The position numbers and the translations under genes are program-made. DNA of 64,000 nucleotides from Earliella scabrosa (Eukaryota; Basidiomycota; Agaricomycetes; Polyporales; Polyporaceae), in contig JABYQQ010000002.1 of NCBI GenBank assembly GCA_022605405.1, positions 1,798,001-1,862,000 of the forward strand, given 5' to 3'. Below the pieces are notes generated by a model. The model was not told where the DNA came from and searched no databases. It saw nothing but the letters and a program-made list of their open reading frames with translations. Shown here one piece after another: positions 1 through 64,000 of this stretch (position 1 is its first letter; each line of letters opens with the position of its first letter).

Positions 1-2334
1 CGCGGCCGTGGCAGTCCTGAGTCTTGTTCCCGCACGTCGAGTGCTCGAACTCGCACAGCTGGCCGTCCCACGGCTCGCCAGGGCTTTCGCAGTATGCGCC
101 AAGCCTTCAAATCACGTCAGCATCGCGCTCGACAGGGATGGACGCAGTGCCTACGTGTTCGGGCTAGTGTCTCCGACGTTGGCTGTGGGACAGAAACCTC
201 AGCACGGAGATCGTTGTGAGACACAAGGTACATACATTGAGTGAAGCCGGCGACGAACGTCGTGTTGCCGGGCATTGCGTCGGGCTCAACCATCGCTTCG
301 TAGAGGTACGCAGCCATGCCCTTGTTGTCGCTGCTGACCAGCGTGTTGTTCTGCGTGACGTTAGAAGATACCTAACATATTCCCAAGAGCCGAACACACC
401 TCGTAAATACTCGTGCCGTGGACCGGGTAGAAGCTGAGGAAGCCCCTCGCGTTCCCGCTCTGGTCGTCGAACCGGAGGAGCGTCATGTCCTTGTCTTGGT
501 CATGCTCATAGCGGGCACGCTCGGCGGCCGGGTTCGCAAGATACGCGAACGGAGACCGGTTGATGTTCCCGTCCAATACCGTCGTGTTGCCGACACTGAG
601 CTTGCCTGGCGCAAGGCTGTTGTGTGCGCGTTGGACCGCGAGGACTGTACCGGCGACGATCGCATCTGCGCTCTGCTTGACGTACCCGAGCGCAGTAATC
701 TGCGGGAGGAGGTTCTCAAGGTACCCGCCGACCCCGCTGTGCTGGTGCGTCGAGACGAGCGCGATATTGTCGTTGTTGTACAAGTCGGGGAACTGCGAGG
801 ATAGGGCCTTGACGATCGAGCGGCGGATACCGGTGTCGCCCATGGCGATGTCTAGCAGGAGCGTGAATCTTTGCCTGAGTGGACAGGATAGAGAATGGAC
901 GTACCTGCGTTGATGAAGACAACGCGGTTTGATGGGTTCGAAGGGTCCGCGATGATCCACGCACGGCTGCGTTGCCGCATATGCAATCCTGTGTCGACCT
1001 GGGCGAGGCTGGCATATCCCTAGATACGTGAAGGATCAGCATACGATCCGGTTTGAGAGGAGGCGGAGCTCAAAAGAGGTCCGCAGGGCGAGAGATTGGA
1101 ACGCATTCAAGCAGGTACCGAACCTAGCATTGAATGACAATGCCTGTGTGCGTGAACAAACTCATGTCACCAGTGCACCGCTCTGACTGTCATCACGGCC
1201 CACGGCGCGAGCTCTAAGACTATAATGAGATCAAGAGCTATCCAGTCGGCACGTATACAGTTTGATGACCGGGATGAGCCACCGTCGACGCTCGTGTGAC
1301 TGGGGTAAAACCTAGTGGCCTGCCACGCTCGCAGAATAACTCAAGGCCAGCGCTGCCGCGTTCTCAGGCAACGACCTGGGCTGACGCTGAATAGCCGCCA
1401 GTGCGAACGTTGTGAAGCAATGCGCATATATGCATCTGCCAGCATCAACACGTGCACAAGACTAAGTATCTCGTGGATCCGCGTAATGGCATCTTACGCT
1501 GTTCTCTGTCCATCTCAGTGTCCCTTTTCGGACGGGGCGGAGACGAGGCAGATATCGTCTGGTGACGAGATTATCATAGCGCGTCATCGTCTCGATGCAA
1601 GGGCAGCAAGCCCATCGAGCATATCTCAGGTCCGGATGCACCTCGCTATATGCGCCTCATCATGGGACGAGAAGGAAATCCTCGGACGCGCCATGACGCG
1701 TGATATGAACCCTGCTTGTTCGGGTGTAGGCAGTTCCGTATCAGACATAGCACGTTCAGAACGTGAATATATGCGTCCTTTCGTTCCCGAGCACGGCGAG
1801 CATACCAGAATTTGGGATGAGAGAAAAGGCAGCGAGGGGAAGATCACCCAAGGTGACTGAGGAAGCCTGATGCGTCGCGTCCAGGGGCAGAACCCGCCGG
1901 ATAATCGCAGTACCGACGCGCCGGAGCAAGGGACATGGGAGTTATCTTCTTAGTTCCCGACGAGCCCGACTCCGAGCATCGTTAGGCAGCGTTGGGCATG
2001 GGCCGCATGGCCATAGATACGGTCCAGGGCAGCGAAGACAAGAACTCACCATCATATTCGTCTCCACGACCGGACTGGTCACAATATCATCCTCAGCATA
2101 CGAGCAAAGATACCGAGGGGGTAGAATAGCTACCCAGTGACGTCCCCGATGCCTATATGCGCGTTCTTTCGTCAACGTCGTCCTCCAGGATCTCTCAGAT
2201 GGTGGATACGCACCGAGACCGAGCAAGTACTGCCCAGCGACTCCCTGAACTCCCGCTTGAGCTCCATTGAGGAAGACGGTGGCGGTCGTGAGGTATGCGG
2301 TCAAGCAGAGGAGGCCATGGTGAAGGAGCTGCAT
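1..2334 (-). CDS. Neutral ceramidase, 3' end outside the window, 5' part doubtful
   Basis: Neutral/alkaline ceramidases hydrolyse ceramide to sphingosine and fatty acid. Exons read on the minus strand: 2214-2334 (start Met plus a hydrophobic signal peptide, ending GQYLLGLG), 2050-2091 (VVETNMM), 905-1019 (GYASLAQVDTGLHMRQR), 400-851 (contains STHQHSGVGGY), 236-350, 155-182 (NVGDTSPN, the family's nucleophile-serine motif) and 1-104 (CEFEHSTCGN), continuing left of the window. Junctions from 2050 leftward keep phase. Two oddities: no GT-AG choice cleanly joins the first two exons (the obvious donor at 2213 leaves phase 1, the acceptor before 2091 needs phase 0), and the usual DITGP motif reads DIVTSP. 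A 1030-nt intron (1020-2049) follows the second exon. The catalytic core is intact, so this is either a working gene with an unusual 5' end or an early pseudogene. Family assignment is firm; the 5' model is not. Confidence 0.8.
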
Positions 2335-4345
2335 GATGGACCGCCCGAGTCCCCAGAGGTCGTCGGGGAGAGATGAGGGGTCGACGAGGTACATGGGCAC
2401 GACGAGGCCGGGGTATATATGGGCGGTGGAGAGACGGCAATCGGTGATGAGGTCACCCAGAGACCATGCGGTTGTTATGTATGCTTGCTATCACGGGAAC
2501 CAAATCCAGGGTCCTGAGAGGTCCTGAGGCACTTGAGCGGTCCAAGGGCAGATCGAGAGGAAGACGAACTGAGATCCCTGTCTGATTCCATCAGTCCTTC
2601 TCGTTGCCTTCTCCCGGGAAACGCCGGACCCTTCTTGCCTCTCGACCACTACTATGACTTACCTCTTGACCCTTGACCATCTTGTGCTGCATAGCAGACT
2701 ATCATAAACCCTTCCGTCAACACGCGGTATCTGCAAGTTGCGCTGTTGGCAAGAACCCGGATGCTGAGGGGATGGAGGTGTCCTGTGGCCTCGGGTGCGG
2801 GAAGGTACGTTCCCTGTTACGCCAGCGTAACTGACATCTTTCAATTCGGACCATGCGGTACACGGACCTCCTGGCATGGAGAATTCTCCGTCGAGCAACC
2901 CTACCGGCAGAAGATGCCGGTATGAGCCTTTCGTAGTACCTCCCGAAATACCGTAGGCAAACTCCTTCCACGTGTCAACCTTGCGATGCGCAGTGAGTAC
3001 AACTCCCATATTGCTTCTTATGCATCGGAACACATGGATCGTCCCCCACAGCCTGCCTCTGTCGATGTCTTCGCTCACGCGATCCACAAGGCAACTCGCA
3101 GCCAGCGTCTTGGTGCTGCGCCCTCAGGATGGATTCAGAATCGAGATCAAACGTAGCTCCAGCTAATTCGGAGTCCCGGGAGGCTCTCACCGTGCATCGC
3201 TTGTTTGACATTTCGGTGATCTGCCACCTTGCACCGTATATCCTCGTTCTACATCCGCACTGTGGCCTCTATCCTGTCCGCAACACCCAAGTCTGTGCGC
3301 TCGCAGTCTGGCTCTCTGGCTGGACTGCGCTCTCCCACGTCACTACGGTTTCGGCTCGGTCCCAGGCTCCGTAGTGTTATGATCTAACCTACCGCCGTCG
3401 TAGCTTCAGCAACGCATGTGCTCTCACCTCGGCGATGTCAATGCCGGACCTTCCCTGCTTCGGCCCTATTATAGCGTCTCGGGCTCCTCGGGCTTTGAAC
3501 AATAGTGCGCGTCTTCACCTCTGAGCTACATATGTACGCATTCCGAGGCTCGCTCTCGAGGGGTCTGGTCATGGTCGCTGATAGGATACGGGCGTGCAAG
3601 CCGTCCAGTACTGGTCAATGTCAATATACATGATTGGCATGCATCATCCGCGGCGGCACGTATCCGGCGAGGCACGCATTGCTCGAACTCGGGCAGACTC
3701 AAGAACAACGGACAGCGTGCATCTTAGATTCTCTTGCGCAGATGAACGGGTCATCCACCTTCAAGTTGAGCACATTCGTGTATGAAGTGGGCAAGCATTG
3801 ACTTCTGCCTGGCTGTGCTAAATAGTTCACATACTCGTAATGCTACGGATGACACGAATTTGAAGGGTGGTCACGCCGGTGGGAGTGCGTGAACGCTCGA
3901 CCTACGCAAGCTCATCGCGCAAAAGCGACTTTCCCCGACCTGTAAGTACTGGTGATGACCACATATATCGAAGGATGAAGGCAAGACTCGAGTGCTTACC
4001 ACCACGCTCGTAGCCCTGATTTCGGGTTAGGGTCAGGAGAAACACGTCATCCCATCCCGCGGTCCTGACACAAGCCGTTGTGCTTGTACCAAGCCCCCTT
4101 TGCTAGCATCTGCAGGGAGCTGCAGGGCTTCCGAATTCCAGCAGCGACCTCGGCAAGGCAACGATAATCCTACCAGCAGGAATCGGAGGGAGGATACCAC
4201 ATCCGCGACGCGCGACAGTTTCAGGGTATGCATGTAGCAAGCTTCCGGATGCCTTCGATAGTTCTCGCGATTCAATACGATCGCTGGCTACGACGAGACA
4301 GTAGAATGACCGTAAGAACAAGGACGCGCCATCAGCCATCATACA
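2335..4345. other. Intergenic, nothing recognised
   Basis: Only short overlapping reading frames without recognisable motifs, signal peptides or consistent splice patterns. I see no RNA gene or repeat with clear ends. Confidence 0.4.
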
Positions 4346-6001
4346 TCAGTCCCAGTACCATGGCTGGCTGGTCTGCCAATACTGCCCAAAGACCGGCCAC
4401 CGAAGGCTCTCTGAGCGCGTCCGTGCGACACACACCTCCACGTCGTTTGCGTCGCTGAACGGCCTCCCGAAGCTCCTTAACGTTGAGGGCTCGCTCCGGA
4501 CGTAGTCGAATACGGACTGCGCCTGCGTGTCCGTCAAATTCGCACGCTCGACCACTTCGGTCTCCAACACGAGACGGATGTGCTTGAGCGCCCGCGGGGG
4601 AGGGATGATGGCGGTCAGCAAGTCGCACTAGAGAAAGACTCGCGCAACCACGCCCCAGTGTCAGTGTCAACAAGAGCCACAGTGCGAGCGCGAACGTACC
4701 GCGTAGAACGCGACCTCCGACTCCGCCGCACTCATCCAGCGTCCATCCTCCCCCACTTCCGAGCACTCTTCCTCAGCCTCTTTCGACTCTCCTGGTTCGG
4801 TACCATCTTGTCCAGAATCGCCCTCGACGCTCGAGTCCGACTCATCGGAGTCCGAGTCAGCACGACGCTTGCCGACGACGACGTCGACACTGACGGCTTG
4901 AACAAACGCGAACCGAGGGGAGCGCAGGAGCGCAAGCAGCGCCTCCAACCCACTGAAGTCCACACCAAGCTGGAGATGCTTCGGCCGCATATCCAGCAGC
5001 ACCGTCTCGAAATCTTCCTCGACCGTCCGCAGGTCCTTCCAGATCCGCAGCGAGGCGACCCCACACACGAGCCCGAGCGCATACAGCGACCCAACTTCGC
5101 CCGCACACGCCGACAGCGCCCGCCACATCCCGTGCTGGCGCTGGTCCTCCTGGTTCACCCTGCGCACCTCGGCGCTCACAGAATGAAAGAGGTATTGCCA
5201 TTGGGGTGAGGAAGAATGGTTGGGAACGAGCTCCAGCGTGTCGAGGTTCGGGAAGGCGTGGGCATAGGCGGCGGGCGAGATCGGTCCACCGCGAATCAGG
5301 CCATCGAAGTCCGCATCCGGAGGCTCAACCGCGATCCCGAGGCGACGCACTCGGGGGAAAAGCTGGATGTGGCGCAGACGCTCTACATCCTCGCCATGAA
5401 AGTCGCAGTAGACGACTTGCAATGAGGCAGCGAAGGGTGTGAGGAGCGTCACCGGGGCTCCGGGCCCGCTTGCTTCCACGGGGTCCAGAGGAGCGGGATG
5501 GCAGCATGTGAGGCTCGTCAGCGGAGACGCGATCGACCTGACGACGGCGCGGGTGCGAGGCGATGTAGAGTGGATTGTGACGTGCCGGAGGGTCGTCATC
5601 GCAGTGAGGGCCCTGCCGATGGGCTCGTTGCGCAGCAGCTCGTCTGCGCCCTGCAGAATGAGAGTCTTCATCGCCAGCGCGGGGTGAGTGAAAAGCCGGA
5701 TCCATGCGAGGATGGCCGGATGTGTGTCAGATGTATGGTCGAAGTCTTCATCCTCGTCGGATTCGTCGCAATCGATGGTCACCTCCCGCAGATAAGGGAA
5801 ACGGGTGTGTTCGTGGGCAAACATGAAGGACGCAAACAGGATGATGTTGTTGCAGGAGAGAGCAACTCCCGGCTCTAGGAGGTACCTTGCACCCGCCAGG
5901 TACAGCGCGTGGCAGGTCTCCATGAGGGATATGATGCTTTTGTATGCAGAAAAGCTCATGACGTGCAACATCGCATCGAAACAGAGTTGGGCGTTATCCA
6001 T
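4346..6001 (-). CDS. F-box-like / leucine-rich protein 1
   Basis: Two exons, 4700-6001 and 4346-4627, joined by a 72-nt phase-0 intron (donor GTACGT, acceptor CTAG), give about 527 residues. Residues 5-45 look like a basidiomycete F-box-like helix set (LCFDAMLHVMSF, then METCHALYLAGARYLLEPG). The middle has loosely repeated leucine-rich segments, and residues 375-425 form an acidic, serine-rich linker. By family knowledge such proteins are candidate substrate receptors of SCF ubiquitin ligases; the substrate is unknown. The same two-exon plan (434 codons, then 85-94) recurs in the gene at 10654-12272, so the two are paralogues, with broken relatives at 6030-6804. No transmembrane or secretion signal is visible. 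Confidence 0.75.
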
Positions 6002-6029
6002 TGTCGCACTGGAATGCGATCAGTCCCGT

Positions 6030-6804
6030 ATCAGGAGTCCCCGCGACGAAGAAACATACCTCTCACTTGTGTGACGCAGTCTACGGCTTGGTAGGGGGAT
6101 GACAGGGAGACATCCATATAGATCGGGTAGCCCAAGTTGGCTCGCCGCAGCACACCTTTTCGCACGACGACCACGACGCGTGCTATCTGGTTGTCGTAAC
6201 GAAATGAGCTCATTCGGCGACAGATAACCTGCTCCTATTGTGAGCAGGCGCAAGTATCGGAATCCGGCGCCATCTTGAGCCAACATGGAGGCAGAGAAGG
6301 AGACGATTTCGCGGGGATCGCGAATCATCACCCCGTTGTAGAAAAGATATTTGACACCTTCGATGTATAGCGCATAGCAGGTAATTATGAGGGAAAAGAT
6401 TGTGGAGTCGTCGGAATACTCCATGAGCCTGTTGAGGACGTCGAAGGGAAGTATAGGAGGGAGACATACGGTGACGAAGACTTCGGGCCAACGTGGAGGG
6501 GCTTCAACCGCACGTTCAGCAACATCGTCTCAAACTCCTCTGCAAGTGTCCCCAGGTCTTTCCACATGCTCAGCGTAGGGGCGTCGCATGGGAGCCCGAG
6601 CCTACAGCAGGTTTTGACTGTCATGAGACTGACGAATTGGAAAATCGGTGATGTGATCACTGTGATGTAGGCACTGACGAAGTTCGAGACTGTTTGGAGC
6701 GGTCGTGCGCATAAAGATGCAGAACGTACCTTCTCGTGCTCTGTCCATTCCAATGATTGCTCCGCTGCCTTTCCTCTCTTTTGTTCCGCTCTCACTTCCC
6801 CCAT
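6030..6804 (-). pseudogene. Scrambled F-box-like relics
   Basis: Two pieces of an F-box-like gene lie head to tail in the wrong order. In transcription direction, about 6640-6480 first encodes a C-terminal-type piece (MWKDLGTLAEEFETMLLNVR, matching IWKDLRTVEEDFETVLLDMR of the intact neighbour). Then 6465-6190 encodes an N-terminal F-box piece (LPFDVLNRLMEYSDDSTIF, YALYIEGVKYLFYNGV). The frame shifts near 6190 and no plausible C-terminus follows. This looks like two tandem paralogues collapsed by deletion. The homology is seen directly; the mechanism is inferred. Confidence 0.65.
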
Positions 6805-7164
6805 CCAAACTGAGATGTACGAGTGGGAGACTGACTCTCGACGACGTCCTTCCTGCGCTCGCAGACGGACAGGGTCTGGGCCTTTGCTTGTCCTCCCTAG
6901 GCAGATGATTGTGCAGACCTACTGAGACAGCGATGAACGGTACCTTGAAGTATGCGCTTCATGCGGGCGCCCAGTTGTTTCCTCCAACGTCGTTGCGCGT
7001 AGCTCTCCGCCGCCGTCGTGCGCAGGCGTGCTCACTCACTACTGTGAGAAACCCACATAGGTATGGTATGTTCAGCTGACTCTTCGCGGTCCTTCTGGTA
7101 CTGATATTCGAAGGCTGTCGTCTCGTGCTCGAGTCGATTCGGATGATGGGTGCAGGGGATGACA

Positions 7165-7239
7165 GCGTTCCACAGTAGCGCCCTAGACCGGCAAACAATG
7201 ACAAACATATTGCCGGTCTAGGGCGCTACTGTGGAACGC
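7165..7239. repeat. 28-bp perfect inverted repeat (foldback)
   Basis: Positions 7165-7192 (GCGTTCCACAGTAGCGCC...) and 7212-7239 are exact reverse complements, separated by a 19-nt AT-rich loop. I find no convincing target-site duplication and no coding capacity. It could be the remains of a small foldback element or a hairpin left by an inverted duplication. Confidence 0.85.
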
Positions 7240-7288
7240 ACTCACTCAACTCAAACATGTCCAGTCTGTGTCCAGTACTCTTCTCCCT

Positions 7289-8244
7289 ATGCTTGGCTCC
7301 GAGAGCAGGAAACGCAATTTGCCGTTGCTCTCAGTACCGAAACCCAAATTGCAGGCATATGTCGCCCGAAGATGACCGGTGACCGCGGTCGGCGCACCGC
7401 GACGATTTGAACTTGAACCTCGTGCGTCGCCCCCTTCCTCTTTCATATGACAGCCCCTGAACCGCATGATCCAGGAAGAAAATGGTTGCCAGATGCTCAT
7501 CGACATCTTCCTCCTCCGGGTCGCCGCAATGTCAGAGGAGAGCGGCGGGCGCCTTCTCATCTTCCCGAGGTGCCAGGTCACCGCCATCGAACTGTGCGGA
7601 CTGGATCAGACGTGCAAAGTTGGAGGAATGCTCGACGAGGTCCTTGAGCTGCTTCCCGAGAACAAGTTGAAGTCCTATGCCCGTGAGTTCCCACCTCATC
7701 CCAGCATGCCGGTCACTACATCTTATCCATCTGGTGCCTGACATTTTCCTGCCTTCACCGTGGCACGTCACAGTGGGAGACATGAAAGAGGCTGTTTTGC
7801 CATCGTGGAAGCCGAGCTAGCTCCGAATGGGCGCCGCTTGTTGGGCCGTGCATTGCCGCATGCAGTCCTGCAGGTGGCCGTGCTCACAAAGGCCCTAGAG
7901 TGAGTTGCACGCTACCACAGAACTTACGGCCCCATCGCGTTGGTGCTGAGCGGAGAATGCTAAGTTGCCACACATGTACGGCGCGGTCACGGACGGGCGC
8001 GATTGGCAGTTCGTCTTGTTTACGCAGGGCCCTGACGGCGTTGGAGGCACCTATGAACGAGCCATGCCAATAAGCGCGTCCTCGCCCGACACGAGGGCTG
8101 CGATCACAGGGGTCATCAAGGATATGGTGCGTGTCCACAAGTGTCCACTGTGTGTCAGCGTCATGGGGCGCTTGGCTCATACTATGTCGTCCCTTTTCTG
8201 CTTGGTAGATTGAACATGCATCTGCGCCCGCGGTGCCACCTTGA
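7289..8244 (+). pseudogene. PD-(D/E)XK-like family protein, copy 1 (decayed)
   Basis: A damaged paralogue of the gene at 8996-10320. A first-exon relic starts at 7289 (MLGSESRKRNLP, compare MPVPEGKKRKLS), but the whole second-exon region is missing. Later exons survive: 7466-7691 (LRVAAMSEESGGRLLIFP), about 7786-7899 (GCFAIVEAELAPNGR), about 7970-8125 (MYGAVTDGRDWQF, GPDGVGG) and 8209-8244 (IEHASAPAVPP, stop). The conserved EAKR of the intact copy reads EAEL here, so the putative catalytic lysine is lost, and the third/fourth and fourth/fifth exon junctions do not keep frame. It is a pseudogene on three independent grounds. Confidence 0.7.
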
Positions 8245-8600
8245 TCAGGCCCGAGAGGTCCTCAGAGCTTCGCGCTGACGGTAAGCGCGATACTCCTCTT
8301 CAAGTTCCTCCTTTGCAAGCTCACCCTTCGTCTTCTCACACAGAACACGAAAGACCACCTCGTCCCCGTTCCCATCCAAAGCGATGTGAAGCGCTGCGAT
8401 GGGTTGTGCGTGAATTGGTCCGAGGATGGCGAGCATCGTTGAGGGCGGGTGCGAGTTGGCGGATCGTCAACGGTTTTGACCGGGACACAGAGAAATGCGT
8501 ACAATGTGGCAAACTTGAAGATCGTTTGCAATGGTCGTGGACAAGAGATCTCAGTACGCACCTTGTTCCTCTGTGTCCTTCTCAATGATAGCTCGTCTGT
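8245..8600 (-). other. Unassigned C-terminal gene fragment
   Basis: The minus strand encodes a stretch beginning near 8436 (MLAILGPIHAQPIAALHIAL, then a Lys/Glu-rich tail ending at 8245). Upstream of it, RPLQTIFKFATLY resembles RPLQTVSNFVSAY near 6700 beside the F-box relics. It is probably a fragment of a duplicated gene, but I cannot name the parent. 8601-8995 holds nothing I recognise. Confidence 0.3.
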
Positions 8601-8995
8601 CCGCTGCGTCTTCTCTGTGTTGCGTAGCCGTCGTTTCTCTCATACTAATCGAGTCGTGTGAGAGGGACATCGACGGCATTCTTCCTGCACTCGCACTTTG
8701 ACGAGTTTAGGTCGTGCGGAGTGTCCTGCGTCCATCGTGGGCGTAAGCTCATCGCCGTCCTCATCTTCAAGGTCTGCAGGCATTGTGCAGCGCGCTCACT
8801 CACTATTGACTACATAGCGCGTTCCTCCCGGTATTGAGATTGGAAGGCCATCGCACACCATCGCGGGGTGACTGTCATCGACTTGAACGTCACATTAGAC
8901 GCCAAACCGGTCATTGCCGGCGCCATGGTGCCGCTGAGCCCATAAACCCCTCTCTCTCTACACTAACATTCACTTCGCTGTCCTCTCTGCTCTCC

Positions 8996-10320
8996 ATGCC
9001 TGTCCCCGAGGGCAAGAAACGCAAGCTGTCCGCATCTTCGGACACCGGAGGTGACCCCGAAGTCACGTCGCCCGTAGTGGATCTCGAAGACCGCCGTGAC
9101 GACTTGGAACGCGGCCAAAGGATCGTCGGCAACCTCGTCAACGCACTAACAAAGGCATTGTCCTGGGAAGCCAAGGTATATGCGTGTGGCTCCGAGCATC
9201 TTTTCAGCATCATGCACTGACCGTCTTTTCAAGCAATCCCAACCCAAGTCCAAGCCGGCGAGTGCTGAAGACATCCTGCAGCAGGCCGGGATCGTCATAA
9301 ACAGTGACGAACATTGGTCACTGGAATCCTACGGTCTGGGCGGGACCGATCGAGACACTCTTGTTGAACAGGCAGCGCGATATCGTGACATGAATGTGGC
9401 ACCCGATGCCTTCATGTCTGCCGACAATTTCGATGGCATGTTTGACACCATATTACGCAACGTCTCCATCCTCGTGGGTCTTCCACTTTGTCGTCGAAAT
9501 TACAGTCCCTGAGCTCTAGCATCAGAGAGAAGGTGGAGTCCCCATGCTCGTCAACGCGGTCCTCCTCCGCGTCGCCGCAATGTTAGAAGAGAACGGCTGC
9601 CGCTTGCTCATCATCCCGAAGTACAAGGTCTCCTCCACCGATCTGCGCGGACCGAACGAGACGTGCACAGTGCGAGGGACGCTTGATTACCTCGTTGTGC
9701 TAGTCCCGGAGAACGAGGCGGGAAACGCCAGTGAGTGCCTATGGTACCCACCATATCGGTGACCACTGGCACATCTAGTATTCACCCATCTGGTACCAGA
9801 TTCTCTCCTCATCTCACCTATATGCGTCAATCTCATACTCGAGAAAGGCTGTTTCGCTGTTATGGAAGCGAAGCGAGCTCCGGATGGGTCCCGCTCTCTG
9901 AGCGATGCATTGCCGGAAGCGGTCCTGCATGCGGCCGCCCTCACAAAGCGCTTCAAGTGAGTTGCACGCTGACCCTGAACTGACGGCTCGGTCGCGTTGG
10001 TGCTGAGCGTCGAATACTAGGTTGACACGCATGTACGGCGCAGTCACGGACGGGATCGATTGGCAGTTTTTCGTATTCACGCCGGGCCCGGACGGCGTTG
10101 GAGGCACCTGCGAGCGAACCCTGCCGGTGAGCATCTCGCCGCCCGACTCAAGGGCTGCGATAACTGGGGTCATCAAGGATCTGGTGCGTTTCCACCGAGT
10201 CTCTCATTCGGCGCTCGGCTCATAGCATACCCCGCCTCTACTGCTTGGTAGGTCGAACGTGCATTAGTGGCGGCCACATCTCCCACTGGCATTGCGCCCC
10301 CGGCACCAGATGTTGTTTGA
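8996..10320 (+). CDS. PD-(D/E)XK nuclease-like family protein, copy 2
   Basis: This is the best-preserved of four local copies. Exons: 8996-9175 (MPVPEGKKRKLS), 9234-9473 (SLESYGLGGTDRD), 9520-9730 (LLRVAAMLEENGCRLLIIPK ending in LVVLVPENEAGNA), about 9800-9956 (KGCFAVMEAKRAPDG), 10021-10183 (MYGAVTDGIDWQFFVFTPGP) and 10252-10320 (stop TGA). All junctions are in phase if the fourth exon starts at 9800 (or 9778); the more family-like start at 9844 would break the frame, so this boundary is uncertain. The spaced Asp...E-x-K arrangement (GTLDYLVVL...MEAKR) and mixed alpha/beta pattern suggest a restriction-endonuclease-like fold. That is inference; I cannot name the family. The first exon is short, basic and acidic, with no signal peptide. 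Confidence 0.6.
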
Positions 10321-10653
10321 TGGACTGGCTACGTCACTACGTTCTTGCGACATTCTCAGCGTGTGGTTATTCTCTCGCCAACTCCCGCAGTTCCAGGTCG
10401 TACTCTGTCAGTAGATGTCGGAATGTGAGATTGTGTTCCCAGTCGCTATCATGCACGGTGGCGAGAGCATCATGCTGGGATCCTTATGGTCCAGAACACC
10501 ACCCGAGGATCTGCTATGTCGTACATGTTGCCCCATCAGAGCCACATGCACCTAGGGAGACCGCGCGCGGTCGCACATCAAGAGGAGTACTCATACTATA
10601 CATGTCGGAATCAACAGGGCCTAACGCAACACTCCTATTACTTGTCCTGACCA
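10321..10653. other. Convergent intergenic spacer
   Basis: The 3' ends of the nuclease-like gene and the F-box gene face each other here. No feature recognised. Confidence 0.4.
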
Positions 10654-12272
10654 CTAAGCAGCTCCGCGGAATCTCACCAAGGGTATTCCAAAGGCCTCCA
10701 GATCCATATCCTTGACGAGATCGACTGACACATGAGAGAGCGTTGGAATAGCGCCCTTGAGCCGACGAGCAAACGCGACTGGGTCCCACGTCCAGGACGA
10801 GGGCGGTCGGGAGGGCCCACTCACCCCAGACAGAATGCGCCAGTCGAGAGTGAGGTCCAACGTGCTGACCTCTGGGGGCAAAGACGAGAACGCCGGTATG
10901 AGATCCTCCTGACGGACAGAGTAGAGGGTCAGCACATATCTCCGAGCTTACAACGCCGTGATCTACTGACCAAGAGTTCGTCGATGGTCGCGGCATTCTC
11001 CCCTCTGATGGCCTCTGAACCGAGCATGATCTCAAGACGCAGCGTGCGGATGGTGCATGGCTCCAGCTTGCGGAGCACCTGGACGATGCTCGCCTTCGGC
11101 GGTTGCCAAGTCGATGCGCGGCACCACTGAAGAACATGGATGTCGACCGCTGTCGGACGTGCACCAGACAGCACCTCGAGGAGCATTCCTTCCTCCCATA
11201 CACCCGGGAACGCCGTGCACGAACGGATACGCACAGTAGGCACCGCGGCGACGGGTGTATATGCAAGAGCGTAGAGGGCATACAGACCTCCGGATAGTTC
11301 TTGCAAGGCAGGCCATGGACCGCCCTCCTCTGGCCGGGGATGTGCCTCCAAGTGCCTGCTACGTCTTGTGCGCAACACGAAGTCCATCTCGCGTGCGTCC
11401 ATACTTGGCAGTGGATCGGTGGGAAATACGCTGAAGATGGTGAGGTTCGGGAAAGCGCGGATGAATGGGGACATGTTTGGGACACTGGCAGGATCGCCCA
11501 CCTGGGCGAAGCCGTAGTTGAGGGTGAACGACCGTACTCGGGGGTAGCGCTGCACGACGAGATCGAGGGGGATGGGCTGTGCAAGGACTGATGACAGGTA
11601 ATCTGTCTGCGTCCACTTGAGCTCTTCTAGGGTTTCTGCAGAGCTATTGAGAACCGAGACAGGATTCGCTTGCAACAGTTCGGCGGGAGATGTGAACCCT
11701 GGGATCGCCGCGAGAGAGGATACGGCGGAAATATGTGCAGATACTAAGGACGAACGCGACTGGGACAGCATGAGACGCGTGGGCTCTCCAGCTTGGTGAA
11801 GGACCAGGTGCCTGATTGAGCGGCGCGATTGAATCGCGTTCCAGATGGGAAGACTCGCGGTAAGCAGCGGGTCGGAGGCATGCAGGACGAGGGTATCCAG
11901 AGGCGATTCGGGGCTTGCTAGCAGTTGCGCCAACTGACTGACCCACTCTGGTGAGTCGGAGTACACTCCGCCAAATGCGATGGTTAACTTCTGTAGGAAC
12001 GCGAGATACGCCTTGCCTTTGGCGGCGATCAGGTTGGAAAAAGAGGTGACGTCGCGGTCGTTCCTCAGCACAACGCCGTTCCGAATGAGATACTTCGTCC
12101 CCTGATCATTGAGAGCCCGACAGGTCTCCATCGTGGCACGTATGGTTGGCGACGACGCGTGCGACATGACGTGAAAGAGGACATCAACGGGTAGCCGTGA
12201 CCCCTCGATCGAGGTGACGGTGCGTGGAGGAGCTTGCTCCGATTCTGGCTCGATATGCGGTGTGGACTCCAT
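10654..12272 (-). CDS. F-box-like / leucine-rich protein 2
   Basis: Exons 10971-12272 and 10654-10908, joined in phase 0 across a 62-nt intron (donor GTCAGT), give about 518 residues. I chose the start at 12272 (MESTPHIEPESEQAPP) because the in-frame upstream extension has low-complexity character and crosses a likely leader. Residues 27-65 form the F-box-like helices (LPVDVLFHVMSHASSPTIRA, METCRALNDQGTKYLIRNG). Leucine-rich, weakly repeated segments follow to the C-terminus (DWRILSG, LSHVSVDLVKDMDLEAFG). Like its paralogue at 4346-6001 it is a candidate SCF substrate receptor of unknown target. The first exon is exactly 434 codons in both genes, supporting recent common ancestry. Confidence 0.75.
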
Positions 12273-13284
12273 CGTTACTGCTCTAGTGTTAGTATATTTG
12301 CTGAGACCATACAGACTGGCGACACATACCATCGATCGGCGCTGATGCGATACCAAACAATGTGGATGATGGGTGGGTTGAGCTGAGAGACGACCGAAGC
12401 CTGAACTTCCGCCTACGGCCCGCAGCAGCACACGCGTGAGAATCTAGAAATCGCTCGGTGTTCACCGCTCGGACAACGTCTTTCGACCTCCATCACAAAC
12501 ACAAACAATGTCTTTGCACCACTCGTGCTAGACTCTGAACGACCTTTGTTTCTATGAGATGCCTATATGTACGACCACCCATCCTCTCCAACACTCATTC
12601 CACAACCGTCCATGCCACTCCCACGAAGCACCCCACATCCTCCCCTGTCTCACAGACAAACTTCTCAACTACTCCGCCACGCTCTGCACGCGAGCCGGCA
12701 CACGTTCGGTGAGTACCCGGTGCATGCGCACTCGCGCTGACTCCAACCTATCTAACATACACTGCCAGGCTGCTGAAGCGTCGGCGTCCACGCCTAGCCC
12801 GCATCGACGCAGCGGTACGTTCAGTGCTCGGCGGTGTTTCCCCGAGACTTATCGCCGTCGCACAGGACATCCGTACGCAGGCCTCTAGGTGCACTTAGGG
12901 CGACAGGTGCCGTCGAAACACTTGATACGGCAACTTTGGGCTTCGCCTCGCCCCCGTCGCCGTCTGTTCGCTCGCGTATGGGACGAGGGGCGGAGGATGA
13001 ATCGTGTCCGTCAGGATGAGCCCGCGCGGGCACGCGGTCTCTGTTTAAGCATGGGCTCGACCAGCGCACGACACGACGACCCCTTCCTTATCGATAGACG
13101 ACAGACGGGGAACGGTGCACGAACGGAAATGGACCACTGGATCCGGTTTCGCGACGCATTCGCGAGCGGCAAGGGAGGTGGCTTCCAGAGCCTCGTGCGA
13201 GCGTTGGCGGGGCGCTGCGGTAGACACCTGGGTGGTGTTAACTAGTGCAAAATTGAGCTTCATCCCACACCTTTGGACCCGTGC
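12273..13284. other. Intergenic, possible 5' relic of a gene
   Basis: Around 12600-12830 there are splice-like signals (GTGAGT at 12712, GTACGT near 12814) and C-rich leader-like sequence, but every joining I tried hits a stop quickly. Nothing else is recognised. Confidence 0.3.
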
Positions 13285-13400
13285 GACATGCCATACATAC
13301 CGCGATAAACCTTTGTGCACTAGTATGGCCGCATGCCCCACTCGACCGTCCGCAAAGCGCCTGACGAACTCGGCCTGGTGCCCGTTTCAGGTTCTCATCA
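13285..13400 (-). pseudogene. Relic of panB (ketopantoate hydroxymethyltransferase)
   Basis: The minus strand over 13350-13400 reads NGHQAEFVRRFAD, matching NGHQAKFVRRFAD near the end of the intact panB at 17029-17921. The segment 13285-13320 (CATACATACCGCGATAAA) matches sequence just beyond the panB stop at about 16985. The roughly 170 bp that separate these blocks in the intact gene are deleted. It is a truncated duplicate of the panB 3' end. Confidence 0.7.
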
Positions 13401-13602
13401 GTGTATTGGTGTGCCCATCCTTCGAACGGCGGCGGTTCAAGGTCGGTACATCAGTCATGAAGACAAGGGTTTTGTACTACGAGGATCTGTGAGTAGTTCG
13501 TTAACAGCCTATTGATCGAGAGCTCCGTGCGGTAAAGTCACTTCCTTCCTCAGGCTCCTTCCTCTCCACGTCCGCCTTCGTGCCAAATGCGTCGGAATGT
13601 AG

Positions 13603-13960
13603 TCACTCCGTAATGCCGCTCCTATGCGATTGCGCGCATTGAATATCACGAGAAGCTAGAAGGACGACAGTGCGGATGAGGTCGATTTTGAAGCGACAAC
13701 ACTGGACGAGTGCGGGCGAGCGCATGTTAGCGGACGGGAACGTGGACACCCGAGTGTTGTCTGCCAGGTCAGTCAACTTACAGATGCTTTCAACGCTTGA
13801 CCGGGATGGGTACATGAACAAGTACAGCACCAACTCGTTTGGGAATGGATCAGGAGTTTCTCAGGCGCACGGCAGGAATTTCGCTCGAGGTGGCATGGGC
13901 GTCTGGGATAGCATATTTTCCTTGCATGAACTGCTCCCTCACTCATCAGCACCATCATAA
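13603..13960 (-). repeat. Orphan upstream block of the 12-Cys gene family
   Basis: Read on the minus strand, this block aligns with the DNA upstream of the five 12-cysteine genes (shared words include GACCTCATC, TTCTAGCTTCTC, ATATTCAATGCGCGC and AGGAGCGGCATTACGG) and with their intergenic spacer. No member of the family follows it. The panB relic lies there instead, so it most likely marks a sixth copy lost by deletion. Confidence 0.55.
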
Positions 13961-14056
13961 TTCATACCACAGTAGGCAAAATATTTTTGACATAATGCGC
14001 TACCCCGACCTCTTGCGCGTTGATAATCGTGCAGCCTCCTGCCCATTCGTTCAGGT

Positions 14057-14833
14057 TCAGCAAGTCTGGATCGGCAAGAAGTCGGGCCGCGGGTCCGGCG
14101 TGCCCTGGCGGTACAGTGACAGGAATCCGTTTGGGTTGACCGCGGTGAAGTACCCGCCCCTGTTGTCGATGAACGTGCATAGGTTCCAGATGCGGTTACA
14201 CCCCTCGGAAAGGCCGCTCCATACCCCGTTCCTGTTAAACCATGGCACACACAGTCAGTAAGTTCTGTAACTATGTGAGCAGTCAATCACTCACGCGCAC
14301 GAATTGCAGTTACACGCCGCGAACGCCGCGGTCGCCTACAGGTAGGAAAAGTATCATCATCGTAACCGGTGGAGGGGCAGACTCATAGACGTACCCGCGT
14401 AAAGACCGTGCAGACGCACGAAGTCGAGCTCGCTGGCCCGAGGGTGACGGAGCCGGGGAGGCCCGAATTGACGCACAGCTGACGGCCGTCGTTCGAGTCC
14501 GGCGCCACGAGCAAGCACCCGTTGTTCTGACGCGCGGCCAGAGCAGGGCTGCTGCCCTGAAGCTCCGCGGCGACGTCGACGGGGACCTTGCAGTTGTAGC
14601 TCTGGAGCTCGGTCGAGTTCGTGAGCGGCATTGCAGCGCAGTCGGGGAGGGCGTCGACGTCGACGGCGGCGGTGGCTGTCGTCTCGAGAGATACGAGGGT
14701 CGGAACCGAGGCGTCGGGGAGGGAGGCCGCGTAGGCATTGCTCTGTGGGGAGAGTGAGCATTCGACGACGGAGAGGAGCGATTGACGTTCGTACCATGAG
14801 CAAGAGCGAGGTCAGGAGCAAGAACTTGGACAT
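14057..14833 (-). CDS. Secreted 12-cysteine protein A
   Basis: Four exons (14795-14833, 14742-14395, 14335-14295, 14231-14057), all phases checked, give 200 residues. The first exon is a 13-residue signal-peptide core (MSKFLLLTSLLLM); the second continues SNAYA, a typical cleavage site. The mature part has 12 cysteines, in the contexts ALPDC, SYNCKV, GCLLVAPD, LCVNSG, CVCTV, ACNCNSC, EGCNRIWNLC and a terminal PIQTC, which would allow six disulfides. The block GGYFTAVNPNGFLSLYRQ is nearly invariant among the five copies. I do not recognise the family. A small, stable extracellular protein is expected; defence, toxin-like or host-interaction roles are all possible and none is shown. This copy is inverted relative to B-E. 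Confidence 0.88.
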
Positions 14834-14987
14834 GTTGGAAGGCGGGTGACGTAGAGCTGTGAGCGGTGATCAGTTTAACCGCGGAGCCTGACGAGCCTCG
14901 ATGGTGCTCACTGTCCGTGTGCAGAACGTGAGCAGGATTCACCAGAGGAGGTGAGCTCTGCAGATCAATGCATGGCGAATGCGCATA

Positions 14988-14993
14988 CTTATA
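14988..14993 (-). promoter_or_regulatory. TATA-like box of gene A
   Basis: TATAAG on the minus strand lies about 155 bp upstream of the gene A start codon. The same motif at the same distance precedes genes B, D and E. Confidence 0.55.
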
Positions 14994-15874
14994 CTATCTG
15001 CGACTCGACGCCTAGCGATCCGTGGGTCAGCAGCTTCACATTTGCCGTGGATGCGGGGTGCAGCTCGTATTGTATTCGCGCCGTAATACCGCTCCTGTGT
15101 GCTCCTGCGCATTTTGCGCATTGAATACGAAGAGGATCTAGAATGACGAAAGCGCTGATGAGGTCGATCTCGAAACACCAACTCTGGACTGCTGTTTCAG
15201 GCCGAGTGCGGACGAATGCGTATGTGCGTTCGGGGAGTGCGGGCACCGAGGGTTTTCCGAGTCGGACCGCGCAAAGGCACTCACCTAAACCCGCCTGCGT
15301 GTGGACTCTTCGTATTGTATATGTAACAGCTCTGGTCGGGTTTTTACTCAGCCTGGCACTCGATAGACAAATTCGTGCACATCATGGGGCGCAAGACCAG
15401 AGTCTGCAAATGTGGGTATGCGTTCAGTCGCGGTCAGGCAATTCAGCAAGAGGCCACTTACAGTCTGAAGCCCGACCAAGACCCGTGCCATCAGCCAAAG
15501 GGGATCTACTTGGCAGCGCTTACAAGTACTCACAATGACCATAATTCCCGTAATCCGACGTTTCGGACATTGGCAATACATTGCATTACCCATATCGGTA
15601 TTCTGACGGGTTGAGATCGGCGGGGGAGGATTGGAGGGCGGTCTGAATACGACCTCCGATTTAAACCATGAATTGATATTGTAGCTTGTGATGCAAGCTC
15701 GACCGAGACAGTCTCCCTCCACCTGCGTACATGCCAATGGCCATTGAACACGCACCATCGCACTGAAACGTTTAAGGGAGTACAACCTGTCATTGCGAGT
15801 GTCACCGCTAGTCGACGGAATGATGGCAAATAAATGGCCGAAGACGGTGAACGAACGTTCGAGGAAGTCTACGC
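14994..15874. repeat. Left arm of the inverted duplication, spacer part
   Basis: This spacer is an inverted, diverged copy of about 20428-21090. For example GCCACTTACAGTCT (about 15450) matches AGACTGTAAGTGGC (about 20622), and RRLAVTLAM is encoded on the minus strand near 15815 and on the plus strand near 20490. The long minus-strand frame over 15348-15878 is not conserved in the other arm, so I do not call a gene. Confidence 0.6.
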
Positions 15875-16372
15875 TCACGCATCGGCAGCTTGAGCGGGTT
15901 CTTTGACCACCACTGGCACTGATGCACTCTCAATCTACAGACCTGTAAAGGCCGGACACGTTATGAGCCGACCATGAAGGAACATGACCACGCACCATGT
16001 CCTTCAGGACACCAGTGAGCGCGGCGCTCGTGGCGGAGGTCCACGAGGCATCCACCGGTCCTGACATGGGCCAACGCCGTCATCTCCGGGCGTGAACGTG
16101 AAGAATTGCCACTTGATCCCGTTCGTGACGGCGCCGTACATAATCGGGAGCCTACGTAGCGTTCAAGCTCTCCGCTCAGCACTAACGCGAACCGCTCCTG
16201 GACCAGCGCGCGGCGCACCTGTTCAAGGGCGGCTACCGCCAGGAGCCATTCCCGCAATACATCGCCCAGGGCCGCTCGGAGGCGGCTGAGGGTGGTAGTA
16301 GTGCGACGTCCGCACCTTCTACAAAGACGATGTCTGACGGGAGATGGGTAGCATGATGCGGTTACCTGAGTA
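15875..16372 (-). pseudogene. PD-(D/E)XK-like family protein, copy 3 (decayed)
   Basis: On the minus strand the order is ALGDVLREWLLAVAALEQ (aligning with LSDALPEAVLHAAALTKRF of copy 2), then MYGAVTNGIKWQFFTFTPGD, then a frameshift just after DGVG that leads to a stop, then an intact-looking last exon (IESASVPVVVKEPAQAADA) ending at 15875. N-terminal exons are absent. It pairs with copy 4 in the opposite arm of the inverted duplication. Confidence 0.65.
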
Positions 16373-16374
16373 TG

Positions 16375-16587
16375 GTCATCTGCACAGTCTGGGTTCCTAG
16401 CGAGTTCAGCGTGCTCTGTCGTAGAACGTGTGGTTTATTCTGACAAGCAGATACTCACCCTTGAGGTTCCCAGCGAGTCTTACATTTTCTTGATGATCTC
16501 GGCGGCGGCTGTAACCTTGGCGGGAGCTGCTGTCATCGCGGCGAACACGCAGCCTGGGCCATCGCGAGCAGATAATGGCGAGTCTAG
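16375..16587 (-). pseudogene. 5' relic of the coiled-coil gene at 29.2 kb
   Basis: The minus strand matches the first two coding exons of the gene at 29235-30381: DSPLSARDGPG, then TAAPAKVTAAAEIIKKM, then a stop (TAA replaces AAA), then SLGT. The start codon is replaced by CTA. The second-exon relic (16375-16422) reads STLNSLGTQTVQM. Homology extends upstream to about 16875, matching 28680-28830. It is a dead inverted copy. Confidence 0.75.
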
Positions 16588-17028
16588 GGTTGAAGCTAGG
16601 GCCTATCGTTGTTAGGGTATCGTGAGATACTGAGTGCGACGGGTTATAGCTGGTTTAACTGGGGAGAGGTCAGCAATCACAAACATCGCCCACTAACGTA
16701 CGAGAATGAAAGGTGACGGGCTACTCCCCCCACAACCGACAGCCCGCACATCTAGCGGACACCCTAAATGGACACCATGCGCATGAGCTATACCAACAGA
16801 GAGTGAAGTGAAGACACCGTTGTCCGTTGACAAGTCAATTGTCAACTCGAGGGCGGTGGGCGTCTGTGTGGCCAAATTAGGCCGTCACGTCGAACGGACC
16901 GCCCCCGGTCCGAAAGGAGCGGGGTTGATGAGGAACTTGAAGCTTAACAACCCACTTCCTGCTGATACAGACACGCTGAACGGCCATACATACCGCGATA
17001 AATTTATGTGCGCTACAACAACAAGAAA
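16588..17028. other. Spacer with inverted homology to 28.7 kb
   Basis: The minus strand near 16700-16870 encodes LSVGIAHAHGVHLGCPLDVR, recognisably related to the plus-strand frame near 28740-28820 (HHASVAHAPDATLGRALDVQ). I treat it as duplicated non-coding or relic DNA. Confidence 0.45.
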
Positions 17029-17921
17029 TCAGTGAGCAGATACATCCAACCCTGGCCCCAGCCCCTCCCTCTCCGCCATCTCCACGAAGCGCTCCCACTG
17101 CGCCTTGGGCATCTCGTAGCTCTCCGCGGGCGCAGGGAAGCTCCGCTCGCGCACCGCGTCAACGTACGCCCTCACGCCCCGCTCGACCTCGCTCCCGACG
17201 TCCGCAAAGCGCCGTACAAACTTGGCCTGGTGCCCGTTCCAGGTGCTCATCACGTCGTCCCACACGAGCACCTGCCCGTCCGTCCCCGGGCCAGCGCCGA
17301 TCCCGATCGTGAGCATGCGTTGGAGGCGCTGAGTCACGTAAGTCCCGAGCGTGTGGGGCACGGCTTCGAGCACGACAGCGAACGCACCCGCGTCCTCGAG
17401 CGCGCGTGCGCTGCGCAGGAGGTCGAGCGCGCCCTCGGCATCACGCGCCTGGACGCGGAAGCCGGAGAGCATGACGTGGCGCTGGGGGAGGAGACCGAGG
17501 TGTGCGACGACGGGAATGCCGACGCGGGTAAGGGCGCGAACGGTGTCCGCGATCTCGGCGCCGCCCTCGAGCTTAACGGCGTCGGCGTGGCCGTCGCGGA
17601 CGAGGCGGACGGCGTTGCGGACGGCGTCGGCGGGGGAGGCGTGGTAGGTGCCGAAGGGCATGTCGGCGAGGAGGAGGGGCGCGCGGGCGCCGCGGGCGAC
17701 GGCGCGGACGTGGTGGAGCATCTCGTCGAGCGTGAGGCGGGTCGTGGAATCGTATCCGAGGCAGACTTGGGCGAGGGAGTCACCAACGAGGGCGATGTCG
17801 ACGCCATGGGCTTCGCAGGCACGGGCGGTAGGGTAGTCGTACGCGGTGAGGACGGTGATCGGGGTGCGGGCGGCGCGGAGGGCGTGGAGGTGCTGGATCG
17901 TGACCTTCTTCCGGAATGAGC
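17029..17921 (-). CDS. panB: Ketopantoate hydroxymethyltransferase (PanB/Ecm31), first exon unresolved
   Basis: This enzyme makes ketopantoate from 2-oxoisovalerate and methylene-tetrahydrofolate, the first committed step to pantothenate and CoA, usually in mitochondria. The exon 17921-17029 encodes about 296 residues with the family landmarks in order: PITVLTAYDYP, DIALVGDSLAQVCLGYDST, LLLADMPFGTY, AVKLEGG, PVVAHLGLLPQ, LTIGIGAGPGTDGQVLVWDD and AKFVRRFADV. It begins after a good acceptor (CTCCAG, 17927-17922) in phase 1, with a stop just upstream in frame, so at least one short 5' exon exists. I could not place it; it would carry the start and any targeting peptide. The C-terminus, DVSAH, is short. 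A broken copy of the 3' end lies at 13285-13400. Confidence 0.9.
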
Positions 17922-19171
17922 CTGGAGAAGCATGTTAGTCTCGCGTTGCTTGTTCGGGCATGGGAAGAGATCGTAAAGTGAGATGGGTCGTGAGGAGAAT
18001 GGTGGAAGTGGAACTCGCTCCATTGCGCCCACCCGCCCGCTCGTCAGAGTTCCTCGCCGCTGACTCCCCTACTACTGAGGATATCCACCCGTCGAGTCAC
18101 CCTACCGCTACACCGTGACGCCTCGGCGGAACGTCTGATGAAGCTCAGGGTGTAGACCCAAGCGGCATTCTAGCTTAATTGGGGGGAATGAATTGCGAGG
18201 CCATGTCGGAGTGCGGCTGGGCGACGGGATGCGTCGTGGCTGGCGCCATAAGCATCGATGAAGAATACTTGCACGCTGAGGCGGGAAGCCGCCGTCGGAC
18301 AATACGGCGGAGCGCCGCTGGACGTCGACCGGTGACCTTCCCAGTGGAACTGGAGCTTGGCCGCGTGTCACCGGCCAAGTTCCACTTCCACTGTTCTCGT
18401 GGGTCGAGTCCGAGAAATGCGGAGAAGGAAAACAGGCGCACGCGTTGTGCTTCTGGCGAGCAGGTTACGTAGGAGAGTAGGACGTACCATTGCCGGCAGA
18501 GGCCTGGCGCTCCTCTGGCCTCGCACTCATCCATCTCCGAACACACCCACGCCCGCGCAGCAGGCCAGGCCGAGCATCAGGAAGCACGGGAGGGCGGCGT
18601 TGGAGAGATCTGAGCATCGTCGAGTCGTGTGCAGTGTCGTCCGCGTCTGGAGGACAGTCTTCCTGTGCGGGCGCGTGGCCGATGGGCGAGATGAGGACCA
18701 GGGAGAGCAGGAATAATGGCTGAGCTTGAGCCAGGCTTGAGCTGTGATCGACACGGAAAATTTGGGCCCCCGAGGCCGACTGACAAATGGCTATGCCCCT
18801 CTCTTGCTGGACCGGACACATCGTGCCAGCTCGGCCTCTCCGAGTCATGCAACCCGCGCTGAATGGGACGACGGCCGGGCCATATGCTCGCAACTCGCTC
18901 GCAATGTTCCTTCCGATAATCAGACGGCGTCGCCCGTTTCAGTCCCCGGTTGCCGGTTCCAAGCGCACTGGTCAAACATCCGGAGTGAGTCCCTGTAGAG
19001 AGATATAGATGGCGCTGGAGGTCGGTTGCACAAGATATACAGAGGCATTTGGCTGGAAGGGGTGTGTACGTCGAGAAGAGCTAGGCAGAGCAAGGCTCGG
19101 GAACTCAAGCAAACCAACAAGGCGCTACAGCTGATAACCGATAGGTGTTGAGGGCCAAGCCACGAGTTATA
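17922..19171. other. Intergenic; panB 5' region and unassigned DNA
   Basis: It must contain the missing panB first exon. On the minus strand, 18735-18660 reads a signal-peptide-like LFLLSLVLISPIGHAPAQ, and 18600-18530, in another frame, reads a hydrophobic tail ending GVGVFGDG and a stop. A small secreted or GPI-anchored protein is possible, but I find no splice that joins the two. Confidence 0.35.
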
Positions 19172-19243
19172 GCCCCTATAGCTCAGTGGTAGAGCGCGCC
19201 ACTCGTAATGGTGAGGTCGGTTGTTCAATCCAGCCTGGGGGCA
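19172..19243 (+). tRNA. tRNA-Thr (CGT)
   Basis: The 72-nt cloverleaf has a 7-bp acceptor stem (GCCCCTA/TGGGGGC with one G-T pair), D-arm GCTCAGTGGTAGAGC, anticodon stem CGCCA/TGGTG, loop CTCGTAA with anticodon CGT, and T-arm GGTTG-TTCAATC-CAGCC. No intron and no encoded CCA. CGT pairs with the threonine codon ACG. It sits alone between panB and the right arm of the inverted duplication. Confidence 0.93.
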
Positions 19244-19269
19244 CTCAGACATGAGGATAATCCCAGTTC

Positions 19270-19274
19270 TTTTT
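19270..19274 (+). terminator. RNA polymerase III terminator
   Basis: A run of five T residues lies 26 nt after the tRNA-Thr 3' end, the expected position and form for Pol III termination. Confidence 0.75.
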
Positions 19275-19893
19275 CTCACCTAAACGTGAAGATCGAGTTG
19301 GTTACTACTGGGTCTTGACAGAACATCAATCCGCTTCCTCCATCAGGCCTGTACAGCTCAAGAGGGCGTCAGAAATGAGCGCCTTGACCGGCGGTGAGGG
19401 GTCCTCCTTATTGCACTTTGTGCATGTCATCTCACGATCACTCTGCAAGTTGAGGGCTCGCTATATGAGTATTTCGACGCACAAACGCACACATCCGACA
19501 GCAATAGGATGCCAATATTATCACATATAAGTTACTTACTGTCGGGCCTCGTCCCAGATTTGGTAGAGTAATAAGCGCCGGGATGTTTGCATTGCTGTAA
19601 GATGGAGATGCTTCAGGAGGCGGCAAGGACTTCTGTTTTGAGTACAGTACCTCAGTACGGTCTGTTTGTGATAGTCAGTTCATTCGTGTTATGGGACCAG
19701 CGCTTGCGCTCACCAAACTAAGTAGCTTATGTTCATAACATATGACTAAGCTACCCGACATGAGGGAGGGAGGGTCCCCGGGAACTCCTTATTTTACTTC
19801 ATGTACCTCCGGTAAGTAATTAAATCTCCTCGTGATGCTCCCGAAGAACTAGAGGGCGGATACTCGTGAGTGCCTTGGAGTGCAATATCCTCA
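19275..19893. other. Intergenic, nothing recognised
   Basis: AT-richer than its surroundings, with no supported gene. The homology of the inverted duplication begins at its right edge. Confidence 0.4.
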
Positions 19894-20427
19894 GGTAATC
19901 GCATTAAGCTACCCATCGCGCGTCAGACATCGTCCTGGAAGGTGTGGACGTCGACTACGACGCGCGAACCCGTTTGGCATAGTACAGGCCAAACCGCCTC
20001 CGAGCGGGCCCTGGGAACTGGGCAATGCCTGGGTTCGGAGGTCGCCGTCGAAAAGCAGTACAGGTGCGTCGCGCGCTGGTCCGGGAGCGATTCGCGTCGG
20101 TGCCAAGCCGAGAACTTGAACGCTCGCTATGTAGGCTGCCGGTTGTGTACGGCGCCGTCACGAACGGGATCAAGTGGCAGTTCTTCACGTTCACGCCCAG
20201 GGAGGACGGCGTTGGAGGGATTCACCGAAGATCCGTACTGGACGCCTCGTGGAGCTCTGCCATGAGGGCTGCGCTCAGTGGTGTCCTGAATAATATGGTG
20301 CGTGTCATATCATTGTCGGTTATAACGTGTCGTCCCTCCCACTGGTCTGTGGATTGAGAGTGCATCGGTGGTGGTTAGAGAGCCCGCGAAGGCTGCTAGT
20401 GCCACGCCTCCGGTGCAAGATCTGTGA
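19894..20427 (+). pseudogene. PD-(D/E)XK-like family protein, copy 4 (decayed)
   Basis: It reads LEGVDVDYDARTRLA, then an in-frame TAG, then VQAKPPPSGPWELGNA (Q-A-K in place of E-A-K), then after a spliceable gap YGAVTNGIKWQFFTFTP and EDGVGG, and a last exon (IESASVVVREPAKAA) ending at 20427. N-terminal exons are missing. It is the counterpart of copy 3 in the right arm of the inverted duplication; the two resemble each other more than copies 1 and 2. Confidence 0.6.
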
Positions 20428-21097
20428 CTGCCGAATTCCTTACTACGTTTGTTCACCCGTCGTGTGTGGACTTCTATCTTTGCGTCGTTTGGCAGTGACA
20501 CTCGCGATGATAAGTTGTCCCCCCGGTGGAACGCGAATGTCGGAGCCGCATCACATGCCATAAGATCAATTCATGGCTAAACTTGGACCACCCGACCAGG
20601 CACGGGTCTCAGTCGAGCTTTAGACTGTAAGTGGCTTCTTGTTGAATCCCCTTACCGCGACTTAACGCATTCCACATTTGCAGATTCTGGTCTTGCGCCC
20701 TATGTTGTGCACGGGTTCACCTATGGAGTGCCAGTGAAAGTATAACCCCGACTGAGCTATGATACAATACTTATCGAGGGTCCACGCGCAGGCGGGTTCA
20801 GGTGAGTACCTTTGCGCAGTCCGAACTCCGTGCCCGCACTCCCCACGCACACATGCGCTCGCCCGCACTCGGTCTGAAACAGCAGTCTAGAGTTGATTTT
20901 ACGTGCTCGATCTCATCAGCGCTTTTGTCGTTCTAGCTTGTCTTCATATTCAATGCGCAGGAGCGCACAGGAGCGGTATTAAGCCGCGAATACAATCACT
21001 CATCGATACGAACGTCCGCCGCGGCTGCACCCCGCCCCACGCTAAATTTGAAGTTGCTCACCCACGGGTCGCCCGGCGTCGATTCGGTCGCAGATAG
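20428..21097. repeat. Right arm of the inverted duplication, spacer part
   Basis: Inverted counterpart of about 14994-15874. From about 20860 it carries the upstream block shared by all family genes (CATGCGCTCGCCCGCACTC, TTCAATGCGCAGGAGCGCAC). Confidence 0.6.
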
Positions 21098-21103
21098 TAT
21101 AAG
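21098..21103 (+). promoter_or_regulatory. TATA-like box of gene B
   Basis: TATAAG, 155 bp before the start codon of gene B, within a block conserved among family members. Confidence 0.55.
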
Positions 21104-21257
21104 TATGCGTATAGACCATGCATTGATCTGCAGAGCTCGCCTCCTGTGGTGGACCCTGCTCACGTTCAGCACATAGACAGTGAGCACCATCCAGGCTCGT
21201 CAGGCTCCACGGTTAAACTGATCAACGCTCACAGCTCTACTTCACCCGCCCTCCAAC

Positions 21258-22073
21258 ATGTCCAAATTCTTACTCCTGACCTCGCTCTTGCTCATGGTAC
21301 TAACGTCAATCGCTGGTCTCCGTCGTCGAATGCTCACTCGCCCCATAGAGCCAGGCCTACGCCGCCTCCCTCCCCGACGCCTTGGTCCCCACCCTCGTAA
21401 CGGTCGAGACGACGGCGACGGCCACCGTCGACGTTGACGCCCTCCCAGACTGCGCTGCGGTCCCGCTCACGAATTCGACCGAGCTCCAGAGCTACAACTG
21501 CAAGGTCCCCGTCGGCGTCGCCGCAGAACTCCAAGCCAGCGCGGGGCTGGCCGCGCGCCAGAACGACGGGTGCTTGCTCGTCGCGCCGGACTCGGACGAC
21601 GGCCGCCAGCTGTGCGTCAACTCGGGCCTCCCGGGATCAGTCGGCCTCGGGGCGGCGAGCTCGACTGCCTGTTCCTGCACGGTTTGGACGCGGGTACGTA
21701 TACGAGTCCCTCGCTGTCGTGGCGGTCACGACGACGATGATGCTGACACGTTTGCCGTTCATCCGTCCAACGCGACTTGTAGGCGACTGCAGCATTTGCT
21801 GCGTGCAACTGCGATTCATGCGGGTGAGCTGTGCGACTAACTGCGCCACTAAAGCCCGCTCACTGACTGATATTTGCGTCGGGCGTACGGTCAAACAGCG
21901 GTGCGACATGGAGCGGTCTGGTCGAGGGGTGCAACCGCATCTGGAACCTGTGCACGTCCTTCGACAACAAGGGCGGGTACTTCACCTCGGTCAACCCGAA
22001 CGGATTCCTTTCGCTGTACCGCCAGGGCACGCCGGACCCGAGGCCCGACTTTGTGCCGATCCACACTTGCTGA
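21258..22073 (+). CDS. Secreted 12-cysteine protein B
   Basis: Exons 21258-21296, 21349-21693, 21783-21823 and 21899-22073 give 199 residues with every junction in phase and the same 39/345/41/175-nt plan as copy C. The signal peptide is MSKFLLLTSLLLM plus SQAYA across the first intron. All 12 cysteines are present. Differences from the other copies include PVGVAAELQASAG, STACSCTV, CTSFDNKGGYFTSVNPNG and the C-terminal PIHTC. Gene B is the mirror partner of gene A across the inverted duplication and the first of four tandem plus-strand copies. Confidence 0.88.
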
Positions 22074-23837
22074 ACCTGACTCACGGATGGGCAGGAGGCT
22101 GCACAATGGTCACCGCGTAGAAGTCGGAGTAGCGGATTATGTGACTGAGCCGTGTATCGCCTAACATGATATGGCTTATGACAGTGGTGATGAGTGACGG
22201 AGGAGTAAGTAATTCAACTCGCGAGTGCTTCGAGACCACGTACTTCAGGTATTCGAAGTACTCCCTCACGCCAGTCGTTCCGGAGGCGGTCCGAGGCATC
22301 GCGTCAAGTTCTGTAGGCCCCATATTTGCCATCCCAGACACCCATGGCAACTCAATTTGACCCCAGGTCCTTCACCATCACGATTGATTAAGTATCAGTT
22401 GTGCTCACTTCAACGTCACAATCTTTAATGGCGCGCGGTCAGCTGTTATTGTCATATGTGCCGTTGGAATGAGCGTGTCTCGGCTGAGCTCGCTGAGTGC
22501 CACGAGCGATATTCTCATGCATCTGAGAAGCCATCAATTCATTCCCAAACTCGGCGCCGTACTCACTCATGTACCCGCTCCGGTAGAGCGGTAACATTGT
22601 CTGTTATTCCTAGCCGTTCTGACAGGGACATACCTCCACCACTTTTGCAGAAGTAGGACATGCTCCAATTTCACCACCTTGATACTATGCACGTATCTTT
22701 ACATTGAGCCCGACTCAGTGAGCAGCTCGACTCGGAGCTGTTACCCAGCGTCGAGAGTACATGCGCTGATGCGCGCCGCTGCGCCGTGAATATAGGCACT
22801 CGAACATGGACGACCTCGGACATCTTCGCGACCGGTACACATTGACCACTCCCTCTCCCATCCGCGTTCTTTTGTTTTGCAGTGCGAACTTTTTCTAAAT
22901 GGTATAACATACCTGTATGTTAGTTGTCTAGTTGTTTCCATCGCTTCCGCTCGCCCGCGCGACATTCGCCGCATTTAGTAGCTTAGGCGCTCGTTTAGGA
23001 TTCGCCGAATTTCGAGTCTTCTCCTCTCGGCCTTGGCCGCCGACGCTCGTACGTATTGATATACTAGTCGTAAGTGCTACCTAAATGCACGGGTTTTGTT
23101 TCCCCATTCTACGTCTCGTATTCGCTTGTTCGACTCAGATTGTCATATCTCGTTCTCGTCCCGTTCCAATCTCAGCTGGCCGCTTCGTATCTCGACCTCT
23201 CGATCCTGCACATCCACACAATCTCCCTCTCTCTCTATACCAGGCATCACACACTTACACACACTCACTACTTGACTCTCCTTGTGCACGCACAGGGCCG
23301 GACTCAATCACCATGGACCGACCAACGCTGACACCCCCAGGCAGACGTCATTCAGACTTATCAGCGCAGGACTAGTTAGGTAAACACCAGTGCGCGGTCC
23401 GAGTCGGACAGCACTCTTGTGTCCGCACTCGCCGGACGCACACATGCACTTACCCGCACTCGGCCTGAAACAGGAGTCCAGTGTTGAGTTGATGTTTCAA
23501 GATCGACCTCATCAGCGCTTTCCTCGTTCTAGCTTCTCTTGATATTCAATGAGAAGAAGCGCACAGGAACGGCATTACGGCGGGAATACATTCACTCATC
23601 AATGCGAGCGTTTGCGTCCACGGCGAATTTGAAGTGGCTCACCCGCGGATCGCCAACCGCGGAGTCGTAGACAGTACAAGTACGCCCACTGTAGGTCATA
23701 CTGCAGTCTGCAGAGCTCGCCTCCTCTCGTGGACTCTGCTCACGTTCTACACACGGACAGTGAGCACCATCGACGCTCGTCAGACGCCGCGGTTAAACTG
23801 ATCACCGCTCCTAGCTCTACTTCACCCGCCTTCCAAT
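22074..23837. other. Array spacer with a truncated gene start
   Basis: Spacer repeated after each array gene (compare 24700-25060 and 26700-27000). Inserted at about 23080-23350 is unrelated DNA: a long pyrimidine-rich leader (CTCCCTCTCTCTCTATACC) ending in an ATG at 23312 with a short frame MDRPTLTPPGRRHSDLSAQD, after which the array repeat resumes. It looks like a promoter plus first codons of a foreign gene cut off by the repeat. The TATA box expected near 23680 is degenerate (TACAAG). Confidence 0.5.
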
Positions 23838-24638
23838 ATGTCCAAATTCTTGCTCCTGGCCTCCCTCCTACTCGTGGTACTAGCAGTTCAATCGCTCCTC
23901 TCCGTTGTTTAATGCTCACTCATTTCACAGAGCAAGGCCTACGCCGCCTCCCTCCCTGACGCCTCGGTCCCCACCCTCGTATCCCTCGAGACGACAGCCA
24001 CCGCCGCGGTTGACGTCGACGCCCTTCCCGACTGTGCCGCCATCCCGCTCATGAACTCGACCGAGCTCCAGAGCCGTATGTGCAAGGTCCCCGTCGACGT
24101 CGCCGCGGAACTCCAAGCCAGCGCGGGTCTCGCCGCGCGCCAGAGCGACGGGTGCTTGCTCGTCGCGCCGGACTCGAACGATGGTCGCCAGCTGTGCGTC
24201 AACTCGGGCCTCCCGGGATCAGTCGGCCTCGGGGCGGCAAGCTCGACCTCGTGCGTGTGCACGGTCTGGACGCGGGTACGTCTACGAGTCTCCGCCGGTC
24301 ATCATGATGATGTCGTTGCTGACATGTTTGCCATTTGAAGGCGACTGCGGCATTCGCTGCGTGCAACTGCGATTCATGCGGGTGAGTTGTGCAATTATAG
24401 CTAACTGCCCCGTTTAAAGCCCGCTCACTGACTGAAATTTGCCTTGGGTGTACGGACAAACAGCGGTGCGACATGGAGCGGCCTGGTCGAGGGGTGCAAC
24501 TACATCTGGAACCTGTGCACGTTCATCGACAACAGGGGCGGGTACTTCGCTGCGCGCAACCCGAACGGATTCCTGTCGCTGTACCGCCAGGGCACGCCGG
24601 ACCCGAGGCCCGACTTCTTGCCGATCCAGACTTGCTGA
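23838..24638 (+). CDS. Secreted 12-cysteine protein C
   Basis: Exons 23838-23876, 23931-24275, 24341-24381 and 24464-24638 give 199 residues, all in phase. Signal peptide MSKFLLLASLLLV plus SKAYA. The mature part keeps 12 cysteines and blocks such as GCLLVAPDSNDGRQLCVNSG and CNYIWNLCTFIDNRGGYF (here AARNPNG instead of TAVNPNG). Its TATA box is the weakest in the array, which may mean different expression. Function unknown. Confidence 0.88.
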
Positions 24639-25578
24639 ACTTGAACGAATGGGCAAAGTGTGCAGCTTTACGAGTCCGAGTCTGAGTCACTGCCATAGTT
24701 GCTGACACTTAGAAATAGGAGTAGAGGAATATATGAAATGATGTGTCACCCATCGTTGTATATGAACCATGATCGTGCTGATGAGTGACGGAGCAGTTCT
24801 TGCAAGGCGTACCATCACACCGCTAGCCCTCCCGGCCCGGGCGCGGTCCGGGTCCAACAATGCCATGTTTGGTATCCCAGACGCCCTTCAAGTGGCCCAC
24901 CGCAACGTTGACGGTCACGGTTGTACTCCCTTAACCGTCACAATGCAATGGCGCCTGGTCAGCGGTTATTATCATCTATGGTTAGACCGAGCCTATCCCG
25001 GCCGAGCTCGCTGAGCATGAGCGAAATCTCCTCCATCTGAGAAGCTACCAATACATTCTCATTGAACTTGGTGCTGTACTCAAGCGTTGAGAATACATGT
25101 AATGTCTATTCTCAGCTGTCTCACTACAGACAAACGCATACCCCATTTGGAGACCTTGGGTTCGGCCCAATTCACCCCCTCGTTCGGTGCACGTATTTGT
25201 ATATCGACTGCCAGCTTAGGTATGAAGCCCGACTCGGAGCCGTAACCCCACACCTAGCGTCTACGCCGCGGCGCGAACCCATTTAGACCAGAAACAGTGC
25301 GCGGTCCGACTCGGACAACCCTCGGGTGCCCACACTCCCCGTCCGCGCACATGCACTCGCCCCCACTGGGCCTGAAAGGGCAGTCTAGTGATGCTATTTC
25401 ACGGTCGAGCTCATCAGCATTTTGGTTGTTCTAGCTTCTCTTGATATTCAATGCGCGGGACCGCACAGGAGCGGCATTACGGCGCGAATACATTTGCTCA
25501 TCAATACGAGCGTCCGCTGCTCCCCGCGTCCACGCCGAACTCGAAGTTGCTCATCCGCGGAGCGCCAGCCGTCGAGTG
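24639..25578. other. Array spacer
   Basis: Tandemly repeated spacer and upstream block; no gene. Confidence 0.5.
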
Positions 25579-25584
25579 TATAAG
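25579..25584 (+). promoter_or_regulatory. TATA-like box of gene D
   Basis: TATAAG, 155 bp before the start codon. Confidence 0.55.
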
Positions 25585-25738
25585 TACAAGCATAGACCAT
25601 CCTCCAATCTGCAGAGCTCACATCATCTAGTGGATTCTGCTCACGTTCTACACACGGACAGTGAGTGCCATCGAGGCTCACCAGGCTCCGCGGTTGAACT
25701 GATCATCACTCACAGCTCTACTTCGCCTGCCTTACAAC

Positions 25739-26605
25739 ATGTCCAAATTCGCGCTCCTAGCCTCGCTCTTGCTCATGGTACTCATTTCACTCGCACCCAT
25801 CGCTCCTCCCTATTGTCGCATGCTCACCCAACACACAGAGCAGGGCCTATGCCGCCTCCCTCCCCGACGCCTCGGTCCCGACCCTCGTCACAGTCGACAC
25901 GACGACGACGGCGGCCGTCGACGTCGACGTCGACGCCCTCCCGGACTGCGTTGCGGTCCCGCTCACAAACTCGACCGAGCTTCAGAGCCACATGTGCAAG
26001 ATCCCCATCGACGTCGCCGCGGAGCTTCAAGGCAACAGCCCTGCTTTGGCCGCGCGCCAGAACGACGGGTGCTTGCTCGTCGCGCCGGACTCAAACGATG
26101 GCCGCCAACTGTGCGTCAACTCGGGCCTCCCGGGCTCAGTCGGCCTCAATGCGGCGAGCTCGACTTCGTGCGTATGCACGGTTTGGACGCGGGTACGTCT
26201 ACGAATCTCTCGCTATTCCTGCGCTTGCAAAGCTCGTGTGGTCCTCTGCACAAGCTTGGCCCCGGTCTCCGATCTCGATGATGTATATGCTGACACAAAG
26301 TTTGCCACTGGTAGGCGACTGCGGCGTTTGCCGCGTGCAACTGCGATTCATGCGCGTGAGTGCCGCACGATCTACTGCTCGCGCACGGAGGGTGACTGAC
26401 TGTTTTCATACGTGTACCACGGTTCAACAGCGGCGTAGTGTGGAGCGGCCTGGTCGAAGGTTGCAACCGCATCTGGAACCTGTGCACATTCGCCAACAAC
26501 AGGGGCGGGTACTTCACCGCGGTCAACCCAAACGGATTCCTGTCGCTGTACCGCCAGGGCACGCCGGACCCGAAGCCCGACTTCCTGCCGATCCAGACTT
26601 GCTGA
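25739..26605 (+). CDS. Secreted 12-cysteine protein D
   Basis: Exons 25739-25777, 25839-26192, 26315-26355 and 26431-26605 give 202 residues, all in phase. Signal peptide MSKFALLASLLLM plus SRAYA. The second exon is 9 nt longer than in B and C, from an extended Val-Asp run after TTTTAAV and a 3-nt insertion at QGNSPA. All 12 cysteines are present. The second intron is the longest in the family (122 nt). Function unknown, as for the other copies. Confidence 0.88.
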
Positions 26606-27433
26606 ACTTGGACGGAGAGGCGTGCAGCTGTACGAGTCGTAGTCACCGTCATATGTAATTGCTCGCGCTCAGAGGTGGGATAGGAGTAGGAGAAGAAGAA
26701 GAGGTGAAATGATGTGTACGCCGTACGGTTGTAGGAATCATGATGATGCTGATAAGGGACGGAGGGCTGGTCCTGCCGGCCCGCGAGCGGTCCGGGTTTA
26801 GCGATTCCCTCATACATCACCACTGTGCAATGGTGCGTGCCAGTGGTAAGTTGCTCATGTTATAGCACTTCTTGCAGCCAGCATGTCTCGGCCAAGCTTG
26901 CTGAGCAAGAGCGAGATTATCTGAGAAGCTATCAATCCATTGGCGCTGTACTCATTCATGTACCCGTTCGGGTCGAGCGTTGACAATGTCTGTGAGGTCC
27001 CTTCTTATCTGCCTTACCACGGAAGAACGCATATCCTATTTGCAGATCTCGGACTCGCCCCCTCGTTGTGCACGAATTTTTATATCGATTGCCAGCTCAA
27101 GTGTAAAGCCTGACCCGGAGCCGTTACCCAACACCGAAGGTCCACGCGCACGGATAAATCAGCACTAGTGCGCTGTCCGACTCGGACAATACTTTGGTGC
27201 CCCCATTCTGTCAGCGAACACTGCGGCACTCGCCCGCGCTCGGCCTGAAACAGGAGTCCAGTGTTTCAAGACCGACCTCATCAGCGCTTTCCTCGTTCTA
27301 TCTTCTCCTGATATTCAATACACGGGAGGGGCATTACGGCGTGAATACATTCACTCATCAATGCGAGCGTTCGCATCCACGCCGAATTTGAAGTGGCTCA
27401 CATGTGGATCGCAAGTCCTAGAGTCGTAGACAG
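26606..27433. other. Array spacer
   Basis: Third copy of the repeated spacer, shorter than the others; no gene. Confidence 0.5.
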
Positions 27434-27439
27434 TATAAG
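27434..27439 (+). promoter_or_regulatory. TATA-like box of gene E
   Basis: TATAAG, about 153 bp before the start codon. Confidence 0.55.
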
Positions 27440-27591
27440 TACGCCCAAAGGTCATACTTCGATCTGCAGAGCTCGCATCCTCTTGTGTATTCTGCTCCCA
27501 TTCTACACACCGACGGTGGGTGCCATCCAGGCTCATCAGGCTCCGCAGTTGAACTTACAACCGCTCAGCTCGACTTCGCCTGCCTTCCAAC

Positions 27592-28445
27592 ATGTCCAAA
27601 TTCGTACTTTTGGCTTCGCTCCTGCTCACAGTGGTACTGATTTCACTGGCCTCCACTGTCACTCCTCCGTGTCATCGAATGCTCATACAACCAACAGAGC
27701 CGGGCCCACGCGGCCTCCCTCTCCGACACCTCGATCCCGACCCTCGTAACAGTCGAGACAACGACCGCCGCCGCCGCCATCGACGTCGACGCCCTCCCCG
27801 ACTGCGCCGGAATCCCACTCACGAACTCGACCGAGCTCCAGAGCCACATGTGCAAGGTCCCCGTCGACGTCGCGGCCAAAACGCTTGAAGGCAGCGCGGG
27901 TGAACGTCTGGCAGCGCGTCAGTCGAACGACGGAGTCGGATGCTTTCGCGTCGCGCCCGACTCCAACGACGGCCGCCAGCTGTGCGTCAACTCGGGCCTC
28001 CCGGGCTCAGTTAGTCTCAACGCGGCGAGCCCGACGTCATGCATCTGCACGGTCTGGACGCGGGTACGTGCGGTCGGGACTCTGCTGCACGAGCCTGCCT
28101 TCGGTCCCCGGTCACGATGATGTTGATGCTGACACGAAGTTGGCCACTTATAGGCGACTGCGTCGTTTGCGGCGTGCAACTGCTTTGCATGCAGGTGAGT
28201 GACGCGCGATGCTCATAAAAGAGCACGCGCACTGACTGACTGTGTTCATATGTGCACCACGATCCAACAGCGGCGTTGTATGGAGCGGCCTGTCCGAGGG
28301 GTGCAGCCGCATCTGGAACCTGTGCACGTTCATTGACAACAAGGGCGGGTACTTTACCGTGGTAAATCCAAACGCATTCCTGTCGCTGTACCGCCAGGGC
28401 ACGCCGGACCCGAAGCCCGACATCCTGCCGATCGAGACTTGCTGA
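27592..28445 (+). CDS. Secreted 12-cysteine protein E
   Basis: Exons 27592-27633, 27698-28063, 28154-28194 and 28271-28445 give 207 residues, all in phase. This is the most diverged copy: the signal exon has one extra codon (MSKFVLLASLLLTV), the cleavage region reads SRAHA, and the second exon has insertions around AAKTLEGSAGERLAARQSN and DGVGCFRVAPD. The third exon has ACNCFAC, and all 12 cysteines are kept. It closes the tandem array; the coiled-coil gene follows. Confidence 0.87.
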
Positions 28446-28584
28446 ATGGATGGGCGAGCGGCGGCTAGACACTTCTTAGTCGTCACCGCACCGCCTGGCA
28501 CATAGGAGTAGATGATGATATGAAAGGGTGTGTCGCCTACCGCTCAATGCATCAATGATGATACCACTGGATAAGCACATACAA

Positions 28585-28612
28585 CTTCAAGCTTCAAGCT
28601 TCAAGCCTCAAG
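28585..28612. repeat. 7-bp tandem repeat (CTTCAAG x4)
   Basis: Four consecutive units, three exact and the last CCTCAAG, in the spacer after gene E. Confidence 0.9.
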
Positions 28613-29234
28613 GCGAGCGCGAACCGACCCTTCCGGCCCGGTGGTCCGTTTGCCGGATCTGGTAACCCAGACGCCCCTGGCATTTACTCACTCCGACTTC
28701 TCGAGTTGACCGTCGAATTTGACTTGTCAACGGTCTTCGCTCTACACCATGCTAGTGTCGCTCATGCACCTGATGCTACTTTAGGGCGCGCGCTGGATGT
28801 CCAGCTTGTCGGTCGTGGGAGAGCCTTGGCGTACTTACCGCAGCACCCTTCGATTCGCCGTCCCCGATGCCTGCAGCATCCGAGTCGTGTAATCGTCACG
28901 TGTTATTCTCGTACTTGAGCATCCTTTTTGGTGCTTTAGCTCACAAGTAAACCCTTTGACCGATTAGAAGCATGCTGCATGTTCTCGAACGCATGGCAAA
29001 CGCGTGTTTCGCAGGCGCGGTGCTATGGATTATATCTGTCGAGTCCCTTCGCCTAGCGCGTGTTGGCACGACCCCGCTTTCCGCCTCTCATCGAGGATCT
29101 TATTGGACCCAGTGAGTGGCATGTACGCGGCGATGATTGCAATTTCTGACCTCTCCTCACCCACACAGGCTATAACCCATCGCATTCCGTGGCTCGCTAT
29201 GCCCCAACATCAACGACAGGCATCAACCTCAACC
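28613..29234. other. Spacer upstream of the coiled-coil gene
   Basis: 28680-28830 is the direct counterpart of the inverted relic at 16690-16875. No gene is called. Confidence 0.4.
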
Positions 29235-30381
29235 ATGGACTCGCCGTCGTCTGCCCGCGATGGTGCAGGCAGCGTGCTCACCACGCTGACAGCAGCTCCC
29301 GCCGAAGTGAACGCCGCCGCCGAGATTATCAAAAAAATGAAAGACTCACTGGGAACCTTGGGCGTGAGTCTCCGCTCGTTTGAATCAGCATCTTGTGTTC
29401 ACACGTTCGACGACAGAGCACGCTGGACTCGCTTGGGACTCAGACCGTGCAGATGATTCAGGGCGGAGGTGAGGCTGAGATTGAGCGCCAGATCGGGAGG
29501 TACGCACCTCACTCATATCATACACGATGTCCTCCTCACTGTGGTTGTGTCACCGCCTGCAGAGTTCGCAAGCGAATGTCGGAGCAGGAGCAGAAACAAG
29601 AAGCCGATATCGCCGACATTCAGGGTGGGAGATGCTCACTGGCAATACTTAGAGATGGCTTTGATTTGACGCGATCTCCTTCTTGATACAGCCCTTCTGA
29701 AGGAAGTCCTGGAACACGACATCATCGAGCATCTCACGACCCTTAGTGAGTAACGTTGTGTTTACTGTACGCCTGATAACTTAGCCGACCTGTTGATGTG
29801 ACTTGCAGTCGAAGCAGGCATCATGGAAGAGATCGACGCTTTGGTCGAGGAGCAAGTTGCTCTACACTTACCAGAGTACGTGCCTCAAGAGCTTCAAGAA
29901 GAGCTGCGGGCGCACAGGAAGGAACTGGAGTCGGTGCAGAAAGAGCTCCATAACTCGTGAGTCCCTCCCCATGCTTCTCGTATGGTTCTTCTCTCTGAAT
30001 GCCTTTAGTGAAAGCCGTAGGGCGAACGCAACGCTGCGCTCGCACAAGATGCACGAAAAGGTGCACACTCTCTTCAACACGAAGGGCGAGGTCTCCAAGA
30101 ACTTCCCGGGCACCTTAGGGGAGATGTTCTCCGTCTCAGGCAAGTATTGAACTATCTGTATCATGTCTTTGTATGTGCGAGAGGCTGATGTGACACGATA
30201 CCTTGTATGCCCAGGTGAGACCGCCGCATCCCTGGTGAGGGACTACGGCCTTGGGGAACCTTCTTCCTCCCGGGAGCGGAACATCAACACGCTCATGCAG
30301 AACTGGGGCATCCAGTACCAGTTGGTACGTGTCCTGCATCTCCTTGCTCCCAACCGTATGCGACGACGCTCACTTTAGTGA
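29235..30381 (+). CDS. Coiled-coil protein of unknown function
   Basis: Exons 29235-29363, 29417-29499, 29563-29624, 29692-29745, 29809-29956, 30009-30139, 30215-30324 and a terminal TGA at 30379-30381 give 239 residues. An in-frame ATG at 29199 is an alternative start. The protein is mostly helical and charged (EIIKKMKDSLGTLG, EQEQKQEADIADIQ, QEELRAHRKELESVQKELHN), then a conserved-looking end (HTLFNTKGEVSKNFPGTLGE, SLVRDYGLGEPSSSRERNIN, WGIQYQL). The sixth intron starts with GC (GCAAGT at 30140), a rare GC-AG intron. The 3' end is uncertain: the last exon may be only the stop codon, the last intron may be retained (stop at 30376-30378), or splicing to the acceptor before GTCTCGACC near 30512 would end at 30587. 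A dead 5' copy lies at 16375-16587. Confidence 0.7.
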
Positions 30382-31199
30382 TACCGATCACCATCCTGCA
30401 CTCTGCATCCTGTCATACTACACACTACACCCTGGATCCTGGAACGTTCAACCTATCCCACATTCCTATGCAAATCAACATCCCGTTTTGACGGCACGGA
30501 CTTCGTTATGAGCAGGTCTCGACCGGTCCTGGGGGACCGATACCTTGTCGGACGCTTCCTGACAGGCGGAGAGACGGCGGTCTTTGAGTCCGAGAGCTGG
30601 GCCGCTTCCATCTACACGTCCTTCCGTTGTGTTGTGCTCTGCGCGTGTCTGCTTCGTTTTGAATCTTGTATCTCGTATCTTCACTAGTTCCACGCTTGTC
30701 CTAACTACATCGACGATTACCGCAGTACCCCTGTTCCGAATCAACATTTTGGAGAGATGCTGCAGTAGCGCGTGACGCTTGGTCGTGGTATACCAGCGCA
30801 AGGCCACGACCGATGAACACGTGAACGATGGCGCAGCCTCGGATAGGAACGATGAGTACCTCTGGCATGCGCGCGGTAAGCAGGAGAGGTGCCGTCGACA
30901 CCATGGGAGAGCACGGGACGCAAGGGTGCTGCTGTGTGGACAAGGTCTCGAAGCGAAGCGAAGGCGATCTCGTTCACACAGAGACACATTGGGCTCACTT
31001 CGGACCCTGCATGATGTCAAGGTAAAGATATCGCTACAGGTCGACGATAATTTCCGTAATTTAATGAATGTGTACTGAGCGCACACTCGGCTACACGATG
31101 AATATGGTTGATCGCGGTTCGCGATATAACTGCCAACCACGAGATCAGCCATGACCCGAGATCGATTAAAGCATAGTAGGTACTGAATCTTACCGACAA
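30382..31199. other. Convergent intergenic, nothing recognised
   Basis: A long minus-strand frame (30475-31152) lacks motifs and codon-like composition; I do not call it. Confidence 0.4.
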
Positions 31200-32276
31200 C
31201 TACTTCCCCTCTCCCATCAACGAGTTGACTGTCCTCGCGACGATACCAACTCCCTCCTTCACCTGCTCTTTGTCAGCCGCACGGACATGCTTCATGATCC
31301 GACCCTCGAACTTGTCAGGGTGGAACCGAAGCATCGTCTCGCGCAGCTTCTCCTTCCGATCCCTCTTGGACGCGTCTACATCACGCTCACCTTCGTCTGG
31401 AGGTAGTAGGAACACCGTGATCGCCTCAGCCGTGAGATCCTCAATACGAGTGGTCGTCTGCGACATGATCGGCCAGGGAATGTCGTCGAATCGGAGCATC
31501 TCGTCGTCTGAAGACGGGACACTGCCAGTCGCCAGTAAGGTCTTCCATCGTGTGTCGTAGAGCTTCCGCGCCTCCATTTCACGCGCACGGTCTTTCGCGT
31601 GTCGGCGCAGCCTCCGCTCCTCATCAACTGCACGTTCGAGACGGCGTGTCTCCTCCCTGACGGCCTTCTCGCGATCCTTCCGGGCCTGATGCTCGGCCTG
31701 ACGACGCATCTGCTCCTCGTACTCTGCAGCGTGCTTCTTCCTGCATGGCCGTATCCCTTAGGTTAAACACAAGGAACAGTATAGCAGCACGTACCTCCAC
31801 ATGCCCGCCCTGATCCACTCCGCATAATCCTCGTCCTCCATGTATCGCGGATCGATATCCAGCTCGTCATCCATCCTCTCCATCCCGCCTCCTCTCCACC
31901 TCCGTGGTACGTGCGCGTATGAGTTGAACGACGCCTCGACCGAGTCGAGCCGCTCGTCATCGCCCATGGCGCCCCACAGCCTCTCGCGGAACCGCTCCTC
32001 CTCGATCTCTGCTTGCAAGCGGTCGTAGTCCGGCTTGTGCGCGCGGTGGCTGCCTGAGGAGCTCGAGCCCGCAGGTTGTGGTCCATACTCAACGTCGCTG
32101 TCGTCGAAACCGTCATCGTCCGTGCGCCGCCGCTTGCGCTTGTAGTCGTCGCGCTCATAGTCGTCATCGCGGTGCTTGTGCTTTGTAGCCTTGCGAGCTG
32201 CCTTTCGTGCCTTCCTGAGATCGTGCTCGGCCTGCTCCGCAGGGGTGCGTTTGAGGCGTAGCTTGTGGGACGACAT
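31200..32276 (-). CDS. NFKBIL1-like protein with J-domain-like C-terminus
   Basis: Exons 31795-32276 and 31200-31740, joined in phase 2, give 340 residues. The N-terminal half is basic and low in complexity (RKARKAARKATKHKH, YKRKRRRTDDD), then acidic (MDDELDIDPRYMEDEDYAEW). A long charged helix follows (QMRRQAEHQARKDREKAV), then FDDIPWPIM and the C-terminal ETMLRFHPDKFEGR with a trailing helix. The HPD tripeptide and the order of segments fit fungal homologues of NF-kappa-B inhibitor-like protein 1, a nuclear protein linked in animals to mRNA processing. The basic stretches would serve as nuclear localisation signals. Family match by recognition of landmarks; role inferred. Confidence 0.75.
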
Positions 32277-32741
32277 GTGCTGGTGGTGGTGCGGAACAGA
32301 GTTGTAAGCGCCCTTGTGATGATGGCGCCGGCATACTTATCGCTAGACGCGGGCCTTAGACCCAACTTGGCCCTTCACTGGTTGAACTAGTTAGAAGCAA
32401 TACTACTCATTGAATCTTCAATCTCTACTAACACGACTCGGACGAGGTAGCGTACACAAAGGAAGCACTAGATAGACAATGGGGCTGTCCCGAGTACATA
32501 GTCAGTCCGATCATTACAACAACAACGGTCATGACAGGGATTGAACAAGTCCGTAGTATGATCTCATACGGTAGTAGTCCATGGACGCGCACGAAGAAGC
32601 AGATTCTAGGTGCAAACAGATGACTAGGAAGGTACCTGAGCTCCATCAGAAAGGAATACCGCCGTGGGTCCTACACATACAAAAGTTCTGCGAGGGAACA
32701 TGGCAAAGTCCTTCAACTTGAAATCCAGAGTCGTCTGGGAC
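32277..32741. other. Intergenic, nothing recognised
   Basis: Separates two minus-strand genes and should contain the promoter of the NFKBIL1-like gene. Confidence 0.4.
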
Positions 32742-35362
32742 TCAACACGAGCCGAGTTTCCACATCTTCACGTAGTCACTAAATCATTCGCGCGCACTTA
32801 GTTAGCACTACGATTCGCCCGCTTGTACTCCGAAGATATCACTCACACTCGAAGTGCACGATCCGCGTCAGAGCTCGGCCAGGTAGCAGCCCACGTATCT
32901 TGCGCCGTGGCAAAGTCGCGCATAGCGGTACTTGAGCCATCAAACCATGGTTTCCCGCCCACGTTATCCGGGAACCAGCCGCTCGTACCACCCGCAGCGA
33001 CGTCCAAGATAAGGTAGAATTCTGTCAAGCATAGTCCAACCAGTCAGTATCTGACGCCGCAAGATAACAAGCAGTCCGGCTGAAGGAACACCATAGGGGA
33101 ATCATGAAGCAGGACGCCACTATCGACGTCGCGCAGCGAGAAGCTTTGCACTCAGCCACTCACCCTGGTCAAACGGCGCCGCTGCGCCGCCGCCCTGCTG
33201 CTCCCAAATGTTCTGCACCACGACCGCGACCGACGAGCCGTTCGTGGCCGTCTGTGGATAGTTGCCCCGCTTGAAGAAGTCCTTCCCGCCTTTGCCTGTA
33301 ATCTGCAGGTTCATCATCGCTTGCAGGCGCGAGTCGACGTAAAAGCGCATCCAGTCCGGCGTCCACTCGAGGGCGTACGTGTGGAAGGCCTTGTCGTATG
33401 ACGACTGCTTCTGCCACCACCAGCCGAAGAGCTGTGTCTGCACGGTCGGGAGCACGCCGTAGTTGAGGGAGGAGCGCACGTAGTTCACGCCCTGCGCTTG
33501 ATATGCCGGACCATTTCCGCGCGACTCCAAAATCTACGGATGAGTTAGCGCACATGTACAACCCAGACAGGCCCCGCGACTTACATCGATCTCTCCGCTG
33601 AGCGGCCATGTGCCATATACGCTGTCCTTAGGTAGCATCCAGATTGCGGGCCACAGCCAGTCACCGCGAGGGAGTTTCGCCCGCACTTCGACCTTCCCGT
33701 ATGCGATTGAGACCGAGTCCTTGGTACTTATCCGTGCGGACATGACTGGCTGGATAGTCGCTCCAGTCCTCCTATCAGATGTCACGGAACACGCCGTCTA
33801 CAAAAGAGCATTGTTAACCCACTGAGCTGATGCAACGATGACGTATTCGGAGTCTGACCTTGTTGCTCGACGTGCATCCATCGAGGGTATACTCTCCACC
33901 GTCCAAGACCTTATCCCGCCCGATCGCGTCCGACGTCAGCGTCGGGAGGATATACAGCTCCCCATTGCGCACGAACAGGTTGTCGTTCGATGCCGTCGCC
34001 ATCTGGAACTCCCCGATCCCGAACCCGCTCAGCTCGACGTCGCGCGTCCACCGGTTGTTGAGGTCCAGCGAGTCAAAGTTCTCGTTGAGCACCATGCACA
34101 GGTCCGCGTCACGAAGCAGCTTCACGTCGCGGAAGTTGAAGAAGCACACCGCGACGCCGGCGCCGACGCCGAGGAGCATGACGAGGAACGTGAGCCACCA
34201 CGACGCGCGGTCGCGGCAGTCCCGCTCCTTGAGCCACGGCTTCTCGTCGTTCGAGAGCTTATGCGAGAGTCGCGAGGACGGCATCGGCGGCTTGGCCTTG
34301 CGTGGGAGCGTCGTGTGCGACGAGCTGGCTGGATACCCTGACAAGTACGAGGACACTGGCGGTGTCCAAAGCATCGAAGAGCTGGGGCGGGAGGCCGGAG
34401 AGAGGAATGCAGCCCGCATGGTCGATGCAGGACTAGAGCCGGCCCGAGTGTTGAAACCATCGTAGCCGCCTCCTACATCACCTCATGAGTACTCCGAGCC
34501 CAAGAGTCGAAGTCATCGACATACCATAGCCATGGAGCGCGTACTGGCTCCCCGTAATGGCAGCCGCCGCACTGTTCATGTAGAGCCGATCATGGCCGCT
34601 CATCGGGCTGGGCGGCGTAGCGCTGCCGTCCAGTCGCGGCGATGGCATGCCATCGCGCATGAAGGGCGCGTATGGGCGCCCGAGGTTGGTAAGGTCATCG
34701 TGGCTCGTAGCGCCATGTTCGAGAAGGCCGTACCCCAGAGTGTCACTCCCCATAGGATACGCTATTCCAAGGTAGTTCGGCGTGCTAGACGAACGCTGGT
34801 GCGGGCCTCCGCGCGCCCGACTGGCTTCCATCGAAGCGCGGCGACCCATGTCGTGCATGGGAATGTCCGGGTCTGGATCGCCGGAGGGTGAATGGTTCGG
34901 GAAGGGGAAGAAAGACCGCGGCGACCGAGCACTGCCGATGGGCGGGAAAGCGTCCCCAGCAGGCAGTCCCCCCGAGAACGGATTCGAGGGAGTGCCGAAG
35001 GGATCGGAGGAGACGCTGTAAGAGGATTCTCGAGATATAGACGGTGTGTCAGCCGTGAGGAGGACATGTTCGGTATCGGACCAAGGTTCCTTGTCAGTGG
35101 ACGAGCTTCGCTGGTGGTTCCGCTGACCCCTGCGAGTATCCGGGATACTTTGGTCGCTCGATGCGAATGGGTCTGAGTCTGCTTCGAGAAAGAAGGGGCG
35201 AGGTGGGGAGAGAGCAGTATGGTCAGTTTCAGAGGGTGAGCGATGTCGTAGTTTATCAGAGAACAGCATCGGAGGCGGCTTCTTCTTGAGTAAAGCAACA
35301 CCTTCCTTCGGCTGGTTCACGGAGAATGCCTGGATGGAGCGCGATTCTTTCTTGCTAGACAT
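32742..35362 (-). CDS. KRE6: Kre6/Skn1-type GH16 beta-glucan assembly protein
   Basis: Exons 34525-35362, 33859-34472, 33585-33797, 33164-33533, 32847-33021 and 32742-32778, every junction in phase, give 748 residues. Residues 1-375 are a Ser/Pro-rich cytosolic tail. One transmembrane helix follows (WWLTFLVMLLGVGAGVAVCF), making a type II membrane protein of the secretory pathway. The lumenal GH16-like domain contains YGKVEVRAKLPRGDWLWPAI, the active-site-type block SGEIDILESRGN (split by an intron after EID), YVRSSLNYG, HTYALEWTPDWMRFYVDSRL, FYLILDVAAGGTSGWFPDN and VDYVKMW. Kre6 and Skn1 are needed for beta-1,6-glucan in the cell wall. Length and order match the family. Confidence 0.93.
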
Positions 35363-36829
35363 GGCTGTCCAGACCTAGTTGCGTGCCACGTCAGTCTGAG
35401 AAACAAGATAGCTCCTGGGAAAGGGAACAACTGACGTGATCGAGCTTGCTGGAAAGAGAGGCTGTCACGAGTGATTGAGAGGGAGAGTTGGAAGAAGCTA
35501 GAGGAGGGGTCCTCCTTTTTCTCTCCTCACGGGCTAGATAAGCCATGAACAGAGTTGCAGGCACCGGGAGCGCACAGCAACAACGCCGCGGCGACAGGTC
35601 GCACTTTGCCCGTGTCCAGCGGTAGGCTGCCATATTGTCGTGCTAACTGATATCACCAGCATCAAAAATAGCAGGCCGACTGCGGCATGGTCCATGGGCG
35701 TAGCGCGACGACATGAACATTCGCACAAAAAGCGAGTCGACCTTGTCCAGTTTCGCCGCGTTGGGGTCGCCTTTCTTGAATATCAGGCAGCCCAACGGCG
35801 GACAGGCCCAGGCTTAGATGGGTTTACTCGCAAGACTGCTTCGTGTTGTGAACACTGAGTTCTCGGCGTGCGCCAATAAGCACACTTCGCATGAGGCGTC
35901 AGATTCAACAGATAAGCTGCAAGAGATAAGAGCCTATGTTACATAGGTTTTCCCCTGGTCCCCTGGTAGCGTACTTACTCTGAGCATGACTATTGTGAAG
36001 ATCCACAGCATCAAGTCAGAGTCATGTACTGCCGGCAGCGTCACTCCGCTCCTGAAGAAGGTACTCACGTTAAGTCAACGTCGTCTGCGACCATCTAATG
36101 GCAAGGCGGCTTCTTCGTAGATGTGAGTTGATTGAGACAGAACTTCAGGGACGTCGTGGGGGTTGACATGGACACGTCGTTGACATCAAGTGCTGCCAGC
36201 AGTGCTTGCTTGGCCGCCTCTGGTCACATTAGGCAACACAGACGCCCAAGGCAGCGCCGCAGGCGCTCACTGAGACTGCCTCTTTCTCGCACTATTAGTG
36301 TTATTCAGGTTCTAGAGGTCGAGTCTGTTACCACCCTTTCATCACTCATCTCGCCTCAACTCAAGGGAGCAGCATGGTTTTCAGCTGTGCTCCTTCCATT
36401 ACCTTTGTTCGCCCCTTCCCTCGTTTGGCAGCTCTCCGATAAATCTGATTTTGTGGCAGCCCACAAGGGCCACGACAATGAGTCCTTGAATGAGGTGGAC
36501 TTGCCAAGCGACCGTCCAGCCGCTGTCCCGTGCTGTAGGCTGTATTGTAGTTGACCGTTGTGAGCGTTGGCACTGACAGGACCTGTAGATGGTCATACAG
36601 AGGTAGGTCATACATACATCCCAGGATACTATCATGTGACGTACCGCGACCGGGTATCTATCGCGAGATCAAGAATATATGGCAAGTCGGCTTTGGGACG
36701 AGCTCGCGTAGAATCTTCTAATCCATGTCATGATATGTAGATAAGTATGTATAGGCTGCAGATCTCGTCAAGGCCGTCGTTCCCCGTCTCGTGCACCGGG
36801 AGCGTTTAGTTCGCTCTATCATCCCCATA
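35363..36829. other. Intergenic, nothing recognised
   Basis: Contains the 5' region of the Kre6-like gene (CT-rich around 35500-35530 on the minus strand). No supported gene; frames at 36132-36554 lack motifs. Confidence 0.4.
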
Positions 36830-38585
36830 CTACGCTACGACATGAGCGTTATCGCGCGAGGTCTCTGCATGACGAAGTTCCTCATAGACCCTTCGGAGAT
36901 CATCGTCGTCCTGAAACGGACCGGTCATAGTAGGACTTGCGCCCGGCGCCACGAAGCTCGGCCTGGACTCCAACTCTCGACGGTCGAGATATTCACCGCA
37001 GTTACCGGGGTCCACCCAGGAGAACGTACTTGACTGCCCGATCAGCTGCCGGTCGGCGCGGCGGAGATCAAGGATCAAGCGGCAGGTGAGGATCGCAGTC
37101 AAGCTGTAATCAGAGTCAGCTCACATTCTCTTGAAGGTTGGATGACCAGGACGATTGCACTCACATGTCGACGAAACGGGAGATGAATGCAGTCCGATCT
37201 GGTGAGATGATGGAGGGGTGCAAGACCTGATGTATCCGGTTAGATACAGCGCGACGATATACCCACCAAGTGAGATGAGTCAATTGACGCACTGAGCTAC
37301 TTGTGACCGCTATGTGCACGATGTTCACCGAGGAGAGCACCCTGGTACAAACTTATCAGTACGATGGATGATGCCGGGGGACTTGGTTGACTCACAGAAA
37401 GTAGATGGTACCTACGATTATGGCTCATTGAGTACACCACACCATTCATGAAAGAGGCGGAAAGACCTACCGTCATAGAGCAGTATACGAGTCAGGGAGA
37501 CCTTCATGTTCGCTTTGGGCAGCGACCTGTAAGTTGCATATGTTTTCCGCCACGTTACAGCGACAGCGATGAAGTCGGCGACAGCCAGAGCTCCGTGTGA
37601 CAACACGATCACTGAGAATACGCCAGAAGATTAGGGTCTAGAATGCCAAAATCAGACGTCTCGTACATCTGCGATTCGCGATGAGTGTCACAGGGAAGAG
37701 GGAGAGAAGAAATCGCGTACTGACATAACTGTGATCTGCGGCGACTGAATGAAGGGATAGTTGGTGCAATTGAAGGGAGGCGGGAGAACCTCGACTCGTC
37801 CAGGTGCTTGATTGACCTGGCATGTCGCACGATGTCAGTGCGTATGATTGTTGCTAGTACCTGTCCACTGTACCACGTACGAGTTCCGCCAAAGGGAGCA
37901 CCATCGCCAGCAGGAACGTAATGACAGCCAGCCGGAAGTTCCGCCCCGAGATAGCATAGACCCGGATCGTGGTGAACACTGGGAAGTAGGAGGAAACGAT
38001 GACGGTCAGGCCGAACGGCATTGTGTCACGCTCCTGCGACACACTCACAAGCTGCACTGCATTCCCCGACGAGTAAGAGAACGAGGACCACTCTTCCCAG
38101 TATTTGACAGCTGAGTATCGACAAATGAGAGGGGCCCAGAAGTGTCGTAAAGCGGGAGATCGGTAGTTACCTCTGTCCGTCACACAGTTCGGGCCTCGGT
38201 GCGGTCAAAGACAAATCAGAATATACACTCACCGTATTCGAGATAGGATTGAGGGTGGACAGCAGTAAGCCGAAATGTAGTATCCACCCATATCTGCTGA
38301 GCATATAGACCGTAGAGACTACGGTCAGTCTTCCCGAACCGCACCATATCAGAGCTATCTCGTCTTCTAGGGAGACTACCCATTCATATACGATCGTAGC
38401 TGCGTTGGCGCGCGATCGTCAGTGACTGTGATTGATGCAGAGTGTGGACTCACCCATGGTGACAAGACAGCAGTAGGCCAGTATGTAGCTATCACGGGCA
38501 GAGATCAGTACAGTGCCTATGGGAGCACGTCCAAAGGGACATACAGAGACTGCACGTCGGTAACTGTGTCAACAGGCGAGGCCAT
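36830..38585 (-). CDS. DUF6533 membrane protein a
   Basis: Thirteen exons: 38545-38585, 38454-38488, 38233-38399, 38171-38172, 38049-38110, 37881-37978, 37725-37816, 37667-37668, 37471-37611, 37396-37411, 37293-37341, 37165-37226 and 36830-37103. They give 346 residues. The fourth and eighth exons are only 2 nt (AG and AT), and the reading frame works only with them. Landmarks: YEWVVSLEDEIALIW (the DUF6533 hallmark), a conserved Ser-Cys-Gln after the first micro-exon, VYAISGRNFRLAVITFLLAM, PPPFNCTNYPF and HGALAVADFIAVAVTWRKTY, with about seven hydrophobic helices and a hydrophilic C-terminal tail. The function of DUF6533 proteins is unknown. Gene b is its closest relative. Confidence 0.88.
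37667..37668 (-). other. 2-nt micro-exon (AT), second of DUF6533 gene a
   Basis: Flanked by CAG on the left and GTACGA on the right in transcript sense. It completes an Ile codon and starts a Leu codon. Flanking introns are 56 and 55 nt. Confidence 0.8.
38171..38172 (-). other. 2-nt micro-exon (AG), first of DUF6533 gene a
   Basis: Context CAG|AG|GTAACT. It supplies the first two bases of a conserved Ser codon. Flanking introns are 60 nt each. Confidence 0.8.
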
Positions 38586-39585
38586 GGCGGAAATCCGGGG
38601 ATTGAAGAAGTCCAACGAACCGCAAACATGACGGCCCAATATAGGGTACTCACTGAACGCGCATATACTGAGAATGAGATCCGTTACACAACACCAATGG
38701 AGATCCCATTGCATGCGAGAATTTCAGCGCCACGCGCATGGGCCTTATCACCCCAGTAGAAGCCTCACGCTATACCACGTTGACGGTTGAAAGCCGCGCC
38801 TTGGACTTCTTGCAGGGAACAAGTCGTTCATATCATAGGGCTGTACGCGATAATCTCTCGGCGTATTCAGATGGCAGAGATACTCTGTAAGCTTAACATT
38901 CATCAGTTCGATACTGCTGTATACGATTCAAAGACTCGCCTCACAGCGTCCCGTCTAGTCTTGTTCGTGCTGTGCCTCACAGACAAAAGGCCGATACAGG
39001 AGCACGGCATCATGACGTAACGGTCGGTGCTCGGGGTCGAACTTCGTAGACCACCGATAAGTCAAGCATAGCATAGGATGTGCATCAGCAGTCCTCCGGA
39101 ATAACATGGCAGTACGGTTGGTGGCCTCAGGCGACTTGTCCAAGGCATTAGGACGAGCAGAGTTACAGTAGAGTTTGTGTGCGTGATTTGAGACTCTAGC
39201 CTGGCACTGGATGCGGAGAGGTTGATAGCAATAGTAAGTGTGGTGTCAGATGAATCACTGTCTGGGGACATGTATCTTTTGAGGAGTAGAAAGAATGAGA
39301 CATGCTAGGCAGGGTGTCACGAACGAAGGTCCCTCATTGCGGTGAACTTGAACCTCGCGTGGCCGGCCAACCGGCCCGGTACCCGGACGGACGCATTAGG
39401 CAGCTTAGACGCCCATGGTGAATTGGGACTCGATTGAACTTCGATGACAAACTCCCACACACATGCACTGCATGTCGGAGGTCTGTAGGGCGCGTAGGCC
39501 TATCGTGGGTAGTCCCACGATGTGACTATGTCACGTAGGACCGGCAATCTTATCTGTTTCCATGTCTGCCCAGGCGCGCTCACCT

Positions 39586-39610
39586 GACGTAGACACAGGC
39601 CGTGTCTACG
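39586..39610. repeat. Hairpin CGTAGACAC...GTGTCTACG
   Basis: Nine-base perfect inverted repeat with a 5-nt loop. The 15-mer GACGTAGACACAGGC recurs in the same orientation at 40006. Confidence 0.8.
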
Positions 39611-40005
39611 CCAAGTAGGTGCCTACCTAGCCTACCAATCTCCCAGGAGGCAGTTGTTGCGGGAGGAGCTATGTTACTCTCTTCCCTCACGTTGTTGTGG
39701 TGGTAGTTGGTCATGGAGGATAGGTAGAGCATGAGGAATGTGCCTCCGCATTTTTGGATATATTCATCTCCAATTGACTCCCCCAGGGGCTCATAGCTCC
39801 TGTGCCTCTAATTGGGCACACATTTCGAAGTCAATAGATTATTGTGGGACCCTTTTGACACTGGAGACTCATTGGTATTGCTATACGGAGTCTATGCAAA
39901 GCATCCCGAGAGCTGAAAGGTCCATGGGTGCCAGAGAACGTGCTTTCTGCATAACCTCTCCCCGGGGGGAGGGGGGCGTCTATGTCTGACCATGCCCTGT
40001 AGACG

Positions 40006-40032
40006 GACGTAGACACAGGCAATGTCTACGTC
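40006..40032. repeat. Hairpin GACGTAGACA...TGTCTACGTC
   Basis: Ten-base perfect inverted repeat, second copy of the 15-mer found at 39586, about 420 bp away. Confidence 0.8.
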
Positions 40033-40780
40033 GCATAGATCAGATGGTCTCTTATCTCTGTCTAGCTGATTCCATTGTGCGGGGACCTCGCTACGACAAC
40101 AAGCGTCTATGTGACGTGGCACGTGTGTCTACGTGTGTCTAGGGTGCGGGGAACCGGCTAGGCAAGACCGACCTACGAACCTCCGACATGCAGTGATGGT
40201 AGCTTTCGGCCTGTTGCCTCTACAGACTTTTACTTATGCACCACACGGTGCATGTCGCGTGGCGTTCCATCACATAGGAAATGTTGGTGCGCCATGCTGT
40301 CCGATCTCGATGGAGCCCAGGCGCTGGACCAAGCCGAGAGCTGATTGGACGGCCGAGGTCGTCGGCTCAGTCGCGCCGCCGTCGTCGTCGCTGCCCTCAT
40401 CGATGCGCTCGTCCCCCTTCTCGCCGTACTCAGCTCCCGGAGGATCTGCGTCGACTGCTTCCGCCGACTCACGCGCACCAATGGACACCGCTCGCGGCGA
40501 GAACGTTGGCTTTTTGGCTCAAACGCGCGCTCAGGACTGGGCCGGGCCGCCGGGGGAACGTTCGTGAAGCACGCAGGACGATGAGCCGATAAGTCACCCG
40601 CCATATGCAGGCCATATGCTCCCCGGGTTCTGCCCATGCAGCGCAGAACTTAGAGCGGCCATGCCCAGGCTGCCGTCGACTCACGTCGGAGCCAGTGCCT
40701 GGAGTCCGGCAGACGGCGGCGGCGGCATAAAAGACCCTTCCCCGATCCTCTAGACCCAGTTTTCGCCCCAGACTGCTACC

Positions 40781-43278
40781 ATGACCTCCCCCAACGGTCT
40801 CATCTGCTTCACAAACTGCCTGCTGCCTCAGGAGGACGGCGCACTCGTCGAGAAGGACCTCTGGATCGACGAGCGTCGCGGTGTCGTCCTCGACTCTCAG
40901 CGCACCTTCTTCCTCCGCAAGGAGAGACCAGATCGGGTCATCGACCTCGGCGGGAACATCCTCAGGTGAGTGTTCGTCCTTTGCGAGGCAGTTTTGTGGT
41001 CCAACGACCGGGATGTAGCCCTGGATTCCTCGACATCCAGATCAACGGAGCCTACAACTTCGATTTCTCGGTTTATGAAGGCGACGACGAGACCTACAGG
41101 AACGGTCTCCATCGCGTTGCGGAGAAGATAGTTGAGACGGGTGTCACCTCGTAAGTTCAAATCCACTATACGCACAACTCTTCAACTGACACTTCGGTGC
41201 GGAGGCTCCTGCCTACGATCATCGTAAGTGTCCAGTCTACAAGTTCACGCCCAAGGCTCTATTTTTCGAGAGCACATTCCCACCGGACGTCTGTGACGTG
41301 CGTAGGGGTGCACCTGCGTCCCGTACTATGCTTCCAAGGGTGCGTATCCTTGGCTTTATCGCCCTGTCGGTCGTTGGAGACGCGCTCGCTCGCACAGAAT
41401 GCTCAGCATATGTGTATGCATTCCCTTCACCCCCTTGTGGGTTGAGCGGGGTGCATGCACGTCAGATTCTGTTCTTGACCGTGGATACGTCCTTCCTTCA
41501 CTCGGGTTTGTTCATGGGCGTCGGGAGCGCATATATGCGCTCCATGTCCTATGGTATCAATGCGTATATGCACTTCGTCGACTCCGTATCCGTCTGACGG
41601 GTGTACTATGGCTAGCCCGCGGCGATGTAAATCTGGGAGCTCGCAGTTGCAGTCCCATACTGCGTGACTGTTACCACTGTTCTCGTTCTCGGTTGCCTGA
41701 GTGCGTATTTTCCCATGTAATTCACTGTTGTGGTCAGCGTACACTTCGTTCTTGCACAGCTGTTCGGCTGTCTGCATCATAGACGTACTATTACCGAGGT
41801 TCGCCCATATGCGGTCATGGCCATCTTAAACGCCCTGCACGCCCATAATTCGTTTATGTTTCAGCGCATATCTAGTGGCGTCCACGGGTGACGGGTGGAT
41901 ATACGCATCCGGATCCCATTCCTCTGCTGTCGCGTTTGCTGCTTAGTGTCGAATACGCTTACTGACCCACTTGTATTGGCACACAGACCCAGGAACGTTC
42001 GCTCTATCCGAAGCTTCTCCACCTCCTTCGCCCTTGGAGTTCTCAGACCTCGGCCACTCTGCTAGGCTGGCACGCCGAGGGCCCCTTCATCCAGTTCGCA
42101 AAGCGTGGCGCCCACGAGCCCCAGTTTCTCCTCTCCGCGAAGGAGGAGATCAAGTCCTTCGAGGAGGTTTACGGCGCGGACAATCTCGCCGTCACGGAGG
42201 ACTGGCTCATGGGTGGCGAGGCCCACGACGAGTCCGTCGGGGTTCGGGTGATCACCGCCGCCCCGGAAGTCGACGGTGTCATGGCGTCCATCGACGAGCT
42301 GACCCGTCGCGGCGTCGTCTTCTCGATCGGACACAGGTCAGCTGCGTCCAGCGTGATTTGAAGGTTCTGTCACTGACGGAATGATGCCGGCGACAGTATT
42401 GCTTCCACCGGTCTCGCGACTGCTGCCGTGCAGAGCGGCGCACGCCTGATCACCCACCTCTTCAACGCTATGCCCCAGCTGCACCACCGCGACCCCTCTA
42501 TCATCGGCCTACTCGGCGCCTCTCCCCACCTCTCCTCCCCCTCTTCCCCGCCGACGTCACCGACGTCTCCCGCCTTCAAGGTCTCGTCGCTGCACCGTGT
42601 TCCATCGGTGGTCAAGCGTGCGGCAGCTGCTCAGGGCCCCCAGGCCACGTCCGAGGCGTTCGACGACGTCCAGACGCCGCCGCAGACCCCGGTCCTGCGC
42701 GCGCAGACGGACCTTGAGGAGCTCCACCTGACGAAGGGCAAGGTCGCTGACCTGTCGTTCGAGCGGCCGTTCTACGAGATGATCGTCGACGGCATCCACT
42801 CGCACCCGAACTCCGTCCGGGTAAGTATCCACCGTCTCACATGCCCATTCTACACCAGACGCTGATTCGCGCGCACGGCCAGCTCGCGTACTCGTCGTAC
42901 CCCGACGGCTGCGTGCTCATCACAGACGCGATGAAGATCCTCGACCCGAACCTCAAGGACGGCGTGCACGAGTGGCGCGACGGCCGCAAGTTCGTCAAGA
43001 GCGGCGACAAGCTCTACCTCGAGGGCACGGACACGCTCGCCGGCTCCGTCGTCACCCTCGACAAGTGCGTCCGCAACTTCTCGCGCTTCACCGGGTGCTC
43101 GCTCGGCGAGGCGATCAAGTGCGCGACGTATAACCCGGCGAAGTGTCTCGGCATCGAGCACAAGAAGGGCACGCTCCGTCCTGGGGCGGACGCGGATCTT
43201 GTCGTGTTGGATCGCAAGGGCAAGGTCCTGAGCACTTGGGTGCGCGGGCGCGAGGTGTGGACGAAGCCCGCCAACTGA
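40781..43278 (+). CDS. nagA: N-acetylglucosamine-6-phosphate deacetylase
   Basis: Exons 40781-40965, 41019-41150, 41205-41223, 41987-42336, 42397-42820 and 42883-43278, all in phase, give 501 residues. The enzyme removes acetate from GlcNAc-6-phosphate in chitin-sugar catabolism, in the cytosol. Metal and substrate motifs in order: [62 protein letters not shown] and [15 protein letters not shown]. Two oddities: the third intron is 763 nt although the others are 50-62 nt, and about 75 Ser/Pro/Thr-rich residues (from [19 protein letters not shown] to [14 protein letters not shown]) separate IIGLLGA from FYEMIVDG. For the last intron the acceptor at 42882 is preferred; using 42858 would give a 38-nt intron and eight extra residues. 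Confidence 0.93.
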
Positions 43279-43677
43279 GCCCTTGCTTGATCTCGTCGTG
43301 CTTGGGCCCTTGAGTCTTGGTTCCTGAGTATGCGGACGCCTTGGGAGGCGTCGCGAATGTATGTTATCAGCAGCTTTACACACATGATGGAACGCAATCC
43401 ACGGACGTGGTTTGCACGCGTGTTTAGATAGAAGGCAATAGACTGACCGGTATTCATTACGTGGTCCGTATCGTACCGTAACAGACGGCAGCGGCAGCAT
43501 CAGCAATACAAATCGACTCTCCAGTCCGCGCTTTCCTTCTTTCTGAACTTCTTCTGCACGAGAACCCCCCGAAAATACATGATGCCGTCTAGTGATGCTC
43601 AAAGCAAGAACCCGTGCAACTGCTCGTACATCCCCCAGAATAGATAGAGAAAAGATCATCGTGCGTGCGGCCGTCGA
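43279..43677. other. Convergent intergenic spacer
   Basis: The 3' ends of the deacetylase and NMNAT genes face each other; nothing else recognised. Confidence 0.5.
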
Positions 43678-45670
43678 CTAGCACGCCGCCGAGGACGTCG
43701 ACGCCTCCTTCTCCTTGCCCTTCTCGCGCTCGGCCAGCACCGCGCCCACGGCCGAGCTCGCGTTCGGGCCGTCGTCCATGTACAGCCCGTGCTGCTCAAT
43801 GTAATCCACGACGGGCGCAGGGAGCAGGTATCGGACGCTCAGCCCGCGGCGGAGGAACAGCCGGACCTTGGTCGACGACACGTCGTTCTGGACGAGCTGG
43901 TGGATGAGGTGGATGTTGTGGCGCCAGCGCGAGAGGCTGTCGATCGCCTGGTCCATGTCCGCGCCCGCGCGCTCGATGATCAGCACCCCGTACCGCCCGA
44001 GGATGTGGTCGAGGTCGGGCTCGGACCATACTCCCGGCTCGGACATGGTCGCGATGAGGTCCGAGCCGGCGAGGAGCATGATCCGCGCGGGCTTCTTCGA
44101 CGCGCCCTCCTCGGCGCCGGTCGCGATCCCGCCGAGGCGCGTGTTGATCTCGTGCTCGAAGTGGTCGAGCACGACGGCCGTGCGCTGGTAGGACTGGAAC
44201 GCCTCCCAGGGGTCGACCATCAGCCATTGTGATGTCTGCTCCGCCGCGAGGTTGCACATGTTTACCCTGCAGATTGCCATGGGTTAGCGACAGGAACGAG
44301 AGACAGCATTGGTAAGAAGAAGGGTATTGACGAAATCTCTGCCGAAGTCGACCATCTTATGTCTCGTAGCATCTGTCCTGTTCGCGTCTGACAACCTCTT
44401 ATACCGTCGGAGCAGCCCCTGGGTCCCTTGCAGGACCGCAACACAGGATGTCCAAGACAACAACCCACGGAGTAGCCTTCAAGAACCTCACCGCACTGTC
44501 GAACGTGCCTGGAGAGACAGTCTCGGCATTGTGAGTGACGCACAAGCGATCCAATCCCACCGCACGAGTCTCGCCATTGGTTGACCTCAGCAACCGAGTT
44601 GCGATATACAAATCGCACGTCGATTGGTCAAGGGCTTCATCACAGCATGCGCGCTACGCCTCTGCGGCCAATGTGGGTCTGACAGACACCAATCGCCGTC
44701 GACGAAGTATGATCCGGAATGTGTGTGGGCATCCGCTGATGCGACGGAGACAAGTGATACCCCCATCCAGGAGAACCATGTACGTGTTACGAGAGTTATC
44801 CTGACAGCAGGGTAACATTCGCGTGCGACTGTGGGCCTGATACCAGCTCATGGGGGTCATGAGATGGAATTGCAGGACCACAACCCGGCGGGTGCAGAGG
44901 CAAAATGTCAGGGACAACGTGAAGGCACGACCGATGTCAGATTTCAAGAACCAGTGAACGTCCATGGGACCAACACGGAAGCTGGCATAGGCCAGAACTA
45001 CAGCAACCACTGCGTCATGGGATGCGAGGTCGCCTCGATTAGCCTGAGCTTACTGTGTAGCGCGGCAAGCTCAGGTTATTCCAGGGCTGTGGCGGACGAG
45101 ACGCCTTGAGGCAGTGGCGCTCCGTAGGCTCCGCAATGACTTGCAAGAGCAGCGTCGACATCTCAAGGAATCGCAAAGAACTGCTGCAAGAACACTCTCC
45201 ACCGAACGAGAGAGGCGGACCGGCTCATCGGCTCCGCAGGAGTTGCTCACGTGACCTGAGAATGAAGAGCAAAGCTTCGCTCCCAGTCGGCAAGAGGCAG
45301 CACGGCAATCGACGTGACGAGCGCACAACGACGAGAAGGGACACATATATGCAAGCGAGAGAAGGAGGACTTACCGGTGGTGTGCGCTGAGAAGCCCAGG
45401 CTTCTTGTACTGGTCGCTGACTGGGCTAAGGTAGCCGCCGACGATCTCGAAGTCGGTGTTTTGGCGGACGTAGTCCTTGGCCATCTCGAACATGCGCAGG
45501 TGGAGGTAGGTGACGGGGCTGAAGGAGCCGCAGGCGACGAGGACGACGGGCTGCTTCTCGGGGTTGCGGAGCACGCGCGACAGGCGGTGGGTCGGGAAGG
45601 AGTAGTTTGGCGGGTTCGTGAACTCGGCCGTCGGTGGGGGCGGTGAGGGGTGCATGGTTGCTGCCGACAT
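43678..45670 (-). CDS. NMA1: Nicotinamide mononucleotide adenylyltransferase (NMNAT)
   Basis: Exons 45375-45670 and 43678-44266, joined in phase 2 over a 1108-nt intron, give 294 residues. NMNAT joins NMN (or NaMN) to AMP, the final shared step of NAD synthesis. Family motifs: ACGSFSPVTYLHLRMFEMA (nucleotide-binding GxFxPxTxxH), GGYLSPVSDQYKKPGL, SAHHR continuing across the intron into VNMCNLA, SWLMVDPWEA, MLLAGSDLIATM and VSSTKVRLFLRRG (the ISSTxxR motif). The order and length match eukaryotic NMNATs. The splice is exact, since H-H-R-V-x-M-C is the family consensus, so the long intron is genuine. A Met at 44280 could start only a truncated protein without the nucleotide site. Confidence 0.93.
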
Positions 45671-46877
45671 GGGCGAATGTGGGCTGGTCGAGTCGACCGC
45701 GAGGGTTGGGGCGGATGGGGGAGGATGAGTGGCTGAGGCTGGGTCTGAGGCTGAGGAGATAAATCATATCAGACTTGTGCGGAATATGGACACTCGAGTC
45801 ATCCGTTCCCACGCTGCGGCAGTCGACATGTCCGACCGGCGCATACTCCCGACGTCGTCAGCGACAGCGGCGGGCATCACCATCGTCGCAATGGACGATG
45901 CAGGCGAGGGTGGGGATGGAGACAGGGATGGAGACGAGCGAAGGGGGACGGCGAGTCGTTTGCACGAGTCCATTGATTTTGAAGACGCGTGTCATTGTCG
46001 GCGCTCGCCTCTCGCTGTCAGACTCGACGTTAACAATCTGATAAGCAGGTCGAAGTATAGAAGTATAGAAGACAACCACAGCCGAGAGGAAGCAAGGCTG
46101 CTGCTACAGCCTGGCTACAGCGGTGGCATGCCGAAGTAATAGTATTGTGTTCAGCGCTGAACGAATCCACAGCATGTACCCGGCACGGCAGCTAATCGTG
46201 CCCCATTCACCCAGTAGCCAACCGCTCCATCTTTGAAAGAACGGAGCTCGCACATGGTCGCATCTACTTACGGCAAGCACCTGGCTGTAGATCAGTGCGT
46301 TTCCGATCCAGGGCCATCCCACATCGACCGGAGGTTCTGCACGATTTTGGGCAGCGTTCAACGCTGCCAGTACTTATGGATTCTACGGCCGTTCCCCAGA
46401 CGCGACTATTTGCTTCGGTCATCCTAGTACAAGCTCAGGTTCAGATGACGTTCTTCGTAGACAGACGGCTACAGCTGGCTACCGTAGTACTCATGCCAGC
46501 TTGGATTTGAGTTGTATCTCCTGATACTTCTCCGATGTACTACGTGCTTTTCTTGGACTGTCCACTAGAAACAAATTTGTACATCACTTCAGCATGATCT
46601 GTAATCCGACGTCTGGTTACGAGACCACATCTAATGATGAACGTTAACCCATGTACTGGAACTTGACAGGACTTCAACTGGAGCTTGCTTGAAGTTGGGG
46701 TCCGGCTATGATCGGCCCGCGCGCCCGGAGGGGTGACCATGTCACAAACACGTTTTTCTGTGACTTTAATGTCACGCGACGCGGGCCGTGGCTCGCGACT
46801 TCCAACTGTGAGCTCTAACCACCACCACACACCGTGTATACTTCTGTTTCATCCACTGTCCCACGCGACATCTCACC
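45671..46877. other. Divergent intergenic, nothing recognised
   Basis: Lies between divergently transcribed NMNAT and the KEN-box gene and should hold both promoters. No supported gene. Confidence 0.4.
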
Positions 46878-49521
46878 ATGAGAACACGGCGCAGGCCCGT
46901 CCTGCAAGACAAGACCCCGGGGAACACCCCGCAGAAGCCGAAACCGAAGGCAACGCGCTCTGCTAGTGCCAAACCAAAGCTCGTCCCCGTCGTGGAGATC
47001 AAGACGCGGCCGCGGAGGAGTGCGAGGGTCAAACAGCTTGAGAATGCGGAGCCGATGGAGGTAGATGAGGACGGAGATGAGCGAGAGCAGGGAAGTGGGA
47101 CACGAGGTACGTTAGCTGTGATCGGGTGCATGCTTGGGACGCGTTGTGAACGCGCTTGGTCGCTAGAAGTCCCTGCAGCTGCAGACGCCACGCCGCAGCC
47201 TCCGGTCGCGCAGGAACCGCGTCGATCCAAGTCGAAGCCGGAGCAACCGACCGCACAGGTCAAGCGAGGGAGGGGAAGACCGAGGAAGGTGCAGGCTGCA
47301 GTACCTTATGTTGCACCAGGTGCGTCGCTTCCATATCTTCGTGTGTGGCCGGGCCCTCATACTTCCCCAGAACCCGAACCCGTGGCTGAGGATGTTGAAA
47401 TGGACGTGCCTGTGGCAGACGAGGATCATGACGATGAGCGTGATCAACGCGGACGTTCCGTCAGTCCCAGCTCTAAACACTATGAAGTCGCAGAGCCGTC
47501 TGCGCATGAGCATGAGCCAAACGCCACCGAGTATGTTCCAGCTGCAGAGGAAGGACTGCGCATGCTCCCTTCTCCGGTGTCACCCACTGCTCGCCGCGAA
47601 CCCGCTCATATACCTCTGGGCTCGCTACCACCTTCGTCTTTCCCCGTTGCGCAACCCGAACGTGAGGCGACCCCAGAGTCGGTCCCTGTAGCGGACGAAG
47701 ACGACAGCACTGCGTCTGAAGCCGTACGAGCTCTCCTCAACACCCCTTCTCCCGCACGCATGGTCCGCGCCCCTATTCCCGTCGAGTCTACCCCACTCGG
47801 CCGACTCCCGCCCCTCGAGCAATCTCTCAGAGCATGCTTTCCTCGAGGACGGCACGATAGCAGTATCCGTAAGTGGAACGCTGGAGTTTCGCGCGCGTAC
47901 TCGCCTCTCCCGCCATCTTCTCCCCCGCCCCCCTCGCCACCGACCCAGGTGCCAATCGCGTCCAGCTCCCAACCGTTGCCCAAGCGATATCGCTTCTCTT
48001 CTGACGAACCGGACGAGAACCAAGAGAATGCGGGGCCTGTGTACGTGCGGAAGGATAGGCCGAGCGACAGCGATCCCTTCGGGCTGCTAGCGGCGGAGAA
48101 GAAGCTCAAGGCGATGCGCCAGCGACAAATGCCGGCCGAGTCGTCGAGGGCTCCAGGTGCCACTCGTGCGCCACTTGGTACGCTGGCGATTGACGAGGTT
48201 CCCTCTTCTGTCCCCATCCCCGACCGCCTCCCGACCCCTATACCGTCGGACGACGACCACAACATCGACGACCTCTATCTCGATGTTGATCCCGTACCGG
48301 CCGGGCTGTCGCATGTGGATGGCTCGGATGACCTCGAGGACGAGGATAAGGAGAACGTTCCAACTGAGGACTACGACCTGAACGAGGACAAGGAGAATAT
48401 GCGCCCTCCCCACCTCATCTTCGACGACTACAAGGAGAACGACCCCCCGGAGGACGTCGTCATGGAAGACGGATCGTCCGAAGACGCGGAGGACGCGGAG
48501 AACATCCCCTCCGTCGCCCCGCTCCTCCTCGCGTCCGCGAAGAAGGGCCTCGCCGAGCTCTTTGAAGAGCCCTCTTCGTCCTCCGCGAGCCCGACCCACG
48601 CCCTCCGCACGCCCCACAAGCACCGCAGCGCGCACAAGCGCTCACCGCTCCCCACCCCGCACTTCTCCGACGGCGGCGGTCTCTCGGACTCGCCCCTCAC
48701 CACGAAGTCCGCTGCGGTGCGCATCTCGTCCCCGTCCCCGTCCAAGCCCCCCGCGCCCCGCCCGTCGACGTCTGCAGCGCCCCGACAGCGCCAGCCGCTC
48801 GCGACGCTCGAGCTGGAGGGGGAGGGGGAGGAGTACCACGCGGTGCCGGTACCGGAGCCGCCGAAGGTCGCGGGCAGGAAGCGCACGCGGGCGCAGGTTG
48901 AGGAGAGCAGCGAGGACTCGGACCCGCGCGCGGCGGTGCGCAAGCTCGAGGCGCTCCTGCCGAAGCGCTCGAAGACGACGAAGACCGCGCGCGCTGCTGC
49001 TGCGAAGGGGAGTGGGAAGGGAAAGGGGAAGGAGCGCGAGAACATCCCGGCGAGCGAGTCGGGGAGCGATCGCGAGAATGAGAACGATAGCGACGCGTCG
49101 CCGCCGAAGGCCCCGCCGCGCTCTGCTGCTGCTCGTGGAAGAGGGCGCGGGGTAGGCAGGGGAAGAGAGAGGGGGAGAGGTAGGGGCAGGGCGGCCGCCC
49201 CTGTGACGACGGCGGTGGCGGGGCGTAATGCGACGAGCACTGCTGCTGCGAGGGGACGGTCGACATCCAGAGGCCGCCCGGTATCGAAAGGAAAGGGCAA
49301 AGAGAAGGCCGTGGAGGAGGTCGATCCTGAAGAGGACGAGGTGCGTGTCTTGTGCTCTCCTGCATCTCCGCTGTCGAGCTGCACGTTGCGTTCGTGTGCT
49401 GACGATGTGTGAATCCTTTCATGCACTGCAGGAGCGCGCCCGGCAGCGCCAGGAGCGCATCGAGTACTTCCGCAAGCTGCAGGAGTACAGCCTCGAGAAG
49501 GAGGACGTGTACGTGATCTAG
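46878..49521 (+). CDS. Large disordered protein with KEN boxes, D-box and AT-hook
   Basis: Exons 46878-47106, 47167-47319, 47371-49340 and 49432-49521, in phase, give 813 residues. The first two introns (60 and 51 nt) are multiples of three without stops, so a read-through form is also open. Residues 5-12 hold an RxxL destruction-box-like RRPVLQDK. An AT-hook-like KRGRGRPRK follows near residue 115. Near the middle are DKENVP, DKENMRPP and YKENDP (three KEN boxes) and QENAGPVY. The C-terminal third is Arg/Gly- and Lys-rich (RGRGRGVGRGRERGRGRGR). A charged, conserved-looking tail ends it (RIEYFRKLQEYSLEKEDVYV). D-box plus KEN boxes suggest turnover by the anaphase-promoting complex, and the AT-hook suggests DNA binding. 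Identity is not established; a chromosome-cycle regulator such as a securin- or sororin-like protein is a hypothesis only. Confidence 0.7.
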
Positions 49522-50318
49522 CTGGCGTCGACGCTGGTGGAGCCAGGATCCAGGATTTCTTGTGTCTTGGGTGAATGTTGGTATCGGTTGGTGTTCGTTC
49601 CTTCTTGGTTGATGTTCCCTATTTTCTTCGCTGTGTATTCCCCATCTTTTTCGCTGTGTATTTCCCATTCTGCCCGCCCCTCCCCCCTCTGTCCCTTGCT
49701 TCTTCCTCATCTGTATCCCTCGAGACCAACTCTCTACTACTCATTCTCCCTCTTTGCACTATCCCTTATGACTATGCTAATGTCCGATGTCTCATCGACT
49801 CGTTGTTCTCTGTAGGTATATCCCCGTTTCGCGAGCAGCAGCTTGAATATGCTTGTATGTAGCAATATCTCACCCCACGCTCCCCATCGTTATGTCATGG
49901 ACCTTCGCTCGTATCGCCTCTGTTCTTGTTCTGTGAGGCAGAGCCGCGTAGTGCGATCCGAGGTGAGCCGATAATCGTCTGTCGGCGATAATGAACTGAT
50001 GAATGTTCAGCTCAGGGGAAATGACCTGCTATCTGAATGCGCCGAGGAGGTGCTGCGTACAGTCCTGTGGAGATGAACGAGATGTTCCCTGCAAGAACGC
50101 GAGCGCACGGCCTTCTGCTGTCAATGTGGTATGGGATCAAGCCTCTTCTGGGGTGATAAGCGTGTTGCGCGTGGCGCCGACATACTCGGATGCAATGGGA
50201 TCTCCATTGGTGTTGTGTAGCGGATCTCATGCTCACTATGGGCGCGCCCAGTGAGTACCATATATTTTGGCACCATGTCTGCAGTTGTTCGAACCCTATC
50301 ACTCCCCGGAATATCCCC
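49522..50318. other. Intergenic, nothing recognised
   Basis: A pyrimidine-rich tract (about 49600-49760) after the KEN-box gene; the rest is the 5' region of DUF6533 gene b. The DNA before gene b (about 50190-50260) resembles that before gene a. Confidence 0.4.
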
Positions 50319-52053
50319 ATGGACTCGCCTGCGGACCTAGTGATTCACGTGCAGTCTATGTACGTCCTCCAGGGCCCGTGACGTCATGTGTATACTGACA
50401 TCGCATTGGACTCTGTCCGTGATAGATACATACTGGTCTACTGTTTCCTGGCCATCATCGGTGAGTCCATTCCAGCTTCGTTGAATGCCGCCACTGACGA
50501 TTGCACGCAACCCAGCTATTGTCATCTATGAATGGCTAGCCTCGCTAGAAGACGAGATAGATCTTATATGGTGTGGGTGTGGTCGGGGAGGACTGAGCAT
50601 AGTCTCGACGCTTTACATCCTCAGCAGATATGCTTGGATACTGGATTTGGCCGTCACGTTGACCACTATCAACCCTGTCTCGTATACGGTGAGTGGATTC
50701 AAGTTTGTTTTTGACCGTCACGAGGGTCCGAACTGCGTGTTGCACAGAGGTAATATCCGATGTCCCGGCACGACTCTTCTGGATCCCTCTCATGGAGTGT
50801 TTCCTCAGCTGTCAAGTACTGGGTAGAGTGCTTCTCGTGCTCCTGATGATCGAAGAATGCAGTGCGGCTGGTGAGTGGCTTGCGCGAGCTTGACAGTGTC
50901 GTTCAGGTGGTTGACCCGTCCTACTTTCCAGTGTTTGCCGCTATTCGGGTCTATGCTATCTCCGGGAGGAATTTCTCGCTAGCCGTGATTACGTTGCTCC
51001 TGGCGATGGTGCTCCCTCTGGCGCAACTCGTACGTGATAGTTCACAGGTAACGATCATACACACTGACATCACGCGACATGCCAGGTTTATCAAGCACCG
51101 GAACGATTAGAAGTTCTCCCGCCTCCTTTCAACTGCACCAACCTTCCTTTCTTCCAATCGCCGCAAATCGTCATTACGTCAGTGCGCGGTTTGTCCTCTT
51201 CGCCCTCACCTGTGTCGCTGATCGTTTATGGCAGATGTACGAGCTTTTATTGCTGGCCTATCGGACCCTAATCATCTGTCATATCTTCAGTAATCATGCT
51301 GTCACACGGAGCCATGGCTATCGCCGATTTCATTGCCGTCGCTGTGACATGGCGGAAAACCTATGCCACTTATAGGTCGTTACCCCAAGCGAACATGAGG
51401 GTCTCCTTGGCGCGTGTGCTGCTTTATGACGGTAAGTAGTTCAGTCTCTTTCATAGATGATACGGCGTGTTGAACGACCCACATTCGGTAGGCACCGTTT
51501 ACTTTCTGTGGGTCAATTGAGTCCCCCAGGATGCTCCGTCATACTGACGGGTTCGTGCCAGAGTGCTCTTCTCCATGAATATCGTACACATGACGGTCAC
51601 AGGAATCTCAGTACGTTAATTTCCTTGACTCAGTCGGTGGGTTTACCGTCGGACCGTATCTAAACGGGTGCATCAGGTCTTGCGGCCCTCCATCATCGCA
51701 CCAGATCGGACTGCATTCATCTCCCGCTTTGTGGACATGTGAGTGGAAGCATCACAGCAGTCCAAACACTTGGAAGCCGAGCTGACTCCGACCACAGCTT
51801 GACTACGATCCTCACCTGCCGCTTCATCCTCGACCTCCGGCGCGCGGACCGCCAACTGATCGAGCAGTCAAGTACGTTCTCCTGGGTGGACCCCTGTAAC
51901 TGCGGTGAATATCTTGACTGTCGAGAGTTGGAGTCCATGCCGAGATTCGTGGCGCCGGTCGCCGGTCCTACTCTGTCCGATTCGTGCCAGGATGACGATG
52001 ATATGGTAGGCGTTTATAGCGAACGCCCCCACGACGAACCCCTCGCGCGATGA
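50319..52053 (+). CDS. DUF6533 membrane protein b
   Basis: Thirteen exons: 50319-50359, 50426-50460, 50516-50688, 50748-50749, 50809-50870, 50932-51029, 51086-51177, 51235-51236, 51291-51431, 51492-51507, 51562-51610, 51677-51738 and 51798-52053. They give 342 residues. The fourth exon (AG) and eighth exon (AT) are 2 nt long; skipping the first gives a stop within six codons. Landmarks: YEWLASLEDEIDLIW, Ser-Cys-Gln, IRVYAISGRNFSLAVITLLL, PPPFNCTNLPFF, HGAMAIADFIAVAVTWRKTY, FSMNIVHMTV and a soluble tail (FILDLRRADRQLIEQSS). Closest to gene a, including the C-terminal tail. A multi-pass membrane protein of unknown function. Confidence 0.88.
50748..50749 (+). other. 2-nt micro-exon (AG), first of DUF6533 gene b
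   Basis: Context CACAG|AG|GTAATA. It supplies the first two bases of the conserved Ser codon; flanking introns are 59 and 59 nt. Confidence 0.8.
51235..51236 (+). other. 2-nt micro-exon (AT), second of DUF6533 gene b
   Basis: Context GGCAG|AT|GTACGA. It completes a Thr codon and starts a Leu codon. The 54-nt downstream intron has a CCCTAATC branch-point-like motif. Confidence 0.8.
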
Positions 52054-52950
52054 GGCTGATGCTGTGGTGTAGCATGGGGACAATAGAACGAACTACTAGC
52101 ATGCTCTGCAGCAGGCGGTGCACTGTGCGACGAGAGGTACCACCTCCAGCAAAGCTGCACACTATACGTAAGTATACGGTGACATTATCTGAACGGGATC
52201 TCAAGGACTGTGTATTTTTTATTCCGTATGTTTCATATTACAGAGCTAGAGACCTTGCGGCAACCACTGTACCTTCGAGTATGTACTCTCAGAGGTAAGA
52301 TGACTCTCGAAACGAACTGAGAGAGAACGTTGGCGAGCCCGTAACAGCTCATAGATAGATCGAGTCGTAGATGACCTTCAAGTTGTCGTTGAGTTGCGGA
52401 GACATTGATCGAAGCACTAGTACCGTCGGTGTGTCTCAAGAGCAACTAATCAGAAACAATTGGCTTCGTATATGTTGTGTCAGCAGGAGAGTTCTTCGGG
52501 CGGCTAAGCCCCCCCGTCGCGGCACCGCCGCCCTCTCATAGTGACACTATCAACGGCGGCCTCGGAGCCGTCATCCCGACATACTGAGGACCATCAGTGC
52601 AGAACGGAAATATTATAGGCTTTAAACATACGACTTCAACACTGTGACTATAGAGACGTATGGACCACATACGAGCTGCACCTCTCAGAAGCACGATAGA
52701 AGGCTCAGTGTTGACAGTCCTCTAGACTCGAGGTCCTCATGAGTAATCGTCCCGTCTGGTAGTCAATGTTTCTGCGCTTGAATGCCGATCGGGATATTAC
52801 CGAACATGGCAAGAGAAGCGCGTTTTGTGGCTCATTGCGAGTTCTTGGGACGGAGAGCCCGAGCTGCAGTGTTTTGTGAGCTCGGGGAGGCGACTGGAAG
52901 CCCGAGTACGTCGGCCACGGACGGTGTCCCGTTCTGAAGACATGACAGCA
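52054..52950. other. Intergenic, nothing recognised
   Basis: No supported gene or repeat. Confidence 0.4.
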
Positions 52951-52957
52951 TATATAA
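52951..52957 (+). promoter_or_regulatory. TATA box of the YCII-domain gene
   Basis: TATATAA, 95 bp before the start codon at 53046. Confidence 0.6.
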
Positions 52958-53045
52958 GGCCGTGGTCAGACACGTCGAAGGTACTCAGCCACCTACCCAT
53001 CTTCTCATCTACCACCTTCCCAATCCACCCCTGAAGAGCATCACC

Positions 53046-53614
53046 ATGACTTTGAAGTACAACTATTTCCTCGTGAACGCACCCGACCAGCCAAACAGCC
53101 AGCGGGCAAAACATGGAGCTGAGCACCTGCAACAGAATGCACCCCTCGCTCAGAGCGGATACGTTGGTAGGTACTCATCATCCTCTGGCCGCATGACAGT
53201 CGTGCTTTGCCGAGTTCACACTCGAGTCGGCAGCGAGGACAACGTCCGCGCCTACTGCTCCAAGTTCCCATGGCTTCGGAAACCGAATGGCTGACGTACC
53301 TTTCTCTTTGTACTTGCAGTCGTCGGCGGAGCACTCCTCCCCACTGGTGCCGTCTCCTCCGATGCGGATGCGCTTGCCAAACTTGTGGGATCGGTGATCA
53401 TCGTGAAAGCGGAATCCGTTGACCATGTATGGGAGACGTTGAAGAAGGACGTGTTCTACACTTCGGGAGAGGTGGTGAGTGCTTTTGTCTGGTTTCCAAG
53501 ATGCCTATGCTGACCAGATCATGCTCTTCGCCCTGGTATGTTATGGGACTGCAGTGGGACAACACGAAGATTACGGTCACGCCCGTGTACATTGGAGTTC
53601 CGCAGGTCGAGTGA
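53046..53614 (+). CDS. YCII-domain protein
   Basis: Exons 53046-53166, 53320-53474 and 53555-53614, in phase, give 111 residues. The protein opens with YNYFLVNAPDQPNSQR, then GGALLPTGAVSSDADALAK, VIIVKAESVDHVWETLKKD and VWDNTKITVTPVYIG. This is the ferredoxin-like YCII/DGPF fold (YciI family), seen in small soluble proteins proposed to act as enzymes or ligand-binding units of unspecified substrate. It covers a whole YCII domain and little else, and has no signal peptide. The 153-nt first intron is longer than its neighbours. Confidence 0.85.
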
Positions 53615-54708
53615 GCGACCGTGTCAGCAACGACCTGGGAGGGGAGTTATGTGTACAAATTGTAGCTGCACGCACTCAGACTTTCGTATGCATTGACGAA
53701 CCGTTTGACTCGTTCGGAGATTCATGATGAGTGCCCCAAGAGAAAGTTTTGTCAGCGTCTAGATCGCTTAAGTAACTCACCTCGGCAACGGCCGTCAACG
53801 ACCCTCACTGCCGGCACATACTTACTAGACACCATACCTTGTTGCATTCATCGCGTCCTAGACTGTCGCGCCTGTTCAGATTGGAGATCCGGGAAGCCCG
53901 CTTGAAGGGATGCACAAGGGTATACACTTGAGTCTATCTACCCAGGCTTCGGCCGTTGCATTATTGTAAGTCCGGTGTAAGTCCTTATTCGCCGTGCGGC
54001 CAGTACCATTCGGACTTGATCTTTGTCCTGACGAGCTTATGGATTGTGCTCATCTTCACTCTCAGGTGATTTCAAGTCGTTGCAACTGTGGCCACTCCCA
54101 GAGTTTGTACAGCCTGATTGCTTACAGCCTCAGTGAGAAAGTCCTATCTAGACGCCAGCACCGCCAACGGACGCGCAAATCCTACAGGATGCAGGGAAGG
54201 TCTCCGACTGCACATGCAACATGACTTCCATCACACATGGACCCAACAATGGCAGTACTGCTCCATTCAAGAACATCTTCCTTCCGGATCCGGCATTGGT
54301 ACGTGGCGAACCACCGGTGGCCCGGGAGCGTCCAAAGCGGCCTTTGGTTCGCGGTCCACCGGACTACCCGCGCACATAGGGCCCTGGAGGCTGCATGAGA
54401 CTCCGAACATGCAGAAAAACTGCGGTACGCCTCCAATTTTTCTGTCAGTATGCATGAACGACTTCGCAACGCAGGTGGTTCCACTGATGATGAAAGCATA
54501 TCTAAGTTCACGGATATGAAAGGCTTCTCTGGTCTCTGTCGCCATTCATCCACAGCTGAATGTCAGAATAGGAACAGCCTGATTAAAAATCCATTTCCGC
54601 TTCATGGTTTTTCTTAGTGCCTTCCTCCCAGTATAATAAGCCACGACGCCTAAGCACACTTCAGCAACTCGGGTCCATCTCTCCACTCACATACCTCTCG
54701 GTCTCACC
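53615..54708. other. Intergenic, nothing recognised
   Basis: A TATA-like GTATAATAAG at 54631-54640 precedes DUF6533 gene c by about 70 bp. No other supported feature. Confidence 0.4.
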
Positions 54709-56655
54709 ATGTTCACCGGCACTGACGTGCATGTTTCGGACATTGCCTCACTGTGAGCCCTATCTCCTTCGATTGTAGGAGTACCGTCGCCGAGCTCATC
54801 CCTACTAGCTATCGAGGGTCATGCTGCGCCATCGCCGTCCTATGTAAGATGGCCATTCCAATCCACGTCCCCACTTGCACTGACACGCGCTGCTTTTGAA
54901 TAGCTTTTCTTGTCTATGACTGCATACTGTCCTTCCCAGAAGAGCTGTCATTGATATGGCTCTCGGAAAGCAGACGGACAATCGCTTCCTTCGTCTATTT
55001 CTTCATTCGCTATATCCCGATTCTCGACGGACTTATTTGTGTGACCACAATATACCCCCTTCCGTTGCTGGTGCGTCTCCCTGATACGTGTGCACGATAT
55101 GATGACGCTGACAGCACGTACTCACACTCCGCAGAGGTACTTCCCGTTACATAGCCATTGCTGCATTGGAAGACTCTAACGATCAATCCTAGCTGTCAAA
55201 CCATCACCTGGATCCATCGATTCCTGCCTGCAGTGCAGGAGTTGGCCGCTTCAAGTAAGTCACTGCCACGAGGTCTCCTGATAGTATTCCTGACGCAACA
55301 CCACAGCTTTCGCGACACTGCGAATATACGCTGTCTCGGATAGAAAGCGCTGGGTTGCTGCCATCGCATTTCTTCTTCTTCTCGTCCCTCCATCTATGGC
55401 TCTCGTAAGAGTAACACCACTACTTCCTCCCTCCGTGTGCTAATCGCCCCGCGTCGTAGATATGTGATATTAGCCTGGTCGACATCAAATATCTCCCCGA
55501 TCCCTTGGATTGTATCATGATCGTTCAGTCAAACGACTTGTTCGTGAGGTAAGCACTCCATATACCTCGATGTGCGTAACGCGATTCTAACTATGACGTC
55601 CTGAACATAGGCGTAAGTATCATCTTCCTCGCATGTCAGTCACAATCAATAACATTGCATCCAGTATCCATGATCTCCCGTGGCTGCTCCATTGCAGCAG
55701 ACCTCCTCGTCGCTGGCGTTACCTGGTTGAACGCCTACAAGGAACACAAGTTTCAGAAAGGTCTCAAGCTCCAGAACTCCATGCGCGATGTCATCCTTTA
55801 CGATGGTGAGCACTCCGGATGGACCCTCTTAATGAGTGCTGACACTGCCTTCAGGTAGTCTCTACTTCGTGTGCGTACCGTGAACAAATATTCAACAGAA
55901 CATGCATCTGAATACTAGGAACGTAGTATTCTCGCTATGCTCAACGTCATGCAGATCATATTTCTCAGGTTGAGAGTGAGTTCGATTTTTCATAAACATG
56001 GTTCCATTCATTCGGCGACTTCCTCTTACGCCCATCCCTGTCAGCTGAGGGACCCCTTCGTGATCACGAGCGACGTCACGCTCTTTACCACCCCGTACGT
56101 TTGCCATCAGCTTTCTTGGCTTCTGAGTCTTACTCCTGAACACGGGCTGGCAGGATCGCCTCTATTCTCGTGTCGCACTTCCTACTCGACCTCCGCCGTC
56201 TCAAGCACGCCCCGCACGCCCAAACACACCCCTCATTCATCAACTCCAACATCGCACACCTCAGCATGCCTATGCCGACCCTCGCAGATTGGAACGACAC
56301 CCGCCCCTCCTTTGTTGCATCCTTTAGTGGACCTGTGTACCCGGCTCCTTTCGATTTCGTCGACCCGGAGGACGAGCAGGATGCGAACGATGCTCTTCAA
56401 ACTCGGGCAGAGTATGCGTCCCACGCGGATATGTGTAACACGAGCGTAGTAGGGGACTCCAGCTCCTCGAACACGCTCCAGGAAAAGGGAGAGTCGATCC
56501 CCGGCGGACAGTGCCACAGCGACTATGACGGGATTACGACTGCGACGAACGTTAGCTGCTCTTCTTCCGAATTAAGGTGTTCCTTGATCTCAGTAGAAGC
56601 TTCCACACGGATTAGCACGGAGGTGTATATTTGCGGTGCGGATGTCATAGATTAG
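54709..56655 (+). CDS. DUF6533 membrane protein c
   Basis: Thirteen exons: 54709-54752, 54809-54843, 54904-55070, 55135-55136, 55193-55254, 55307-55404, 55460-55548, 55611-55612, 55665-55805, 55855-55870, 55927-55975, 56045-56094 and 56154-56655. They give 418 residues. Micro-exons are AG (fourth) and GC (eighth). Landmarks: VYDCILSFPEELSLIW, Ser-Cys-Gln, ATLRIYAVSDRKRWVAAIAF, LDCIMIVQSNDLFV, SIAADLLVAGVTW and AMLNVMQIIF. The soluble C-terminal tail is the longest of the four (about 165 residues; VDPEDEQDANDALQT and a Ser-rich end). Closest relative is gene d, 3 kb downstream in the same orientation. Function unknown. Confidence 0.88.
55135..55136 (+). other. 2-nt micro-exon (AG), first of DUF6533 gene c
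   Basis: Context CCGCAG|AG|GTACTT. Flanking introns are 64 and 56 nt; it makes the conserved Ser codon with the next exon. Confidence 0.8.
55611..55612 (+). other. 2-nt micro-exon (GC), second of DUF6533 gene c
   Basis: Context ACATAG|GC|GTAAGT. It completes an Arg codon and starts a Leu codon. Flanking introns are 62 and 52 nt. Confidence 0.8.
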
Positions 56656-56675
56656 ATACACCATAGGAGGTCTTA

Positions 56676-56821
56676 GGGCCTGTTCGGTAAAAAGATATGG
56701 GGAAAAGTAGGCCTACTTTCTGCCTTATATGGTATCCCCGGGACACGGATTTTATTTTTGCATACCATATAAGGCAGAAAGTAGGCCTACTTTTCCCCAT
56801 ATCTTTTTACCGAACAGGCCC
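56676..56821. mobile_element. 146-bp MITE, PIF/Harbinger (Tourist)-like
   Basis: Terminal inverted repeats of 60 bp (56676-56735 and 56762-56821) are perfect reverse complements around a 26-nt centre. The ends begin GGGCCTGTTCGG. The element is flanked by TTA on both sides (56673-56675 and 56822-56824), a 3-bp target duplication. TTA duplications and this terminus are typical of PIF/Harbinger-derived Tourist MITEs. It has no coding capacity and sits 20 bp after the stop codon of DUF6533 gene c, so its hairpin probably lies in that gene's 3' UTR. Perfect repeats imply recent insertion. Confidence 0.85.
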
Positions 56822-56824
56822 TTA

Positions 56825-57894
56825 GCCTTTCTTGCTAGTATTACTACGGTCAGCTTTTTCCGCTGAGGCGAGGGCGTCTAGATTACCAAATGGAGACTGA
56901 GCGACGCTCGGCAATGTCCGGGACACCTTAACTCTGGACCACCGCCATCCACAGCACCGACATCGGTGGTATGCCATCACGACACCGTTCTCTAATTTGT
57001 CATGTTATTTATACGCTTTTGCACTGCTTGAGCTGCGTGATAGGCCTAGGCGACACCACGACCACGATGCTCGGAACTTCAGACGGCCCCACTTGACTTC
57101 AAGTTCATGTCCAGGTATCAGGGAGCACTGATAGGTACACAGGTACGTTCATCGTGTCTCGGCTGATTGCCGCTAACTAATTGAAACTACTTTATAAGGA
57201 AGCTCACTTCGTGCTACATCCGAGCGAGATGCCAGAATAACAGACGGAGTCTGAAGGCAGTGTCGATCGACGGCACTCTCGGAGCCCGAGGCGTTGGTTC
57301 CACAGGACCAGCAGCATGTGGACACAGAAGCATGATTTACATCTGCTTTGACACAGACATGCAAGGGTCTCCGCCTGTGCCGAAACCCAAACATCGAGTC
57401 TGTTCCTGTACCCTCGAACGTTCCCACACGGGCACTGCAGGCACTAATCACGAAGCTCCATCCAGAATCCAGATGTGACCTGCGATAGCGTTATTCGATG
57501 ACTCCAACTACCTCTCGTCACGAACTCACCTCACACCAAGGCGATATGTGGGTGTCTCTTCCAACGACGAGCGCACCATATGGTGAGGAGGTACTTAACT
57601 GTAATCAGGGTTCAGGAGTGGCCGCGACCTTCTATCACTGTCATGGACAATCTGCAGTGCGCTGAGGTCCATTCTACGTTGCTTCTGAGAAGATCCGGAT
57701 GCTATCACCGGTCACCATACACCTGTCTAACTATCTGGAGTGGCAAGCCGGTTTATGACAATATCATATTCCTCCATTCGTGACGGCAGACGCAGTCCTG
57801 TTCCAGCTATATAGGTGCGACTGGATGAGCACCTCATACGGCTCATCAAGCCTACACTAGTACGGCGACCCCCTCCAAACACCTCTCTCCGATC
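56825..57894. other. Intergenic, nothing recognised
   Basis: A TATA-like CTATATAGG near 57807 lies about 88 bp before DUF6533 gene d. No supported gene. Confidence 0.4.
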
Positions 57895-59683
57895 ATGTTC
57901 AACCCATCTGAAGTCCACGCTGCCGAGTTGGAGTCCCTGTGAAGTTATCCTCCATCGTGTGTCTTTGAAATACAGCTCATAGTGGCGTCTTTCAGCTATC
58001 GAGGGGCATGCTGCGCTGTCGCGGCGCTCTGTGAGTAGAGCTGTTGTGTATGCGTGAGCATCAACCGATACTATCATTATTTGCAGCTTTCCTCCTCTAC
58101 GACTGGATGGCCTCGCTACCGGACGAGCTCACCCTGATCTGGTTTTCTGAGAATAGGCGCACCATCTGCTCGTTGGTCTACTTCCTCACACGCTACACAC
58201 CCATAATGGATGGAGTCATCTGTATCCTCACCATTAACGACCTCTCATGGCTGGTACGTAACTCCCACACATCAAAGGGCATCGGGTGTCGACTGACGGT
58301 CTCTTACAGAGGTATCATCGTGCCAAATTATATCAATAGAATCGTGTAGAACTGACCTCGCATACCTACTCGCAGTTGTCAAAGCATCACCTGGATGCAC
58401 AGACTCCTTCCTGTACTGCAGGAGTTCGCTTCGTCGAGTGAGTAGTACATATCAACCTCCTCCGAGCACGCACCAACTACGATGTCGTATTACAGCCTTT
58501 GCCACACTGCGGATTTATGCTATCTCGGACAGGAATCGCACCATCGCCGCGGTTGCCTTTCTACTTCTGCTAGTCCCTCCCTCGATGGCCCTGGTAAGTG
58601 AGCTGGAGCTTTGCCTCTTCGGAACTTCATAACTAGTGAGCACTCATGCAATCACTGCAGATCTATGAAATAAGCATGGTCGAAATCAGGCACCTCCCTG
58701 CCCCTTTGAACTGCATTTTGTTCGTCACATCGAGCGACCTCTTCGTAAAGTAGGTGCTTCCTTCCCCACATACATATACATGTATGTCTGACTCGGACTG
58801 ACTGCCATTGTTCCAGACGTGAGCACCATATACACTCACGGACGGCGTGACCGAATAACTCGTGTTGACCCACTTCGTTTCCCCACTAGTGGCGACGACG
58901 TCCCGATGCTGCGCAATCGCCGCAGACCTACTTGTTGCCGGAGTCACCTTCTGGAACGCATACCAGGAGCGCATGATGCACCAAGATCTGAAGTTCAGAA
59001 GCTCGATGCGGAATGTCATCTTCTACGATGGTGAGTGATCATAATTTGCTAATCCTAGTTCTGCGCGTCTGACATTTGCACGCAGGCAGCCTCTACTTCG
59101 TGTAAGCCGTGAACACTCATGCCGCCACAGACCGAGCTCATGCCAGTCTACGATTGCAGAGTTCTCGCCATACTCAACGTCCTGCAGATCGTCTTCTACC
59201 ACATCAGGGTGAGAGCCGCACCAGTTCGTTCAGCGTTCTATATCACAGCTAACTTCGCATCAGCTAAAATCCCCCTTCGTGATCACAGCCGACATCACCC
59301 TCTTCGCCAATCCGTGAGTACCTCCTCACCAGTGGACATGCTGTTGCTCAATGATACCACCCGTTCCATGCAGAATTGCGTCCATCCTAGTCTCGCACTT
59401 CCTTCTCAACCTCCGTCGTGTCAACCACCGCTCGCCCACACAGACGACGCCGTCCTTCGTTAACTCGCAGCTCGCGATGCCCATGCCCGCGCTCGCCGAG
59501 ATCCGAACGATGCCCTCCTTTGTCGCGTCGTTCAGAGGGCCAGTATGCTCAGCATCTGATCACCCCGACTCGGACGAGGATTCGGAGGGTGAAAGTCGAC
59601 GATCAGGAGAGAGTACGCTGCATGAGCGCGACGAGGTCGGAGTATGCGCAAGCAACCCCGGCAGCGACACCTGGTCGAGGTGA
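57895..59683 (+). CDS. DUF6533 membrane protein d
   Basis: Thirteen exons: 57895-57938, 57996-58030, 58087-58253, 58310-58311, 58376-58437, 58496-58593, 58661-58749, 58817-58818, 58890-59030, 59086-59101, 59160-59208, 59264-59313 and 59374-59683. They give 354 residues. Micro-exons are AG (fourth) and AC (eighth). Exon lengths equal those of gene c at every internal exon. Landmarks: LYDWMASLPDELTLIW, Ser-Cys-Gln, ATLRIYAISDRNRTIAAVAF, LNCILFVTSSDLFV, AIAADLLVAGVTFWNAY, AILNVLQIVFYH and VSHFLLNLRRVNH, then an acidic tail (DHPDSDEDSEGESR). It is a tandem duplicate of gene c; function unknown. Confidence 0.88.
58310..58311 (+). other. 2-nt micro-exon (AG), first of DUF6533 gene d
   Basis: Context TTACAG|AG|GTATCA. 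Flanking introns are 56 and 64 nt; it makes the conserved Ser codon (AGT) with the next exon. Confidence 0.8.
58817..58818 (+). other. 2-nt micro-exon (AC), second of DUF6533 gene d
   Basis: Context TTCCAG|AC|GTGAGC. It completes a Lys codon and starts a Leu codon. Flanking introns are 67 and 71 nt. Confidence 0.8.
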
Positions 59684-60044
59684 GGTTGTGGGTGGGGTTG
59701 AAGTCGTCTAGTCTATTAGATGATCAATATTGTGAGCTGGGGTCCTCCGTTAAAATCACGTAGCGATGCAAAGCAATGCCATGGATACATTGAGTGATAT
59801 GCCTCCCATTTCGTCAGTGAGTCATTCGGACTCGTACTCCATCTCCCTACCTCTACATCATCGCCAAGCCCATGCGTCTCAATTCTCCCGAACGCTGCAT
59901 GCATGTTGTGTCACAAAAATGCGAGGGGTCGAGGTACACGTGGAGTCTTGGATGTCCGCGGAGGGCTCGCGACGACGTCGATTGCGAACTCGACGGCAAG
60001 CTAAGGTCACCACCAGAGCTGCCATACGGAGACTGAGGATAGGG
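59684..60044. other. Convergent intergenic spacer
   Basis: The 3' ends of DUF6533 gene d and the ABC transporter face each other; nothing recognised. Confidence 0.5.
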
Positions 60045-63000
60045 TCATGCCCTGATCTCCTGAGGCTGGACCATCTCCTCCCGCGCATCTTCGATGGCCG
60101 AAGTAGCCTGCGGTGGTGGGGGAAGAACCGCATTAGGGTTCTCGCCAGCAGCAGCATTCAGCTGCGCTGCCATCAAATGCCGAAACCTGGAGCCCTCCTT
60201 GTTGACCTATAGCGTCGAGGAGTCAGCGTCGCCCTCTCATCCCAAACACGCTCCCATAGGTACACAGGGCTGAAGGAGCAACTCACCAGCTGCCTATAAG
60301 TCCCCGACTCGACAATCTTCCCGTCCTCGAGCACTACGATGCGCTCCGCACGCGCGATCGTCGACAGCCGGTGCGCGACGATCAGGCACGTCGTTTGCCT
60401 CGAGCGCAAGATCTTGTCAATGGCGTCGTTCACCCGGTGCTCCGATGTCGCGTCCAGCGAGCTCGTCGCCTCGTCCAGCGCAAGGATCGCGGGCTTCTTG
60501 AGCAGCGCGCGCGCGATGGCTAGCCGTTGTCGCTGTCCACCGCTCAGGCTTGTGCGTCCGACTGCAAACATACACGACGCAAGGCGATGTCAAGCTCAGA
60601 GTGTAGGGGGACAGAGGGAGGGAGAGGACCCACTCTCAGTGTCGAACCCATGTGGCATGCCCCATACGAACTCGCAGTTGGCTTGACGGGCGGCAGCCTC
60701 GATCTGCTCGCGCGTTGCCTCAGGGTTTCCATATGCGATGTTCGACGCAATGGTCCCACTGAAGAGAATCGGATCCTGAACGGCGTTAGAGCAGTGTTAT
60801 GTGATACAATGCAGATGAGCTTACTTGGGGAACCACACCGATGATATGACGCCACGAAGACGGCTTGAACTCGCGGATGTCTGATAAAACTACGGTTAGA
60901 ACACTACCCATGCGATTGGGAGGCCCTATGCGCACCTTGGCCATCGAAAGTCACCTTGCCCTTGATTGGGTCATAGTACCGCATGAGAAGCGCGTTGATG
61001 GAGCTCTTCCCGCTACCGCTCTGACCTCTGTTCCACACCAACTCGTAAGTCAGCTGCGCCTCGTACGCGAATCAACTATGACACTTACACGATAGCGACG
61101 CTCTCGCCCACGCCGACCTCGAGGTTCAGGTCCTTCAGAATCAGCACATTCCGCCTGCTCGGGTACTCGAACCACACATGCTCGAAGCGTATCACGCCCC
61201 GGCGCGAAGGGTCGACCTCCACACCCGTGTCAGGCGGGATTGCCGGCTGACGGTCGAGCAGGTCGAAAATCCGCACTCCCGCGCCGATGCCGCGCATGAT
61301 CGAAGACTGAATGGTTGTCCGCCGGTATGAAGTGAACCGTTGGTCCGCATATAGGTGCACACAGGCGTATACAAGGGCATGTGACCAGGCGACGGGAGTG
61401 CAAGCATGGAATGGTGGACGCAGGTGGAGTTGACGGATGAATGGAAGAGAACCGGGTCAATGCGTCAGGCACTTGACACAAGGGAGAAGACACGCACGAA
61501 GAAGGATCTGTGCGAACATAGATGTGAGTTGTTTAGCGATCAGCAGGGAAAGGAGGGCCCTACGTGAGCATTTGAAGCCCGTTTCCGACGTAAACGGTGT
61601 ACAGCAGGAGACTCGTCAGGTCGCCCATAGAGATCGTTCCTCTGCTCACAAGGGTTCCACCTGCAGCAATATTAGCATATATGCATGTCCGCGAATGATA
61701 GAGAACGGACCATAGCCCAGTAGAGCAAGCAGTGTAACGTTCCCACTCCATCCGGTCGCACCGAAGAAAATACCGCTCGCGATGGCCTCCTTCCGCGCAA
61801 GCGTAAGGACCGTGTTAACCTTCTCATGGAATTTGCCCTCTTCTTGCTTCGCAGAGTTGAAGGCCTGCACCGTTCGTAGAGCCGAGAGTGCCTCCTGTGC
61901 AACCTTGGTCATGTCGCCGAGGGCTTCCTGTGTACGATTCGACAGCTTCTTCAGGTAGCGTCCGTAGAATACCTGACGAGGACATATGAAAGGGATTGCA
62001 TGCGGGGAATTGTTGAAGGACTTACCGCACCAAGAGACACCGGAGGGACGACCGTGAGCATGAGGAGCGTCAGCTGTGGTGAGATGTAGAACATCGCGCC
62101 CACTGCGCAAGGAATTAGACATGGATAGGAGTCAGAGAGAGCGGTCACGCACAGCCAACTGACGCCATCACAACTGACCGAAGACCGTCCGAGAGGTTTT
62201 GAGTTACGCTGAAGGAGACAGAGGTTGAGCCGCACTAGACACCCAGCGGAGGTATATCTGTCTGACACCAACGAGCGAGTTGCTCACCTCTCACCGACGA
62301 TACTTGAGTCCACGCTAAGCCTGCTGAGAACATCTCCCTCGCCCTTCTCCACGAACTCCACCTCTTGTCGTAGAGCCGCCGCATACGTCCGTTCCCGCAG
62401 CCGTGCGACTATTCGCTGACCTGTATTGCAGGTCAGTGTGTCAAATTCACGCGGATGCACCGGTCCACCGAGAGAGGATATCGCGTACCCGACAGTCGCA
62501 TGAGCATAGCGCGCCCCGCATTCGCAGTGGCACCGGCTGTGAAGAGCACCAGAAGGATGGCTGAGGCTTGTCCTAACGATAGTCCGAACGGTATTTGCTA
62601 TGAGTATGCAGCCCATGAGCAAGCGTGCATCAGGGGGGGTTCGCAAAGGTGATACTAGCGCATACATCCAGCCAGTAGGTGCAAAAAGGACACTCACCGG
62701 GTTCGTACTCGAGAAGTAGTCGATCAGCTTCCCAATTGTGAACGGCACGCTCATCGACACCGCGCTCGACATGAGAAGTAGACCGATCGCCATTCCCAAC
62801 GGCTTCTTCTCTGGCAGGGCGAGCGCAACGATCTTCCGGAACGATGACGCGCTCTTCGTCGAGTCCTGCGCGTTTGAAGGCAGGAACCGGCTCCATAGGG
62901 ACTTCTTCGTTGTCGACGGGGCAGACTTGGATCTATTCGAAGTCGGGGATGTTGAGGAGGATGTTGAGGAGGATGTTGAGGAGGATGATGAGGGTGTCGA

Positions 63001-63216
63001 GACCGTCGTCGAGTCGGAAGGTGGTGACCGCGCGGGCGTCGACGAGGAGAAATGTCTCCGCCCACGGGTGAACGAGAGTAGTCGGATGCTCGGAGCCGGA
63101 TGACGTGCTGCAAGTGGGCATGGTGGACTTGAGACGTGTCGGGCGAGCCCGAGCCGCGCCGCTGTTGGCGGGCGGAGAGCGGGCGCGACGAGGACGTGCA
63201 CGCGGAGTGCGAGCAT
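60045..63216 (-). CDS. MDL1: Mitochondrial ABC half-transporter, Mdl1/ABCB10 type
   Basis: Fourteen exons: 62698-63216, 62489-62597, 62288-62420, 62153-62208, 62026-62102, 61711-61972, 61564-61660, 61498-61507 (10 nt), 61089-61306, 60936-61027, 60825-60880, 60634-60775, 60287-60561 and 60045-60206. All are in phase and give 735 residues. The N-terminus is an Arg-rich, acid-poor mitochondrial presequence, then a Ser/Thr tract coded by 12-bp DNA repeats. The membrane domain includes [40 protein letters not shown] and [15 protein letters not shown]. The ATPase domain has Walker [11 protein letters not shown]-loop [11 protein letters not shown], signature LSGGQRQR, Walker [14 protein letters not shown] and H-loop VAHR. 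In yeast Mdl1 exports peptides from the matrix. All catalytic motifs are intact. The 10-nt exon (SFF, joining LTSFF to SSIMRG) is needed to keep the family sequence. Confidence 0.93.
62948..62993. repeat. 12-bp tandem repeat inside the ABC transporter presequence
   Basis: GAGGAGGATGTT units repeated three times with a diverged fourth; on the coding strand they encode Ser-Ser-Ser-Thr-type repeats, so length could vary between strains without frameshift. Confidence 0.8.
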
Positions 63217-63494
63217 CGTCGTCGGCGTCGTGGAGGACGTTAGGGTGGGAAGACAAGGCGGGGAGCTTGAGAACGAGCTGCGTGGAGGGGTCGACGAATG
63301 CGCGCGTCATGGAAGACGCGCACGTGGTATGTCATCACTCCCACGTGAGACGCGTCTCTGCACGCGTCATGCTCCCGGCCGGCGGCAGCCTCAGGACTCG
63401 ACAGCGGTATCGTCATGCAAGAGAGGGGAGTTACAGCGTGTGGTCCTAACGTGTTATGCAAAGAGTTGAACTGAAGAGACGGTGCCCGCGCAAC

Positions 63495-64000
63495 CTACTT
63501 CCTCAACCTTTCCCATATCCTCCGCACCCAGCCATGTTCTACCTTCGCGGGTTGCTCGATCATGGGCTCAGGCTTGACAAACCTGTGTTGCAGGGCTTCC
63601 CTCCAAGCCGCTTCTTGTGGCTTCAAAATCCACTTCTCAACCCCCGCCAGCATCCCCTTCTCCAGCGCACGAAGCGCGAGTGCCTCGCGCTTCCAGAGCC
63701 CCTCCGTCAACACCGCCAGCGGCCCTACATGATCTGGACGTGCCAATTCCTGGCTTGTCTGATTCTCTTCATCCTTTTCGCGCCTGCCCGTGGTATCCTG
63801 GGCGATGGGTCGTCTTCGCAGCATACGGTTCGCCATCACAACGTCTGTGAGCAGCCGATCCCCCACGATGACCAGTTCGTCGTCTCGGACAGGGCGAGGG
63901 AGTGACGCAAAGTATGCGCGGATACTCTTGATGCACGAGTATGACGGCTTGAGAGAGGTATGTCGTAGGACCGGCGCAGAGAGATGGTACGTTACGGACT
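63495..64000 (-). CDS. GEP4: Gep4-like mitochondrial PGP phosphatase, C-terminal part
   Basis: Only the 3' end is in the window. The coding strand reads PSYSCIKSIRAYFASL, then ELVIVGDRLLTDVVMANRM (the HAD-type GDRxxTDxxxxN block), a 30-residue charged insert (RRREKDEENQTSQE region), GPLAVLTEGLWKRE and a helical tail ending WVRRIWERLRK at 63495. This is the C-terminal half of the PGP-phosphatase family (yeast Gep4), which dephosphorylates phosphatidylglycerophosphate in mitochondrial cardiolipin synthesis. An acceptor-like CTCAAG near 63955 may mark an exon start. It is transcribed towards the ABC transporter gene on the same strand, 278 bp away. Confidence 0.8.
   Translation of the reverse strand, partial: SVTYHLSAPVLRHTSLKPSYSCIKSIRAYFASLPRPVRDDELVIVGDRLLTDVVMANRMLRRRPIAQDTTGRREKDEENQTSQELARPDHVGPLAVLTEGLWKREALALRALEKGMLAGVEKWILKPQEAAWREALQHRFVKPEPMIEQPAKVEHGWVRRIWERLRK

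Follow-up and report, generated by a model that had tools for sequence, protein, structure and literature searches.

Probable two-nucleotide exons at two places in DUF6533 genes of Earliella scabrosa

Four DUF6533 genes (A–D), members of a large family of receptor-like membrane-protein genes, lie within a 64,000-nucleotide stretch of the genome of the wood-rotting fungus Earliella scabrosa (the window, to which all coordinates refer). In each of them exons 4 and 8 are very probably genuine exons just two nucleotides long that are included constitutively, and the introns on either side of them would be removed one after the other. We could confirm the observation of these exons in A–D, and the genomic sequence supports the earlier reading of two constitutive two-nucleotide exons per gene, which is the best one for A–D and also fits the majority of the 43 surveyed DUF6533 loci.

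The four genes and their eight probable two-nucleotide exons

All four genes follow the same plan of 13 exons:

36830..38585, minus strand: gene A, DUF6533 protein, 13 exons, 346 aa, Pfam PF20151 E=1.5e-7
50319..52053, plus strand: gene B, DUF6533 protein, 13 exons, 342 aa
54709..56655, plus strand: gene C, DUF6533 protein, 13 exons, 418 aa
57895..59683, plus strand: gene D, DUF6533 protein, 13 exons, 354 aa

Their PF20151 scores of 31.9 (A), 39.1 (B), 51.5 (C, searched as its first 324 residues only) and 49.4 bits (D) are all above the curated cut-off of 24.1 bits, and the protein of gene D shows 48–52% identity to four annotated polypore relatives. The start of exon 11 in gene C had to be corrected, its acceptor being moved to 55927, directly after GAACGTAG. 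The two-nucleotide exons and the joints that they form in gene B are as follows:

38171..38172, minus strand: gene A exon 4, AG, in ggacag-AG-gtaact, introns 60 + 60 nt
37667..37668, minus strand: gene A exon 8, AT, in tcgcag-AT-gtacga, introns 56 + 55 nt
50748..50749, plus strand: gene B exon 4, AG, in gcacag-AG-gtaata, introns 59 + 59 nt
51235..51236, plus strand: gene B exon 8, AT, in tggcag-AT-gtacga, introns 57 + 54 nt
55135..55136, plus strand: gene C exon 4, AG, in ccgcag-AG-gtactt, introns 64 + 56 nt
55611..55612, plus strand: gene C exon 8, GC, in acatag-GC-gtaagt, introns 62 + 52 nt
58310..58311, plus strand: gene D exon 4, AG, in ttacag-AG-gtatca, introns 56 + 64 nt
58817..58818, plus strand: gene D exon 8, AC, in ttccag-AC-gtgagc, introns 67 + 71 nt
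Gene B, predicted joint of exons 3-4-5: ...TCGTATACG-AG-CTGTCAAGTA...
Gene B, predicted joint of exons 7-8-9: ...GTCATTAC-AT-TAATCATGCT...

All eight were found at the positions claimed in the preliminary description, and the sixteen flanking introns are, as stated there, of normal length (52–71 nt) with GT...YAG ends. With both exons included each gene is a single open frame with one terminal stop, and the claim that skipping breaks the frame holds as well, as omission of exon 4, exon 8 or both leads to a premature stop in all four. The eight exons had been called independent, which they are not, since they reflect gene-family inheritance and genes A and B are 76% identical. Exon 4 (site 1) contributes the first two bases of a codon, mostly for Ser or Gly; the codon that follows encodes a conserved Cys, where the predicted third transmembrane helix starts. 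Exon 8 (site 2) is divided between two codons, completing one and opening another that mostly encodes Leu or Phe, and this site lies within the predicted fifth helix. In gene B the whole first gap of 120 nt is divisible by three and free of in-frame stops, so that its retention is possible.

Deposited E. scabrosa proteins could be compared with the models at 14 locus-site pairs, gene B's two included, of which 5 agree and 9 disagree. The partial protein P0127 is identical to residues 1–216 of the gene B model (216/216) and runs through both two-nucleotide exons, with the joints VSYTSCQVL at exon 4 and QIVITLIMLS at exon 8. P0012 (locus L085) also has both joints exactly, and P0060 (L035) has the joint at site 2 as modelled and reads LTQAVCETY at site 1, which fits a donor two bases further on. 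At exon 8 of gene A the deposited P0128 has VMLIV where our model has VILIV; P0007, P0019, P0020 and P0021 are further deposited models that differ at the gaps. Gene predictors had been expected to miss such exons, but they do not always do so, as the deposited protein of gene B contains both joints. The exons are a possible reason for the frequent disagreement of database DUF6533 proteins near both sites. Among 126 annotated proteins a nine-column window around the joint agreed in 72 of 105 covered at site 1 and 63 of 110 at site 2, a measure that is not specific, as several other loop columns perform worse and the expected residues can be missing from a window that is intact.

The DUF6533 loci of the genome and controls for chance

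In this one genome, 35 of the 43 loci have a two-nucleotide exon at site 1 and 33 of 43 at site 2; L036 (same model as L035) as well as L020 and L022 (models that stop before the sites or do not cover both) were left out before counting. The resulting 68 curated exons comprise 15 different dinucleotides. Eight of them were settled by eye alone (L010, L017, L018, L031, L035 and L087 at site 1; E and L031 at site 2), and L024, L032 and L034 were placed at site 1 by the full profile, not by the profile with blank joints. A Cys codon comes next after the exon at site 1 in 35/35 cases, partly by construction because this Cys helped to locate the site. The eight loci without a call at site 1 are L009, L030, L038 and L079, the fused L011 and L015, and L029 and L088 with a 5-nt exon; the ten at site 2 are L012, L014, L025, L029, L030, L079, L086 and L088 and the fused L033 and L080. 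In L015 and L011 (site 1) and L080 (site 2) one flanking intron is lost and the two bases are fused in frame to the neighbouring exon. L033 is a less clear case of fusion at site 2, where the intron loss is not clean because a single intron of 109 nt is kept.

That the parses are unlikely to arise by chance had been claimed before and is upheld by shuffling. Counting [CTA]AG-NN-GT with two introns of at least 45 nt each, a parse was present in 6.5% (site 1) and 4.6% (site 2) of dinucleotide-shuffled gaps, compared to 23/24 and 26/26 real gaps, which had been curated beforehand for having one (the figures for all loci are the 35/43 and 33/43 given above). A strict donor rule at site 1 is satisfied by only 12 of these 24 gaps. 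Splice-aware profile alignment with the joints left blank placed 46 exons of at most 5 nt among 320 internal exons of 33 loci, of which 44 coincide with positions already curated at that stage and the remaining two, in L029 and L030, likewise lie at site 1. It missed site 1 in L010, L017, L018, L024, L031, L032, L034 and L035 and site 2 in E and L031. When the gaps were shuffled under the full profile, placement fell from 17/19 and 18/19 loci to 15/152 and 18/152 runs. The first alignment settings carried a higher charge per intron, which was later relaxed, and doubtful loci were then read by eye. The motif YAGAGGTA is not enriched genome-wide, with 1163 forward and 1183 reverse matches against 2428 and 2435 for the reversed pattern; alone it is meaningless, and the argument rests on register and frame.

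The 100 introns beside the first 50 curated exons have a median length of 57.5 nt, the 259 other introns of the same models one of 58 nt, and 10 of these 259 reach 100 nt or more. Gaps with a two-nucleotide exon measure 104–140 nt, and 169 nt in the later locus L083. A branch-like CTRAY is present in 31/50 introns before and 26/50 after the exon, in 110/243 other introns and in a fraction of about 0.2 of shuffles, while the looser YTNAY occurs in 96% before and 90% after. The first donor is GT in 66/68 curated gaps and GC in two (L024, L031), and the acceptor is CAG or TAG in 64/68 before and 62/68 after the exon; L016 has a GAG acceptor. Exonic AG and a G at donor position +5 usually trade off against each other in pairing with U1. 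The donor after the two-nucleotide exon has +5 G in 44/44 cases if the dinucleotide is not AG and in 15/24 if it is AG (Fisher p=2.7e-5), a difference that fits this trade-off.

Order of splicing and other readings of the gaps

In the reading that we favour, each flanking intron would be an entire intron in its own right, about 57 nt long, equipped with a donor, a branch site and an acceptor and recognised by intron definition. Only two bases separate the first intron's acceptor from the second intron's donor. As these two sites cannot be occupied simultaneously, the introns would leave one after the other, and the two bases would join first one neighbour and then the other. Both exons were probably already present in the ancestor of the examined DUF6533 genes, and they may have been retained because either intron can be lost cleanly but skipping of the two bases breaks the frame.

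A gap could also be one intron of about 120 nt, the frame being kept by shifted sites, such as a GC donor that lies two bases beyond the GT where the donor reads GTGC, or by one-sided extension of an exon. Some deposited models do solve the gaps otherwise (P0060 at site 1, P0007, P0019, P0020, P0021, P0128), the first donor reads GTGC in 13/68 curated gaps (8/35 at site 1, 5/33 at site 2), an 8-nt exon is another open parse at site 1 of gene D, and an alignment in which exons below 6 nt are forbidden lengthens an exon by two bases in C, E, F, L021 and L023 (site 1) and in F, L017, L026 and L034 (site 2). The GTGC solution is unavailable in the other 55 gaps, however, including A, B and D at site 1 and A–D at site 2, and the forced solutions around exons 3–5 are not the same in the four genes (A 187+44, B 173+73, C 169+62, D 171+10+53). 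Forbidding short exons costs A–D 33–57 score units for both exons together, and allowing them raised the score in 32/33 loci, although slightly in some such as L010 (0.6), L030 (2.8) and L029 (3.0). As the gap is also about twice a normal intron and contains, in register, an additional acceptor, an additional donor and a second branch-like motif, we consider a single long intron very unlikely. Decay of the gene copies with accidental matching parses has a probability close to nil: L009 looks damaged at site 1, where a run of G stands in place of the expected exon, but A–D have full-length frames, a two-nucleotide exon is found at most loci, the chance of a parse is 4.6–6.5% per gap and the deposited protein of gene B agrees.

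It would be exceedingly improbable that the two bases are not exonic and the whole gap is removed as a stwintron or through a zero-nucleotide recursive splice point. Stwintrons are known in fungi (PMC9024468) and YAG-AG-GTA at site 1 does place AG directly before GT, but without the two bases all four proteins are truncated, relatives with intron loss keep them as coding, and an AG-GT ratchet is not available at site 2 because none of the 33 dinucleotides there is AG. Recursive splicing had been described as an equivalent reading; this does not apply to a zero-nucleotide ratchet, which drops the two bases and breaks the frame, whereas sequential removal of two introns is compatible with the data and likely. 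Finally, real two-nucleotide exons might be subject to regulated inclusion, with skipping giving a frameshifted, presumably degraded mRNA and hence a putative on/off switch for receptor-like genes. The truncation caused by skipping in all four genes and a microexon switch reported in Trichoderma (PMC11121469) point in this direction, but protein coding alone accounts for the conservation and we regard such a switch as quite unlikely.

Comparison with known systems

Among the closest known systems is the single-nucleotide exon of Fusarium CYP621A, which has been confirmed by RNA reads (Nelson and Syed 2026, PMC12940212). As described in the relevant passages of that paper, it shares with DUF6533 a phase clash of the neighbouring exons, a gap exceeding two normal intron lengths, a minute exon enclosed by AG and GT, a relative without the introns that serves as a length marker, and a joint that most deposited models get wrong. 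CYP621A has one nucleotide at one place per gene, in orthologues of one P450 subfamily and with the same candidate exon (AGGGT) throughout, whereas DUF6533 has two nucleotides at two places per gene in dozens of paralogues with 15 dinucleotides, known here from genomic sequence. The experimentally confirmed 1-nt microexons of plant APC11 and VPS55 are likewise constitutive, intronless copies absorb the base, and intron definition with one-after-another removal has been proposed for APC11; according to the sections concerned they differ in belonging to plants and to low-copy genes with one such exon each (PMC4674806, PMC8831610). Fungal stwintrons also consist of two U2-type introns with a necessary order of removal, but there a splicing element of one intron is split by the other, as outlined in PMC9024468, while in DUF6533 two complete introns flank two retained coding bases. 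We rejected this class, as neither intron shares its donor or acceptor with the other and the frame needs the two bases. At recursive zero-nucleotide sites the acceptor also adjoins a donor and splicing is sequential, but nothing is retained and they are, in the passage of PMC4674806 on them, a model for large introns, compared to introns of about 57 nt and two kept bases here; this class was rejected by the same need of the frame and by the absence of AG at site 2 (0/33). Complete introns, canonical sites, need for the frame and conservation or absorption in relatives, all read from sequence, correspond to an ultra-short microexon.

Single-nucleotide exons are known in plants and Fusarium, and a family-wide pair of two-nucleotide exons is new with respect to the passages cited here. 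Exons of one or two bases are a limit test for splice-site recognition and the cases described in these passages are isolated ones. One genome now offers 68 natural two-nucleotide exons with 15 dinucleotides at two fixed places, together with relatives having lost one intron or having a 5-nt exon, a series suited to questions about the order of intron removal and the contribution of the two bases, and annotators gain a simple rule for checking DUF6533 models. A much wider proposal, rather unlikely as it stands, is that in mushroom-forming fungi the whole DUF6533 family, which numbers about 150 or more copies in the E. scabrosa genome, has two ancestral two-nucleotide exons per gene and thus a few hundred in this one genome, whose obligatory sequential splicing would be a shared checkpoint on the protein yield of receptor-like genes.

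SNB1 of mushroom-forming fungi belongs to the DUF6533 family (PF20151) and is reported to have seven helices (PMC10949477); in each of the two papers in which the name DUF6533 was encountered, the passage concerned does not mention exons. Like SNB1, an E. scabrosa family member is predicted to have seven helices, the AlphaFold model of P0012 showing seven long ones at a mean pLDDT of 80. The 50 matches listed for this structure against the PDB are GPCRs but weak, with E values from 1.7e-4 to 6e-3 (3 at ≤0.001) and TM scores of 0.29–0.54.

Exon plan of the four genes

The gene models for the four DUF6533 (PF20151) genes of the window, A–D, were built by hand, that of C being corrected later, and comprise 13 exons apiece. 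Exons 2, 5, 6, 9, 10 and 11 have the same length in all of them (35, 62, 98, 141, 16 and 49 nt), exons 3, 7 and 12 vary by one to four codons, and exons 4 (site 1) and 8 (site 2) are 2 nt long, which bears out the shared plan with two 2-nt exons per gene proposed in the preliminary description. With both of these exons each gene reads as one frame with its sole stop at the end. As had also been claimed, the frame depends on them, since leaving out exon 4, exon 8 or both leads to an early end in 4/4 genes. A further DUF6533 gene adjoins the cluster on the same contig (C2), with an open frame from exon 3 through exon 9:

Gene E (L077), C2:1864105 onward, just beyond the window end; DUF6533, both exons 2 nt (AG, GT)

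Exon 10 of A–D is a 16-nt microexon (e.g. window 51492–51507), and nearly all paralogue models have a 16-nt exon at that place. Between B and C lies a small three-exon gene (window 53046–53614) with a 111-aa product (MTLKYNYFLVNAPDQ...), presumably similar to YCII-like proteins. Just 3' of C we observed an inverted repeat with arms of 71 nt, 94% complementary and 26 nt apart (window 56665–56735 and 56762–56832), which has the appearance of a small foldback element.

Distribution within the family

PF20151 has at least 150 matches in the 51.7-Mb genome, a lower bound as 150 of 233 candidates were scored; the family is thus greatly expanded here, and many of the matches lie on C2, C4 and C5. We read 46 loci, all from this one genome: A–D, E and F (found in searches with D and B), the top 30 PF20151 matches (L009–L038, splicing playing no part in the choice), four loci fetched for their likeness to B (L079–L082) and six selected because their long open frames might reflect intron losses (L083–L088). 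After exclusion of L020, L022 and L036, 43 loci were counted using a splice-aware profile alignment purpose-written for the DUF6533 loci, and 8 of the 68 accepted 2-nt exons were decided by eye alone. Site 1 carries a 2-nt exon in 35/43 loci (AG 24, GG 6, AC 2, CT 1, GA 1, GC 1), the residue preceding the Cys being Ser in 23, Gly in six, Thr in two and another in four. At site 2 it is found in 33/43 loci with 13 different dinucleotides, giving Leu in 17, Phe in eight and other residues in the rest. The median pairwise identity of 27 models is 33% (5–95% range 24–49%).

Several loci deviate from this pattern. The second intron of site 1 has been lost from L015, whose sequence there is cag|AGCTGC, and the first from L011, where the joint has shifted by one base. 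At this site L029 and L088 have in common a 5-nt exon, TCAAG, corresponding to 2 nt plus one codon; L009, in which a run of G is seen, and L030, L038 and L079 are also outside the count. At site 2 the two bases belong to the upstream exon in L080, leaving one intron of normal length, and appear to belong to the downstream exon in L033, a less clear case because its single intron is 109 nt long; L012, L014, L025, L029, L030, L079, L086 and L088 are likewise outside the count. In L024 and L031 the first intron at site 2 starts with GC (GCAAGT, GCGAGT) and not GT.

Chance, other splice solutions and deposited proteins

With the profile left blank at the joints, 33 loci yielded 320 internal exons, 46 of them ≤5 nt; 44 of these lay at places curated by then and the other two likewise at site 1. 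We shuffled the gap interiors (the two introns and the two bases between them) with dinucleotides preserved and obtained a usable parse in 6.5% (site 1) and 4.6% (site 2) of shuffled gaps against 23/24 and 26/26 real ones, in agreement with the improbability by chance claimed before. A strict donor (GTRNG) reduced this to 0.65% and 0.42%, compared to 25/26 real gaps at site 2 and only half (12/24) at site 1. Full-profile alignment placed a 2-nt exon in 15/152 and 18/152 shuffled runs and in 17/19 and 18/19 real loci, respectively. When exons <6 nt were forbidden, the scores of A–D fell by 33–57 units, counting the two exons jointly, and the four genes were forced into differing solutions. One forced solution recurs, namely a GC donor two bases further on, which would keep the frame where the first donor reads GTGC; this is the case in 13/68 gaps, but in the other 55 no such donor is available.

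The deposited models were compared as protein sequences only. P0127, the partial protein of gene B, equals residues 1–216 of our model, spanning both 2-nt exons, and past residue 216 reads into the intron following exon 9. P0012 (from L085) contains both joints and P0060 (from L035) the second. Altogether the deposited proteins agree with the 2-nt model in 5/14 matched locus-site pairs and disagree in 9/14. Among proteins from further polypore species, both sites are retained in P0002, only the first in P0003, only the second in P0001 and none in P0004. Of five proteins labelled lgn, P0055, P0072, P0083 and P0091 come from 1.3–1.7 kb contigs with uninterrupted frames of 300–346 aa and are probably transcripts; site 2 is intact in all four, and at site 1 all have Ala, Gly or Ser before Cys, three within a gap-free stretch of the alignment. 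Neither site is covered by the fifth, P0110.

Flanking introns, probable mechanism and protein position

Introns flanking the first 50 curated exons have a median length of 57.5 nt vs 58 nt for 259 other introns, ten of which reach 100 nt or more, while the corresponding gaps measure 104–140 nt. Upstream of a 2-nt exon 62% of introns contain a CTRAY-like branch motif and downstream of it 52%, compared with 45% of other introns and ~20% of shuffles. The donor following the 2-nt exon lacks G at +5 in 9/24 cases if the exon is AG and in 0/44 otherwise. Such a pattern is the well-known trade-off in U1 pairing, in which the final bases of the exon are balanced against position +5, and it suggests that the GT following the two bases is maintained as a donor.

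Fungi have short introns, which are recognised by intron definition. Factors on an acceptor and a donor two bases apart could not bind at both simultaneously, so the introns flanking a 2-nt exon would have to be removed in succession; the same reasoning has been put forward for the Arabidopsis 1-nt exon (PMC4674806). The literature describes 1-nt exons from plants, Fusarium and mitochondrial genes, and thus ultra-short exons as a kind are already known. Among the matches listed in open-access literature there was neither a 2-nt exon in a basidiomycete nor anything on DUF6533 splicing, and the family-wide pair of 2-nt exons is new as far as our searches reach.

The residues to which the 2-nt exons contribute in P0012 are residue 83 (site 1), at the start of the third of seven predicted helices, and residues 164–165 (site 2), within the fifth. 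A splicing error would be costly because of these positions, the first being beside a Cys (Cys84, directly following the first 2-nt exon) that is invariant in 34 aligned proteins. The best PDB matches of the predicted P0012 model are weak GPCR matches. Cys151, at least 90% conserved in the same alignment, is located in a predicted loop hairpin before helix 5, and we take the layout of Cys84 and Cys151 in this model to be that of the GPCR helix-3/loop-2 disulphide.
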